From the NCBI GenBank assembly GCA_021399445.1, contig JAJTUQ010000005.1, forward strand, positions 5,208,001 through 5,272,000: a DNA stretch of 64,000 nucleotides. The letters run 5' to 3'. The notes under the pieces are model-generated. The model made no database searches. It worked only from the letters and a program-made list of their open reading frames with translations, and was not told where the DNA came from. Positions 1-64,000 of the stretch are shown here, in pieces. Numbering within the stretch: the first letter of the stretch is position 1; every line of letters starts with the position of its first letter. The stretch comes from Xylogone sp. PMI_703. Its lineage: Eukaryota > Ascomycota > Leotiomycetes. The position numbers and the translations under genes were made by a program.

Positions 1-245
1 TGGAACCGGAATCCTACCCTATGCATAATTTTTAGAGATACTTCAGAATAAACCGATTTTGCGCTTACATTTGCGGCTGCGAAATCAGTATGACATACTC
101 CCGTTGCCGCCATTCGAACAATGATCTCATCTGGTCTTAGTTCTTTGAGCTCTACTTCTTGTACTTCAAAAGGTGCCCCCGGTGTAGAAACCACGAGGGC
201 TGTTGCCGTGCCATTGGTACCTTCATTTATGTTCACAGCATCCAT
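1..245 (-). CDS. Zinc-dependent alcohol dehydrogenase, N-terminal part (cut by window edge)
   Basis: Reading leftwards from an ATG at 245, exon 1 (245-69) encodes the N-terminus of a medium-chain Zn alcohol dehydrogenase of the aryl-alcohol type: the segment ATGVCHTDFAAAN carries the catalytic-zinc cysteine and the following H-T-D. A donor (GTAAGC) follows at 68 and an acceptor (ATAG) at 20-19; exon 2 starts GRIPVP, where family members continue toward the G-H-E zinc motif, which lies outside the window. Such enzymes oxidise alcohols with NAD(P) in the cytosol. It lies tail-away from hxB. Whether it belongs to the nicotinate cluster cannot be judged; its upstream DNA holds only a weak CCTCCCACT match to the cluster motif (417-425). 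The family call is firm, the substrate unknown. Confidence 0.75.
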   Translation of the reverse strand, partial: MDAVNINEGTNGTATALVVSTPGAPFEVQEVELKELRPDEIIVRMAATGVCHTDFAAANVSAKSVYSEVSLKIMHRVGFRF

Positions 246-629
246 CTTGATTAATGTGTATTGGATTAACGGCTCGAGTTCTGGTGTGTTCCGTTCCAAG
301 TCCTGTTCTGTGATGTTTAGAGTAGCCGACAGTTTTGTACCTCGGGAGCTACTCCGCCTGGGTGATTCCCTAGATCGTTACATTGATCATCAGAGAATGG
401 GTCTGACCCATTTAAACCTCCCACTAGAGTTACTATCCCGAGTTTTGCGAGCTCATTGGTTCCGATTTTGTTTTCGAATGGCTAAGTTTTATAACGTTGT
501 TATAAAACTTATTAAGGCTAGGCAGTACTTAAGTTTACAATAATGAGGAGACTCTATTTCAAACAGTCCGATGAACCCTCTCTGAAGGGTCTTCCTTCAC
601 ATACGATTAAGGTAGAATTCAATCTATCT
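246..629. other. Intergenic: ADH promoter and hxB 3' flank
   Basis: No coding potential seen on either strand beyond shadows of the flanking genes. It holds the 5' flank of the leftward alcohol dehydrogenase and the 3' flank of hxB. A short inverted repeat TATAACG/CGTTATA lies at about 488-502. Confidence 0.5.
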
Positions 630-3131
630 CTATTCAGCGCATGAGGCCTTCACTGAATCTCCGACACGAATATACACCCTCTCCTCGGACGAAGACTTAA
701 CGCAACACATATGTTCTCCAAAAAATACCTTATTATCAAACCTCCTTGTCTTTGCCAATGTAACAAACGGCTCCTCATTTCGCTCCGCTGTATCCTGGTC
801 CACACACACCATTGAACACCGCCGACAACTCCCCAACATCTCAAACACATGGTCCACTTCTCCTACTCGCAGATGGGTCCATGTATCTTCAATATATGGT
901 ATTGAGACGGTGGGAGAGGAAGATCCAATCACAATATTTGCTCGGAAAACGGAATGATGTGCTGGCTTTCCGCCTTTTCGGGTGATCTGGGAGTTTAGAA
1001 AATCGATAGAGAAACGGGTTATGCAGAGAATAGGACTCTCGTTCGAGAGAAGAATTGAGCGAGGAATAGGCTCTGAGGCAGTGGAAGGCGGTGATGGAGG
1101 TGGTGTAGAGGGCAAAGCTGGAAGTAGTTGTGGATGCATTGGTTGCGATTTAGACTTCAGTTGGTGTTGTTGAAGGTGAGCTTTGGAGTGCCTCTGACTG
1201 AGACCAGAACCACCTGCTGGAAAGCGAGCCAGGTGACAGGGAACTCCGAGAGCAGTTGTGAAGAATTCAGTTACATGTTCCAAGAAATAAGGATAAGCCT
1301 CAATATTCTCAGTGCAGACGTTCGATGGTCGACTGTCCAAAGTTGAAGGGCCTGAAAATAGAGGTATGCATATTTCAGGGTGGTCCCGCGTGTTCTTATC
1401 ATGGTCATAAAACCTAACCCGCAATAATCCTTCCTTAAGATCGATATCTGGCTTTAGTAAAGCCATTTGAGGGTATTTTTTCTGGCTCAGTGCCTTTCCA
1501 GTACCTGAATGCACTAAACACCATTCTCTATCCCAGGCTAGCCCCTCCTCCTTTACTTCCCATGATGTATCTGGAGGCACCACATAACCGCCGCAACTCT
1601 TGATGGGGTATACTGTCAGGCTCTCAATGAATAAACAACTCCGGTTTTGGGTAGCCAAAATAGGACTACTAAGGTCATTCCATGTCATCTGCTCCACAAA
1701 GAACTCTTTTATGAAAGCAGTAAACGTATTGACATCGGTCATATTGCTCATTGCCCCTAGACTAACGCGAATAACGCCCGTTGGCTTTCCTCCTATCCCC
1801 TCGTTATCATTACCGCATCGCTGTCCTGCCGAGAAATTCCTTTTCATTTCCCAAGGCTCAAGATCCAGATGATGAGCTATTCCACCTGGGTTGCACAAAC
1901 CTCCTGTTCGAAGATGGATATTTTTGATTGTTGCCAGTTTTTCGACTTCAGAGTTGCTAACCCACATACCATTGCTATCCTGTATGTTGAATGCAATTAC
2001 TGGACCTTGGACCCGTGAGTCCCCGTATGGTTGTGGTGTTGAATTCGTGTATATCTTGCACACAGGTCGACCGTTGCTATGTTGTAGTGAAGAGAGTCTC
2101 TTATATAATTCGCTGGCGAGATACATCGTGTGCTCTGAAATCCTGCCCATTGACTTATAGATGCGCTGGTGTGCATCTAGAGCACTATCAAGTGCTAGTA
2201 TGCTATGTATCGGTAGAGTGCCATCTTCTAACTGTTCATGGATAGATTGGTCTTTTGACATATGCCATTGCTCTTGTATACAGGAAACCATATCAACCGT
2301 GCCCCCGCCAAAATACTTGCGTTTCGTCAAAGTACTTCCAGACGGTTTGCGTACTACGAGTGCACCCAGATTCGGGAACCCAAATATCTTGTAGAAGCTG
2401 AGCACAGTGAAATCGGGAGCTTGATCAGAATTACTCAGGTCTAGCTGCGATGTCGATACCAGTGCCGCAGCATCGAAAAGAGTGTAAGTGTGTCTTTTGG
2501 CTTGCCTTATTTTATTCGCCCAAGAAAGAGGCAATCGACGACCATTCATGTTAGATTGTCCTGGATAGGCGAAGAGACCGGGCATTTCGACCGTTGCTTC
2601 GACTTCGCTATCTCGAGTTACCATCCATCCATCCACCTCCTCGTCTGACCGAAGACATCTGCTTCTAGAGGCGCCTTCCCTGACACCAACTAAGCTTGTA
2701 TGGGAGTCTCGGTGATAATAGTACGAGAACCCATTTTGACATGCCCGGAATCCATCAAGCACCAATTTGATCCCCGCAGTGGCATTTGCAACAAATACCA
2801 AGTCGAATTTTTCAGGATCAGCGTTTACGAAACGCAATGCCCGAAGTCGTACATCATCAATGCGCTTAGAAGATAATATTGAGGATGATGAAGTAGAATG
2901 AGGATTCCCATAAAGTCCGGATATCATTGAGCTAGCAAAGCTGTCAACTAGTGACTTCGCATACAGCGTGGTACCTGCATGGTCAAGGTACGTTGCCCCT
3001 ATGATATTTGGTCAGTTTGCGATCGACTAATCTCATATGGCATCATAACACGATGTACCTTGGAGCATAGGATACTCGGTCTCTCGAATGGCATCGATAT
3101 TATCATTGTAATGATTCTGGGTGCTGAGCAT
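630..3131 (-). CDS. hxB: Molybdenum cofactor sulfurase (HxB type)
   Basis: Converts the dioxo Mo cofactor to the sulfido form needed by xanthine-dehydrogenase-family hydroxylases. Two exons: 3131-3059 and 2998-630, with a 60-nt intron (donor GTACAT, acceptor ATAG), giving 813 aa, close to the usual fungal length. The junction yields EYPMLQGATYLDHAGTTLYA, the family N-terminus. Order: PLP-dependent cysteine-desulfurase (NifS-like) domain with the lysine in TVLSFYKIFGFP, then MOSC_N beta-barrel (VYPIKSCGGYVV) and MOSC domain (CRRCSMVCVDQ; FGEHMCCV). ATG 3131 is chosen because it opens the conserved N-terminus. Physically linked to hxnS, whose product needs this enzyme. Its upstream region carries the cluster motif at 3450-3466. 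Established knowledge: in A. nidulans hxB serves both purine hydroxylases. Very sure of the family. Confidence 0.92.
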
Positions 3132-3871
3132 TTCTGTCACGTGATGCTGTGGGATGGAGTTGATATCACCAGAGACGACGCATTTCCGGATTCTAGTTCT
3201 GCGCTCTTGTGAGTGCTCCCTTGTACACGTTGACTTGTGCTGTTGTGATGCTCCTGCCACGGATAACCTTTATCGGCCGTTTTACTCGAGTAGATGCCTG
3301 TGTGGTGCCACGCTGATTACGCTTGTTCCAGATGCTGCGCACATGAATGCCGGGGAACAATGGCCGGGATTTGGCCGATGTTTAGTTACCTGTAGCCGCT
3401 TAGCTTTTCTGCAGTCGTTGTTCGTTGGTTCCTAAGAATAATGTCACTTTGCCAAGAGTGGGCGGCATCAGTTACATACTGTAGCTCAGTGGTACCACCA
3501 CTTTTGCGAAGCCCCTCTTAAGATGGGGGACAATGACTAACAAGATGGGCGATGAGCTTCGATCTTGACTCCTCTCGAAGCTTGTAAGGTCTAACTGCAA
3601 TCAGTAAGTAGCTTCATCCTAGCTCCGGGAACACTGACTTGTCCCTACTGCACTATACGATATTAAAGACATACATTAAAGCGTTATTACGAACTATTAG
3701 ATAATGGAATTACTTTGTAGTTTTACGTGAGCTGAGCCCCTCAAACCAGTTATGAAAATCGACCATAATCCCAATCCGGATAGGAATACCCCGAATCGTG
3801 AGTAGCCCGTGATGTGTCTTGGGAACAATGCGATATGAGATTATTTTACTATGAGTGCGAAAGTCCATCGA
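3132..3871. promoter_or_regulatory. hxB upstream region
   Basis: 740 bp between the start of hxB and the 3' end of hxnM. It contains the cluster motif at 3450-3466 on the hxB strand (GCCGCCCACTCTTGGCA), about 320 bp before the hxB ATG. A GGATAA element lies near 3258. No further gene seen. Confidence 0.55.
3450..3466 (-). promoter_or_regulatory. Candidate HxnR operator upstream of hxB
   Basis: GCCGCCCACTCTTGGCA on the minus strand. The block CCACTCTTGGCA is identical to that in the hxnX/hxnY intergenic copy, and the hxnT copy agrees through CCACTCTTGGCA as well. Function is inferred from recurrence in front of pathway genes. Confidence 0.5.
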
Positions 3872-4984
3872 TTATGATTGTCCCTGCTTCTTCAGAATCT
3901 CTCCAGAGGGGGCTGGCATCATCGCTCCCGCTGGCGCGGTATTTTTGCTCTTAAAATCATCACACATTTCTGCGAATGTCACCCATTCCACACCTTCATG
4001 CTTATTGATATGTTCAATGATTCTATACCATAAAGCGTTAATATAAGTATTGACATAATAAGTCAATGCGGAGTATCGTACCTCTCATGCATCAATAGAA
4101 CATGCGGCCGTCCAGAAACATCTGGATGGATTGTCATCGGGAAGATAAATTCATCGTACTCTCTGTAGAAGTAATCAAAATGATCCTGGGTAAATCTCTG
4201 TGAATATTGCGTTGTGAAAAGTTGTAACAATTTATCTTACCTTCCAGATGTCCTCAATATCTCGAGGGTTGACCCAACCATGACTGTTCGCCGAATTCTT
4301 GATGAACATCATCGGTGGTAAGTCGTCAATATACCAACTACCCGGAATCTCAACTAGGCCCGTCATCTTTCCCTTGACTAGAGGCTTCATCCACTCCTCT
4401 GCCTTCTTCGAATAGTCGATCTTCGTCCATGTATCACCGGTTCGTAGCCAGTACATTTGACAATCATGATGGCTCATACTATGGTCATACTCAATCCCAT
4501 AACTAAGTAGCAGTTCTGCCCCAGCTTCGCTAGTTTCCCACCAAGGAGCAACACTTCCTCGGGGCGGCTTGCCACAAAACTCAGTGAGTAACTTGAAGGT
4601 TTTATCAAGTACGTCTTTCTGCTGCTCGAATGTCATGTCGGAGGGGTTTTCATGCGAGTAGCCATGCAACCCGATCTCATGGCCAGCATCACGGACCATA
4701 GCACATTCTTCTGGGAAGGTCTCCAGCGAATGGCCCGGAATAAACCAGCTGGCTTTGATATTGTATTTGTCAAATAACTTTAGAAGTCGTCTTGTTCCAA
4801 TTGTCCCCGCCCAAAGACCTGTAATTAATATGTGTGAACAAATGCATTACAGAAAACTCAGAATTGAGTGTTTTTCACCTCGTGAGATGTCACTTGTAGA
4901 GTCTTCGCCTCCATAGGAACCAAGCCAACCAGCAACAGCATCAATATCAACCCCATAAGAACAAAGAACGCGCTTCTTCCCCAT
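3872..4984 (-). CDS. hxnM: Cyclic imide hydrolase, polysaccharide-deacetylase fold (HxnM)
   Basis: Four exons (4984-4879, 4818-4241, 4185-4082, 4022-3872) sum to 939 nt, 312 aa. The protein opens [20 protein letters not shown] and carries the deacetylase/PuuE-type features: an early YGVDIDA aspartate segment, [14 protein letters not shown] (HxxxH metal ligands) at about residues 103-116, and a late VLLMHE histidine. Known in A. nidulans: HxnM hydrolyses 3-hydroxypiperidine-2,6-dione to alpha-hydroxyglutaramate, the ring-opening step. A PuuE-like allantoinase or chitin deacetylase shares the fold, but there is no signal peptide and the neighbours are hxn genes. It is divergent from hxnW across a 537-bp promoter. 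Confidence 0.85.
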
Positions 4985-5193
4985 TGTAGATATCTACTTA
5001 ATACTCCCGTCTCCACGGCTCTGTGAACATAAACAAAGGGGAAAGTATCACCAACTCGGATAAAACAAGTGAACGTATTACACCTAGATAACGCCCCTCA
5101 AGTTGCAAAGAAATCAAAGAGCTTAGAGTCCACCTCGGTCAATTAGAAGTAACTAATATCGATTAAAATCTGCAAGAGATATCTTTCAGGCAC

Positions 5194-5207
5194 CTTATCA
5201 GCTTATC
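5194..5207 (-). promoter_or_regulatory. Tandem GATA (AreA-type) sites
   Basis: CTTATCAGCTTATC on the plus strand is two copies of TGATAAG/GATAAG on the minus strand, 8 bp apart. Such paired HGATAR sites are typical targets of the nitrogen regulator AreA/NIT2, which is required for hxn expression in A. nidulans. Spacing and site quality are seen; binding is inferred. Confidence 0.55.
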
Positions 5208-5208
5208 A

Positions 5209-5243
5209 GCCCCTCCTGGGACCCCCCTTCTAGGTGGAGGGGC
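5209..5243. promoter_or_regulatory. Inverted repeat GCCCCTCC / GGAGGGGC
   Basis: An 8-bp perfect inverted repeat, arms 5209-5216 and 5236-5243, with 19 bp between, directly beside the GATA pair. A CCCCTCC stretch also occurs before hxnS (11549-11555 and about 12069). It could be a zinc-finger or other dyad operator; unproven. Confidence 0.35.
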
Positions 5244-5261
5244 ACAAGACACTACCCCTTC

Positions 5262-5280
5262 ACCAACAGAAGTGGGGATC
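5262..5280 (-). promoter_or_regulatory. Weak copy of the cluster motif (hxnM/hxnW)
   Basis: Minus strand GATCCCCACTTCTGTTGG. It keeps CCCCACT but has TCTG where the strong copies have CTTG. The GTGGGG core is intact on the plus strand. Confidence 0.35.
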
Positions 5281-5521
5281 AGCTATTGTGTTTGAGTAGA
5301 CGTTCCATCAACGGCAACAAGCATTAGGTAACGGGCAAGAGAAGAGTGCATAGCTCCATTACGGAGGAGCTCCACCAGTGACTTGTACCACTTAGGTAAC
5401 TGGAGCTTCTCGAGCTTTATTTTGCTTCGATTTTATCCGTCGACATTTGTGATTCTCGAGTTTCTTCTCAATTACAGACACCAGTCATAAGAATCAGTTT
5501 TTGGCCCTTGATTTCAGCAAC

Positions 5522-6400
5522 ATGAGTAAAGTATTCCTCCCACAGCTTAAGTTTCATTGCAAGCACCAGCTAATGATTGCATAATTAGTTTTCACTTGCA
5601 GGTAGAACCGCTCTTGTTACAGGAGGTGCTCGGGGTTGTGGTCTTGCTTTCGCAGAAGGTCTCGCAGAAGCCGGTGCAGACGTAGCTATCTTCGACGTAA
5701 TTCCTCCCTCACCAGCGTTCCATGAAATTTCCAAGAAGTTCGGTGTAAAAACCGGGCACTATACTGTCGATGTATCTTCGATTTCGAGCCTCGAGCAAGG
5801 GTTTGCTCAATTCAAGAAAGACTTTGAAGGTAAACTTGATATCTGCGTACCTTGTGCAGGTATCAATCGTAACTTGGGGTTCTTGGATACAAGTTATGAG
5901 GAACATCAGAAACTGATTGGTGTAAACGTTATTGGAGTTTACCATACAGCACAGCTTGCAGCAAAACAGATGATCAAGAATGGGACCAAGAAGGGGAGTA
6001 TCGTGCTCGTCGCAAGCATTGCTAGCTACATGGCAATTAGGAGTCAAATGAGCAGTGCTTATTGCGGGACCAAGGGTGCGGTTAGAGCAATGTGCCCTGC
6101 TATTGCTGCAGAGTTAAATAAATATGTAAGCGTCTTTCATATTCTATACCAGGGGCTCCATGATTGCTTACGTGGAAACTACAGGGCATTCGTGTTAACA
6201 GTATCTCTCCCGGATACGTAAGAACGGAGATGACAGCTCCATTTCCCCATCTATTAGAGAGTTGGAAAGACGAGATTATGAATGGGAGGGTGGCAGAGCC
6301 TGATGATATCAAGTCAGGATGTGTATTTTTGGCGAGCGACGCCAGCTCGTATATGACAGGTCAAGACCTATGTATAGATGGAGGTGTCACAAAATGGTAG
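5522..6400 (+). CDS. hxnW: Short-chain dehydrogenase/reductase (HxnW)
   Basis: Three exons: 5522-5525, 5602-6125, 6185-6400 (744 nt, 247 aa). Exon 1 is only ATGA before a GTAAAG donor; the branch point is GCTAATG and the acceptor TTGCAG. This gives MSRTALVTGGARGCG with the Rossmann TGxxxGxG. Other classical SDR marks: PCAGIN (NAG variant), VASIAS serine, YCGTK (YxxxK), and PGYVRTEM. An alternative first intron (donor after 5550) would give a slightly longer N-terminus. In A. nidulans HxnW is the ketoreductase-like enzyme of the late nicotinate pathway; the exact substrate here is inferred. Divergent from hxnM, convergent with hxnN. Confidence 0.85.
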
Positions 6401-6555
6401 ACGGATAAATAGAATAGAAGGAATTGAATTCTATATCTCTAATGCATATTATGAATACTTATGATACCTGTCTATATTCGACAGTAGGGGTGTGCAATCA
6501 GAATGTATCCTCCATAGTATAGAGATCACTCACTTCCTTACTTCCAACTAGATAG

Positions 6556-8517
6556 CTAGTTCCTCATTACCTGTTCGATAACCTTTGCCGCACCTAGAAC
6601 CTTTTCCTCTTCAAGCTTCCGACCAACTATTTGTAAACTAATCGGATGGCCACTCATAGTCGCTGGGTCATACAATTTCCAGTTGAATGCATCTATCTCG
6701 CTCCTTGGTTCATAAGGAGTAGATGGGATTGGATCTTTCTCCGCAGAGATTGTATCTACAGGGAAAGACAAGGCTGTATAGTCTAGCACATTCCAAACTT
6801 TGGTATAACCGACCCAACTGTAATAGTGTTAGTTATTGAGCAAACAGATGCATGTAGTCTCTGCGCAACTTACCGAGTTGTTCGGTGTGGGACAGCACTA
6901 TGTGGCATAGTTGGCATTAAGACGATATCAACAACACGTCCGGATTCAGGCCCTTTCTTTGAATTCCATTTATCAAGATACGCCTTCTGTACAGCGAACT
7001 TTTGCTTGTTGAGTTGCCAGTATTCATAGACTGAAAATGGGCCGCCACGATTGACAAGCGCTTCTACGTGAGGTATAAATGGCTCCCCACCTGCTGTGAC
7101 AGCACGACGAACGTCTTCACCACCGTCAGCAATGTAGAATTTATCCTTTGGATCAGTCAGTCCATATACTCAATCCCCACAAAACAGATATATTACTAAC
7201 CATAATTGCTATGCACTCTTTATGGTATGACGGCTCCCACTCCACAATTTCATGGCCAGCCGCCTTCAGTTTAGCAACTAATTCATTCAAGGCTCGTTCG
7301 ATAGGGGGATGAGGTTTTATAACACCATCATCATGCAATACACCGATTACTAGAGGCCTGGATTGGATCTCTGTATATGCAGAATCCCTCCAAGGGATGG
7401 GAACAACTCTGGGATCCAAAAGTGAGGGCTCGACATTGATTACGGCTTTGGTGATTGCAGTAAGTGATGATAAATTTCTAGTCATGGGTCCAATTGAAGA
7501 AGGGACGTGCTCTTGCCCTTCTGTGGAAACAGGGACTCCTTCATAGGGCATTCGCGCACTCTACATCGAGTGAAATTAGCGTATCGTAACTAGAATATTT
7601 CTGGAGCCAATAATACTTACGCTTGGTTTTAAACCATAAAATCCATTAATAGATGCAGGGATTCTGACTGATCCTCCGATGTCTGTGCCCCAGCCAAGTA
7701 TAGAACCTTTCAAAGTTAGCAAAGCACCTTCTCCCCCCGTCGAACCACCGGGTGTGAAAGCAGGATTTCGAGGATTCGTCGTTAGACCAAATAGCGGATT
7801 CTCAGTCTCACACCACTGAAGGAAAGGTTAGTTACGTAACAACCAGCTATGTAGCTATAGTAATGGAAATATAGTATGGGGAAGTCTGCATACCATGATA
7901 CTTTGGGGTAAATTCGATTTAGCAAGCACTACCATGCCTAAATCCTGCAAGATTTTGACGACAACGGCGTCATCCTGAGCAGGTCTGAAGGCCATGCCCA
8001 CATACCCGAGTGTAGTATCAAGTCCCTTGACATTGAATTGATCTTTGACAGTAACCGGTATGCCGTGAAAAGGCCCAACGGTCTCACCGTTTTCCAGGTA
8101 AAACTTATCAAGCTCTTTGGCACGTTGCACGGCAGCTTCAAAGCATATCTCCGTTAAGCAGTTCGTCTAGAATCCGAGGGTGAGCATCCGTGGCATTGGA
8201 CCGGAAGGTTAATCCCAAGAAACTTACTGCCTTATGAGCTGCCGCGGCCCTGGATACGATAGTTAATATTTCAATGCTTTGCAATGTGTTGCGATAACTT
8301 ACCTCCTGATATACGCAAGGACAACTTCTTCTGCTTTTAATTTTCCTGCACTCAAAAGTCCAGCCAAAGTCTCGATATCATCGATATCCGTTATCGGATC
8401 ACTAGCCGGAATTTCATCCTTGAGATAAGGTGCAAGTGCGGCATCCCGAATTGCTCTTTTTGACTCTACAACCTTCTCCCACGATGATACAGCGGCTCTC
8501 CCTAGTGCGTCACCCAT
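6556..8517 (-). CDS. hxnN: Amidase-signature hydrolase (HxnN)
   Basis: Seven exons (8517-8303, 8249-8228, 8166-7894, 7815-7621, 7560-7201, 7145-6874, 6817-6556) total 1599 nt, 532 aa. The amidase-signature triad is visible: Lys in GIPVTVKDQF, the cis-Ser in GGSTGGEGA and the nucleophile Ser in DIGGSVRIP. Length matches the GatA/acetamidase family. In A. nidulans HxnN acts on alpha-hydroxyglutaramate, giving alpha-hydroxyglutarate and ammonium, so this step releases the ring nitrogen. The 22-nt exon 2 is unusually small, but both its splice sites are good. It is followed on the same strand by hxnV upstream, and its 3' end faces hxnW 155 bp away. A different amide substrate is possible on sequence alone; the context supports HxnN. 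Confidence 0.86.
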
Positions 8518-8904
8518 TCTGAATCTGGTATTATAAAAAAAATTTTTTCACTCTTTGAAAGTAAAGTTTATCTACACATGAAACTGAGTCCTTTTAGTTA
8601 GGAAAGGTTGAGGGTGGGGTGTGATAAAAGGCCGATACGGTTCATTAGTAATAGCATCGGGAAAAGATGATATGGCAGCGGTAAAATCTCTTTTGCTCAA
8701 AGATTTGTCCGATATCACAATCCAATAAAGGACGGGCGAATCTAGGGAATCAATATGTTTCATGACGGAAATACAGAGCAGTTGCCAAATAATCAAGATT
8801 ACTATATGTTAAGATTTACTTAGAAACACTCTTACACTAGGCTCTCGTCCAGCTTTATCATTCTTATCCAGAATCTATATATTAGTTATATATATTGGAA
8901 CAGT
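8518..8904. promoter_or_regulatory. hxnN upstream region
   Basis: 387 bp between hxnN and the end of hxnV. It carries GTGGGG at 8614-8619 followed 2 bp later by TGATAA (8622-8627), about 100 bp before the hxnN ATG: a possible HxnR/AreA pair. A partial CACTCTTAC occurs near 8826. No gene seen. Confidence 0.45.
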
Positions 8905-11118
8905 TCAACTCTTTAAAAATCCTCCATAGTAAGCATCTAAATAATCACATGCCTTCTCCGCTTCTCCACTGGTCCACCTTGCAATCGCACCTACATAACC
9001 GTCTGGTCTTACATTTACCACTACTACTTCATCCTCACCGCAACCTCCAAGCCATTTATCTGTACATGTCTGCTTCTCCCCTGGCACATCATCAAGATAG
9101 AACGTCCATCTACTATCTTGCAACATGGACGGTAAGTCTGCAATCTCAATCTGGTCCTTGGGAATCGTGGTAATAAGTGCGGGGGTAAAGAGTTTACTGA
9201 CAGCGGTATACCTCTGTGGTTGCAAGAATTCGTCCGATTCTGGAGCAGGGATATTCAAAGTAGAATATGACCTGGAAGCAGCTAGAGAAGCACGGCCAAG
9301 GACGGAGTTGGTGGAAGTAAGATGTGAGGATACAGTACTCAGGAATGCCGAGGATGAATGAGGATCCCGGGTAAAGAAGAAAATTCGGAACTGACCAAGC
9401 ATCGGAATGTCTAGCTGGATATCAACTGGATTTGCATCAATATACCGCGTAACTCTGGCTGGAAGAAGCAAAGCTCCCGGTCGAAGACATCCCCCAGAGT
9501 TTACACCATTTGCTGATTCAATATTGAGGACGTTAGGAGCATACACGGCTCCAATGCCGCAGATAAAAGCAGTGTTGGCGGCAAAGTTAGCTGCCAAAGC
9601 TTCCGAGTCTCCTTCTGCAAAGGCGTTGGCGTGCTCAAAGTCGAAGTTTATCAAGTCCTGGGCAATCTTGCGACGTTCATGCGTGTATGTCGAGAGAAGA
9701 GATGGAAGCGCGAGTCCTCGGATTGCAAGGTTCAATTTCCAAGAGAGATTGAAGGAGTCATGCATGCTGACATTCATGCCTTGCGCTGCTTTAGGAGAGT
9801 GCGTATGTGCAGCCTTTAATGTAATTAGTAATAACACAAGACAATGGAGCTTCTAGTTGGCCTACATCTCCTGTGATAAATACTCTTTCCATCTCATCAG
9901 TGAAGCGGTTAGCTACTCGTTGACCGACCTTGTAGACGCTGAACCATTCTAAAATACAATTTGTTAGGAAAGAAATGAATACACCCAGGAGTTATGTAGA
10001 CTTACCAATGCTTTTCCAGGTTAAGGTAAAAGGAGCAATGATTTCTTGAGCTCTCTTCATCACAAACTCCTGACTAGCAGCCTCTGATGATAAAACCTCA
10101 TGCATGCCAGGATTTAGCTCAATGTATAATCTCGTCATGTTCCTCTCTCTAGGAATACAAAGAATTGTTCCTTTCTCCTCCGAATGAATTACTACCTTGC
10201 TCCATAGATCCGGGAAATCCGTCTCGATAACTCCTAAGAAGAGAATTAATGCAAAATTAAACCGAAACGTATGGAATAAAGCTCATACCATCCAGCACAC
10301 CCCACGGAGCACGAGCTTTATCGCCTACTAAATCTACTCCGGGTATGCTTGTTCTGACCTTTGATCTAGAGCCATCACAGCCTACCAGATATTTTGCTTT
10401 TAGAATCCTTTGGGTACCATTGAGACTATCATTACACGTGATCTCCAATGGTTCCTTCAAAGTAGAGCCAGGGGTGTAGTGATCGAATGGACTACTTCTT
10501 GTAACTTCGATGCCTCTATGTCTTAGATCTTCAATAAACAGGTCTTCAATCATGCCCTGATGGACTAAGAGGATAAAAGGTTCCTTAACATCAACAAGGG
10601 GCGGATAGTGCACTTCTCGACGTGTGCGGTGAAGAGGTGTGGTTGGCGTTGAGTTCTAGATAGAACACCAGCTGTTAGAACATGTTAAAAGAATAGAGGA
10701 TGTAAATTAATTGGAAAGAATGGTGATCTACCCAGAAGCATATATCATATATCTTCACTCCCTGTCTCATTAACGGGTCTACCAGTCCTAGCTGCCTCAA
10801 TGTTTCAATAGTCTTGGGTTGCAGTCCATCTGCGCGACCAGTTGAGGTTTTATCACTTCGATCATCTACTATAACCGGTCTAACTCCATATCTTGCTAGA
10901 TTAGAGCTATTACAACAATATGTAGTTAGAGATGATGAGTTTATTCTCTTTAGTTATTGGATTTTGTTGCAGCAAATATAGAATAGAAATAACACCTACG
11001 CTACCATCAGTCCCGCGGGACCAGCACCAACCACGACGACATTTTCTACATCAGAACTATTTCCATTTAAACCGTCATTTCCATTCGTATATGACTCATT
11101 TTGTGCGCTTGGAGACAT
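8905..11118 (-). CDS. hxnV: FAD aromatic monooxygenase, phenol hydroxylase family (HxnV)
   Basis: Six exons (11118-11000, 10906-10732, 10655-10289, 10233-10006, 9948-9866, 9813-8905) total 1881 nt, 626 aa. Features in order: dinucleotide-binding [14 protein letters not shown] at residues 32-45; substrate/FAD motif [13 protein letters not shown] (DG motif); GD motif VFITGDAAHTHSP before the helix [16 protein letters not shown]; and the C-terminal thioredoxin-like dimerisation domain typical of phenol 2-monooxygenases (residues 430 on, [11 protein letters not shown]). In A. nidulans HxnV hydroxylates 2,5-dihydroxypyridine to a trihydroxypyridine; assignment here rests on family and position. 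It is divergent from hxnS over 972 bp. Confidence 0.87.
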
Positions 11119-12090
11119 TATTGGAGAGGATCGCTGTGATCTGGTGCGCTTCATCACCACATACGAAACCCAGAGCCTTTAGTGAAGTAAAGTATAGATT
11201 GAGCCGGATATACCATCTACTACGGTATTACGCAAATCTCCGTCAGTACCTGGCCAGTTTAGCTTGAGCTTCTATTGAGTGACACAATCACCCTTACTAT
11301 AACCCAGGGCTAAACATAGTGAGTTACCAGGATGGGTCAACAATCAGGTGAGAAGAGGCTGACGGATCTGATCGAACGATAAACTAGCCCGATTATCCGT
11401 CTCCCTTGCGCTGTACTCCGTTGGCTTGTATGCCCCCTACGTTAGGACTTAGCTTTGTTGAGATTGTGCAGTAAAAGGGAGAGCGTCGTCGACATGGCAG
11501 TGATGGGAAGAGAGGAGCGATGAACTGTCAAGCGGCAACGGACTCGAACCCCTCCTCCACTCTTGCTATCAAAGATGGAGGACGGGCAACAAGGATATGC
11601 GATAAGGGATCGATTAGCTTCAATCAATCTTCAGATCTGTGGAGGTGGCAATGATGACACGAAGGGGCCTTTATCTGCATGGGCATGGCTTGGGGCCTTC
11701 TCCACTTCTCCCTCCATATCCGCTACTGCAATCGAAACACGCGTTCAAGGTGGCCATGCACAAGCTCCCGGTCTTGCGTATTTGGAATCGCCCACTTACG
11801 GCTGATTTCAAACAAGTATTCGAGGCAGATCACGGGAAATTGAATCTCGTTCTTTTTACGATGAGGCGTCCTGTGCTGTTGTCGCTACGTGTTTCTGCAG
11901 CATGCTTGTTTCAACTCTCGTCTGACCGCTTGCTGTCTCATTCAGAGTTGCATTGTTCTGGACTTTGCAGCTAGTCCTGCCTCGAAATTTGCTCAGACAT
12001 TGTGCTGTATCGTATGTCGTTTCTGGTATTCCAAGTGTGACTTACTTCTACTCTCTCTCAGGGTAACGGCCCCTCCAGACAATTGCAATA
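11119..12090. promoter_or_regulatory. Divergent hxnV-hxnS promoter
   Basis: 972 bp without convincing genes. It contains the cluster motif at 11549-11570 and a looser TCTCCACTTCTCC at 11699-11711. CCCCTCC recurs at about 12069, just before the hxnS ATG. Small open frames here have no recognisable content. Confidence 0.5.
11549..11570 (+). promoter_or_regulatory. Candidate HxnR operator (hxnV/hxnS)
   Basis: The copy contains CCTCCTCCACTCTTGC (11551-11566). CCTCCACTCTTG is shared with the hxnT and hxnX/Y copies. It lies about 430 bp from the hxnV ATG and 520 bp from the hxnS ATG. Confidence 0.5.
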
Positions 12091-15000
12091 ATGGCATTGC
12101 CCTTCTCCCCTCGCAAAGCTCCTACTCTCCCTCCGGCCTTCGAGAAGATCCAATCTTTAATTGAGTCCGAATTCACTGAATCTACTTTACACTTTTACCT
12201 CAATGGCGAAAAAGTTGAACTTCAGAATCCAAATCCGGATTGGACTCTTTTGGACTTCATAAGGTCACGGCATGGAAACAAAGGCACCAAGCTGGGGTGC
12301 GGTGAGGGCGGATGCGGTGCTTGCACCGTGGTCCTCCAAACCGTCGACACCAGAAACAAAGGCAGGATAAAGCACATAGCTGTCAATGCCTGTTTATATC
12401 CTTTGATAGGAGGTATATATAATACTATGATATCAGTTCATTGGGTACTTCTGCTGACGGCGTTTTAGTTGTCGGGAAGCATTTGATTACTATTGAGGGG
12501 CTGGGCAATATCGAGACTCCCCATCCCCTACAGGAGAGAATTGCAAAGCTACATGGGTCACAGTACGTTATAGAATGTGGATTTTGATGGAACAGACTCA
12601 AGATCGCCCGCTAATACTTTAGGTTAGGTGTGGCTTTTGCACTCCAGGCATTGTCATGTCCCTGTACGCACTGGTGAGGAATGCATATGATCCGATATCA
12701 AAAACATTCAAGTTATCAGGGAGTGATATCGAACTGGAAGGACACTTAGACGGGAATCTCTGTCGATGCACCGGCTATAAGCCCATCTTGGCTGCTGCAA
12801 AGACCTTCATAACAGAGGACTTGAAAGGGCAGTTGGTGGAGATACCGTCAGGCGCAGTGACAGATGACGCCGTCACCAAGGACGAGGCAGATGTTGCATA
12901 TAGATCTGAGGCAATTCCAAATGATCTTCTTAAAAAGTCATCCGCCTCATGTGGTAGACCCGGAGGTTGTTGCAGAGACAACCCGAATGTATCGAGATGT
13001 GCTGGGGGAGAATCTTCTTCCGACGAGACAACTCAAGATGCATCAGATTCATCTGCCGCTGAAGAAGTCTCTTCAAATAGCAGTCTAAGTGTTGAACTAG
13101 AAACCGAGATCAAATCCGATTCTCTTAATAATATGAAAGAGACTTCGCAACCTAAATTTAGATCATACTCTCCATCCACTGAGTTGATATTTCCACCCGC
13201 TTTATGGAAATTCCAAAAGACTCCAATATGCTACGGGAATTCAAAGAAGATATGGGTCAGTCCAACCACTCTCGGCCAACTCCTCGCCCTTAAAAACCTG
13301 GATCCAACAGTCAAATTGGTCGGTGGTGCTAGTGAAGTTCAAGTCGAGGTCAAGTTCAAGAATTCGCAGTTCGCCGTATGCGTCTTCGTTTCAGAGATTG
13401 CCGAACTGGCTGAGATGTATGTCCCTGAAACTGAGGAAGAGCTTGCCTCAATGACAGAATTTGTTATTGGCGCAAACACACCCCTGACTGAGATTGAATA
13501 TGCCTGCACGGCACTTTATTCAAAGTTAGGCAGACGGGGGCTCGTCCTCGAAGCATGCAGGAAACAACTCCGTTACTTTGCTGGAAGACAGATCCGCAAT
13601 GCTGCGTCTTTGGCTGGAAATTTGGCAACAGCTTCACCTATCTCAGATATGAACCCCGTATTGCTAGCTGGTGGTGCCACAATTATGGCGCGCAGTGTAT
13701 CTCAAGGAGAGTTTCCACTCCCCCTGGAGTCATTCTTTCTATCATACCGAAAAACCAGTCTTCCACCTGATTCTATAATTACTAAGATACGGATCCCTAT
13801 ACCACCACCGGAAGCAATAGAAGTTGTAAAGGCATACAAACAAGCCAAGAGAAAAGATGACGACATCGCCATCGTCACAGCTGCTTTTCGAGTCCGAATG
13901 GACAAGGACGGAAAGGTGGAGAGTATATCCCTAGCGTATGGTGGAATGGCTCCTCTCACTGTGCAGGCAAAGAAAGCCCAAACAGCATTACGAGGATTGA
14001 AATGGTATGACTCGAGAACACTTGATGCAGGTTTACGGGCCTTGGCAGAAGACTTCAGTCTTAACTTTGGAGTCCCCGGGGGCATGGCCACTTATCGTAA
14101 GACCCTTGCATTATCTTTCTTCTTCAGATTTTGGCATGAGGTTGTGAAGGAGCTCGGATTGGGAGAAGTGGACGAAGGCTTAATCCAAGAGATCCATAGA
14201 GGGATCTCATCTGGAACTAGGGATAACAGAAATCCTTATGAACAGCGGATTGTTGGTAAACAAATTCCTCATCTCTCATCACTAAAGCAGAACACTGGAG
14301 AGGCAGAGTATCTAGACGATATGCCTCATCAGGATCGGGAACTATATGGTGCATTTGTATTCTCAACAAAAGCCCACGCCAAATTCGAAGTAGACTGGAC
14401 ACCAGCAATTGGGCCAGGCCTCGCAGTTGGGTATGTGGATAAAAACAGCATTGCAAAGGAGCTGAATGTGTGGGGATCAGTTGTCAAAGACGAGCCATTC
14501 TTCGCAGACGGAGAAGTACTTTCTCACGGCCAAACAATCGGCATGGTCTATGCTGAGACAGCATTACAGGCGCAGGAAGCAGCGCGACTAGTCAAAATCA
14601 CTTATGAAGATCTACCCGCAATCCTAACCATCGATGAAGCAATCGAAGCAAATAGCTTCTTTCCCCACGGACGCATGCTGAAGAAAGGTCTAGCAATCGA
14701 TGGTAGGATTGATGAAGCATTCAGTAAATGCGACCGGATTTTCGAAGGCGTAACAAGAATGGGAGGTCAAGAGCATTTCTATCTTGAAACAAATGCCGCG
14801 CTTATCATTCCTCACTCTGAAGATGGCACCATGGAAGTGTGGTCTTCGACCCAAAATACAATGGAGACACAAGAGTTCGTCAGTCAAGTCACAGGTGTAC
14901 CAAGCAACCGTATTAATGCGCGAGTGAAGAGAATGGGCGGTGCCTTCGGTGGTAAGGAGTCAAGAAGTGTGCCTATTGCGGCAGTTCTGGCTGTCGCAGC

Positions 15001-16758
15001 AAAGAAAGAGAAGAGACCTATGAGATGTATGCTGAATCGTGACGAAGATATGATGACTTCTGGTCAGAGGCATCCTACACAGGCTAGGTGGAAGGTAGGT
15101 GTAATGAATGATGGCACGTTGGTAGCACTAGATGCAGATCTCTATAACAACGCGGGATATAGTAAGGATATGAGTGAGTGGACCCTAGAAAATTGGCATT
15201 TCTTGTTCTGCAGTATGCTGACGTTATGAATATCTAGGCTCCGCAGTTATGGACCGTGGTTGCACACACAGTACGTGGTTATTCTTATTATTCTCCGTTA
15301 TCAAATTTCAAGCTACTAACTTTTTGGTTTCCTCGTAGTCGATAACTGCTATGAAATCCCGCATGTCTTTGTGCGTGGACACGTATGCAGAACAAACACC
15401 CACAGTAATACAGCCTTCAGAGGCTTTGGCGGTCCTCAAGCCATGTTTATCGCCGAGAGTTACATGACAGCAGTTGCTGAAGGCCTTGGCATGTCTGTTG
15501 ATGAACTTCGCATCAAGAATTTATACAAACAAGGGGATTACACGCCATTCCTCCAACAGATTGACGTTGATTGGCACATTCCACAACTATTCAAGGAGAC
15601 AAAAGAGCAATGCAACTTTGAGGCAAGAAGAGTGGCAATTGATGAGTTCAACAAGAAGAACAAGTGGAAGAAACGTGGTATCGCCATGATTCCCGTTAAA
15701 TTCGGGCTCAGCTTTGCTACTGCGTTACACTTAAACCAGGCAGGTGCAAGTGTCAAGATATTTGCAGATGGAAGCGTGCTCCTTCACCATGGTGGTACCG
15801 AAATGGGCCAAGGTTAGTTTCTATTTGCTAATTTATTTGAAATCATATTAATGATGTGATAGGTTTGTACACCAAAATGTGTCAGGTTGCAGCCCAAGAG
15901 TTGAACGTGCCGATTGAGTCAGTCTACACGCAGGATACCGCATCATACCATACGGCAAATGCTTCTCCAACAGCAGCATCGTCTGGAAGTGATCTCAACG
16001 GAATGGCAATCAAGGATGCCTGCGACCAACTCAACGAGCGTCTGAAGCCATATTGGGAGAAATTCGGGCCTAACGCTACTATGCATGATGTAGCGCACGC
16101 GGCATATCGAGACAGAGTTAATCTTGCAGCCAATGGCTTCTGGAAAATGCCTAGGATCGGCTATGTATGGGGTAACTACGATGTGAATACAGTCAAACCT
16201 ATGTACTATTACTTTACACAAGGTATTGGCTGCTCCGAAGTGGAACTTGATCTCCTTACCGGGGACCACACCGTACTTCGAACTGACATCAAGATGGATG
16301 TTGGTCGATCCATCAACCCGGCTATTGACTATGGACAAATTGAGGGTGCGTTTGTTCAAGGCCAAGGTCTTTTCACCATAGAAGAAACTCTTTGGACGCA
16401 GAAAGGAGAACTTTTCACTCGCGGTCCTGGTACCTATAAGATACCGGGTTTCTCCGACATACCACAGGAATTCAACGTCTCATTCTTACAAGATGTTGAG
16501 GGCGGCTGGAAACACTTAAGGAGTATCCAGAGCAGTAAGGGAATTGGTGAACCGCCACTCTTCTTGGGTGCGAGCGTATTATTCGCATTAAGAGATGCGT
16601 TAGTTAGTGCCAGGAAGGATAACGGTGTGAAAGAATATCTGGCCTTGGACAGCCCTGCTACAGCGGAAAGATTGCGCTTATCGGTTGGAGATGACCTTCT
16701 GAAGATGGGAACAGTGGAACAAAAGGGAGAAAGGAATTTCTTTGTGGCTGTAGCATAA
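12091..16758 (+). CDS. hxnS: Molybdenum hydroxylase, nicotinate dehydrogenase (HxnS, xanthine-dehydrogenase paralogue)
   Basis: Six exons (12091-12412, 12469-12562, 12628-15173, 15238-15270, 15339-15812, 15863-16758) sum to 4365 nt, 1454 aa. Domains: [2Fe-2S] ferredoxin (CGEGGCGAC at about residue 70), second [2Fe-2S] (CGFCTPG, CRCTGYKP), FAD domain (GRQIRNAASLAGN), and the molybdopterin half with VKRMGGAFGGKE and GGTEMGQGL. Purine-pocket Glu (GGQEHFYLE), Arg (AFRGFGGPQ) and the catalytic Glu (GIGEPPLFL) are kept. The pocket segment SFATALHLNQ differs from the XDH pattern (see findings). HxnS hydroxylates nicotinate to 6-hydroxynicotinate and needs HxB. Sequence alone cannot exclude the purine enzyme HxA; ten surrounding hxn genes argue for HxnS. 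Confidence 0.85.
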
Positions 16759-17098
16759 CTTAATTCAATTAAAAGAAATGAAATCTGTCAATGCAAAAGC
16801 TGCCACTGTTAACGATAATTGCACGTAGCTCATGTGTCTATCCGTATCTAGGTTCGGAGCATTTATAGCAATACAATACCTCTCCGTCGTTAAATATACA
16901 AGCTTTTCACGTCCGATTAACTGCCCCATGTCTATATTTATCTATTGGGGTGAGGATTTGCGGCCAATATCATACAGCAATACATAAGGTCTGGGATTTT
17001 GAGGCGGTTCGGTCCGAACAAGCCAAACTGATCGCTGTATTTTCAGCTCATTTCAAATCCTCTCACATTCCAAACTCCTGTTCCAACTGGATACAAAA
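16759..17098. other. Intergenic hxnS-HET
   Basis: 340 bp. It holds the hxnS 3' flank and the HET gene promoter. The cluster motif is not present here, in line with the HET gene being a passenger. Confidence 0.45.
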
Positions 17099-19297
17099 AT
17101 GAGTGCACAATTGAGCAATGCCCCAAAGCCAGCAGTGACGCCGCTTTCTGATTCCAAATATCACGACCAAGAACAACCCATCATCCTCTCTTCGCGCTGG
17201 AATGATTTCGTCTCATTGAAAAAGTTGCGAGGAATATGGAAGCGATGTCCTACTTGCGGGTGGGCAGGAGATCCGACCCAATTATTAGCAAGAGACGAAG
17301 ATGATGACCTAGTTTATGAGAATTGCCAAAAAACGGCGGAAGAAGGCTGTGTCCCGTGCAAGTTGTTTCTCAGGCTTATGGAAGGTTCGGGCATGCCGCT
17401 CGATGGGTCGTATCACCTAGCTCGCTTTCGTGGACCAGTATTTGGTGTTGAGGACAAGAAAGGCGACATTGATACACACTGGACTCTATTCCTTACCGGT
17501 ACGGATAACAATACTCCTAAAGGCATCCCTCGATTTCCCTTAATACCTGGCGATACTTCATCCGAAGCCTCCCTAAAGTGGGTTCAGGAACAGATTAGTA
17601 CTTGCTTAAAGCAACACCCGAACTGCGGGGCTCATAACACCTCGTTTCTTCCGACGCGCTTAATTTGTATCTCTCCCCTAGAGAGCAAAGGCTATGTTGT
17701 TTTAAGAGAGAAAGAAGATATCCCTGAAGGGTCTTCCTACATAGCACTTAGTCACTGTTGGGGAAAGATATTGCCAAAATGCATCACCACAAGGGAGACA
17801 TTGTTAGACAGAAAAACTGCTATTCCGTGGGATACATTCCCAAAGACATTCCAAAATGCCATCACTTTCACACAAAAACTGGGAATTGAATATCTATGGA
17901 TTGACTCCTTATGTATCATTCAAGGAGATGCAGAAGACTGGATGAAAGAAGCAGGTAAAATGTTCCATGTGTACCGGAACTCCTACGTTACTCTCGCGGC
18001 ATATCAGTCCAAAGATAGCTCCGGCGGACTATTTTATAAATTACCACACGAACCACAGGTTAAACTAGGAAATGTCCAGATGGGATCTCATAGGTATGAT
18101 CTTTGGGCTCGAAGGACGTTTAAACATTATGTCGGAATGTATTGCCATACTGGAGAGGGAGGAGATAAGGAAGCGATGCAATATGCACCTTTATTCACCC
18201 GAGCATGGACCTTCCAGGAGCGCCTAGTCTCACCACGAGTAGTTCTATTTGCTGGAGGTGAGGTAATGTGGGAGTGTAGCACATACACTGCTTGTGAGTG
18301 CCAATATAAGACTCTCGTAGATGATGTCTCTTGTCCGAAGGTAATGTATGCCAAATCGTTGGCAACAACGAAAAGTCACCGTAAGAGATTTTCAAGATCA
18401 AATTCCGATAAGTTACGGACAACAGTTGAATACTACGTGGAAGATGGAGTAAAGGTTCCGTTCAGGCTGATGAGCTGGCACATCGTTGTCGCGATCTATT
18501 CCACACTGAATCTTACCAAGGAGACCGACAAACTGCCAGCTATATCCGCTGTGGCGGAGCAAATATCTGCATCCAAACCTGGACAGGAATATTTGGCCGG
18601 GCTTTGGTCAGATTCATTAATAGATGACCTTATGTGGGAAACTGCCCCGGTTGAAGGAAATCGGTACACAACCTGGACTGCTCCATCATGGTCTTGGGCA
18701 TCTGTGCGATCATCGGTAGATTGGGACCCCAACAATGAATATAGACCATTAGCAACTGTGACCAACGCATCTTGTGTCTACGCCAGTGATAATCCGTTCG
18801 GAGTTCTCAAAACTGGCACGATTTCTCTAAGAGGACGTATGGTAAAGGGCATCCTTGAGAAACATCGCTCTCCGACAGTACAAATAGAACCTTTTTCCAT
18901 CCGCATTCCGCAACCAGAATTATTAATACACTCTAGAATCATGGTAGACTCAGATGATCCTCCTTCGAATACAGCTGGTTCAGAAATACCCGTGATAGAG
19001 CAACAGAGAGTGGAAGACACAGTCGAGCCCGGGAATACCCCTAGTGCTGGAAAAACACCGAAGTTCAAAGTAGAGCTGGTTTATAAGAAGGATATTCTTT
19101 TATTGGAAATTGCTGAGAATAATGAAGCTCGAGAAGTACCAAAGGGGATAGACTGGCTTGAACGAGATAAATTTTGTTTGATACTAAAGGTGAATAAAGA
19201 TGGAAAGACGTATTCAAGAGTTGGTTTACTTCGCTTGGTAGGGCCAAGGGGTATAGAAGAGGCATTGAGTGAAGAAGGCGTCATTGAGATTGTTTAG
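17099..19297 (+). CDS. HET-domain (heterokaryon incompatibility) protein
   Basis: Intronless, 732 aa. A HET domain starts near residue 212: YIALSHCWGK, then IPWDTFPKTFQNAI, LGIEYLWIDSLCIIQ, DWMKEAGKMFHVYRNSYVTLAA and, further on, TRAWTFQERLVSPR. These are the three conserved HET blocks. The N-terminus has a Cys-rich stretch (RCPTCGWAG; CVPCKLF). HET proteins take part in non-self recognition and programmed cell death after fusion; the partner is unknown. It sits between hxnS and hxnT, is unrelated to the pathway, lacks the cluster promoter motif, and is followed by a transposon-like element 292 bp downstream, suggesting late insertion into the cluster. Family certain, allorecognition role unproven. 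Confidence 0.9.
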   Translation: MSAQLSNAPKPAVTPLSDSKYHDQEQPIILSSRWNDFVSLKKLRGIWKRCPTCGWAGDPTQLLARDEDDDLVYENCQKTAEEGCVPCKLFLRLMEGSGMPLDGSYHLARFRGPVFGVEDKKGDIDTHWTLFLTGTDNNTPKGIPRFPLIPGDTSSEASLKWVQEQISTCLKQHPNCGAHNTSFLPTRLICISPLESKGYVVLREKEDIPEGSSYIALSHCWGKILPKCITTRETLLDRKTAIPWDTFPKTFQNAITFTQKLGIEYLWIDSLCIIQGDAEDWMKEAGKMFHVYRNSYVTLAAYQSKDSSGGLFYKLPHEPQVKLGNVQMGSHRYDLWARRTFKHYVGMYCHTGEGGDKEAMQYAPLFTRAWTFQERLVSPRVVLFAGGEVMWECSTYTACECQYKTLVDDVSCPKVMYAKSLATTKSHRKRFSRSNSDKLRTTVEYYVEDGVKVPFRLMSWHIVVAIYSTLNLTKETDKLPAISAVAEQISASKPGQEYLAGLWSDSLIDDLMWETAPVEGNRYTTWTAPSWSWASVRSSVDWDPNNEYRPLATVTNASCVYASDNPFGVLKTGTISLRGRMVKGILEKHRSPTVQIEPFSIRIPQPELLIHSRIMVDSDDPPSNTAGSEIPVIEQQRVEDTVEPGNTPSAGKTPKFKVELVYKKDILLLEIAENNEAREVPKGIDWLERDKFCLILKVNKDGKTYSRVGLLRLVGPRGIEEALSEEGVIEIV

Positions 19298-19579
19298 AAA
19301 TATATGCGCTGCCGGTTTCCTATAGACTACAGTGTTCATTTCCTTACGGAAATCACGCGTTTCAAATATGATATAACTCTACCTTGGTTTTCTGAGTAGA
19401 TATTATTTATTTGTTATTCTATTTTTAAAATGTATTTGCTAAAATATATTACAACAGCTTATGAATTAAGAGTTGCACATAGTTATTTATTCGTTATTAA
19501 AGCTTACTCAAAACATTCCAATTGCAAAACCAGCTGACTATTAGATATGGTAATGCAATGGATTTCGATAGACCCAGGG

Positions 19580-19588
19580 GCTCTTACG
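19580..19588. repeat. Left target-site duplication of the 807-bp element
   Basis: GCTCTTACG directly abuts the left inverted terminus and is repeated exactly at 20396-20404. Confidence 0.6.
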
Positions 19589-20395
19589 GAGTATACAGGT
19601 GACCTGACCCCAAGGGGTGTGGCTCAGCTGACCCCCACCAGCCACAAATCATGTGACACCGTAAGCGACCTTTTTTTTTAGCGCGAAGGGGTCAGCCGAA
19701 CTCGTGAAAATAAAGGCCTTAACTAAATCAACACTAAGATTCATTAAATCGACACCCAAATTAGTAAGGCATTAAGTCTTTCAGTGTAGTATATTATACA
19801 GTATAAGCCGTACCGTATCGCAAACGTTTTACGGCTATTAGCTAATTTTAGCACACTTACAGGCCTAAAGCCTTGTAAGCGAAACTATTGTAAGACCTGT
19901 AGCCTGTAGGGCCTGTAGCCTGTAAGCAAAGCCTATAATGCCTAAAATTATAGGGCCTGAGCCCGTAAGCGAAGCCTATAAGGCCTAAAATTATAGGGCT
20001 GGAGCCTGTAAGCGAAGCCTGTAAGCAAAGCCTGTAAACGAAGCCTATAACGCCTGAGTTTGTAAGGCTTAAACCTGTAATATATTCTTAATATATTCTT
20101 AATACATTAATAATACATTAAGAATATATTACAGGTTTAAAGTTTTAAGCTAAAAAGTAAAATTTCTTTTAATTATATAATATATTATTAATATCTTATT
20201 AATATTTTATAAAATATATTGATATTTAAAATTATATTAAAAATTATACTTAAAGCACAGGAGGTGTTGATAGAGTAATTTTTTGGAAAGTAATAAGGGG
20301 CTAGTTGAGCTTGGGTCAGGTGCGGCCGCACGTAAGCGAGCAGGGGGGGGGGCAGGCTGAACTCAACCCCTTGGGGTCAGGTCACCTGCGTCCTC
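19589..20395. mobile_element. Non-autonomous DNA transposon (MULE-like MITE), 807 bp
   Basis: Inverted termini: left GAGTATAC, right reverse-complement GAGGACGC, each followed by a perfect 22-bp match that begins AGGTGACCTGACCCCAAGGG; similarity continues loosely inward (CTCAGCTG / TTCAGCCTG). The element is flanked by exact 9-bp direct repeats GCTCTTACG (19580-19588, 20396-20404), a duplication length typical of Mutator-like elements. The interior has no transposase: it is an AT-rich core plus tandem GCCTGTAAGC-type repeats. The terminal mismatches (T/G, T/C, A/G) are partly transition-type, as RIP or plain decay would give. It lies between the HET gene and hxnT. Confidence 0.7.
19860..20078. 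repeat. Tandem degenerate repeats inside the element
   Basis: About ten imperfect units built on GCCTGTAAGCGAAGCCTATA and AGGCCTAAAATTATAGG, alternating through about 220 bp. A related but inverted stretch lies at 38911-38960. Confidence 0.6.
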
Positions 20396-20404
20396 GCTCT
20401 TACG
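20396..20404. repeat. Right target-site duplication of the 807-bp element
   Basis: GCTCTTACG, identical to 19580-19588. Confidence 0.6.
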
Positions 20405-20594
20405 TGGTGTAGCAGCTCGTGCTGTCTCCCGGCCGTGTACTCAATTATGCAAATGCACAAATCTGTTTTAATTGGTTCGGCTGTAATGAATAATCTAGTC
20501 GCTTAAGCAGGCGAGCCAATGAAATGACGGTTTAATTACAGTTAAGCTTCTGCATAACTTGAGCATTATTTATGCTGTCGGAATGTGGAGATCA

Positions 20595-20613
20595 AGTCCT
20601 CCACTCTTGGCAG
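20595..20613 (+). promoter_or_regulatory. Candidate HxnR operator (hxnT)
   Basis: AGTCCTCCACTCTTGGCAG, about 395 bp before the hxnT ATG and 190 bp beyond the transposon end. It shares TCCTCCACTCTTGGCA with the hxnX/hxnY copy. The rest of 20405-21008 shows no gene. Confidence 0.55.
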
Positions 20614-21008
20614 AGATGGTTTCGGATGCAGCTGCCCCATTTCTTTCGCTTTCATCCGTCTTGCCTTACGCGGGACAAGGTGGCAGTTCACAACTTGTCC
20701 AATATGCGGGCTGTACATCCACTACTGCTCACATTCTGCGGTTGTTGTGGACACCTTTGATGCGGAAAAGATTGTAGGTGGAGCGCCCACGTATGCCCAA
20801 TGGTGATTTATCATGTGCTTTGCAATATCCCCTTGTTAGCTGTGGTGGGGCGGAGAGAGGTAGGCCTTCGCGTTTTCATCTCTCCTTGTGTCTCCTACTG
20901 TACCTCAAAGTCTATACAAAGTCTGTGATATATTTTTGCCAGTGCAAAGAGTTCTATTGTCCTTTTTTGATTATTCTTAGTTAGGCTACAATCTTCGAAA
21001 TCTTCATC

Positions 21009-22339
21009 ATGCCTTCCAGGATATCTCCTTCCGGCTTCAAGGAGCTGTCCGATACAGCGCTTTTCAAGCCCCTCAAGCTTGGAGCTCTGCAGCTTGAGCA
21101 TCGGGTTGTGATGGCTCCATTAACTCGCATGAGAGCGCCAGAAGAAACCCCCGGAGTTTATGTACCCGGTGATATGAACGTAGAATATTATTCGCAAAGA
21201 GCTAGCAAGGGTGGCTTTCAATTAACGGAAGCATGCCCAATTAGTCGTCTTGTAAGTATGATGCAAAGGCACAATTCAATTCACCTGTACTCACAAGTTC
21301 CGATTAGGCATGTGGTTATTTTGGAGTCCCTGGCATCTTCACGCCTAGTCAAATTGCGGGATGGAAGCGCGTTACTGATGGAGTTCACGCGAAGGGTGGT
21401 TTCATCTACTGCCAGCTGTGGCATGTTGGCCGTGCGACTGTTCCAGCACTACTTGATGGCAATACTCCACTCAGCTCAACCACTGTTCCAATTGAAGGGA
21501 ATTGCGCAAACGGGGACTCTTATGCTGCTAACCCTCCAAGAGTCATAACGGTTGAGGAAATTAAGGACATCTTGAAAGAATATGGCGCTGCAGCAAAGAG
21601 AGCCATGGAGGCAGGGTTTGACGGAGTTGAGATCCACGGGTATGGTGCACCTTAAATCATTCCCAAAGCGAGAAATAAGAGCTAATAACCTCTTAGCGGT
21701 AACGGTTACCTCCTCGACCAATTTCTCCACGATAATGTCAACACTCGGACGGACGAGTACGGTGGGTCCATCGAGAAAAGATGTCGATTTCCACTGGAAG
21801 TCATAAAAGTGGTCACCGAGGCTGTGGGACCTGATCGGGTTGGCATACGGTTGTCACCATACAATTACTTCCAGGATACGAGGGACTCTAATCCTATAGA
21901 CCACTGGTCATATCTCTGCGAACAAATTGCAGCATTGCCAAAAGAGAATCGTCTTTCATATGTTCACATGGTTGAGCCAAGATTCGATGAGGTTCTTGAC
22001 GAGCAAGCTAAGATCGACGCTCTCGCAACAGAAACAAAAACGGAGAAGAAAGAGCAATCCCTATTACCGTTTAGACAGATTCTTCAAAAAGGAGGGGTGT
22101 TATTCATTGCCGCGGGGAATTTCAACCGTGACAATGCCCTTCCTAAGCTAGAATCTGGCGATGCTGATGCAGTAGTCTTCGGACGGTGGTTCATCGCAAA
22201 CCCAGATTTACCAGTCAGATTGGCGGAAGGATTACCATTGAATGCCTATGATCGTACTAGTTTCTATGGCGCTAACCCACCAAACAAAGGATACACCGAT
22301 TATCCATTCCACTCGAAAGCGGTTGAGGCGAAAGCATAG
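21009..22339 (+). CDS. hxnT: Old-yellow-enzyme flavin oxidoreductase (HxnT)
   Basis: Three exons (21009-21251, 21308-21639, 21697-22339), 1218 nt, 405 aa, the usual OYE length. FMN TIM-barrel marks: [25 protein letters not shown] at the N-terminus, [43 protein letters not shown] and the C-terminal phosphate-binding [12 protein letters not shown]. The usual His-Asn substrate pair appears as HGGNGYLL. It reduces activated C=C bonds with NAD(P)H; in A. nidulans HxnT takes part in a reductive step on pyridine intermediates, and I do not assign the exact substrate. Start chosen at the ATG opening the conserved N-terminus. Next gene, hxnR, is 378 bp on, same strand. Confidence 0.86.
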
Positions 22340-22717
22340 AGGTTTTGCAATTCTGGCTTCAAGGCATATTCCTGATCCTAAAATGATTTTTGAGAGTACA
22401 GGGTCACGCATTGGTGAATATAAATAAAACTAGACTAAATGAAATATATCCATTTTCTATTATGGTAAAAGAGTAGATTCTAAACTCCTCTTGTAGATGT
22501 GTCACGGGTACCGACTCGAGGCCAACAGGATGCCCCGCTGATAAGGCAGGTATTATAAGCACCTCCATCCCCCACTTTCCTCCATCTTCTGAATCTAATC
22601 CATACGAAACCACTCGAATCTAATATCACAATACTACTCAGTGGAGAAGTAGATGTTTATTGCGCAAATACATAGAGAAGTATATCACGTGGATCTGCTA
22701 TTTGCTATGTGAGCACG
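22340..22717. promoter_or_regulatory. hxnR upstream region
   Basis: 378 bp. CATCCCCCACTTTCC at 22566-22580 resembles the cluster motif (CCCCCACTCTTCC before hxnZ), which would allow autoregulation. It lies about 140 bp before the hxnR ATG. Seen as sequence; function inferred. Confidence 0.4.
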
Positions 22718-25700
22718 ATGGCCAATAATCAAGGCATTAGCCAGAATGAGCACGTCAGCATTACCGTTCCTGATGCCTCACAGCCAGCGTCCAAAGGAAG
22801 TATCAAGAAGTTTGTCTGTACACACCCAGGGTGTAACAAGGCTTTTACCAGGTCTGATCATCTTCAGAGACATGGTCTAAATCATGGTCCTGGCAAGAGC
22901 ACTTGCCCTCGGTGTTCAGTTCACTTCAACCGACCTGACCTGCTGGATAGGCACATGGCCCGGCACAAGCAGAAGGATGATGAAGCTGGTGGCTACGGAC
23001 TGGGAGTGGTAGAGACAAGAAAGAGGATGTGGCGTGATGCAGACGGCAATATAGTCACGAAACGACCAACTCTTCCTCATAACCGTACTGTCCTGAATAA
23101 TGACACTCCAGAGTCTCATCAGCAAGAAAGTGCCTCTAGAAGCTATGAGACTCAACAGAATTCGGTACCGTTGTCTCCTCCACGATCAATGATGAGCTTG
23201 GGTTCGAGTGGAAATGGTCACCCGCAGATGACTAACTTGGTTAGTATGCCGGAGGATCAATGGAGTTCAGAGCAAATTCCACAATTCAGGAACGATACTC
23301 TTGACATGTGCGATTTCCTAGCCAACTCGACCTGGGGTTCCCAACCTTCACAACCATCCATGATTATGAGCAATACACCGTATGATGATATGTTTAATCC
23401 AGACACAGGTGATGATTGCTTGCCTTAGAGACAGTTTCATTATGCTGATGAGATTATAGCGAGTTCATTCAATATGCCTTTCACAACCATGAATAACTAC
23501 AATTGGTTGTTTGATGTAAATGGCATCCCGCAAGATATGCAAATGCCTGTCAGTGGGGAACCAATGCAGTGCCGTGCATATAAGCCCCTGCCCAGCCCAA
23601 GACTATACAACTCAAACTTCAATGGCAACTTTAATAGCAACAATCACTATAGAGCACCCCTCACTCAAGAAATGCTGTTTACCAGCGGGTTAGCGGCGCC
23701 GTTGCAAAATGGAGCATTTTTTGAACAACAATCCGGCCATATGCAAATGGTTTCAGAAAGACAGGGTGAAGTTGTTAACATGTCGATGCCGGGCACCTCT
23801 ATATCTAGCAACTCACAAGCTCTCTCGCCGGATGATGATTCATCTCCTGGAAATTTCTCTGGACAGTATTGCCCCACTACTGTCTCACAGACGTCCGTAT
23901 CCGAATACCAGCCATCTGTAAGGCAGCAGAGCGTTCCAAGTCGAGTGGAGCCTGCATCAGCACTCGATCCCTTACGAACATTCGGCTCATCGTTACCTGC
24001 CAGACGTCTCCCAACTATTGATGATGTTTCTCGAAATAAGATTCTGAATCTCATCGAACAAGCAGCAGCAAAAACTCCAGAAGGGTCTTTAATTACCCGA
24101 GACCACCCACTACTTTCACTCCCGGCCATGCAAAATTATCTTAATCTCTTCTTCGGTCGGTTCAATGTTACATATCCGCTTCTACACCAGGCAACTTTTG
24201 AACCTTCTCAAGTAGAGACACTGCTATTACTTTCAGTTCTTTTACTCGGTGCGACTTACGGTGACAAAGCTGGTCACAGATTAGCCGTGTGCATCCACGA
24301 TATTCTTCGAGCTCAAATATTTCAGAATGCCGCCTTTAAGGCCCAGCCAGATCTATGGATGCTCCAGACCATTCTTCTTGTGGAATGTTTTGGGAAATCA
24401 AGAGCTGGACAAGCACAACATGATATGGCGCACTTATTTCATGGATTGTTAATCAAGTGAGTGGTTACGTCACATTCTATTCCTGGATATCAATAATGAA
24501 TGGTACTAATGTTCCCCTAGTTTGATACGAAGAAGCGATTGCCAGACTGTCCAGATACCTAACTTCGAAGGGGATGTCGGAGAGCTAGAATCAAATTGGC
24601 GACGATTCGTCGATATTGAGCAACGAAAAAGGTATTGAGATTCTTCCTCCAAAATAATTTTTGAGCTGAAGCTTACTTCAAATAGGTTAGCTCTGCTCTG
24701 TTTCCTCTGGGACACACAGCATGCAGTTCTTTTCTCCCAGTCACTGTGTATGTCTGCATTTGAGTTAAGGATATCACTTCCTGTAAATCCCACAACCTGG
24801 GAAGCGGAATCTGCTGAGGAATGGTACAAGCATTTCAAGAAGGAGACGGAGACATCTTTCTTGTCTGCTTTGAAAGTACACGTTAATCCGGGTTCTGCAT
24901 CGCTGCCGCCACATTTGAACGCCATTTCTCGGCTACTTATTCTCCATGGGTTAATGTCTATCTCATGGGATATGAAGAGAAGGGACCAAACTTCACTTGG
25001 TTAGTTTTACGTACTTATACACTCATGTCTTTTATAATGCTGACAAGTCCAGGATTCGCCGGTCCAAACGCACAAGAACGACAAACCAGGCTCGCACAAT
25101 CCTATGACGCCTGGAAAGCAGATTTCGATACCTACTGTATGAGCATGACGCTGGCACTCAAAGACAACGCAGCGCTGAAGAGCGAATTTACTCGATTCAG
25201 TACGGCCAGTATAGCTATATACCATGCCGCTCACATAATTCTTAATGTCGAGATTCTGGACTTACAGATATATGCTGGAGCTCGCCACATCATCGGTCGG
25301 CCAGTTACGAGAATTGACTACGAGCGATCCCGTCGTATTCTAAAGCAATGGACCAAGCCAGGAGCATCTACAGCTGCTGTAAAAGCTTCCTGGCATGCAG
25401 CACATCTCTTGCGTGATGGAATAATGAACCTTGACAGCTGGGATGTCAATGATGTCTTCCACTATCCATGGTGCCTGTATCTTGCTACCCTCAGTTTATG
25501 GTGTTTTCACTTTGCTGGGAGCGATAGGAATGATGGGACAAGTGAGAATGGTATATCAGATCTTATGCAAAACCATGATGGAATTCCTTGGGATGCCCAG
25601 GCCGAAATGAACGCACTTGTCAGTGGAATGACGAGTGTGACGCCTGAAGGGTTATGGAGAATGATAGGCAAATATTCTACGAGTGGCTTGATAGTAGTGA

Positions 25701-25807
25701 TGGCGAAGTATCTGAGCACAGTGAGATGGGCAGTCATTCACGAAGGGATGAAAGTACTGAGAGGATTGGTCGCGGAGCGGGCCATTAACGCGTATCTTTT
25801 GGTTTAA
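22718..25807 (+). CDS. hxnR: C2H2 zinc-finger transcription factor (HxnR)
   Basis: Five exons (22718-23408, 23460-24456, 24521-24631, 24686-24999, 25053-25807) total 2868 nt, 955 aa. Two N-terminal C2H2 fingers: C34-x4-C39-x12-H52-x3-H56 with helix RSDHLQR, and C63-x2-C66-x12-H79-x3-H83 with helix RPDLLDR. Then a long Ser/Asn/Gln-rich linker, and a fungal-specific TF domain (about residues 430-750; RLPTIDDVSRNKILN, GATYGDKAGHRLAVC). HxnR is the pathway-specific activator in A. nidulans. The first intron (51 nt, GTGATG donor, GCTGATG branch, TATAG) is needed to remove an in-frame TAG at 23426-23428. The ATG at 22718 is preferred over a GTG further up. Confidence 0.87.
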
Positions 25808-26572
25808 CTCAAAACAGTATCATATGCAGGAGTCATGGCGTTTTCAGTTGATCATTATTTATTTATGATCTAACAATGGGATAGATTCTCTGAGAGTTGG
25901 AGAATTTTGGTCAGGCATTAGTTACTTTTCACGGTTCTCAAGAGATGCATTTTATCTAGAGCTCGTTTTTGTTCAGCTTGATATATGACTGACAGTATGA
26001 AGCTTCGTTTTAAAATTATTTCTTTCGTTTAAAGGAATTAACAGCGCCAAAAAGGTTAGAATCACTAAGATAAGATATTCAATGGTGCTCATCCACTCTA
26101 TCTGCTACCTACTATTGATGGTTGGCCATCTATGAGTAACCCACAGGCTAACCATTTCACGATTAATACAAGCATATTACCTACTTCGTCAAGCCAGCCG
26201 GATTTGAGTGTCGGTGGCGAAGAGATAGTACCCTCGGTAGCGCTCTACTGGCAATCATCCCCACTCTCGAGCCTCCCTCCACTCTGCGGATCTTAAGCTT
26301 AACTAGATTTGGGGAAGGTTACGATAGCACCTAGATAAGAGGTGTAGCATTCAAATTAATGGAGGCGTTATCAGTGGCCCGTCCGAGTTGAGTTGCAGGT
26401 CGGGGTAACAGCGTGTGATAGTGGCAGTCATAGCTTTGGCACGGTATACACGTAGCCATACACTATGCCATTGAATAAGAAGGACTATATACGATCCTTT
26501 GTAAATACCGGGGTCTATCCAGGTTTCTCACAACTCGAAACTTTAAGAGGTCTTCGTTGAACTACTGCAATT
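25808..26572. promoter_or_regulatory. hxnP upstream region with two motif copies
   Basis: 765 bp. TCCCCACTCTCGA (26258-26270) and CCTCCCTCCACTCTGCGGA (26272-26290) are adjacent copies of the cluster motif, about 285-315 bp before the hxnP ATG. AGATAAG occurs at 26068-26074 and 26333-26339 and AGATAG at 26224-26229. No gene seen. Confidence 0.55.
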
Positions 26573-28407
26573 ATGGGTGTCGACTCTGCTGAAGTAGTTG
26601 AGCCCAAGATGGCTCCCATTGCCACATTCGATAATGATTCAAAAGTTGAAGAGGGCCAAGTATTCAATGGTATTGATCAGAAATCTGAGCGTTCTTTTGG
26701 TGAGTATATATGATGGATAAACTGTATATAGTGATGTTAGAGCTTACAACGGCCCGAAATAGTCCGCAAGCTAGACTTTTATCTTCTACCATTCCTATCT
26801 TTGGTACGCTGGCACAGAGATAAGTCTACCATTATTTACACAATTCTGATGAGATATTTTAGATGTACTTTTTCAACTCCGTAGACAGGGTAAGTATTTC
26901 CCCTTTATTTGTCTATCAGTCTTTGCTAACAACGTGATTAGAGTAATCTTGGGAATGCCAAGACAGATGGAATTGATATCGATCTACATTTTACTGGTAA
27001 CGAATACTCGTTGTTGATCCTTTTATTCTATGTGCCTTTCGGATTATGTGACCTACCTCTAAATCTCCTTACCAAACTATGGTCCGGAAGAATTATGTTG
27101 CCAACTTGTAAGCTCATCCCTAGTTTCTTCTGGTAAGTTCTGGTGCTGAAATGACGATTAGTGATGGTAACATGGGGATCTCTTGCACTTCTTCAATGTG
27201 CTGCGAAGAACTTTGCCGGAATTTTGGTTATCCGGCTGCTCCTGGGGTGAGTGTCTCATGATATTTGACAAATTCTTCATGCTTAGTATGTAATAGTGCA
27301 TGCGAAGCTGGCTTCTTTGCTGGCGTGGTTTTCTACATGACGCTTTTTTACACTCGCGGCGAACTCGCTTTCCGAATCGCAATCTTCTTTGGATCAGCTC
27401 TTCTGGCAGCAGCTTTTAGTGGTTTAATTTCATACGGTGTATTCCAAATTCATCATACCGTTGTGAAGGGTTGGATGTGGCTTTTCATAATAGAAGGAGG
27501 GATGACGGTCATTACAGGCGTTATTGCTTACTTCTGGCTCCCTGGAACCCCAGAAGACGCATGGTTCCTGAATGAGGATGAGAAAAGGGCAGCAAAGGCT
27601 AGGTCCTTGAGAGATGGAAGTAAGAAAGTTGGAACTGAGTTCAGCATCAGGCAGGCATTCATCACTTGGAATAATAGACGATTCATAGTGTGGTGCATCG
27701 TGGCTTTCACCTACCCGGTAGCATTTGCAACAACATCCAATTTTCTGCCACAGGTGAGCAATAGTTTAGCTCCTTACTATGAACTCAGTTATCAGTAGCT
27801 AACATCAGAATCAAAATAGATTGTCCAGCGTCTCGGATATTCAACGGTGAAAACTAATCTTTGGACTGTGGCACCAAACGCTGTCGGCTTCGTGATTCTC
27901 CTCGCGGTTTCCAAATCCTCCGACTACTTCCGTGAAAGGACCTATCATATAATCTTCTCTTTAGTACTATCTCTCCTTGGCATGATCATCTTAGCTAGCA
28001 TTGATGTTCTTGAGAACAAAGGCGTGGCCTACTTTGCCTGCTTCCTGATGGCTGGGGGCTCGTATATCCCGTCCGTCCTAGTTCACTCATGGCACAACAA
28101 TAACAACCTCGAAGAAAATTCCAGGGCTGCAACTACAGGTTTCCTTGTCGGATTGGGCAACCTAGGGGGAATTTTAAGCGCAGCAACTTTCAGAGTGGAG
28201 TATGCACCTGCCTATAAGCCAACCTTGATTGCTACTAGCTGCTGTAACGCCGTTTGCATCATCTTCACCTTGGGTTTAGGATTGTGGATGAAGAGGGAAA
28301 ATAGGAAGAGAAATATGGAGCAGGGTGTTAATATTAGAGCTCAAGACGTGGATACGGATACCTTGACCGATGGAGAGAATAGCCCTCAGTGGAGATTTTT
28401 CACATGA
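26573..28407 (+). CDS. hxnP: MFS permease, anion:cation symporter family (HxnP, TNA1-like)
   Basis: Seven exons (26573-26699, 26763-26803, 26863-26889, 26942-27107, 27162-27246, 27297-27753, 27820-28407), 1491 nt, 496 aa, about 12 membrane segments. After a soluble N-terminus come VRKLDFYLLPFLSL and VDRSNLGNAKTDGI, the ACS (Dal5/TNA1) signature, then LLLGACEAGFFAG, and the central cytosolic loop WLPGTPEDAWFLNEDEK. Members import nicotinate, allantoate, panthothenate and similar anions at the plasma membrane. Placement between hxnR and hxnX, and two motif copies upstream, point to nicotinate or an intermediate as substrate. The 27-nt exon 3 is small but its boundaries restore the DRSNLGN signature. 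Confidence 0.87.
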
Positions 28408-28808
28408 TAGGGTTTATGCTAGCTCGTGAATATAGCTGACCGTACGAAGGTTATTGACGGAGTGTTGCCACTGAATAGGATGTATTCGTATTTATCTTCC
28501 TTTTGTGAAATACGCCATATAATTGATACGACTCACCAATTCTTTATTGAATATCTGGAAAAGAGTTGTGCTAAAGCTTTAAGACCGAAAGTCGTCTTGC
28601 ATTACAAAAATTATAAGACTATCTTGGTCAAATGAGAGCTGCAAATATAGTAATTTAAAGTTAAAAGTATTCTTGAATGCAATCAAAATTTCTATAGATT
28701 GCTATACTATGTACTGAAAGTCCTGAGATATTCCTCCCAATCCTACACGCCAAAGACGAGACATATTTACATTACTAAAAGTAGAGATAAGGAGATGAGT
28801 ATAATCTA
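28408..28808. other. Convergent intergenic hxnP-hxnX
   Basis: 401 bp between converging 3' ends, AT-rich. A 69-codon open frame (28426-28635) starts only at GTG and has no recognisable content, so it is not called as a gene. Confidence 0.4.
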
Positions 28809-30350
28809 TCATAGCCTCGGCTGGAGCTTGGCATCATATTCTACCTCATCTACTGCATCTATGACTGGCGGCCAGAACTTATCGACTTCCTCCTCGCACC
28901 TCCATCCCAATAGCTGCGGCGCAAATGCTTTGTCTCGCCATGCCAGTGCCTCCCCCTCTCCGGCAGCCCTCAAGACCTTATCTCTCTCTTCCTGTTCTGG
29001 CCCATCATGCAGATGGTAGAGCCATTGTTGACGATTGCCCTTTTGAACTACTAGCTCCGTCCTTGGGGCACGAATCTTCTGATAGAGGTCCAAGAGCTTG
29101 CATTTCACTTTCGGAGTCATAGGCCCTGTCCACCGAGAAAATAATTCACCGAGAACCGCACCATCCTCGAGAGACATCCCTGCTCCTGAGGCAAGGTAGG
29201 GCAAGGTGGCGTGCACGGCGTCGCCGAGCATTGTTATGGTGCCGGATGGATGTGACCATTGCTCCATGCCAGGTCGGATGCAAAGTCGCCATTTGTACAC
29301 TGATTCACAGAGACTTAGGAGCTTGGGGATTCTGGGATCCCAATCCTTATACAGAGCTCGCATTTCCTCAACATTTCCTTCGGTTATGTTCTGTCCTTCG
29401 GGGATATCGTCGGGTACGAGCAGAACCATATTGAAGAGCTCTCCGCCTCGGAGAACGTAGTTTACTGGACACAATATGAGCACCTATACTCTGGGTTAAT
29501 GGTAAAGAAAGTACCTACCGGCATGTGCATCTGGTCCTAACCAATAATTGACTTGTGGCTGCGTAACGAAGCTTGCAAGCTCTGAGTCTTTCATCATTTC
29601 CTTAGTAGAGAGCAACAATCTGTACGCCAGATCACCAGTCAAAAGCGGTGGATCCTCTTTTCCAAGCAAGACTTCTCTCAAACGACTGTTAATACCATCT
29701 GCACCCACAACGAGATCTGCAACATGTTCCTCTCCATTCTGTAGCACGACTGTGGCTGTTTCTCCACTGGGATTCGCCCTCACATCTGTGACCCTTGCCC
29801 TGACTTTCAACTTGGCACCTAGTTCCACAGCTCGCTCAAGAAGACATTTATGTAAATTCGCTCGGTGAAAGTCCCAATAAAATGTTCCCGGATAGTTAGA
29901 TGCCGATTCTGCAGTATCCATTGACGTTATCAAGTTACCTTTCCATCCTATAAAATTGACCTTAGAAGGTCTTGTTGCATATTTAGCTAGGCGATCGTAT
30001 AGACCCCATCGTTGAAGGATTAGACTACTATTTGGGAGAACTTGAATGCCAGCCCCAACCTATTCCTTACTTGTCAGAATATTCCTACTACTGTTGGACC
30101 AGGTTTCTGCTAGGGATTATGGCCACGTACCTCTCCAATTTCTTCTGCGGCTTCAAATACTTCTATATCATGCCCGGCGAGGAGAAGTGCAATTGCAGCC
30201 CCAAGACCTCCTAGCCCCGCGCCAACGACTATAATCTACCATCGATGTGTGTGAGTTTGTACGCATAGAGTCGAGTTCGTTGTGCAATTTTACCTTTATT
30301 TTACTGTCCGCACTCCGCTGTACTCGTTCTTTTGGAGTGACAGTACTCAT
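28809..30350 (-). CDS. hxnX: FAD monooxygenase, salicylate/6-hydroxynicotinate hydroxylase type (HxnX)
   Basis: Four exons (30350-30294, 30235-30131, 30059-29519, 29464-28809), 1359 nt, 452 aa. Rossmann IIVVGAGLGGLGAAIALLL at residues 20-38, the DG motif LVVGADGINSRLRE, and the GD motif ITMLGDAVHATLPYLASGAGMSLEDG: the group A flavoprotein monooxygenase set in order. The last intron uses TCCAG at 29469-29465 to join DAHA to VNYVLRGGE, in frame with family sequences. In A. nidulans HxnX turns 6-hydroxynicotinate into 2,5-dihydroxypyridine by decarboxylative hydroxylation. Divergent from hxnY, sharing two strong motif copies. C-terminus lacks a clear PTS1 signal (ends QPRL). Confidence 0.87.
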
Positions 30351-30913
30351 CCTTCACCGTGGCTATATTCCAGCTATACCAAGCTATACAGATTGAAAAC
30401 AAATACGACTGAGAAGATAGTATAAGCAAGACTTTTCTCTGCTTGTACAAGAAGCCACAGCAACCAAATAGATAGGGAGTTGAAGTGTAGTTTATGAAAT
30501 GTGCCTAGAGAACAAGCAGCTGACGTAAGTGGAGTATAGAAAGTAGAGAGAGCTATATGCTTTCGGCAAGGGGAGGGGCTACAACGAAGCTCGGAGTCAA
30601 TAAAATTCCGCCACGGAAAGAAGCAGCAGTGGCTTGTCACGAGTGTCTCTGCGGAGCTGATACAAACAATCAGAGAGGAGGGTACACCCACAAGATCACT
30701 CACACCTCTGCGCGCATCTACTGGTGGGCATAGGATAGAATCGCACGGATCGACCAGTCACTCTATGAACAAGCTATCAGCAGTGGGGTGCATTAGATGG
30801 GTAGTGGCCGGCGACTTATTGATAACCCGCTATCAGGCTAATTATTATAAGCGGAAAAGCTTCAGACGGAGAGGACGGTGGAGACGGTTGGCGATAAGGA
30901 AATGGATCAGCTC

Positions 30914-30932
30914 GTCCTCCACTCTTGGCATC
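30914..30932 (+). promoter_or_regulatory. Candidate HxnR operator A (hxnX/hxnY)
   Basis: GTCCTCCACTCTTGGCATC, the best match to the copy before hxnT (16 identical bases in a row). Confidence 0.55.
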
Positions 30933-30944
30933 TCCATACCTTTT

Positions 30945-30960
30945 TCTCCCCACTCTGAAC
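30945..30960 (+). promoter_or_regulatory. Candidate HxnR operator B (hxnX/hxnY)
   Basis: TCTCCCCACTCTGAAC, 12 bp past copy A in the same orientation. It has the full CCCCACTCT core. Confidence 0.5.
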
Positions 30961-31307
30961 GGCTAGGTTGTGGTGGAAACCTTGTGAGTCGCGGAGGTTG
31001 CAATAAGGGCTCGGAACTGGCATGCAGGCCAGAAGCTAAGCTCACTTGTGTGTGGATCATGCATAGTTGCCCCAGATTATTGTCGCGTGAGGGATTGGAC
31101 AGATTTGGTAACAAATTTCTATGGGCTAGATCAGGCTTGCTAGGACATGCTCCGCGAATAAGTCCTGTACAGAGTTCAGTTCATAACTCCCATGAACAGA
31201 GTGCTCTTTCCATAACTCTTTAGAATAGCTATTCCAAACAATATACACTTGTCTGGCAGATCTACAAGGTGACTATAGATAAACTATTACTTACTTTATT
31301 CAACAAT

Positions 31308-32528
31308 ATGCCCGCCAGTGCACCCCCGATTCTCGACTTCTCTGGTGAGCAAAAAGAAAAGAAAATCGATTTATAGCTGTGAAGTTACCTTCTAACTATT
31401 GCCAAAAGTATTTTATGGAGACAATAAGGAGGCAAAAGCTAAGTTGGTTGATGATGTGAGGAGATGCTGTCTACACAATGGTTTTTTTCAGATTACTGGA
31501 CATAGCGTCCCAGCGGAATTGCAAGAGCGAACATTAAGATGCGTGAAGGAATTCTTTGCATTGCCGCAGGAGGAGAAGGACATGATACACAAAGGTCTAA
31601 GAATTTACTAAGCTCTCCTGCCGATATTGTTGAATGTGGAACAACAGACTGATTTTCGCGGCAGACAAGAATACTTGGAACAGAGGGTATGACTCAATGG
31701 GTTCTCAGATATTGGAAGCTGGTACAAATCCAGATCTAAAAGAAGGCTTCTACATCGGGGAAGAAATCTCCAAAGACCATCCATACTTCGTATATAAGAA
31801 GCTAAATAGTGGTCCAAATGTTTGGCCTGTGGGTTTGGAAGATGTTGAGACTTTTAGAGCTACATCGATGGAGTACTACAAAGCTATGCACTCATTGGCG
31901 AGAGATGTTCTCGTCGTTATTGCGCAGACATTAAACCTAGGTGAAGACTATTTTCAGAAATATACGACAGATGCAGTTGCAACACTACGCTACTTGCATT
32001 ACCCACCCCAACCAAAAGATTCAGATGAAAAGCTGTCGAGAGGGATTGGTGCTCACACAGATTTTGGATCAGTGACGTTGCTCATGCAGGATGAAGTTGA
32101 TGGACTTCAAGTTTGGGAGAAGTCAACAAATGAGTGGATTGACGTCGTCCCCGTAAAAGGAGCGTATGTGGTGAACTTAGGAAACATGTTTATGAGATGG
32201 TAAGTTGGACACGATTGCCACTCTCCAAAATATAAATTACTATTTACCAATTTGTTATAGGTCTAATGATCATTACATCTCTAATCTCCACAGAGTTATC
32301 AATAAGTCTGGCCGGGAGCGATACTCTGTCCCGTTTTTCTACAGCGGCAACCCAGACTACATAATTGATTGCCTGCCCAATTGTCGTGCGGAAGATGAGC
32401 CAGCCAGATATCCACCGATTAGTGTAGAAGAGGCGGTCGGAGGAAGTTATAAAGCCAGTTATGGAGCTGCTGAAGCTTTTAAGAAGCAAAACACCGCACT
32501 TATCACTCCACAATTAGTTACAGTCTAA
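31308..32528 (+). CDS. hxnY: 2-oxoglutarate/Fe(II) dioxygenase (HxnY)
   Basis: Four exons (31308-31344, 31409-31594, 31665-32199, 32261-32528), 1026 nt, 341 aa. N-terminal DIOX_N segment (GFFQITGHSVPAEL; EEKDMI) and C-terminal double-stranded beta-helix with HTDFGSVTLL (H-x-D iron ligands), SNLHRVINKSGRERYS (distal His, and Arg/Ser for 2-oxoglutarate) and VPFFYSGN. This is the isopenicillin-N-synthase-like family. HxnY is one of the oxidative enzymes of the A. nidulans pathway; its step among piperidine/pyridine intermediates is not claimed here. The second intron has an atypical GTCTAA donor, but it restores the conserved KNTWNRGY segment. Confidence 0.86.
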
Positions 32529-33076
32529 GGCTCAGGCTGAACAACTTAATGACTCAATGTATCATAAATTAGCTCTTGTAAGACAGTAAAGTAATTGGAA
32601 AATATCAAGGAGAATGACAAATGCCTTTACAAGCTTATAAATATATGATATAGAAGTATGTAGTCCTGTTAGTTGGATCTCAACCAGGTACCATGGATAC
32701 CTATTAGATTATACACGCAGCGGGCAATCTTGTACAAGTCGAGTGAAGTCGCAAAGCCTGTATCAATTCTAAGTATAGTAAGGTAAACATGAGAGATTCT
32801 TCAGGTGCATACAGTATGTAGCATAAATACAATCTCATGAACTCTTAATCCAGGCTTATCTCTCCAAGCGAACCTAACCTTCACCCGAGTATCCCGTCCC
32901 CCACTCTTCCATAGCTCATGCTCAGATAACGTTGGGGAAGCTGAGAAGTTACCGCTCATAGTAAGGGTACGTGCGTCCGTGGGCCATTTAAGATCATCAT
33001 CGCATGGTAAGACGAGCCCTTGATTAACCTTCCAATTTGCTTTTATGCAATTAACCGGTCTAAATTCATCTTCATC
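32529..33076. promoter_or_regulatory. hxnZ upstream region
   Basis: 548 bp. CCCGTCCCCCACTCTTCC (32893-32910) is a strong copy of the cluster motif, with AGATAA 14 bp downstream (32924-32929), about 170 bp before the hxnZ ATG. Confidence 0.55.
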
Positions 33077-34861
33077 ATGGTCGAGGAGTCAAAGAAAGTC
33101 GATGAAATATCTCCCACGGTTCAAAGGACAGAGTCCTATGGGGAAGGGATCACTCTGAAACTGGATGACAAAGAGAATCGGGAGTTCTATGGCAGTTCCA
33201 TCACAGATTCATATCGACTAAAGTCGGAGCTTGTGAGCAAATGTCTTGAAGAAATCGGAATGGGAAGGTAGGTTCAGTAAAGGCTGACATCGTTCTGCAA
33301 CTTGTGAAATTAATCTATTTGGGTAGGTGCTAATGCCTGAAAATAGGTATCAATGGGAACTTTTCGTCGTGACAGGATTCGGATGGATCACAGATAATTT
33401 GTAAGTGGTGCCTCTCAAATACATGCCAAAATTCGAAGATTGACGGGACGTATTAGTTGGTCTCAAGGTATCGGTACTATTCAACCATCAGTCAAGCTCG
33501 AGTTTGCAGATGTCACCAGAATTGGGTTCAGTTCCATCGCCTATTATTGTGGTCTCATCGTTGGAGCATCTTTCTGGGGCATTTCAGCCGACTTCATCGG
33601 GCGTAAACCTGCTTTCAATGCGACTCTCCTGATCGGTGGCATTTTTGGAGCAGCAGTTGCCGGCGTGAGTAACTTCCCGGGATTCTGCGTTATGTGGGCT
33701 ATCATAGGGACGGCAGCTGGAGGAAATGTGCCAGTTGATTCTATGATATTCTTGGAGTTTGTGCCCGGCTCTCATCAGTATCTCCTCACAGCATTATCAG
33801 CATGGTGGAACTTTGGTCAAGTCATCGTCGCGTTGATCGGATGGGTTTTTGTGGCCAACTTCAATTGCCCAGCCGATGCTACTCCTGCAACCTGCAAGAA
33901 GTCAGATAATATGGGATGGAGATATACTATAATAGTCCTAGGAGGAATGGCCCTTGTGTTTGCTTTGATTCGAATCTTTATTTTCAAGATGCCAGAATCA
34001 CCACGTTATCTACTTTCTAAAGGAAGAGATGCTGAAGCTGTGGAAGCTGTAAACTACGTGGCACGCAGAAATGGAAAGCCCGAGCCTTTGAATTTGGAGA
34101 TGTTGCAAGATATAGATAGAGAGCTCGGTATTACGGTTAACCTGGATGAAGGCCGAGCCGGACTCACTCGTACAGAGATCATCAAAGAGAATTTGAAGGA
34201 CTTCAAATCAGCTAATTATAAGGATCTATTTGCTACTCACAAGCTGGGTAGACATACTGCCATAATCTGGTTTATTTGGCTAACCATTGGTAAGTATTCG
34301 CCGCCTTGTTTATTAGAAGCTAAAGCTCATGAACGATTAGGTATCGCCTATCCTCTCTACTTTAACTTCCTTCCCACATATCTCGCACAGAAATTTACGG
34401 AGTCCTCTTCTTTATACCTCACTTATCGAAACTATTGTATCGAGTCCGCGGTCGGTGTAGTTGGTCCCATATCTGCCGCCTTTGCTGTCAATACCCGCCT
34501 CGGTCGTCGTGGCATGATGGGAGTGTCTGCAATTGTCACTGGAGTGTTTCTCTTTGCCTATACAGCAGCTCGAACATCGGCAGCGGATCTCGCATTCTCC
34601 TGTGTGACAGGCCTTCTAGGAAACTTCGAGTACGCCATTATGTATGCTTTTACTCCAGAATCATTCCCTGGTCCTCATAGAGGCACTGGTTCTGGGACAG
34701 CAGCGACACTCCTTCGCTTTGGTGGACTGTGTGCCTCTCTGATTGGGACTTACACTAATTTTACGGTGGTACCAATATATGTCAGTGCTGCCTTGTGGAT
34801 TCTTGTTGGTATTGTAAGCTTCGGATTGCCATTCGAGACACATGGTCGGGCAGCCATTTAA
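33077..34861 (+). CDS. hxnZ: MFS permease, SV2-like (HxnZ)
   Basis: Four exons (33077-33267, 33347-33400, 33457-34289, 34341-34861), 1599 nt, 532 aa, about 12 membrane segments. GFGWITDNF near residue 78, the SADFIGRKPAF loop between TM2 and TM3, GTAAGGNVPVDSMIFLEFVP and the late FTPESFPGPHRGTGSGTA are typical of SV2-like / general substrate fungal porters. The last intron (51 nt) could be read through in frame, but its GTAAGT donor and ATTAG acceptor are good. It differs in family from HxnP, so two transporter types serve the cluster. It is the last gene with the cluster promoter motif. Substrate inferred only. Confidence 0.85.
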
Positions 34862-35533
34862 TCCAAAATAGATACGGGTAGGGGTGTGGGGAGATAATGA
34901 ACTAGCTCTTATTGTAATGAAGTTCTTCAATACAGGAAATGGTGGTGGAACTATTGCATGGTGTGTCCACTCGTATCACTGAATGTGTAGCCACGTAGAC
35001 ATGCTTGTACTGGCTCTCTAATCAACCCTTTCTATCGGAGATAATTAGAAATAATTTTGTATGAGTAGGTGAAAGTTCATCACTCTCAGTCACCTCAGCA
35101 TAATGGCAATTCCAAACTGTGCCGAAACCAGCAATCTAGGCAACATCGCAGATGTGAGAATGTGACGTTAGAAACAACCTAATCTTACGAAAGTCGGATC
35201 TAGGTCCGAGATTTAGCGCTGCCGCCGCTCATACTTATTTGAGCCTGTCCCAGATATCTGTCCCATATATGTTACAACGTATTTTTAAATTATGTAATTA
35301 AGAATACCAAACAAAGTAGCTAAAATCAGTGGCCTGATAGAGCTTAGTCAATGGCAATTCGCTTTGACGCTGATGGATGCGGTGTATTCCAAGAAGGTTC
35401 TTAAAGTATAAAATAAATGCCTTCCTCCTTTCAAATCAAGGCTTCACCATCAACTACCTTCCGGACCACACGAAATCCCAAAATTAATCGTTTCTATTAC
35501 AAAATAAGCAATTACTGTCTTACCAAGAACATA
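34862..35533. other. Intergenic hxnZ-crotonase
   Basis: About 670 bp. The only partial resemblance to the cluster motif is TCACTCTCAG near 35085, lacking the CC; the downstream crotonase is thus probably outside the regulon. An in-frame ATG at 35417 could extend the next gene. Confidence 0.4.
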
Positions 35534-36436
35534 ATGATTTCGTTATTGAAGATACTTAGTACAACGTGTGTCTTGATTTCCGCCTCCGAAGAGCCAAGTT
35601 TGGAACCGTCACCACGACCACGTTTGGATCCAACAATAGTGCTATTCGCGCATTCTATAAACCATCCTCCTGTCAATCTTTACGATAGTGTCTTCATTAC
35701 GGACTTCCACAAGTTCCTTCTCAGCCTGAACAACACTGTTCCAAGTCCCAAAGTAGTTGTTGTGGCCAGCACCCTTCCTGGATTCTTCGTCAGCAATCTT
35801 GATCTGCGTCTTGCTAGCACCAAATATCCCGTACCACCACAGGTTAATTCTAGCGCCGTCCTTGATACCTATTTCGATGTTCTCAATCTTCTATCTACTC
35901 TTCCGCAGGTCTTCATTGGCGAGGTAGATGGAAATGCCTATGGTGCTGGCAATGAGCTTCTCATGCATATGGATATGCGTTTTGCTGGTCCACACGCGAG
36001 TTTGGGTGCTCCAGAGATAGGGGCTGGCTTAATCCACCAAGGTGGCATACAGACACTCAGCAAACTTATTGGAACTGGTTTGACATCCGAATACATGTTG
36101 TCGGGTCTTCCAATCTCCGGTGCTAAAGCCGCCGCTGTTGGATGGGTCAATTCGGTATATGATACTTCTAATGAGCTTACGAGTGCAGTAAATGCACTAG
36201 CTTCGAGGATTAGCCTATTCCCGTCGTTTGGAATTGCTGCCAACAAAGCAAGCATCAGGGTCAATGGGCCAGATCCGGTAGCCAGTGCCAGAGATGCGCA
36301 AACGTTTGTCGATTTGGTGCCATTGCCAACAGTGCAATTTGGTATCGACCGGTTTATTGAGTTGAGTTTGAATGAGACAGACAGTCCCTTCGAAGCGAAT
36401 CTCCTGGAGGACTTACCAGAAATTTGGACCACTTGA
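35534..36436 (+). CDS. Crotonase-fold (enoyl-CoA hydratase/isomerase-like) protein with signal-like N-terminus
   Basis: Single exon, 300 aa from the ATG at 35534, or 339 aa from 35417. The shorter start is preferred since MISLLKILSTTCVLISAS looks like a signal peptide. The crotonase core is VFIGEVDGNAYGAGNELLMH, then DMRFAGPHASLGAPEIGAGL with the second oxyanion-hole region, and GLPISGAKAAAVGWVN. Classical crotonases act on CoA thioesters inside cells. A secreted form would not meet CoA, so the role may differ, or the N-terminus may be a membrane or organelle signal. Potential N-glycosylation sites (NNT, NSS, NET) are present. It neighbours hxnZ on the same strand. Family certain, function unknown. 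Confidence 0.75.
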   Translation: MISLLKILSTTCVLISASEEPSLEPSPRPRLDPTIVLFAHSINHPPVNLYDSVFITDFHKFLLSLNNTVPSPKVVVVASTLPGFFVSNLDLRLASTKYPVPPQVNSSAVLDTYFDVLNLLSTLPQVFIGEVDGNAYGAGNELLMHMDMRFAGPHASLGAPEIGAGLIHQGGIQTLSKLIGTGLTSEYMLSGLPISGAKAAAVGWVNSVYDTSNELTSAVNALASRISLFPSFGIAANKASIRVNGPDPVASARDAQTFVDLVPLPTVQFGIDRFIELSLNETDSPFEANLLEDLPEIWTT

Positions 36437-37033
36437 AGAGGAAGTCCTCTATTATGGCTGGAAGCTCTAATTTGTTCAGTACTTGATAGACTTATCCTGT
36501 ATCTTCTCAACAATCTATATTCTTTGTTAGAATTAACCCATGGATAGTGGGTTTTGCCAATCGACTATACTTAGCCTTTAACAATATTCATTCATACTGA
36601 GCTAGATCTTTAGATAAAGTACATTTAATATAATTACAACGTCTCCACATTGCACGGCTCATTTAGGAGATTTTAAGCGCTCCTAAAAAGACCTTTATCT
36701 ATATATGTAAGATTTTTTTGTTGAAAATATTTGTATTTGTATTTGGAGCTGGAGAGCGAAGTGTAAAAGGGCTGGGGATGCTCTTATGGTAGTGTTATTA
36801 AATAGTTCGAAGCATGTATACAATTGTTCAAATATGGAAACCATGCATATAATCTCATCCTATTCTAAAGCTAACATATATGAAATGACACACTAATACG
36901 ATTCTTGGAGACATTCATAACTGTGGTGTGAAAGTTCATTCTCAATTTGAGACTATCTAATACATTGAAACAGTATATGGTTATGTAGACCATAGTTGAC
37001 GAATACTGCCATATAACATATTACATGTTACTG
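36437..37033. other. Convergent intergenic crotonase-NmrA
   Basis: About 600 bp of AT-rich DNA between converging ends. Nothing recognisable. Confidence 0.4.
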
Positions 37034-38181
37034 CTATGAAAGCAAAATTGATGACCAATCCTCCCTCTTGACATACTCTTCTAGGGAAGGTAGGTGTATG
37101 TTTACACCAAGCTAATAGGTATACAATGAACAAATATCAAAACAAAGTTAGTCAGATAACTCACCTTTTCAGGTAGGACTACGTCTGGAAGCCCACCATT
37201 GTATCCGAACTCTGCGCTAAATGCGATCATTTCTCCGAGTTCTCTTCCAACCCCCCCCCCCCGGGATCGCTCTGTCGGCGTCATCAACTGAGATCTCTTG
37301 GAAACGAGCAGGGACTTTATTAATTCTGGACCACATCGCCATGTAATCATTATTGCTGATCATTGCACGGCATGCTAATACTTTTTTTCCAGGGCTGATA
37401 CATGTTAATGCATGCACAAAGATTCCTCTGTCGTGCTCAACATCGATAATCGGATGAAGTGAGTCTCCGGAACCGGGTAGAAAGAGTACGAATGAGCCAT
37501 CGGTTTGCTTTTGCATGTGTTATTAACCATATAAATCTTATCACCCAAGGAGTAGATCAGCAATACCTTCTGTGGTGCCATGAAAGGGCCCATCTTCCAG
37601 TTCGTGGCGTAGAGGCCGACATGCAGCTCAGACGTAATTGCACTCAGTTCCCTATGAACTTCCTGGATGTATTCCGATACATCACCTTTCGAGTCGAAAT
37701 GATATACTCCGGAGTACTTCCCATTGCTACACTTCACTGCTGATGGAAGGGTAGAGAAGATGAAGTGTTTCAGTGTTTTACTAACTTGTTTTGCTGCGGC
37801 ATCAGCGATATTCTTCCCTCGCTGATATTCAATTTCATAGGCGAGCTGCCCTATTGACTTTTTGGTTGTCACTCTAGCGTTTAATTCTGGATCGAAAAAG
37901 GGATGCCAGAAGTCCGTCACAGCAAAGATGGCATCAGCGCCTTCGAAAGCAGAGTCAAGCGAATGTATGTCATCGATGTCCCCTTGCACAATTTCAACTC
38001 CTCTAGAAATGAGCTCTCTCGAGTTACGCCTCGGATCTTCCATTCCGGATTCTTCAGAAAGGCCTCAGCAACTGAACCTCCCTGCCAATCGTTAGCTTTT
38101 CTCTATGAAGTTGACCTAAACAGCCAGCCATCTCACCTGTAGGCCAGTTATTCCCAAAACTACAATCAATTTTACAACCAT
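37034..38181 (-). pseudogene. NmrA-like NAD(P)-binding protein, reading frame broken twice
   Basis: Exons run from ATG 38181 (MVVKLIVVLGITGLQ, Rossmann start) over an intron to GGSVAEAFLKNPEWKIRGVTR, then the frame shifts near 38023 before RELISRGVEIVQGDIDD and ADAIFAVTDFW. Three exons further, ISVDDADRAIP enters a run of 12 C (37251-37262, plus strand) after which the conserved GRELGEM is in another frame; the C-terminus LGVN...SLEEYVKREDW follows a last intron. The product would be an NmrA/HSCARG-type redox-sensing regulator. The two breaks indicate a pseudogene, though the homopolymer break alone might be a sequencing or assembly error. The first break seems to remove several residues as well as the frame. 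Confidence 0.72.
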
Positions 38182-38574
38182 TGCTCTAACAATTCCTCTA
38201 ATGGCTATCGACAGGGCAAAAGGTAAAGCTATATATAATGGAGAGGCGAGAACAGAGTAGCTATCACACGCTGCATCAGGATCCTGAATAGGCAAAGGTC
38301 CCGCAATGAGGGATATCTAGACATATTTAGTATATCACTAGTGCATAGTGATATTCTTAGTTACCAGTACAAAGAATTAGTATACAGGAATCATTAATAT
38401 CGATATATCTTGAGTAAACCACGATGTTAGTCCGTCTAATGCCGGTTTACTCGTCAGCGATACCAGTTTACCCTAAGACCACTATCCCGAAAAGGGGGGC
38501 AATTGCGCTTACACATTACATAAGTTATATTATCTAATATACTTTACAATAGTTAAAAAAAGTCCAAGGAATAC

Positions 38575-38717
38575 AATTGTATCCAACGGTTGATTGGAAA
38601 TCAATATTTTTCTGGTGGTGATCCTTATGCTTTGCATAATCTCCATAGTGTATAGAGCTTCCAATCTGGCCTAAAGGACTGGTCATATAAAAGGATGGAA
38701 GAGGAAGGTGGGGCCGT
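38575..38717 (+). repeat. Diverged direct repeat, copy 1
   Basis: About 140 bp that align with 43388-43525 in the same orientation (shared blocks TTGATT.GAAATCAAT, GATCCTTATG.TTTG.AT, CTTCCA.TC.GG.CTAAA). Many differences are C/T or G/A. It lies about 400-540 bp upstream of the NmrA-like ATG. Confidence 0.65.
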
Positions 38718-38978
38718 GGAATCTGTGAGAAGTGGTGCCGGTACGTTTGACCCGTTAAACATTATTGATTTACCAAACCCTCGCATATTCAATCATTCCC
38801 CGTATACTTAGCTAGTCTTATAATAATCAGACTGTATAATGATTTATCTAATTATAACTAGATTAAAAAGAGGTAATTGACAGCCAGAGATCGTCGGCCC
38901 AAGGCATAGAGGCTCACAGGCTGAGGCCCTACAGGCTACAAGACTTCGCTCACAGGGCCTTGGCCAGTGAAAATGGCT

Positions 38979-39178
38979 CTCACCTGTAGCGCGTTTTCTT
39001 GCACAGTGACTATATTTCTATATTGAATGACTCGGTTAAGTTATGTAAGACGATCTTAAACACTTTTATTAAGTGATTTAAAATTGTATTTTGAGTTCTC
39101 CAATAAAATGTGTCTGTTTCTTGTCGGTAGCTTGCATAACCACGGGTGCACATGCATGAAAAACGCGCTACAGGTGAG
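38979..39178. mobile_element. Short inverted-repeat element (MITE-like), 200 bp
   Basis: Perfect 19-bp inverted termini: CTCACCTGTAGCGCGTTTT (38979-38997) and its complement at 39160-39178. Interior AT-rich, no coding. No clear target-site duplication was found, so mobility is only suggested by the size and the termini. Confidence 0.5.
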
Positions 39179-40029
39179 GGACAAGGAGCTAACAGCAGTG
39201 AGCACTGAGGGGATGTCAATACGGTGCAACCCAAACTGTACGATATATCCAATATAAAGTTAATATCTCAATAATTGATAATTAGGAATTATTGCTTGTT
39301 CTGGAGCGAATGTCTCGTTGGTCAACCGTAACGATTGTTAACCTACTTGATTAACTTCTACAGAATTCTTCTCTGTTCTCATTATTGGGCTATGGCTTGC
39401 TATTTCAAGATTAAATTGGATTCCTTTACTCCAGTATATTATATTGCTTTTCAGATAAAAGAAGAGTTACGATTGCTAGCTATTAATACTGTTGTATCTT
39501 TCTCTATCTGTGTCTATCCGTGAGGTTTGAACTTTGCCGAACTTTTGGCGGTGCGCGGATGTGAGTCAGTGGTAAAGACAAGTCCAGTACGCCTTTAGCA
39601 AGATTACCAGATTAATACTTGCTAATTGCTTCTATCTAACTCAAAGTTACTACTTCTCGCGGCTCCACTTCACCAGATCCAGGCCGTTCTGATATTTTGG
39701 GTGTCTCCACATCGGTATGTAAGCATATCGTTATATTTGACTGCCCGATTGATCATATCGTAATAACCAAGACGTACAGTGATTGTAATATCGTTATATA
39801 CCATCATATCAGGCTCTTAAACAATTATTCTTGTATAATGCTATTATTAAGTTCGAAGCTTTCGTGGAAAATTGCCCACAGAATCACAGCACATAAATTA
39901 GAGCTCTTCGAGCACTTCTGAGATCGTAGTAAGAGCAATCGTTCATTTTCCATTCTTCTTCTTCGATTGACTTTCACGTCGAGTTAGTTATCCACATCTG
40001 CCGTCTTTTCTATTGTCGGTATCGAAACG

Positions 40030-40947
40030 ATGTCCGTCCAAGTCATATTTGGCGGCGCGACCTTGGGGAATGCACCTCCCTTTGACACGAATGAGCATTT
40101 GAAGGAGGCTTATTCGATTCTCCTCAAATATGATGTAAAGAGAATTGACAGCTCCCAACTCTACGGACAATGCGAGAGCATTCTCGGGGCTACAAGAGCT
40201 GGTGACCATTTCACCCTTGATACAAAGTGGGCGGGTGGACAGGGATGGGCAACAAGAGACAACATCGTAAATTCCGCGAAGAGCAGCATCGAAAAGCTAA
40301 ATGTCAAGCAAGTTGATATTTTCTACATTCATATACCAGATTTACAGACATCTATCTCCGAGATTACTGCAGCAGTGCAGGAAGTATATCAGCTCGGTCT
40401 TTTCAAGCGCTTTGGCCTCTCCAACTATCTGGCGGAAGATGTCGAAAAGATCTATGACTACTGCAAACAACAAGGTTATGTTCTTCCCACCGTGTATCAG
40501 GGTAACTACTCTGCCGTGGCACGTAAGCCGGAAACTACCCTCTATCCCACACTTAGACGCCTTGGTATCGCAGTCCACGCTTTTAGTCCCCTTGCAGGTG
40601 GCTTTCTTACAAAAACACCTCAGCAAATTGCTGAGGGGGCTGGGCGGTTCAATGATGAGACGTATGGTGGAGTCTATAAGCAATGGTTTGTCAAACCAGT
40701 ATACCTCAGGGCACTGGAACGATGGGATTCAATCGCCAAAGCCGAAGGCTGCTCGAGCGCTGAACTTGCACATCGCTGGGTCGCATACCATTCGGCACTA
40801 GGCAAGGGGGACGGACTGATTATCGGTGCCAACACCATCGAGAGACTGGAGCAGACTCTCGTAGGTTTAACTAACGGGAAACTGTCAGATAAATCAGCAA
40901 AGGCGATTGACGATATATGGGAATCTGTTAAGCATGAAGCCCCATGA
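40030..40947 (+). CDS. Aldo-keto reductase, AKR7 / aflatoxin-aldehyde-reductase-like
   Basis: Intronless, 305 aa. TIM-barrel with the tetrad Asp and Tyr in RIDSSQLYG (about 38-46), Lys in DTKW (about 65) and His in FYIHIPD (about 102). NADPH-binding features: GLSNYLAEDV, VYQGNYSAV, AFSPLAGGFLT and IIGANTIERLEQ. The enzyme reduces aldehydes or ketones with NADPH in the cytosol; physiological substrate unknown. ATG 40030 gives a complete N-terminus MSVQVIFGGATLGN. It lies divergent from the broken NmrA-like gene and 490 bp before the transposase-derived gene; no shared function apparent. Confidence 0.88.
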   Translation: MSVQVIFGGATLGNAPPFDTNEHLKEAYSILLKYDVKRIDSSQLYGQCESILGATRAGDHFTLDTKWAGGQGWATRDNIVNSAKSSIEKLNVKQVDIFYIHIPDLQTSISEITAAVQEVYQLGLFKRFGLSNYLAEDVEKIYDYCKQQGYVLPTVYQGNYSAVARKPETTLYPTLRRLGIAVHAFSPLAGGFLTKTPQQIAEGAGRFNDETYGGVYKQWFVKPVYLRALERWDSIAKAEGCSSAELAHRWVAYHSALGKGDGLIIGANTIERLEQTLVGLTNGKLSDKSAKAIDDIWESVKHEAP

Positions 40948-41435
40948 GCAGATTTCAGTCTAGTATGAAGTGTAGAATAGCTATGACACTCCTCGAATGT
41001 TTTTACTATTACTTCGTATCACCTTTCTTTTATGAATTTCATTTGGTATTAGAACATAGTATTGAAATTCAATCTCTAAATTTCTCATGCTCAAAAGAAG
41101 ACTCGCCTCTCTAAACACCCTCATATATGGATATTAAGGCTTTCTTTACACAGAAAGGATAAACTTTGATAAATACATTTAGCTATCGTGGAAGCTGCCG
41201 TAATCACTGCTTTGTTTATTGGCCATTCCCGGAAAGTAGTGTATGATAAAATAATATGCAGATGCAGTAGTTGTTGGCAGGCCATGTGCAGAAATTTGAT
41301 AAGTCATTAGTAATCTAGATCGCAAATATAACGATATCTGAACATCGCCACTTGATTAGTGGAGAGTAAACACCAATTCGGCTTCTTATGCGCCCACGTC
41401 AGTAGATTCTCGGTGCATTCTCTTGGATAACCACA
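40948..41435. other. Intergenic AKR-transposase-derived gene
   Basis: 488 bp; nothing recognisable apart from flanks. Confidence 0.4.
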
Positions 41436-42866
41436 ATGCCTCGGAAAGCCATCACTATATCGCAGAAAAAATCTCTCCGAAAATATGCTCGTGAAAATCC
41501 CTCTCTGGATCAGGGAGCGTTGCGTCAATGGTTCATCGAGCAGTACGGCCAGTCTATTTCACAGTCCAGCATCTCAGAGATTCTTTCCCGAAAATATCAA
41601 GATTTAGATCACCGCCCATCCGCCTCCAATATTCAGAATGTAAGGAGACCATATGCCCAACGTCGGCGCTGGATTTCCCTCGAAGCTGCACTTCAAGAGT
41701 GGATGGTACAGAGAGCAGATTCAGAGGTGACCCCCGATGAATTTCGGAGAATAGCTCAGAGGCTCTTCAAGACGATACCAGAGTACCGAGGTCAAGATCT
41801 ACCAAACTTTAGCGACAAGTGGCTCCGAAACTTGATAACACGAATAGAATTGCAGAATTCGGATTCTCAAAATGATGTTCCCGATGTTTCTCAGATACAG
41901 GCTTCTCCTACAGTATTACCACCTCAGACACACGACACGCCCTTTACATCTCAGGCAGATGAGATTTATATCTGTGTAGAGACGCGCCTCTACTGGAAGA
42001 TGATTCCCGAGAAGCTTCTGTGTAGGGTGTCCCATTCCCAGCTCCGACATAAGAGAACGTGGGTTACTGCGCTAATCTGCACCAATCTGACCGGAACTGA
42101 CCGTCTGCCGATCTGGTACGTTGGCAGGAATCCTGCACCGCATGCCTTTCGTACTGCTTCTTGTATTCCCGATGCTAGAGACATGATTTGGAGACACAAT
42201 AAGTCTGTACAATTAACGAAGGAGATCCTCTTGGAGTTCATTCAGGCTTTCCATGCTCGCATGCATGGACGTAAAGCTACTATACTAGTCATCGATCCTT
42301 CAGTTCCTGAACTTGTTGCTCCTTCAGCTCATCTCCTCTCACAGATTAAGCTAAATGCTGAATTCGATAATATCATTATCCAAGGGACGTCTCTCGAAAT
42401 ACATAAACGTCTAGGGCAAAGCATTATTGGGATATGGAAGATATATTATCGCCGTCTCTGGATGCAACATGTCCTTGAACAGCTGGGTTATCGCAGAAAC
42501 CCTCTCACTAGTATGAATATCCTTAAAGCTGTGCAGTGGTCGTCACGTTCTTGGAGACATTGCGTCACATCCCGAGATATCTACAATTCCGCTCAGCAAT
42601 GTGGATGTGTATTGAACGCAAAGAGTGGACACAAGCCTCGGGAGGATTCTGGCATCATAAAAGCCACCACAGATCTTGCGGAAGTCATGAAACACCTTTG
42701 TAGCATATCTTTCATCTCTCAAGCCATGAGTGTGGTAGATTTCGTGAATCCTCCTTTTGAGCACCTGGGGAATGACGCTAGCTCAGGAGCTGATGAGAAC
42801 TCTGTTCCTAGTTGCAACCCATTTGATGTTATCGAGGGTGATTCTGACGAGGAAACTGGACCATAA
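41436..42866 (+). CDS. CENP-B/Abp1-like protein derived from a pogo transposase
   Basis: Intronless, 476 aa. The N-terminus (RKAITISQKKSLRKYA, then WFIEQYGQSISQSSISEILS, KYQDLDHR) is an ARS-binding-protein-1/CENP-B-type helix-turn-helix, followed by a CENP-B second HTH (RRRWISLEAALQEWMVQRAD ... FSDKWLRNLITR). A DDE-like region follows (YICVETRLYWKMIPEKLL; TALICTNLTGTDRLPIWYVG). The first catalytic Asp, in the usual DETG.YW context, is Val here (CVETRLYW); ILVIDPS keeps one Asp; a third acidic residue is not evident. With an intact long frame and no inverted termini noticed, a domesticated DNA-binding protein is likelier than an active transposase. C-terminus acidic. S. pombe relatives bind centromeres and LTRs. 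Confidence 0.78.
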   Translation: MPRKAITISQKKSLRKYARENPSLDQGALRQWFIEQYGQSISQSSISEILSRKYQDLDHRPSASNIQNVRRPYAQRRRWISLEAALQEWMVQRADSEVTPDEFRRIAQRLFKTIPEYRGQDLPNFSDKWLRNLITRIELQNSDSQNDVPDVSQIQASPTVLPPQTHDTPFTSQADEIYICVETRLYWKMIPEKLLCRVSHSQLRHKRTWVTALICTNLTGTDRLPIWYVGRNPAPHAFRTASCIPDARDMIWRHNKSVQLTKEILLEFIQAFHARMHGRKATILVIDPSVPELVAPSAHLLSQIKLNAEFDNIIIQGTSLEIHKRLGQSIIGIWKIYYRRLWMQHVLEQLGYRRNPLTSMNILKAVQWSSRSWRHCVTSRDIYNSAQQCGCVLNAKSGHKPREDSGIIKATTDLAEVMKHLCSISFISQAMSVVDFVNPPFEHLGNDASSGADENSVPSCNPFDVIEGDSDEETGP

Positions 42867-43992
42867 CGGCGAACGTCAAGGCAGTGTTGCCTGAATTCTT
42901 GCTGTATATAAAGGTTTATTGAACCAAACTCTAAAATATAACGTGACAAGATTTGGATGTTGTTATATCAGGAGACGCAAGGAGCTGAAGTAAGATGATG
43001 TATAAGTAGCACTACACAGTTTATAACTATGGACGGTACTCTAAAAGCACCTTATGGTTAAGACAAGCTCATGGGGGGTGCCATATGGGCTACTTCTTTG
43101 AAGTTCGAATTTAGGTCAGCTTCCAGATGCGCTTCTTGATCAAAAGCCATGTCAAATTCTAACCTAGATGTCAGCAGGTCCAATACTAATCCGAGTAATG
43201 GAGTTAATAAAACTGGTAAACAACTTGCGATGACATAAATATCGGTGTATGGGGTAGAATAGATATCTTAACATCAGCCAAAGATCAAATACGGCGTTAA
43301 GACCATATACTTACGCCCTTGGTAATCAAAGGTTGTGTTTACTAAACAGGTACTTGTGGCATAGTCTATATTCTCTCATAGGGGTCAATGATTGTTGATT
43401 AGAAATCAATGTTCCCCTAGTGGCGATCCTTATGTTTTGTATCGTCTCCTTAATAATGCGTAGATCTTCCAGTCCGGTCTAAACGACCGGGGAGATAAGA
43501 AGACGGAAACGAAAGGCGGGGTTCTTCTGTTTGGGGAACCGCTAGCACTATTATTACAATATGGAATCCCAAAGCTGTGGGCAGCTGTACTCTTATTCTG
43601 GCACATTGAGCCATTCAGGACATGAGATGAAGTGGAACAAGGATACTGTTTTCCACACTTTTGATTGAATCAGCTTTGGATATGGCGGCCTCAGCTGGTC
43701 AAAAGAGGTTTCCAAGGTGCATGAATGAAAACAACTGGATGTTGAGCATCTACTCGTTTGACTTGTAATATTAATTAGCTCGCAGAATTGAGTTCTGCTT
43801 GTTTCGTTTTCTTTTCATTATATCTATTTGTATTTATTCTTGTCTATCTCTCATTGACACTCAGGTAGAGAGTTAATTACACCGCGTCTACAAGACTAGA
43901 TGCCACCTCGTAATATTACAAATCTATATGGTTGTTTAACTACTTGAGCTTTCCCCCTCACTCTCAGATTAGGACTCCTAACTTCCTCCTAT
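42867..43992. other. Intergenic with repeat copy 2 and a possible gene remnant
   Basis: 1.1 kb. Contains repeat copy 2 (43388-43525). On the minus strand about 43167-43066 an open stretch ends with an acidic tail (AFDQEAHLEADLN...), preceded by intron-like signals near 43316-43170; no family recognised and no supported start, so not called as a gene. Confidence 0.35.
43388..43525 (+). repeat. Diverged direct repeat, copy 2
   Basis: Partner of 38575-38717. It includes the perfect dyad CCGGTC-TAAAC-GACCGG (43475-43491), which reads CGG-N9-CCG, a Zn2Cys6-type site layout. In copy 1 the corresponding stretch is CTGGCCTAAAGGACTGG. Confidence 0.6.
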
Positions 43993-45718
43993 TTAGCTTG
44001 CATAAGAGCTGTGCTGTCTGATCTGAGCGCCAAATTTGGTGAACACCCATGGAAGGGGTGCCAGGACAATAGTCACAAAGCCAAATATGCTTGTTGCCCA
44101 TCCAACTCCTATACCTCGGTACATCTGCGTTATGAACAACGGGAACACGCCAGCGAGGACATACCTCATCAAACCATTTGCTGCTGCTGCACTCGCACCC
44201 GCCTTTGCTCCATAAACGTCTATTAAGTACAGCATCACGGCAAAGAAGACCAACGTAAAGCCAATGCCATACAGGACGGTAGATATAACACAACAAATCC
44301 AATGTATACTTGCTCTTGCAGTCCAAGCAAACCAAAATAATGATATTGGAAGCATAGGGGCTCCGATGATCGCTGCTGTGAGTCGCTCTTCCGCTGGTAG
44401 AGGAGTGTTGTCCCCGGCTGCTCGTCTTTCCCTCGTCCTCTTTCGATACGTGAAGTCAATCACGATGAATATCGCAGTTGCTATGATGACTCCAACGGCG
44501 AAAGCTAAGAAAACAAGACCTGATTCACCAGTATTGAAGTGGTATACTTGAATCTCTGGGTATGGTGACTCAAACACAAGTGGAAAGGCACCAAAGAAGC
44601 CAAACAAAACAGCAAAGTTGAATGCTGTGAAAAGAGAGAGAAGTGACACGATAGGCTCTGTCACGATCATATGCATTGGTCGTAGAACCGTGATCACCAA
44701 GAGGACCTTAAGCTTCGCCACTCCAGTAGGCAGATTATCTTGTGGTGGTGGAAGACCTAATCGCTTGGCTCGCTGTTGGAGGATGATCTTCTTGTATGTT
44801 TCCTTCTGGGGAAGGCATAACAGGTAGCTGAACGCTCCAACAAATAGGACGCACCATTGCGTCCATCGCCATCCCTTCTCCATTACAGCATATCCTCCTA
44901 CAGGAGGACCTAAGGCGGATCCTAAGGAGGGGGTCATGACATAGAACGCACTTGCTCTGGCTCGCTGCATAGGGTTCCATAGATCTGAATTCGTTCCTGC
45001 ACCCACTGCCAGGCAACCCGCACCCATTATACCGGCCAAAAGTCGACAGACAATGAGAGTACCAATGTTTTGAGCGAAACCAGCTCCAAGTGTAAAAAGC
45101 AGCGAAGGAAGAAAGAATATGATGTATACCGCACGACGGCCGAATGTCTCTGAGAGTGGCGCTGAGATGGCTGGGCCAAATGCTAGGCCTAGCACAGACA
45201 CGGTAAGAGGGAGGAAAGCAACCACTGTGCTGACGCTGAAGGACTTGGCTACATCAGGGACACCTAATCACGTTATTAGCAGGAATTGTTGCATAATAAA
45301 GTTACGACTCACCAGGTGTATATACAGATGAGCTGAACGTTCTTATACAACATTAGGCAAACTGTGACTTGATTGTAGAATAAACTCACATTGCAAAGCT
45401 CTGAAAAGCTGGGATCGACGTATGGTAAGCTTTCTTCCAGAATGGCCAGTTCCAAGGGTTCTCCGGGTCATCAGGACCGTCCCAGTCGGTTGTGCTAATT
45501 GATTGAGCAGGTTTCTCTACTTTAGGTGAGTGTTGTGACATGTCGGCGGTTATCTTTCCAGAGTCCTTTTCAACATCGTTCATTTCCTCGGCTTGTTGTG
45601 ACTTTAAAGAGATAGTAGCCTGTACTGTATCACTATGACTTGACATCTGGTAAATATCAAAGGGATTATTATAAGCACTTCTTACTTCCGTCATCTGTAA
45701 CAACTGCCCAGTCTTCAC
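43993..45718 (-). CDS. MFS multidrug efflux pump, DHA1 type
   Basis: Three exons (45718-45390, 45341-45313, 45263-43993), 1629 nt, 542 aa, 12 membrane segments. Hydrophilic N-terminus ending DPENPWNWPFWKKAYH, a typical fungal DHA1 entry; the splice joins FAITFSSSVYTPGVPDVA. GPAISAPLSETFGRRAVY is motif A, and the stretch AGCLAVGAGTNSDLW then SLGSALGPPVGGY is the antiporter motif C region. Exports drugs or metabolites by proton antiport at the plasma membrane. Later in-frame ATGs (45694, 45646) are also possible starts, and 45683-45647 could be an intron. It is divergent from a Zn2Cys6 regulator over 755 bp, suggesting a regulator-pump pair. Confidence 0.88.
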
Positions 45719-46473
45719 TTATATACTCCGCTGTATATCTCCGTTATCTAATGCCGTATGTTACACGCTGATTAGTTATTGCTCTCAATTTTCCGATGCC
45801 GGCTGGATAGCAAAGAGCCATAGCGATATCCGATCGATCCGTGTGGTTCCTTTTTGGTCACTTAACTAAATATATGGTGGGACTGGGAACCACTGCCGCC
45901 GTATGGTGTAGAAAGCGCTTGCTGATCCTCGTCGCGCGGCGGCTTGACGACCGTATCATCCCAAATCTAAGAGAACCCCAGATAATAGAACAGTGTAACA
46001 CTGCAAAGCGTTTCGTTGCCCATATAGACCATGATTACATATAACTTCAATAGGAATAGTCTAGTAAATCTGGTTGTAGGAAGTTACTTAATTCATAATC
46101 TTCTTGATGCAATATACACTATAAACTGCTCCGTATACAGTAATTTCGAGATAACTAATCCAATTAATGTTTTGCAAAGTTGCCTACCGTAATTAGCGTC
46201 AGCACTTAATTTAGGACATTATGTTCTGGGATTTACCGTTTTGGGCGACCGCGGAGATAAAGAAATTTAAATTACTGGTTTTGGATATAAGCGGGCCAGA
46301 CCTGAAAATCGACGGGGAGTTTAACAAAATGAACGCTGATCGAGAAATGCATCTCATTGCTATGAAGTGATTTTACGTTTTTTCCAGATTTGAGATTGCT
46401 GTTTGCGTACGAACAAGCTCCGTATTTCCGGCAAAGCGCAAAACTGAAGTTCCAGGCTGGGAGGAACGCAAAG
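45719..46473. promoter_or_regulatory. Divergent promoter of DHA1 pump and Zn2Cys6 regulator
   Basis: 755 bp. No coding seen. Scattered CGG/CCG triplets (for example near 45823 and 45840) could serve a Zn2Cys6 factor, but no clear dyad stands out. Confidence 0.4.
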
Positions 46474-48995
46474 ATGGCAACCTTTGTTCATTACCGCGCG
46501 CCTCAACATGTGCGAGAACAGCAGCCAACTGCTGCGCATGCAGCTCATGCAGCCCAACCTACACGAAAGAAACGGCATAGGATCACACTTGCTTGCAATA
46601 ACTGCCGTGATTACAAGACACGCTGTGATGGCCGTCGACCTGTATGCTCAAGATGCGAGAGGAGGCACAGAGGACACTTGTGTATGTACGAAGAAGGTGC
46701 ATTAAAAACAAAAAGGTATCATCTTATTATTATTCTACGGTTGGTGTTTGATTCTTACCTGTTGTTTAGTTACGTATCGAAACTGGAGAATCGACTTAAG
46801 GTACTGGAAGAAGAACGAGTGTCTAGTCTTCAAAAGGACGTCAGGCCAACGACAGTCTTCAGCTACAGCGAGGATCCTTCATTACAACAGCAACTTTATC
46901 AAAATGTGGGAGGATCGAAGGATTCAAGAGAATTTGAACGATATAAGTCCGCAGCGCCCTCTGAAAATACCAACAGTCCCTTAAAGACCAGCATCATCGC
47001 TCGTAGACCCTTTGAGCGTGGAGGCCCTTGCACGACTTCCTTTACCAGATCTTTGATCCAAAATTTGAGTGCTTCAAGCGACCTATTAGATAAGCAATTC
47101 AATATGTTCGAGGAATCCTTCGGCGAAGAAATGCAGATCAAAATGACAATTGGGCCGGTCCACAACTTCTCTAACAATACGTTCGGTTTTCCAATGCGAC
47201 AGACAGCAGATAACTATATCAAGTGCTTCTGGGAAGTCATATTCCCCCTCTTTCCCATTATTCATAAGCCTCTCTTCCTGGAGGCTTATGAAAGGTTGTG
47301 GGATGCTTCACTCTCGGATCGCCTTCACTCTGGAAGCGAAGATCCGGTCTTTTTATCCACGGTTTATATTATATTCGCAATCGGATGCAAATTCAGTGAC
47401 TCGGTTCCTATAGCTCGGAGATACTCTCTTGCATATCATTTCTACCAGCTATCCAAGGCAGCTCTCATCTTCGATGCTCTGGAAACAACATCCTTGCCTG
47501 AAGTGCAGCTTCTACTTTTAAATGCCATATATTTACAACCCACAGATTTTTCCACACGTTGTTGGAATACAGTAGGCATGGCCATTAGAGCCGCGCAAGC
47601 CCTTGGCCTCCACTTAGAGCATCGAGGAGGTCCATCTGAGGGCCAGCTTCAACGTGAAATGAGGCTGCGAATATGGCACTGTTGTGTTATTTTCGATAGG
47701 TACGCCTATTTAAATTTCTTTCTGCATGGAACGTCATTAATATCGGGTTTAGAAGCTGACCAACTCATAGACTACTTGCCGTCCTTTACAATCGACCAAC
47801 CACTATCATGTATATTAAGCAGCCTCACCTCCCTCAACTTATTGATGACGAATATCTGAGATATGATATTGATGCCCAACAGCCAGATGGCGTTGATTCC
47901 CAAATGGCCCTGTTTCATATTTCAATTGAGCTGTTTGATATCTTAGGGGATCAAATGTCCAGGGTTCGCCATATTAATATGGCTGGTCGCTCCAATGCTG
48001 CACAGGGGAACTGTGGCTGGAGTGCGCAAGACTTGCAAGACATTCTTAGACTGGACGCTCGTCTTGAGACTCTTTTTGAATCAGCGCTGAATTTAAAACT
48101 GAAGAATTTTCAAATGCAACTAGTAAGTAAAGAGAACGACTGGCAGTCTTTACAAATCAACATTCTTTACAAGAGGTACATCTTCGAGAACTCTTGTTAC
48201 CGTACCCAGAGCTAATTACATAAGGCTACTATTCATCCGTATCTTTTTAATGAGGCCAGTCCTTCTATACGTTGCTTTTCATTCCAGCAAATCTGTCAAT
48301 AACGATCCTCAAACCTTATCAAAACTGGAGTACGAAATGACTTTGAAAGTAGCTGCACAGTGTATCTCAGCTGTACACACCCTTGTCAACTTGAAATACA
48401 ATGATATCGATTCGATGTATCCAGTTTCACCTTGCAGCCCAGTTCAGTGTATGTTTGATATCGTGTTTATTATTTACCAGCTCTGCTATATTGATTCTAA
48501 TTTATAATATAGACATATTTGCCGCTGCAATAGCCCTTGCTACCGCACGTGCCTGTCGTGTTGCAGAGCCAGGATTTGATGAGCTTTCATTGAGATCGTC
48601 TTGGGATCAGTGTATCAGAATCCTTGAAACTTATAAACTGCAGCTCAAACAGGCAACTTATGCATTGCAAGTCATGGAGTCATTGAATACCTACATAGAG
48701 GCGCTAAACGGGGATCGTAAGTCAGTGATGCCTAGATTTTTGAGCACATCTAACCCTCGTAGGTACTTGGAGGCTCGCCACACCTGATTTATCGAGGGCT
48801 ACGGCAAATGATCTAGGGGGTTTTGATCAAGACATACCACAAGATTCAAGTTTAAATACGTCATATATTTCAAATTTGCCATATTTTGGCGTGACACCGT
48901 CTGAGAATTTCGACGAGACGTGGTTTTTTGATCAAGCCATTGGCCTGGGTTGGTTAGATTCTGCGCAGTTTACATTAGGGGAACGAGGGGAATAA
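46474..48995 (+). CDS. Zn2Cys6 fungal-specific transcription factor
   Basis: Six exons (46474-46715, 46770-47699, 47771-48175, 48225-48448, 48513-48716, 48763-48995), 2238 nt, 745 aa. Binuclear cluster C-x2-C-x6-C-x5-C-x2-C-x7-C in ACNNCRDYKTRCDGRRPVCS and onward, at residues about 44-72, then a short coiled coil (YVSKLENRLKVLEEE). The fungal_trans domain spans about residues 200-480 (CFWEVIFPLFPIIHKPLF; AIRAAQALGLHLEHRGG; RLRIWHCCVIFDR, spliced to LYNRPTTI; LPQLIDDEYL). Nuclear regulator; the divergent DHA1 pump is its likeliest target. The intron at 47700-47770 is needed to restore the conserved block after FDR. Start at the ATG after an upstream TTG-only extension. Confidence 0.85.
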
Positions 48996-50366
48996 TTGGA
49001 ATATCTTACTTGTCGATCTCCATTACCCCAAGCCTCATGTCAACTTTAGAAATATTCTTCGTTTTGACAACGCACTAAATTTTTCGAAGTAATTCTTAGG
49101 AGTCAGACGAGTAGTTTAATGCTCCTACGGCCACTTTCACAGTCGGGGAACATACCCGGCGAGGTGTGGAGGAGATCCAAGTGGAAAGCTCGTGGGACCG
49201 AAGCGATACCAAAAGATCGCTGCTCTAATAGATCAGAACCCATGGTATAATCCACGGATCAAATATGGAATTAAAGAACATATTGCATAAGTAGCTTTTT
49301 GGTATATAGACACGACAGTTGTCGGTCAGGTGTAGTTGTCGCCTATGCAGCGTTTTTTGTAGCCTATTTTTTCAAATAAATAGCCTAGCTTGGTATCACT
49401 AATCTGTAATTAACTTAATCTCCGAGCGCTTACTTGGCATAGAATCTGCCAAACTACCCTTTTCATATTCAAGAATATCCTCTTTCGGATAAGATCCATT
49501 GTATTTGATATGATTTATAGTCTCTGTCCCTTGATGCGACACTGCCTCTGGACCGTTGTGCTGATATTGTAAGTATCAGGAGTTGACCAGTGGGAATTAA
49601 ACCACCTATCACTGAATCCCCGTAACTCCGGCCACACCAAACCCTTTCAGGAGCTTGTTTCAACGTCAGCTGTATCACTCTACCCCAAGAGAGAGTGCAA
49701 GGCAACCCCTGTTGTGATCGAAATCAACAGCAAATGAAGCTTGCATCACAACTACTGTAGACGACTGGCAGTAGGTCAATGAACTCTGTATAACACTGCA
49801 TACCATGAGAAGCTCAAATGGAAAGTCATTTTCCAGGCCACGTTTGTCTATGTTTGACCCAGCTTCTACACGTCCTTCAGCTCGGTCTCCTACAACGCAT
49901 ACTTATATTCAATGATATATCATGGAGTATCTGACCATTTTACAACCTAACGACACGACGACCTTCCCTCGGCTTCTCCTAATCAGAGCTAGTACACAAA
50001 GCTAGCTAATTAGAACCGTGATATAAATTGTCATCAGGAAATTTAATTCTCAAGTCATGTAGATGGGCAAATAATAGTCTATTCCGAAAAGCGTTGGTGA
50101 AAAATCATGTGTTATACGGTATTACAAATACATACAAGGGGTGTGCAGCTAACAGGGAGAAATGCGAATACAATAGTAGAAAATACTTGCTAGTTGGAGC
50201 TTTTGAAGCCATTTAGCCTACTTATGACTAAGTCATGAGGATGCAGAAGCTTTGAGAGTGAAATACATATATATCCGTGTATCTGTGTATATGGGTGTAT
50301 ATCATTATATTGTTAATTAAAGCATCAAAGCTACTACTAGCAATCATTATATCTTGATCTATCAAA
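48996..50366. other. Intergenic, 1.4 kb
   Basis: No gene recognised on either strand; the longest frame (49469-49705, minus) has no family features. AT-rich microsatellite-like TATA stretches near 50263-50320 just precede the next gene. Confidence 0.4.
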
Positions 50367-51198
50367 ATGGCTCGGCTTACGAGTTTATTGAGTTTTATTC
50401 TCTTAGCCTTTCAAAATCATTTATTCACCGAAGGTCGCAGTTTGCCGCCCAACCAATATCAAATGCAGACGATAGCAAATGTCTCTGTCATCAATACGCC
50501 TCTCATCAAGGCTGCGCAGGCTTACTCTCAAGAGCATAGCTTGCCAACCGTATACAATCACATGATGCGCTCCTGGCTATTGAGCGCTATAGTAATAAAC
50601 GCAAATGAGACACTCCGCAACTCTATTGATCTTGAAGTGCATGCTCTAGCTTCAATCCTACATGATGTTGGCGTGGACCCAACTCCTCACTCCGACATCG
50701 TTAGTGCAGATAGAAGATTTGAAGTTGATGGCGCCTTTGCAGCAAGGAGTTTCGTTGAAAGTCACGGACTTGCGCGAGACTGGGACGAGCAGCGGTTACA
50801 ACTGGTCTGGGATTCGATTGCTTTACACGCAACCTTTACCATCGCAAATTACAAGCAGCTCGAAGTGCAACTTGTAAGCCTAGGAGCGGTTACTGATTTT
50901 ACTGGACCAAGTGGTGTGATAACGGGGCAGGATTTTAAGAATCTTTGGGCGGAGTTTCCGTTGGGCGAATTTCCTAGCAGCTTCAACAATTCTATAATAT
51001 CCCTTTGCTTGAATAAACCCAATACAACTTACGGTAAGATACCACTAAACTTTGAAAAATGCGTAAGAGCAAATATTAATTTCTGAAACAGATAACTGGG
51101 TACAAGGTTTTGGAGATCGATATTTGCCTGACAGTTACCATTCGAAAGGACATGACCTAGTTGACCTGCCTACTTTTAGCTATGTTGACGATATTTAG
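50367..51198 (+). CDS. Secreted HD-domain hydrolase, cyanamide-hydratase-like
   Basis: Two exons (50367-51033, 51092-51198), 774 nt, 257 aa. N-terminal signal peptide (ARLTSLLSFILLAFQNHLF, cleavage likely near residue 24). HD metal site: His in VYNHMMRSW, the HD pair in ALASILHDVGVD, and later IALHAT; the C-terminus spliced on reads TTYDNWVQGFGDRY, as in fungal cyanamide hydratase-like proteins. Those enzymes hydrate cyanamide to urea, but many relatives are uncharacterised. Secretion is unusual for the enzyme and suggests another substrate. The intron is required: without it the frame ends early at 51086. Potential N-glycosylation at NVS, NET, NNS and NTT. Confidence 0.8.
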
Positions 51199-52167
51199 AC
51201 CCTCTTCAGGTGATGAGTACGGGACCGGTCATCAGCCCACCAGGATCTAATAGTGATCTATAAGTCACTTCACTCTTTTGCTTAGACTATACATTCAAAC
51301 ACATGTAACTTCTTTACTTGGTATACAAATTGAATAAACTTTCTCAACTCGAAGAATTGAAGGATTTTTATCTAAAGTCTTCGTGATATCAACCCTGATG
51401 AAGTAGTTATTGAAAGACCTATGTGCGTGCCGCCTTGGAGACTGTATTAATATACTGTTGTTATGAAAACTTAACCGCCATATTTCCTCTCGTTCTGAGT
51501 AGGTTAGATCCAGTTATAGTTTTCAAATCCTACAATCAACAAATGACCGATTTACAGCTCCAGAAAGCCTCTCTATCATATAGCCCTTCAACAACAAGTG
51601 TATTCTAAAGTGAATAACAGCAAATTAATTGCTATTCTTAATGAAGTCTCGGAAGCGTGGTATTTGATCGGGATGCTACTAATATTATCTTTCCCGATTG
51701 AATTGAAGGCGCTCAAGAATCTTTGATGAATAGTAATCATGTGTGTTTCGGCTTTAGGAGTCTATAATATTATATTATCGGACCCGAGCTTCCTAGACCG
51801 ACATTGTATAGAGGAGCTAGATTGACGATTCCGCTGTGAATCCAATGATCGGTAGCTAACACCGGAAATTTACGTCATCCGATAGGAGGCGATCCACAAC
51901 TGATCTACAGAATCTAACTTGTAAGCGGGCTATTTTACACCAATAATATACACGGATATTTTCCCTTGCTCTCCTCACGGGAAGATTGGTATTCAAGAGG
52001 ATAAGCTGGTCGGGGTATATTACCGCAAAGGAATATATAAATTGAAATCGAATATAAGGTGTACAGTGCTCGAAACAAGATTTACAATCATCTAAAATTT
52101 GAATCGATCTACGCTTCCGCTCTGCTATCCTCTAGAATAGGCAAATTCGATTTAAAGTGTCTTCATC
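51199..52167. other. Intergenic, 970 bp
   Basis: No gene recognised; AT-rich with small unsupported frames. Confidence 0.4.
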
Positions 52168-53037
52168 ATGACTTCCAAAAATCGGCCAGAAATTGTGATC
52201 CGCCAAGTTACACCCGAAATCACCACTTTCAGTATCCCATTCGCCTTATCTGGTATTTTCAAGTTTGGTATGAGAAGTACTCTTGGTGCGTTACTTGCTC
52301 AATATCGCTCCTCTGGTATTTTACAAAATTGCTAATCCCTCAACCAATTTTCAGTGAAACTCGCAAATGGATCCTTAGCCGTCTTTTCTCCAATTAGTCT
52401 GACGACAGAGATTCGCGATACTATTAAGGCACAGGGCGGCAAAATCAGGTATATCGCTGCTCCTGGTACCGAGCATCACCTATATCTTACAGAGTGGAAA
52501 GAAGCATATCCAGACGCTCAGATTATTGCCCCTGAAAGGTTGCAAGAGAAACGAGAGAATAGTTCAAAGTTCAAGGGCACTACTTTCCAACACATCTTCA
52601 CTCGGGCGAACAAGCATAATATTAAAATTTCCGATGAGTTCGAGGGAGAATTCGACGTCGAATACATGGATGGGCACAGTTCACACGAGCTTATATTTTG
52701 CCACAAACCTACACGAACTCTGATTGAAGCTGACCTCCTGTTCAACATGCCCGCCCTTGAGCAATATTCGAAATCTAGTATCTCACCGTTATCTGGCATT
52801 GCAAATCGCTTCATGAGGCCATTTGTAACTGCTCAGCATCCAGCAACCTGGCAAAGGCGGTTCGCCTGGTATGTTCTTTCCTCCGCCGATAGGAAGAGCT
52901 TTACGGAATCCATTGCTCGTATCTACGCGTGGGATTTCGATCGTTTGATCCCCTGTCACGGAGATGTAATTGAGACTGGCGCAAAGAACTCATTCCGTAA
53001 TGTTTTTGAGTATTTCTTAGATGACAAGAGGGTCTAA
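52168..53037 (+). CDS. DUF4336 / metallo-beta-lactamase-like protein
   Basis: Two exons (52168-52285, 52355-53037), 801 nt, 266 aa; the junction gives FGMRSTLVKLANGSLAVFSP. The order resembles the metallo-hydrolase-like DUF4336 family: a beta-rich N-terminus, YIAAPGTEHHLYLTEW (short histidine pair in place of HxHxDH), EYMDGHSSHELIFCHKPTRTLIEADLLFN and the late IPCHGDVIE. No signal peptide or membrane segment. Full zinc-site histidines are not all present, so a hydrolase activity is uncertain. Unknown partner; flanked by the HD protein and carbonic anhydrase on the same strand but about 1 kb from each. Confidence 0.72.
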
Positions 53038-54210
53038 ATTCGCGGCACGGCAGAGCTGACGCTGCCGGGGATTACTGATATTGTCAGTAAGACTTTAAAT
53101 AATAGAATCAGGCACAAGAGAATTAATGGAGCGGAGTGGATCTGGGATCTCACTGGCTAAGACAGAGAGCTCTTACTAGTATTACTGAGTTGCTGAGAAA
53201 CACCGGGCTACCAGAATGGATAACAAAGAGGGCTGATACTCACCAAAACGAGCGATTATTACCTATTATTCTCTCCTATGCTTTGACCAGTTTAACCTTA
53301 GACTTTTTCGTATTCGAATGCCGTTGGACATGGGTCTTTCATGTTGTAGTAGTACGATAGTCCAATACACATCATCTATACTTGCCACATATGATATCTT
53401 TCGGACCGTAATTGCAGCATCATCTATGTCGCTACCTTTACATACTAAGCTAAAGCCCATCGCCGGTTGAAACGGAAATCTAGTGTTTGTAGACTAATTC
53501 GCTCCAGTCCCGTATATTGCGTTGCGAGAGCACCACTATTAGAAACAAAGAAGAATACTAGCACAATTTGACTCGTGATATGCGGAAATTGGAAGTTATG
53601 TGAAGGAAGTGATTGGCTAGATGGGTGATTTTCAGGTCATCTGAAGGCGTTTGGAGTTGTGCAGGTATGTGCGCATTTATGTAATAGGGTTAGTAGATCC
53701 TTGGTTCCTGGTTTTTCAAATTAACCCACAATCTTTGGCTTGAATGATCATCACCAAGTCGTCTTTGTTGACTTTCTTCTGGCTAGACTACAGGTACCGA
53801 TTATTTCGTTTGGCCGCCACCACGTCCGCCTATACATCTTACTAGTCTCCATAGGAAACAGGCTACTAAAACCAGTAAAGTCGGCTATTAACCAGGGACT
53901 TGTAGCATAATTCCTGGACTAACTGATTACTCTCCTAATAACTAGTAAATCTACCCGTGATCACTCAGTGAACGCTTTAGGGTTAATCTAAGTCGATCTT
54001 TTGTCTTATAACCCTGCGATGAAACAGATATTTGAAATCAATGTCGGTCAAAAGGTTGTCCCGTGGGCTTTGGAAGCTATATATAAGTATTCAAGATTCT
54101 CTTTTTCAGTTTCGTCATCCTATCATCAATAGCAACAAATTCAACATTGAAAATCAGAAAGTGTGACACTGCTCGTTTATATCCAGAATTTTCCTCTACA
54201 AATCTCTAGA
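53038..54210. other. Intergenic, 1.2 kb
   Basis: No gene recognised. The stretch before 54211 shows a TATA-like element (TATATAA near 54080), matching the transcription direction of the carbonic anhydrase gene. Confidence 0.4.
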
Positions 54211-54966
54211 ATGGCTGCCCCAACAATAACTGTTCAAAGTCTTGTCCAGCGCAATAAGTATGTCTCTCCAACCCACAAGACGTATAATTCCAAACCAACA
54301 AATATAAACCAGAGAAGTTGCCGAGAAACACCAGCCTTATCCTTTACTCGAAGAAATGAAAGATGTATTAATGGAGCAGGCTCACATCCTCGTTCTCACC
54401 TGTGCCGATCCTCGCTGTGCCCCTGAGAATATGTTCAATCTCACTCCCCAAGGTTTGTTATCAATAACTCCAATTTGAACAATGACTAACTTTTATAGAT
54501 GGCATAATTATATTTCGTAATGCTGGTGGTCATGTGGCTACTGAGTTGCAGGCTATCGTTGCTTTGGATGTTGAGTTACGTGTTGACGATATTATGATTA
54601 TCCACCATACTGGTACGATACTGTTTATCTTAATTTCACATAGAGATGGTGTTAACCTAATTTATTATAGACTGTGGAACATCTCATTTTACAAATGAAC
54701 AAATTCGCGAAGCTTTAAAGAAAGATCACCCTAACAACAAAGAAATCGATACCATGGAGTTTGGTGCTATTACTGGGTTAGTATGAAACAGCTAAAAACA
54801 TAAAAACATAAATCACAACTAATGTCTTTTCAGTCTTGAGCAAAGTGTCCGAGATGATTTAGCGATCCTTAAAAGTTACCCTTTTATTAGGAAGGAGCTT
54901 GCTAATCGTGCTCGCGGTTTTGTGTATGACCTCAAAACTGGCCTTCTCACTGCAGTGAGAGAATAA
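54211..54966 (+). CDS. Beta-class carbonic anhydrase
   Basis: Five exons (54211-54257, 54313-54452, 54499-54612, 54671-54776, 54834-54966), 540 nt, 179 aa. Zinc ligands and the Asp-Arg dyad are visible: LTCADPRC (Cys, Asp, Arg at about 46-51), FRNAGG, and IIHHTDCGTSHF (His and Cys ligands; the fourth exon supplies DCG). C-terminal helix GAITGLEQSVRDDL then IRKELANRARGFVYD. It interconverts CO2 and bicarbonate in the cytosol. It is compact, without a mitochondrial leader, like the short 'plant/bacterial minor' fungal beta-CAs. Introns are 46-58 nt with good sites. No functional link to neighbours is evident. Confidence 0.88.
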
Positions 54967-55816
54967 TACTCTGGGACCAATATGGACGAAATGTACAAGG
55001 CGATACCACTTTGTACTCCTTTATACTTTTGGTGTCATATTATATTTGTAGTTTTCATTAGATAGTCTAAGGATCTCTCAATATAGATGCAATTAAGAAT
55101 CTCCCTTTGAAAGTAGCGTACTGCGATTATTATTTTTTGAGCCTCAGCTATATCAATTTTAGCATTTCAACACATTTTTATTTCTAGATCACTATATGTA
55201 GTAGTATCATTCATTGAATTAACATTGAATTAACATCATTGAACAAATCTTCTATAATATCGTGTACAATATTACACACTTCATCGTTATAACTGGGTGA
55301 TAAGAACCTGAACCGAACCCGTTCTTTCTTTAAGTGACCTTTGGATGGACCAGTATTGTAGTATTCTAGCTAGATCCAGGCGATACCGTATTACCTTCCA
55401 GAAGCAGAGATGTTAACAAAATATATACGTTCTATTTTATTCTATCGATTTGGTAACCGCTTTGCATCCCTAAGCCTTACCCCTTTAATAGGGAGACGAC
55501 GAAGAAAGTCTAAATTGGAAACTTCAAGTGTCTGGGGCCCTTTCCTAGCTCCAAGGTGACCTCAAAATAGAGCTTGAGCCACTCTACGATCTCCTCTACC
55601 ACAAATTACCAAAATTGTATCGGAGCCCAGGCACCGAGAGATGATATAATGACAACGTACAATTAATGTAAATCAAGGGATTCACACTTAGCCTCGCTGA
55701 TTATTAAAATATAGTCTGTGAAGATACGTATCTTGATCTGTCCTCTATCTCTTATATGGATGAGTATAATTGTAGTTACACAAATTAAATATCTTAAATC
55801 CGCAGACATAGATGAG
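54967..55816. other. Convergent intergenic, 850 bp
   Basis: Between converging carbonic anhydrase and Zn2Cys6 gene ends. AT-rich; nothing recognised. Confidence 0.4.
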
Positions 55817-58135
55817 CTAAGAAAGACTTCCTTCTCCAGCAACTAGGGATTCCCATTGCAACCACTCATCTAGATTTGCCTCAAAGGATAGAATGTTTGA
55901 AAATTCGTGAGATTCAAAAGGTTCACAATCATCAAGATTTCCACTTAATCTCTGAGATTGGAACTCGCTGTGACCTTCCGGAATTTGCGTACTAGGGACA
56001 GATTTATTTCGGACCTTTAGTTTAGATGTAACATCTGCTGAGGTCTCTACACAGCACCGCATCATGTCGATATATTCCGGCGTTGGTGGATCCGGGAGAC
56101 TTGCGGCGCGTATGTTGGCAATATAGTTGTCCCAGACTTCCAATGTCCACTTGCGCAGCGCAGTATAGACAGCACCAGTAGATGTTTCGAAAATGCGAGG
56201 ATATTTAAAAAGTACTGACCCGATCAACCGCCATACTCCGTCGACCTCTGGCCCAAGTTTGCGGTGCTGGGTTTCGATAAGGATATGGAGTATTATGTTC
56301 CAAAGATAGCTTACGTGAACTTGCCACATATACTTCTTCAAGGTCAAATTGCCCTTTACCATCGATACATATTCTAATAACTTTGACGCAGTTTCAAATA
56401 CAATGTCTCGTTCAACTTGAGGAATTTTGATACCGCTATTTGCATATCGCCGAGGATTATAAGCAAAAAGCTTCAATCTGCATATTAACCATCGAGCCAT
56501 GAGTGATGCCAGGTTGTGAAGAGTGTTTGATGGGTCACAGTATCGTAAATACTTCTGCTCCAAGTGGTCCTCAATCTGATGGATCAAACTTTTTTTCTTC
56601 CCAGTTGTGAAATCGGAACCACTGAACACGTCCCAGCCATCATTACGCGGGAGGGGCGCGATATATTTACGCAAAGTATCTATGACCTCACATCTCATTA
56701 CGCAAATCACAATGGGCGTTATCCCTTTGCGCTCCGTGGGCGGATTGACCATTGAGGGGCTGAGATCTTCATCGAGAACGTTCAAAGGCGTCTTCGTATC
56801 ACAGAACATAAGATCCGTCGACGGTGTTAAACTCATTAAGTCACTCATACGGAAATCCACGGAAAAGAGGTGCCACCAAAGCCTCCTTCGCATCTCTGAC
56901 TCGAATGGTGAGAGTCCAAGATATGACCCTTCTCGATGAAGGCCCATTTTGCGGGCAAGTCGTATAGCAACCCCTGACAAGCTAAATAGAGTATCGCATC
57001 GGTAACTAATTCTCACACCCATCTATTCGGGTTACTTCGCTATCGACTTGAAGTGTGAGTGCTGATACATACCATAAACGTCGCGTAGGCTTGAAGAGTT
57101 ACAATGTTTGAAGTAGATAGAAATCTTGCATTTACCAAGGCCCGGCGGGTGGCAAGTCTGTAGCGCATATATAGGAATGATTTCTGGTCTCCAAAGATAT
57201 CGAAGCATTCAACTTCTTCTAAAAAACTGACTGTTGCAAGATAGAATGAGAAAATCAAAGCTTGTAGACTTTTTGAGACATTTCGAGGGTTTTGAACTGC
57301 ACCCATCAGGGAGGGCCAGAAGGTAGGTAAGTGTAATATCTTCATCAGAGGGTCCACCCGATCAATAAATATTTCTTGCAATATTGGCAAGATCCGAAGT
57401 GGAGGATGAAGCTCGGCGAGATCCTCAGTTTGGGTGTAATCTTCAAGAAGAAGGCCGTTCTCTTCGGTGGAGTACATTGGCAAATCGCTTTCCTGAATAT
57501 CGGGTTCATCCGCAAGTCCGTGAAGATCGTCAGTTTCAGGTTTTTGAGACTAACAATAAATAAACGTTAGTAGGCATCTCCATGCGACAGAGAGATAGCA
57601 CATCTAGCTTACATCGTGTCCTAGGCTATACCACATAGTACTACGAGAGTTTAGAATACCCACAGCAGAGGTGTAAAGAGACAACATACCTATCTAAATA
57701 TCTCGATATACCTTCATTGGTAATCAGTAGTGGTGTATTTTCGTTGAGTCCATACGGATCATTGTGGTCCGTCTTTCGAGATTGAGTGTCCTCGGTCATC
57801 TCAGTATCAGCTGGAGATGTTGGCTCCGACTCGCAGTCAGTGTCACCAAATCTGCTAGATTCGGACGGTTCATACTGCACGCCGCAGGCTTTCAAGAGCC
57901 TTTCATATCGTTTCAACTTAGCATGGAGTCCTTCTTTAGGTGGCTTCATTCTCCTGCGCTTGCCGCGTACAGGAGGAATAAAATTGCATTGATTTCCGGC
58001 TTTTGTGCAATTGGAGCAAGGCATCCGTCTGTCACATTTTACCTTACGTTGTCGACAGCTCAAACAGGAGAAGCCTTTGAGATCCCCATACGGTCCAGGC
58101 CTATTACATTGCGCCACTTCCGGTGCCGGAGGCAT
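55817..58135 (-). CDS. Zn2Cys6 fungal-specific transcription factor
   Basis: Four exons, starting at ATG 58135 and ending at 55817, with introns after YLD-R (acceptor CTCGTAG), after LGHD (GTAAGC donor), and after AYATFM (GTATGT donor), joined as AYATFM-MGVRISYR. Binuclear cluster CLSCRQRKVKCDRRMPCSNC then AGNQC at residues 24-50, followed by basic GKRRRMKPP and a short coiled segment. The fungal_trans domain follows: LPILQEIFIDRVDPLMKILH, LSGVAIRLARKMGLHREG, EMRRRLWWHLFSVDFR. Total about 680 aa. A nuclear activator; the divergent DHA2 pump 309 bp away, with paired repeats between them, is the likely target. Pathway unknown. Confidence 0.84.
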
Positions 58136-58444
58136 AACTGGGAGAAATTGTCTTCGCTTTACAATCGGATATCGCCGCTAAATCGAGTACAATAATATTG
58201 TATTAAATCAGAAGTATACAGCTCGCAGGGCGCTCGAGAGAAAATGGCCGTTGGGGCCCGTCTGCTCTCGGCGCTCGGGAGAAGAAAATTAACTTTTGAG
58301 CACCGAAAGCGACACCTTTGGATAAGTCACCAGACGGCTTAACTTCTCAAACTATATAAATTCCAGATCAGAAAACAATTTAGGACTACTATCACTCAAT
58401 CTATCTCAATAAAGCTTTCAATAATCACTTCAGGGTCAACAGCC
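58136..58444. promoter_or_regulatory. Divergent promoter of Zn2Cys6 regulator and DHA2 pump, with paired repeats
   Basis: 309 bp. GGCGCTCGAGAG (58229-58240) and GGCGCTCGGGAG (58270-58281) are direct repeats 41 bp apart, each followed by A-rich sequence. They are candidate operators for the neighbouring regulator. TATATAA near 58355 fits the pump's direction. Confidence 0.45.
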
Positions 58445-60137
58445 ATGGTGTCACTACAGTCACGTGATGAAGACAATAACCCCTTGAAAGGCGGAATCCC
58501 GGCTACGAATAAGGCTGAAGAGCCGGCCGAGGACAAGGCTGCGCATCAATATCCAAGCAACTGGCAGCGATGTGTGATTATGACAGCAACCTTACTTGCT
58601 GCTTTTCTGGTAACTCTGGTAAGGACACCCTTTTTAAAGCTGTTAGCTCTCAGTTTGCTAAGTCAAGCCACGTTTGCTGTAGGATCAGAATGTCATCTCA
58701 ACAGCCATTCCACGTATCACCGACGAGTTCCATTCTTTGAATGACATTGGATGGTACGGTAGTGCCTATTTACTCACCGCATGCAGTTTCCAGCTGCTCA
58801 TGGGGAAAATTTACAAGTTCTACCCAACCAAGCCTATATTCCTCATCTGCTGTGCTCTGTTTGAGCTTGGCTCAGCCGTCTGCGGTGCCGCCCCGAGCTC
58901 AAACGCTTTCATTGTTGGTCGGGCTATTGCTGGCTTGGGATGTTCTGGGATTCTTTCAGGTGCAATGGTGATCTTGTTTCACACCATTCCATTGCAGCAA
59001 CGCCCAATATATCAGGGTAGCTATGGAGCCGTTTTTGCAATTGGATCTGTCATTGGTCCTCTGATTGGAGGCCTCTTTACCGACAAGGTGACGTGGCGAT
59101 GGTGTTTCTACATTAATTTACCCATCGGAGCAGTGTCAATGATTGTCACTATCTTTGTCTTGCATCTTCCCAACCAGACACTTGATGCCCAGGCCTCGGG
59201 ATGGAGAGCAAAACTGCTACAACTGGATCCAATTGGCAACCTTGCGTTCTTTCCAGGAGTGGTTTGCCTGATCTTGGGCCTTCAGTGGGGAGGCACCAAG
59301 TATCCCTGGAACGATGGTCGCGTGATCGTGCTCCTCATACTTAGCGGTGTTTTTGCCTTCATCTTTGTCGGTATACAGACTTGGAAGCAAGAAAGTGCTT
59401 CGGTTCCCCCTCGCATCATCAAGCAACAGAGCGTTGCTGCTGTCACATGGTTCTCATTCTTCAACGGTGGCGGAAGTGTTGTATTTATCTATTATCTCCC
59501 ACTCTGGTTCCAGGCCGTCAAAGATGTCAGTGCTGTCAAGTCTGGACTCATGTTACTCCCCATGATCCTTTCCTCTGTCTTCTGTGCTCTGTGTGCGGGA
59601 ATTGCCATCTCCAAGTTTGGCTACTACAATCCTTTCTTGCTCCTGAGTTCGGTTCTTATGCCTATCGGAGCCGGTCTTCTGACTACTTTGACTCCAACAA
59701 CCGGTCACTCTAAATGGATTGGATACCAGGTCCTTTTTGGAATCGGTTCTGGCATTGGCGTGCAGCAGCCATTGACGGTGGTGCAGACTGTGCTGGAAAA
59801 GTCGGATATTGCTACTGGGTCTGCACTTATACTTTTTACACGCTTCCTAGGTTCTGCTATCTTCCTACCCGTGGCCGAAAATATATTTCTAAACAGCTTA
59901 GTCTCAAAACTAACCAATCTCCCAAATATAAGTCCCACTACAGTCACAGAAAGTGGCGCTACTCAACTCAAGAATCTTGCTTCCGGCACAGACCTTGAAA
60001 CGCTTATTTCCGATTACAACTCCGCCATTATAAATGAATTCTACATGGTGATAGCAACGTGCAGTATCACAATCTTCGGCGCACTTTTTGTGGAGTGGCG
60101 TAGCGTAAAATCTCGTGCTGGAGAGCGGACAATTTAG
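58445..60137 (+). CDS. MFS efflux pump, DHA2 (14-TM) type
   Basis: Two exons (58445-58618, 58683-60137), 1629 nt, 542 aa. The junction gives VTLDQNVISTAIPRITDEFH, the usual first helix and loop of DHA2 pumps (TAIPxITxEF). Next DIGWYGSAYLLTACSFQLLMGK, AGLGCSGILSGAMVILFHTIP, antiporter motif C around GSVIGPLIGGLFTD, and WRWCFYINLPIGA. About 14 membrane segments. Family members export toxins, antibiotics or secondary metabolites at the plasma membrane. Here no biosynthetic enzymes lie close, so it is probably a resistance pump controlled by the divergent Zn2Cys6 gene. Without the intron the first exon would end early at 58744. Confidence 0.88.
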
Positions 60138-61685
60138 GATAGGGCACCAAATGAAATTGAAGAGACTAAATAATTCACTTGACATGGCATCGAAGGCTTT
60201 CATTCATCCCATATACTGTGTAGCTATATAATAATAATAACTGTAAAATGCAGCTTTTTAAGATGATAGAATATACTTTCATACTATAGCTTTAGAGTGC
60301 TTTAATCGGCCTATTGCTGCCGCGGATAAGAGTATTCTAAACGAACCTCCTAAGAAAGCGACTGGTGACTGCTATGGACTGCTTATCTGTGCCACTGAAG
60401 GGCTAGGAGCGGAGAGTTACCCCGACAGTTGTCTTAGCTGTGCCGCAAGCTGCATGCAAAACCCTATGAACATCTCCTAAGTTCAGGCACCAGCTCATTC
60501 TCTTTCCACCATCGCCGACGCTATTGTTGGTTCCAGTTACAAGTTCTTCTCCTATACATCTTATCCAAGGGTAGGTAATAGGTGAAAAGACTGCAGCCCT
60601 AGAAGGAAGCAGCAGCCAGCAGAGCACACCACTAGAGTAGCTACTAGAGACCTCTGAATCAAGCAACAACTCCAACTCCCTATCAATGCTCTCTCCATCT
60701 TCATCATCTAAGGGAGTCTATCTTCCAACAGACTCTAATGTCAACCAGCTGCCAAACGTCTTAAGGACCAAGGCAGGGGGACGTGTGTGACAAGTACTCA
60801 GGTAGAGCTCAGTTCGAACCAGACCGAATCGGTCTTTACGAAAGCCTTACATTAGCTATTGTACTATTCCTGCCCTTTACCTTCGTTTACCGTAAGGCAC
60901 ATCATAGAGAAAGTGTCCCGAGCCGGTGGTCCGACCGAGCTGTCAGCATCATTTTGTGCTTCCCCATAGCTTCCGCCGCTTGTAAAATTGAAAGTTATCA
61001 GCCTTCATTTTATATTGTAACGCCACCGAGAAAGATGAGCGTTTGTATGAGATGGAATATAGATAATGCAATTCTGTATAGTCTCATAACCCCGATGGTC
61101 TCTAAACTACCTTGGATACGACGGATTAGGCTATCTTAAGACCCCAGGGGCCCATAAGTATGCTCTCAAGTGGTCTTAAAGACCTTGTCATACGACCCAC
61201 TCGAAAACCCATGCTCTGCCACTTGACTGCAGATACCAATTAACCGTTTCTAGAAATTCTCCCCTTACGAGAAGACCGGGAGAGCAGTGCAGACTCCCGA
61301 ACTCGTCAGTTTCGCCTACCTTTTGGTTCTCTTCAGATCTTGTTCCAGAGTTTCCGGTCGGCGATCCGGTCCGCCACGATCCATGAAGCGCGTGGTAGGC
61401 GATTTGCTACAGCAAAGCCCGAGACCCAACACGCCGCCTTGGCACTTGGTGGCTGCCAAGTCCCCCAGTAGAGCTTAGATCTGATAGCTAGAGCTCCTGC
61501 ATCTCCATCGGTTTTCAGGGCCGTTCGCGATCGTAACTACCAACATGAAGGCAGGCTGCGAAAAGTGACTGACACTATATCACAATGTCGCCATTATCAG
61601 CTCCAAGTATAAGTAAATGGGCACCAGACTGCTCTACCTTGTCGATCCTAGATTCCTTACAGCGAAAACTGGCACTTCCGCAATC
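60138..61685. other. Intergenic, 1.5 kb
   Basis: No gene recognised. A small hairpin CTTGGCA-N9-TGCCAAG lies at 61438-61460. An in-frame ATG at 61617 could extend the next gene by 23 residues. Confidence 0.4.
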
Positions 61686-63914
61686 ATGTCTAAAGAAAGA
61701 AACGAGGCGGAAGTCATCTCATCTGCGGTTCCCGACAGCGCACACTACCCCATCGTCGCTGAGGGCAGTGGCAAGACAGCACAAAATGAAGGAGCCAAAT
61801 CTAAGACAGTATACAACGTGAGCATTATCTCAGTCTGCAGAAATCTACATCACTAATTCTGTTGGTATAGGCAGAGCTATACGCAGCTCTCCAAGAGTCC
61901 GATATAAAACCATGGACCAGAGAATCGATCCACCTTTACTGTTAGCGGTTTGCCCAAACCATTTCTTTGAAGGAAACACATTTACTAACCTCGATACTGG
62001 CCTCAGTCGCTGTCTTCGTTGCCTTCGCCTGTGCCTGCGCTAATGGATACGATGGTTTGTGCCATACTACTACTTCACTGGCTCGAAATAGAGGCTGTAT
62101 ACTAACATATATGGCCAGGCTCGCTGATCGGAAGTATCACTGCCATGCCCCATTTTCAGTCAACCTTTCATACAGGTCTCAATGGTATTAGAGTCTCTGG
62201 TATTGGGTCTCTGTATAATGTGTAAGTAGCATTGACCCTGCTATGGCTTGAGATGCCGCATGCCGCACATAGAAAAAAGGAAACATAAGAAGCAGAAGAC
62301 TGATCAGGTAGTCTCACAGTGGCTCGATCGTTACCGCCCCTCTCGGTGCCATCATTTCAGACAGGTACGGCCGGAAAATATGCATGTTCTGTGGTGCCTG
62401 GGTCATCATTATTGGTGCCATTATCGCCTCAACGGCAAATACACTAGCACAGCTGATCGTTGGTCGACTTATTCTCGGTGTTGGAATTCAAATCATGACG
62501 GTGGCTGCACCTGCCTACGCTATCGAGATTGCTCCACCTCACTGGCGTGGCCGTTGTGCTGGTAGGTTATCAACTTCCCTTGCTCTATCTTCTTTTACAA
62601 TTCTTTTAAATGCCAATCAACTAACTAATCCCGACAGGATTCTATAACAACGGCTGGTTTGGTGGCAGTATTCCCGCTGCAGCTATTACTTTCGGGACGC
62701 TGCATATCAATAGCAATTATTCATGGAGGATTCCTCTCATCCTACAATGCTTTGCTTGCTTGTTTGTTATCTTCGCCGTATGGTTTATTCCCGAATCACC
62801 GCGGTTCCAGATGGCCAATGGACGCGAACAGGAAGCCTTGGCTTTTCTGATCAAGTATCACGGCAATGGAAACCCCGATTCGCGTCTTGTCCGTCTTGAA
62901 ATCGAGGAGATGCGTCAGGGAATTAAGCAGGATGGTCTTGACAAGACATGGTGGGACTGTAAGTGTTCAATATTCTCTGGCTGCCAAGAGATCATGTGGT
63001 AGAGACCTAGATTGCTGACCAGGTCTATTCATATAGATCGTCCTCTGTTGTTCACCCACACTGGGCGTTGGCGAATGACTCAAGTCCTGATGATCTCCAT
63101 CTTTGGGCAGTTTTCTGGTAACGGTCTTGGTTATTACAATGCGGCGATCTTTAAGGATATGGGCGTTAACAGCGCAGCTGGTCAGCTCGGATACAACATT
63201 CTCGCAAGTTGTTGCCAGGCCATTGGCGGGCTCAGCGGCATGTCGTTGACAGATAGAATGCCTCGTCGCAAGGTTCTAGTGATCGGAACATTCGGTAAGT
63301 ATCAACTGTCTACCTGTCGTGGTCTCCGTCTAACATCAAGTCACTCAGTCTGTGCCTGCGCCCTTGCGTGCAACTCCGGCCTTACCTCAGTCATAGACAA
63401 AGAGAACAAGGCAGACGGCCATATCACTAGTATGTCATACGCGCGAGGCGCATTAGCGACTTACTTCCTCTTCCAAGTATTCTACGGTTTCACATACACT
63501 CCTCTACAGGGTGTTATCCCTGCCGAGGCTCTCGATACCAACATACGTGCCAAGGGTCTCGCGGCCTCTGGGTTCATTGTTGGCGCAATGGGCTTTATCA
63601 ACACTTTCTGTACCCCGATTGCCAACGAAAACATTGGTTACAAGTACATCTACATCTTCGTCGGCTGGGACATCATTGAGACTATCCTTTGGTACTTCTT
63701 TTGGTAAGTTATCAATTCTTGAAGCGGTTTGGTTCTTACGGCGACCTGCTAACTTGTCTTCACTCTCAGCGTCGAGTCTCAGGGACGTACATTGGAGGAG
63801 CTTGAGTATATCTATAGCCAGCCAAACCCAGTCAAGGCCTCGCTGCATGTTGACAAGGTTGTCGTGCAGGCTGATGGCAAAGTGTCGGAGAAAGTAGTGC
63901 AGGAAGTTATTTAA
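61686..63914 (+). CDS. MFS sugar porter (hexose/lactose-permease-like)
   Basis: Nine exons (61686-61817, 61871-61940, 62007-62054, 62119-62221, 62320-62561, 62638-62958, 63037-63294, 63349-63703, 63770-63914), 1674 nt, 557 aa. Sugar-porter marks: FACACANGYDGSLIGSI, the loop ISDRYGRKICM (motif D-R-x-G-R-[RK]), the stretch IEIAPPHWRGRCAGFYNNGW, WFIPESPRFQ (PESPR), QFSGNGLGYYN, and PAEALDTNIRAKGLA. The intron at 61941-62006 removes an in-frame TAG and joins LYFAVFVAFAC. Imports sugars or related polyols at the plasma membrane; fungal relatives include Lac12-type and quinate carriers. Substrate cannot be chosen. Confidence 0.87.
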
Positions 63915-64000
63915 ATGAGTAAGGAGGCTTAAAATAACTGGATCTCCTTTCACGTTGGCCTTATACCGCTTCGGTAAACTGTATAGTATAAGGTATCATG

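What the first reader, a model, noticed from the sequence alone, without database searches (positions are those of the whole stretch)
630..34861. Complete single-locus nicotinate degradation cluster (all eleven hxn genes plus hxB)
Hand-spliced models give hxnM, W, N, V, S, T, R, P, X, Y and Z in one block, all with intact catalytic motifs, plus the Mo-cofactor sulfurase hxB. In A. nidulans, as I recall the published work, the eleven genes sit in three separate clusters. Here they are one, and the accessory gene for maturing the Mo enzyme is included. This makes the locus a near self-contained route from nicotinate to an alpha-hydroxyglutarate-type product.
Basis: partly seen in the sequence, partly recalled or inferred. 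Interest (0 to 1): 0.9.

Follow-up and report, generated by a model that had tools for sequence, protein, structure and literature searches.

The report
Fungal nicotinate cluster with extra sulfurase
A Xylogone fungus carries all eleven genes for breaking down vitamin B3 (nicotinate) at one place, an arrangement already known in a few fungi, but here joined by a second copy of the gene that activates the pathway's molybdenum enzyme.

Summary
Window 630-34861 (Xylogone sp. PMI_703, Leotiomycetes) has unbroken models of all eleven hxn genes plus a Mo-cofactor sulfurase, ordered hxB2-M-W-N-V-S-[HET]-T-R-P-X-Y-Z. HxnS shows the published nicotinate-hydroxylase residues; the genome's two xanthine-dehydrogenase-type proteins do not. 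One-site eleven-gene clusters are already published (PMC8478523), so that part is not new. Two points are. (1) The clustered sulfurase is not the ordinary hxB: a canonical HxB lies on another contig, and the clustered copy belongs to a separate clade. (2) HxnS of Xylogone and four other Leotiomycetes is sister to that of Chaetothyriales; one Leotiomycete clade is rejected, suggesting horizontal transfer or old paralogy, direction open. A HET gene and a Mutator-like element lie between hxnS and hxnT. Function is inferred: predicted HxnR sites are enriched over the cluster (17 against 5.3 expected) but not significantly at hxB2, and a weak test found no hxB2-hxn linkage in other species.

The parts
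630..3131 (-). hxB2: Moco sulfurase paralogue, 813 aa, exons 3059-3131 and 630-2998; Aminotran_5 + MOSC_N + MOSC; PLP-Lys motif SFYKIFG and persulfide-Cys motif LCNPG present (roles of the motifs recalled)
   Evidence: (P0001, same length)
3872..4984 (-). hxnM: cyclic-imide hydrolase (CE4/HpPgdA type), 312 aa, 4 exons
   Evidence: 85% identical to an A. terreus protein, P0294
5522..6400 (+). hxnW: SDR ketoreductase, 253 aa, 3 exons; divergent from hxnM
6556..8517 (-). hxnN: amidase, 532 aa, 7 exons; PVTVKD, GGSTGGE and DIGGSVRIP signature regions present
8864..11118 (-). hxnV: phenol-2-monooxygenase-like FAD hydroxylase, 615 aa, 7 exons
12091..16758 (+). hxnS: nicotinate hydroxylase (XDH type), 1454 aa, exons 12091-12412, 12469-12562, 12628-15173, 15238-15270, 15339-15812, 15863-16758
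17099..19297 (+). HET-domain (heterokaryon incompatibility) gene, 704 aa, inside the cluster; no predicted HxnR site in the 340 bp upstream
19589..20395 (.). Non-autonomous TIR element (23-bp perfect inverted repeats at 19596-19618 and 20366-20388; 9-bp target duplication GCTCTTACG at 19580-19588 and 20396-20404), Mutator-like by its 9-bp duplication (recalled criterion)
21009..22339 (+). hxnT: old-yellow-enzyme alkene reductase, 405 aa, 3 exons
22718..25807 (+). hxnR: C2H2 fingers (one over the Pfam cut-off, two by C-C-H-H pattern) + Fungal_trans regulator, 955 aa, exons 22718-23408, 23460-24456, 24521-24631, 24686-24999, 25053-25807
26573..28407 (+). hxnP: MFS transporter, 496 aa, 7 exons
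28809..30350 (-). hxnX: decarboxylative-type FAD monooxygenase, 452 aa, 4 exons, C-terminus PRL
31308..32528 (+). hxnY: 2-oxoglutarate/Fe(II) dioxygenase, 341 aa, 4 exons; second intron donor GTCTAA is weak
33077..34861 (+). hxnZ: MFS transporter, about 526 aa; C-terminal end uncertain (the gene finder preferred a longer model ending at 35049)

Best explanation
The locus is an intact, single-site hxn regulon for using nicotinate as a nitrogen source. HxnP and HxnZ take up substrate; HxnS makes 6-hydroxynicotinate; HxnX makes 2,5-dihydroxypyridine in the peroxisome; HxnV, HxnT, HxnW, HxnM and HxnN lead by hydroxylation, ring reduction, oxidation, imide opening and amide hydrolysis to alpha-hydroxyglutarate with release of nitrogen; HxnR switches the genes on (steps shown in A. 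nidulans, inferred here by homology). A diverged paralogue of the Moco sulfurase, hxB2, stands at one end and most likely helps to sulfurate and so activate HxnS when the cluster is induced (inferred). The ordinary HxB is kept elsewhere, presumably for the xanthine dehydrogenases. The stated confidence is for the eleven-gene regulon; for the role of hxB2 it is about 0.5.
For: Families and motifs. Spliced frames without stops. HxnS groups with HxnS proteins and apart from the genome's own HxA and XDH2. HxnR has no close full-length paralogue found in the genome: the next domain-length match is 32% identical; only short zinc-finger stretches reach 65%. Predicted HxnR sites GHGGGG: 17 in nine intergenic regions against 5.3 expected, maximum 14 in 1000 shuffles. 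Each region before an hxn gene or hxB2 has at least one site; the HET gene has none. hxB2 keeps 181 of 189 columns near-invariant among P0017-P0120 and both desulfurase motifs. In A. nidulans hxB is unlinked but under HxnR control, and an hxB mutation abolishes HxnS activity (PMC5746545, passages).
Against: No expression or growth data. hxB2's own two sites are not significant (expected 0.65, p 0.134); region by region only M/W and R pass 0.05. Relatives of hxB2 in other fungi were not seen linked to hxn genes: none of 15 contig lengths (P0002-P0016) equals one of the 120 listed HxnS or 120 listed HxnM rows, while three HxnS-HxnM pairs do share one (compared by eye). That test is weak, because only the longest contig of each cluster and capped lists are shown. 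HxnX ends in PRL, not the SRL of A. nidulans. HxnY has no proven step even in A. nidulans.
Confidence: 0.8

Rival explanations
1. hxB2 is only a neighbour: an old sulfurase paralogue that happens to lie 740 bp from hxnM and serves another Mo enzyme, such as the second xanthine dehydrogenase on C19.
For: The genome has at least three XDH-type genes and three HxB-like genes. Sites at hxB2 alone are not significant.
Against: Its gap to hxnM is within the range of the other gaps of the block, it has two predicted HxnR sites, and A. nidulans needs HxB for HxnS and controls it through HxnR.
Confidence: 0.45
2. The cluster is a decaying relic, broken up by the HET gene and the transposable element, and no longer acts as a regulon.
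For: A HET gene and a TIR element sit between hxnS and hxnT, and the usually divergent hxnS-hxnT pair is in tandem.
Against: All eleven frames are free of stops, and HxnR-type sites are enriched.
Confidence: 0.07
3. The odd HxnS tree reflects ancient paralogy with differential loss rather than transfer between Chaetothyriales and Leotiomycetes.
For: No donor direction is resolved: EUR+B support 79/94; LEO+Chaetothyriales not rejected, p 0.317. The HxnM tree is uninformative. Only one gene of the cluster gives the signal.
Against: By name, no Leotiomycete species appears twice among the 120 listed HxnS hits (unnamed rows cannot be judged), and the joining branch has 100/100 support.
Confidence: 0.4

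Closest known systems
Single 11-gene hxn clusters of Cyphellophora europaea and Hymenoscyphus repandus (PMC8478523)
   Same: All eleven hxn genes at one site; divergent hxnM-hxnW pair kept, as the paper says for both
   Different: Here a diverged Moco sulfurase gene stands at one end; hxnS and hxnT are in tandem with a HET gene and a TIR element between them; hxnV-hxnN and hxnP-hxnY, divergent pairs in C. europaea, are not. The text read reports no hxB linked to hxn genes; its figures and supplements were not seen.
hxn regulon of Aspergillus nidulans (three clusters; PMC5746545, PMC8478523, PMC9304392)
   Same: Same eleven gene types and the diagnostic HxnS residues tested
   Different: Dispersed in three clusters there, with an unlinked hxB (AN1637) under both UaY and HxnR control
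Canonical fungal HxB (Moco sulfurase)
   Same: Same three domains, PLP-Lys and Cys motifs, most near-invariant positions
   Different: 55-57% identity to the genome's own canonical HxB; separate clade with 100/100 support

Membership tests
hxn nicotinate cluster | Eleven genes hxnS,T,R,P,Y,Z,X,W,V,M,N of the published domain types | tested here: met
hxn nicotinate cluster | Co-induction by a nicotinate derivative through HxnR, ammonium repression | not testable with these tools
   Only site enrichment was computed
HxnS nicotinate hydroxylase | FATAL-His, Pro at the HxA-His985 site, Ser-Gly at the HxA Ala-Ser site | tested here: met
   own HxA and XDH2 show FTALF, His and Ala-Ser
HxnS nicotinate hydroxylase | Reciprocal best hit to A. 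nidulans HxnS | not tested
   No A. nidulans sequence at hand; 66% to an A. terreus protein with the same signature
HxB Moco sulfurase | NifS-like domain with PLP Lys and catalytic Cys, plus MOSC_N and MOSC | tested here: met
Canonical HxB orthologue | Groups with Leotiomycete HxBs | tested here: not met
   separate clade; joint clade rejected, p 0.000676 (groups chosen after the tree). The C12 copy meets it.
HxnX | FAD monooxygenase related to NicC | tested here: met
   best 8gsm and 8x38 (decarboxylative hydroxylases); 8uiq and 5eow (NicC) at E 1.5e-47 and 7.5e-47
HxnX | C-terminal PTS1 | tested here: inconclusive
   Ends in PRL; A. nidulans has SRL
HxnM | Cyclic imidase of CE4/HpPgdA type | tested here: met
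   3qbu, E 2e-132 (sequence type only; activity not tested)
Mutator-like element | TIRs and a 9-bp target duplication | tested here: met
Mutator-like element | MULE transposase in the family | not tested
   Autonomous copies were not sought

The most novel reading that the evidence does not exclude
hxB2 is a Moco sulfurase dedicated to HxnS and induced with it: an old HxB paralogue recruited into the nicotinate cluster, so that a catabolic cluster carries its own cofactor-maturation enzyme and no longer depends on the hxB shared with purine catabolism. The core of the cluster may also have passed between black yeasts (Chaetothyriales) and a lineage of Leotiomycetes.
Probability: 0.4. Interest if true: 0.6.

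Novelty: new variant of a known kind. Interest (0 to 1): 0.42.

Why it matters
Bokor et al. suggest that complete clustering may reflect pressure to integrate the whole hxn gene set (PMC8478523, concluding remarks). A cluster that has also gained a maturation enzyme for its first, molybdenum-dependent step would be a further stage, and would separate nicotinate use from purine use at the cofactor level. The HxnS tree raises a class-crossing transfer between the two groups, Chaetothyriales and Leotiomycetes, to which the two species with published one-site clusters belong; those two species themselves were not in my tree.

Tried and rejected
Pseudogene reading of hxnR (in-frame stop) rejected: the stop lies in a predicted intron. 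Automatic gene models were wrong for several genes and were corrected by hand; the first hxnR assembly began at a wrong start and was mended. hxnS was corrected again by comparison with relatives (1454, not 1451 aa). The 1451-aa version was used; because of it the Glu856 site did not line up.

UaY sites (TCGGN6CCGA) as a mark that separates canonical hxB from hxB2: no exact site upstream of either, so no conclusion. Contig-length comparison for linkage of hxB2 to hxn genes elsewhere: no match, weak test. HxnM tree: too little resolution. Viral contig scan for hxB2: nothing. Literature: by title and start of abstract, (5 papers; 4; 15 of 195 listed; 10) listed no paper on a sulfurase gene inside an hxn cluster or on an hxn transfer between Chaetothyriales and Leotiomycetes; the library lacks most subscription journals, and supplements and figures were not seen. 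PMC12316961 was seen in passages only and has no 'PRL'.
Full report
What was checked. The window is contig C21, 5208001-5272000, of a 50.1-Mb genome. The hxB protein of the window is P0001, recorded for Xylogone sp. PMI_703 on a contig of 5,548,043 bases, the length of C21; Xylogone is a genus of Leotiomycetes.

Genes. Pfam scans of open frames and of six full spliced models give the domain types published for HxnM, W, N, V, S, T, R, P, X, Y and Z (table 1 of PMC8478523, section 5 read), plus a three-domain Moco sulfurase. I rebuilt the models with a small gene finder and by hand. None has an internal stop. Lengths here against A. nidulans: HxnW 253/254, HxnV 615/620, HxnM 312/307, HxnP 496/491, HxnY 341/349, HxnX 452/461, HxnN 532/543, HxnZ about 526/533, HxnT 405/388, HxnR 955/865, HxnS 1454/1396. 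The end of HxnZ and the second intron of hxnY are the least certain points.

Identity of key enzymes. HxnS carries three features that Amon et al. give for nicotinate hydroxylases: FATAL followed by His, Pro in place of His985, Ser-Gly in place of Ala-Ser (PMC5746545 section 2.2 read; tested). The genome's two other XDH-type genes, on C19, have FTAL followed by Phe, His, and Ala-Ser, the xanthine dehydrogenase state. HxnX is closest in the PDB to decarboxylating hydroxylases, with 6-hydroxynicotinate 3-monooxygenase lower in the list; HxnM to HpPgdA (3qbu); HxnV to phenol and 3-hydroxybenzoate hydroxylases. The next domain-length relative of HxnR in the genome is 32% identical. HxnM has an unlinked paralogue on C20, 84% identical over its main exon; the literature describes unclustered HxnM paralogues in other fungi.

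Already known. PMC8478523 reports single eleven-gene clusters in Cyphellophora europaea and Hymenoscyphus repandus, and that hxnN and hxnM are inside the cluster in many Pezizomycotina outside Aspergillus. The one-locus organisation is therefore a known kind. The gene order here is hxB2(-) M(-) W(+) N(-) V(-) S(+) HET(+) T(+) R(+) P(+) X(-) Y(+) Z(+). The hxnM-hxnW divergent pair is kept; hxnS-hxnT, hxnV-hxnN and hxnP-hxnY are not.

The sulfurase. The genome has three HxB-like genes: the clustered one; a full-length one on C12 (57% identity, 55%); and one on C1 with the aminotransferase domain but no MOSC domain detected, nearer to the clustered copy (57%) than to C12 (50%). In the quick tree (62 rows) the clustered copy falls with 15 database proteins at 59-77% identity, from Phlyctema, Coleophoma, three Lachnellula species and unnamed sources (SH-aLRT 96), apart from the canonical HxBs; the C12 copy sits among canonical Leotiomycete HxBs. 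The careful tree (31 rows) used 9 of those 16 clustered-type rows and gave 100/100. Holding the clustered type together with canonical Leotiomycete HxBs is rejected (p 0.000676), so the split looks older than the Leotiomycetes, or the gene came from elsewhere. Limits: the groups were named after the first tree; there is no outgroup; Sordariomycetes are three long-branched rows; no Eurotiomycete HxB was recognised among the 120 hits listed of 3572. The protein looks active: 181 of 189 columns near-invariant in P0017-P0120 are kept (those 104 rows were taken as canonical by rank, and only some were placed on a tree). Whether it is linked to hxn genes in other species I could not find out.

Regulation. 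GHGGGG, the predicted HxnR site of PMC8478523, occurs 17 times in nine intergenic regions before hxn genes and hxB2; 1000 dinucleotide shuffles gave 5.3 on average and 14 at most. Without hxB2 it is 15 against 4.6. Forty 700-bp tiles at 35-63 kb, coding included, average 0.33. Region by region only M/W and R pass 0.05. hxB2 has two sites (expected 0.65, p 0.134). For hxnT only the last 1000 bp were tested, and part of that is the TIR element. The HET gene has none. AreA-type HGATAR sites were counted but not tested for enrichment. The HxnR motif itself is predicted in the literature, not proven.

HxnS history. The window HxnS, Tricladium, Amylocarpus, Coleophoma and Bisporella form one group, sister to Chaetothyriales (100/100), away from the other Leotiomycetes sampled (Botrytis, Hyaloscypha, Cadophora and others). 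One clade of Leotiomycetes is rejected (p 3.3e-10) and so is one clade of Eurotiomycetes (p 7.3e-8) (29 of the 49 rows, simpler model). The groups were tested after a first tree was seen, and the direction is open. I found no mention of this in section 2 of PMC8478523 or section 2.3 of PMC5746545; their supplementary trees were not available.

Insertions. A HET-domain gene lies between hxnS and hxnT; another, 33% identical over 555 positions, lies about 3.6 kb beyond the 3' end of hxB2, in L021. Behind the first lies an 807-bp element with 23-bp perfect terminal repeats and a 9-bp target duplication. The genome search gave 64 matches, including the element itself; most are partial, many of them to its repetitive middle. 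These insertions break no hxn gene.

Verdict. An intact hxn cluster of a known kind in a further host, with a diverged Moco sulfurase beside it as the new element, and a tree signal that suggests transfer of at least hxnS between fungal classes, or old paralogy.

Noticed in passing
L018:3831-5465 (C1:4789831-4791465, minus): A third HxB-like gene with an aminotransferase (NifS-like) domain and the PLP-Lys and Cys motifs but no MOSC domain detected, 1.5 kb from a Fungal_trans regulator.
   Followed up: partly
L019:2853-6665 (C19:6395853-6399665, minus): A second xanthine-dehydrogenase-type gene, 71% identical to the genome's HxA, with a cytochrome P450 and an ABC-transporter frame within about 2 kb.
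   Followed up: partly
window 19589-20395: Mutator-like non-autonomous element with 9-bp target duplication; best partial relative on C1 at 3364893-3365481.
   Followed up: partly
window 41406-42866: Open frame with DDE_1, HTH_Tnp_Tc5 and HTH_ABP1_N domains: a pogo/Tc1-type transposase gene.
   Followed up: no
window 28809-30350: HxnX ends in PRL rather than the SRL peroxisome signal of A. nidulans HxnX.
   Followed up: no
P0177 (Pseudocercospora, Dothideomycetes): Its HxnS falls inside the Chaetothyriales clade, a possible further transfer.
   Followed up: no
window hxnS: No full-identity Xylogone HxnS was listed among the 120 database hits shown, although the neighbouring HxB was; the public annotation may lack or mis-model it.
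   Followed up: no
L021:8972-10000 and window 35417-40947: Flanking genes: zinc alcohol dehydrogenase on the left; enoyl-CoA hydratase, NmrA-like and aldo/keto reductase on the right. One GHGGGG site lies between hxnZ and the right-hand gene, none at 300-629. Whether any is co-regulated is unknown.
   Followed up: partly
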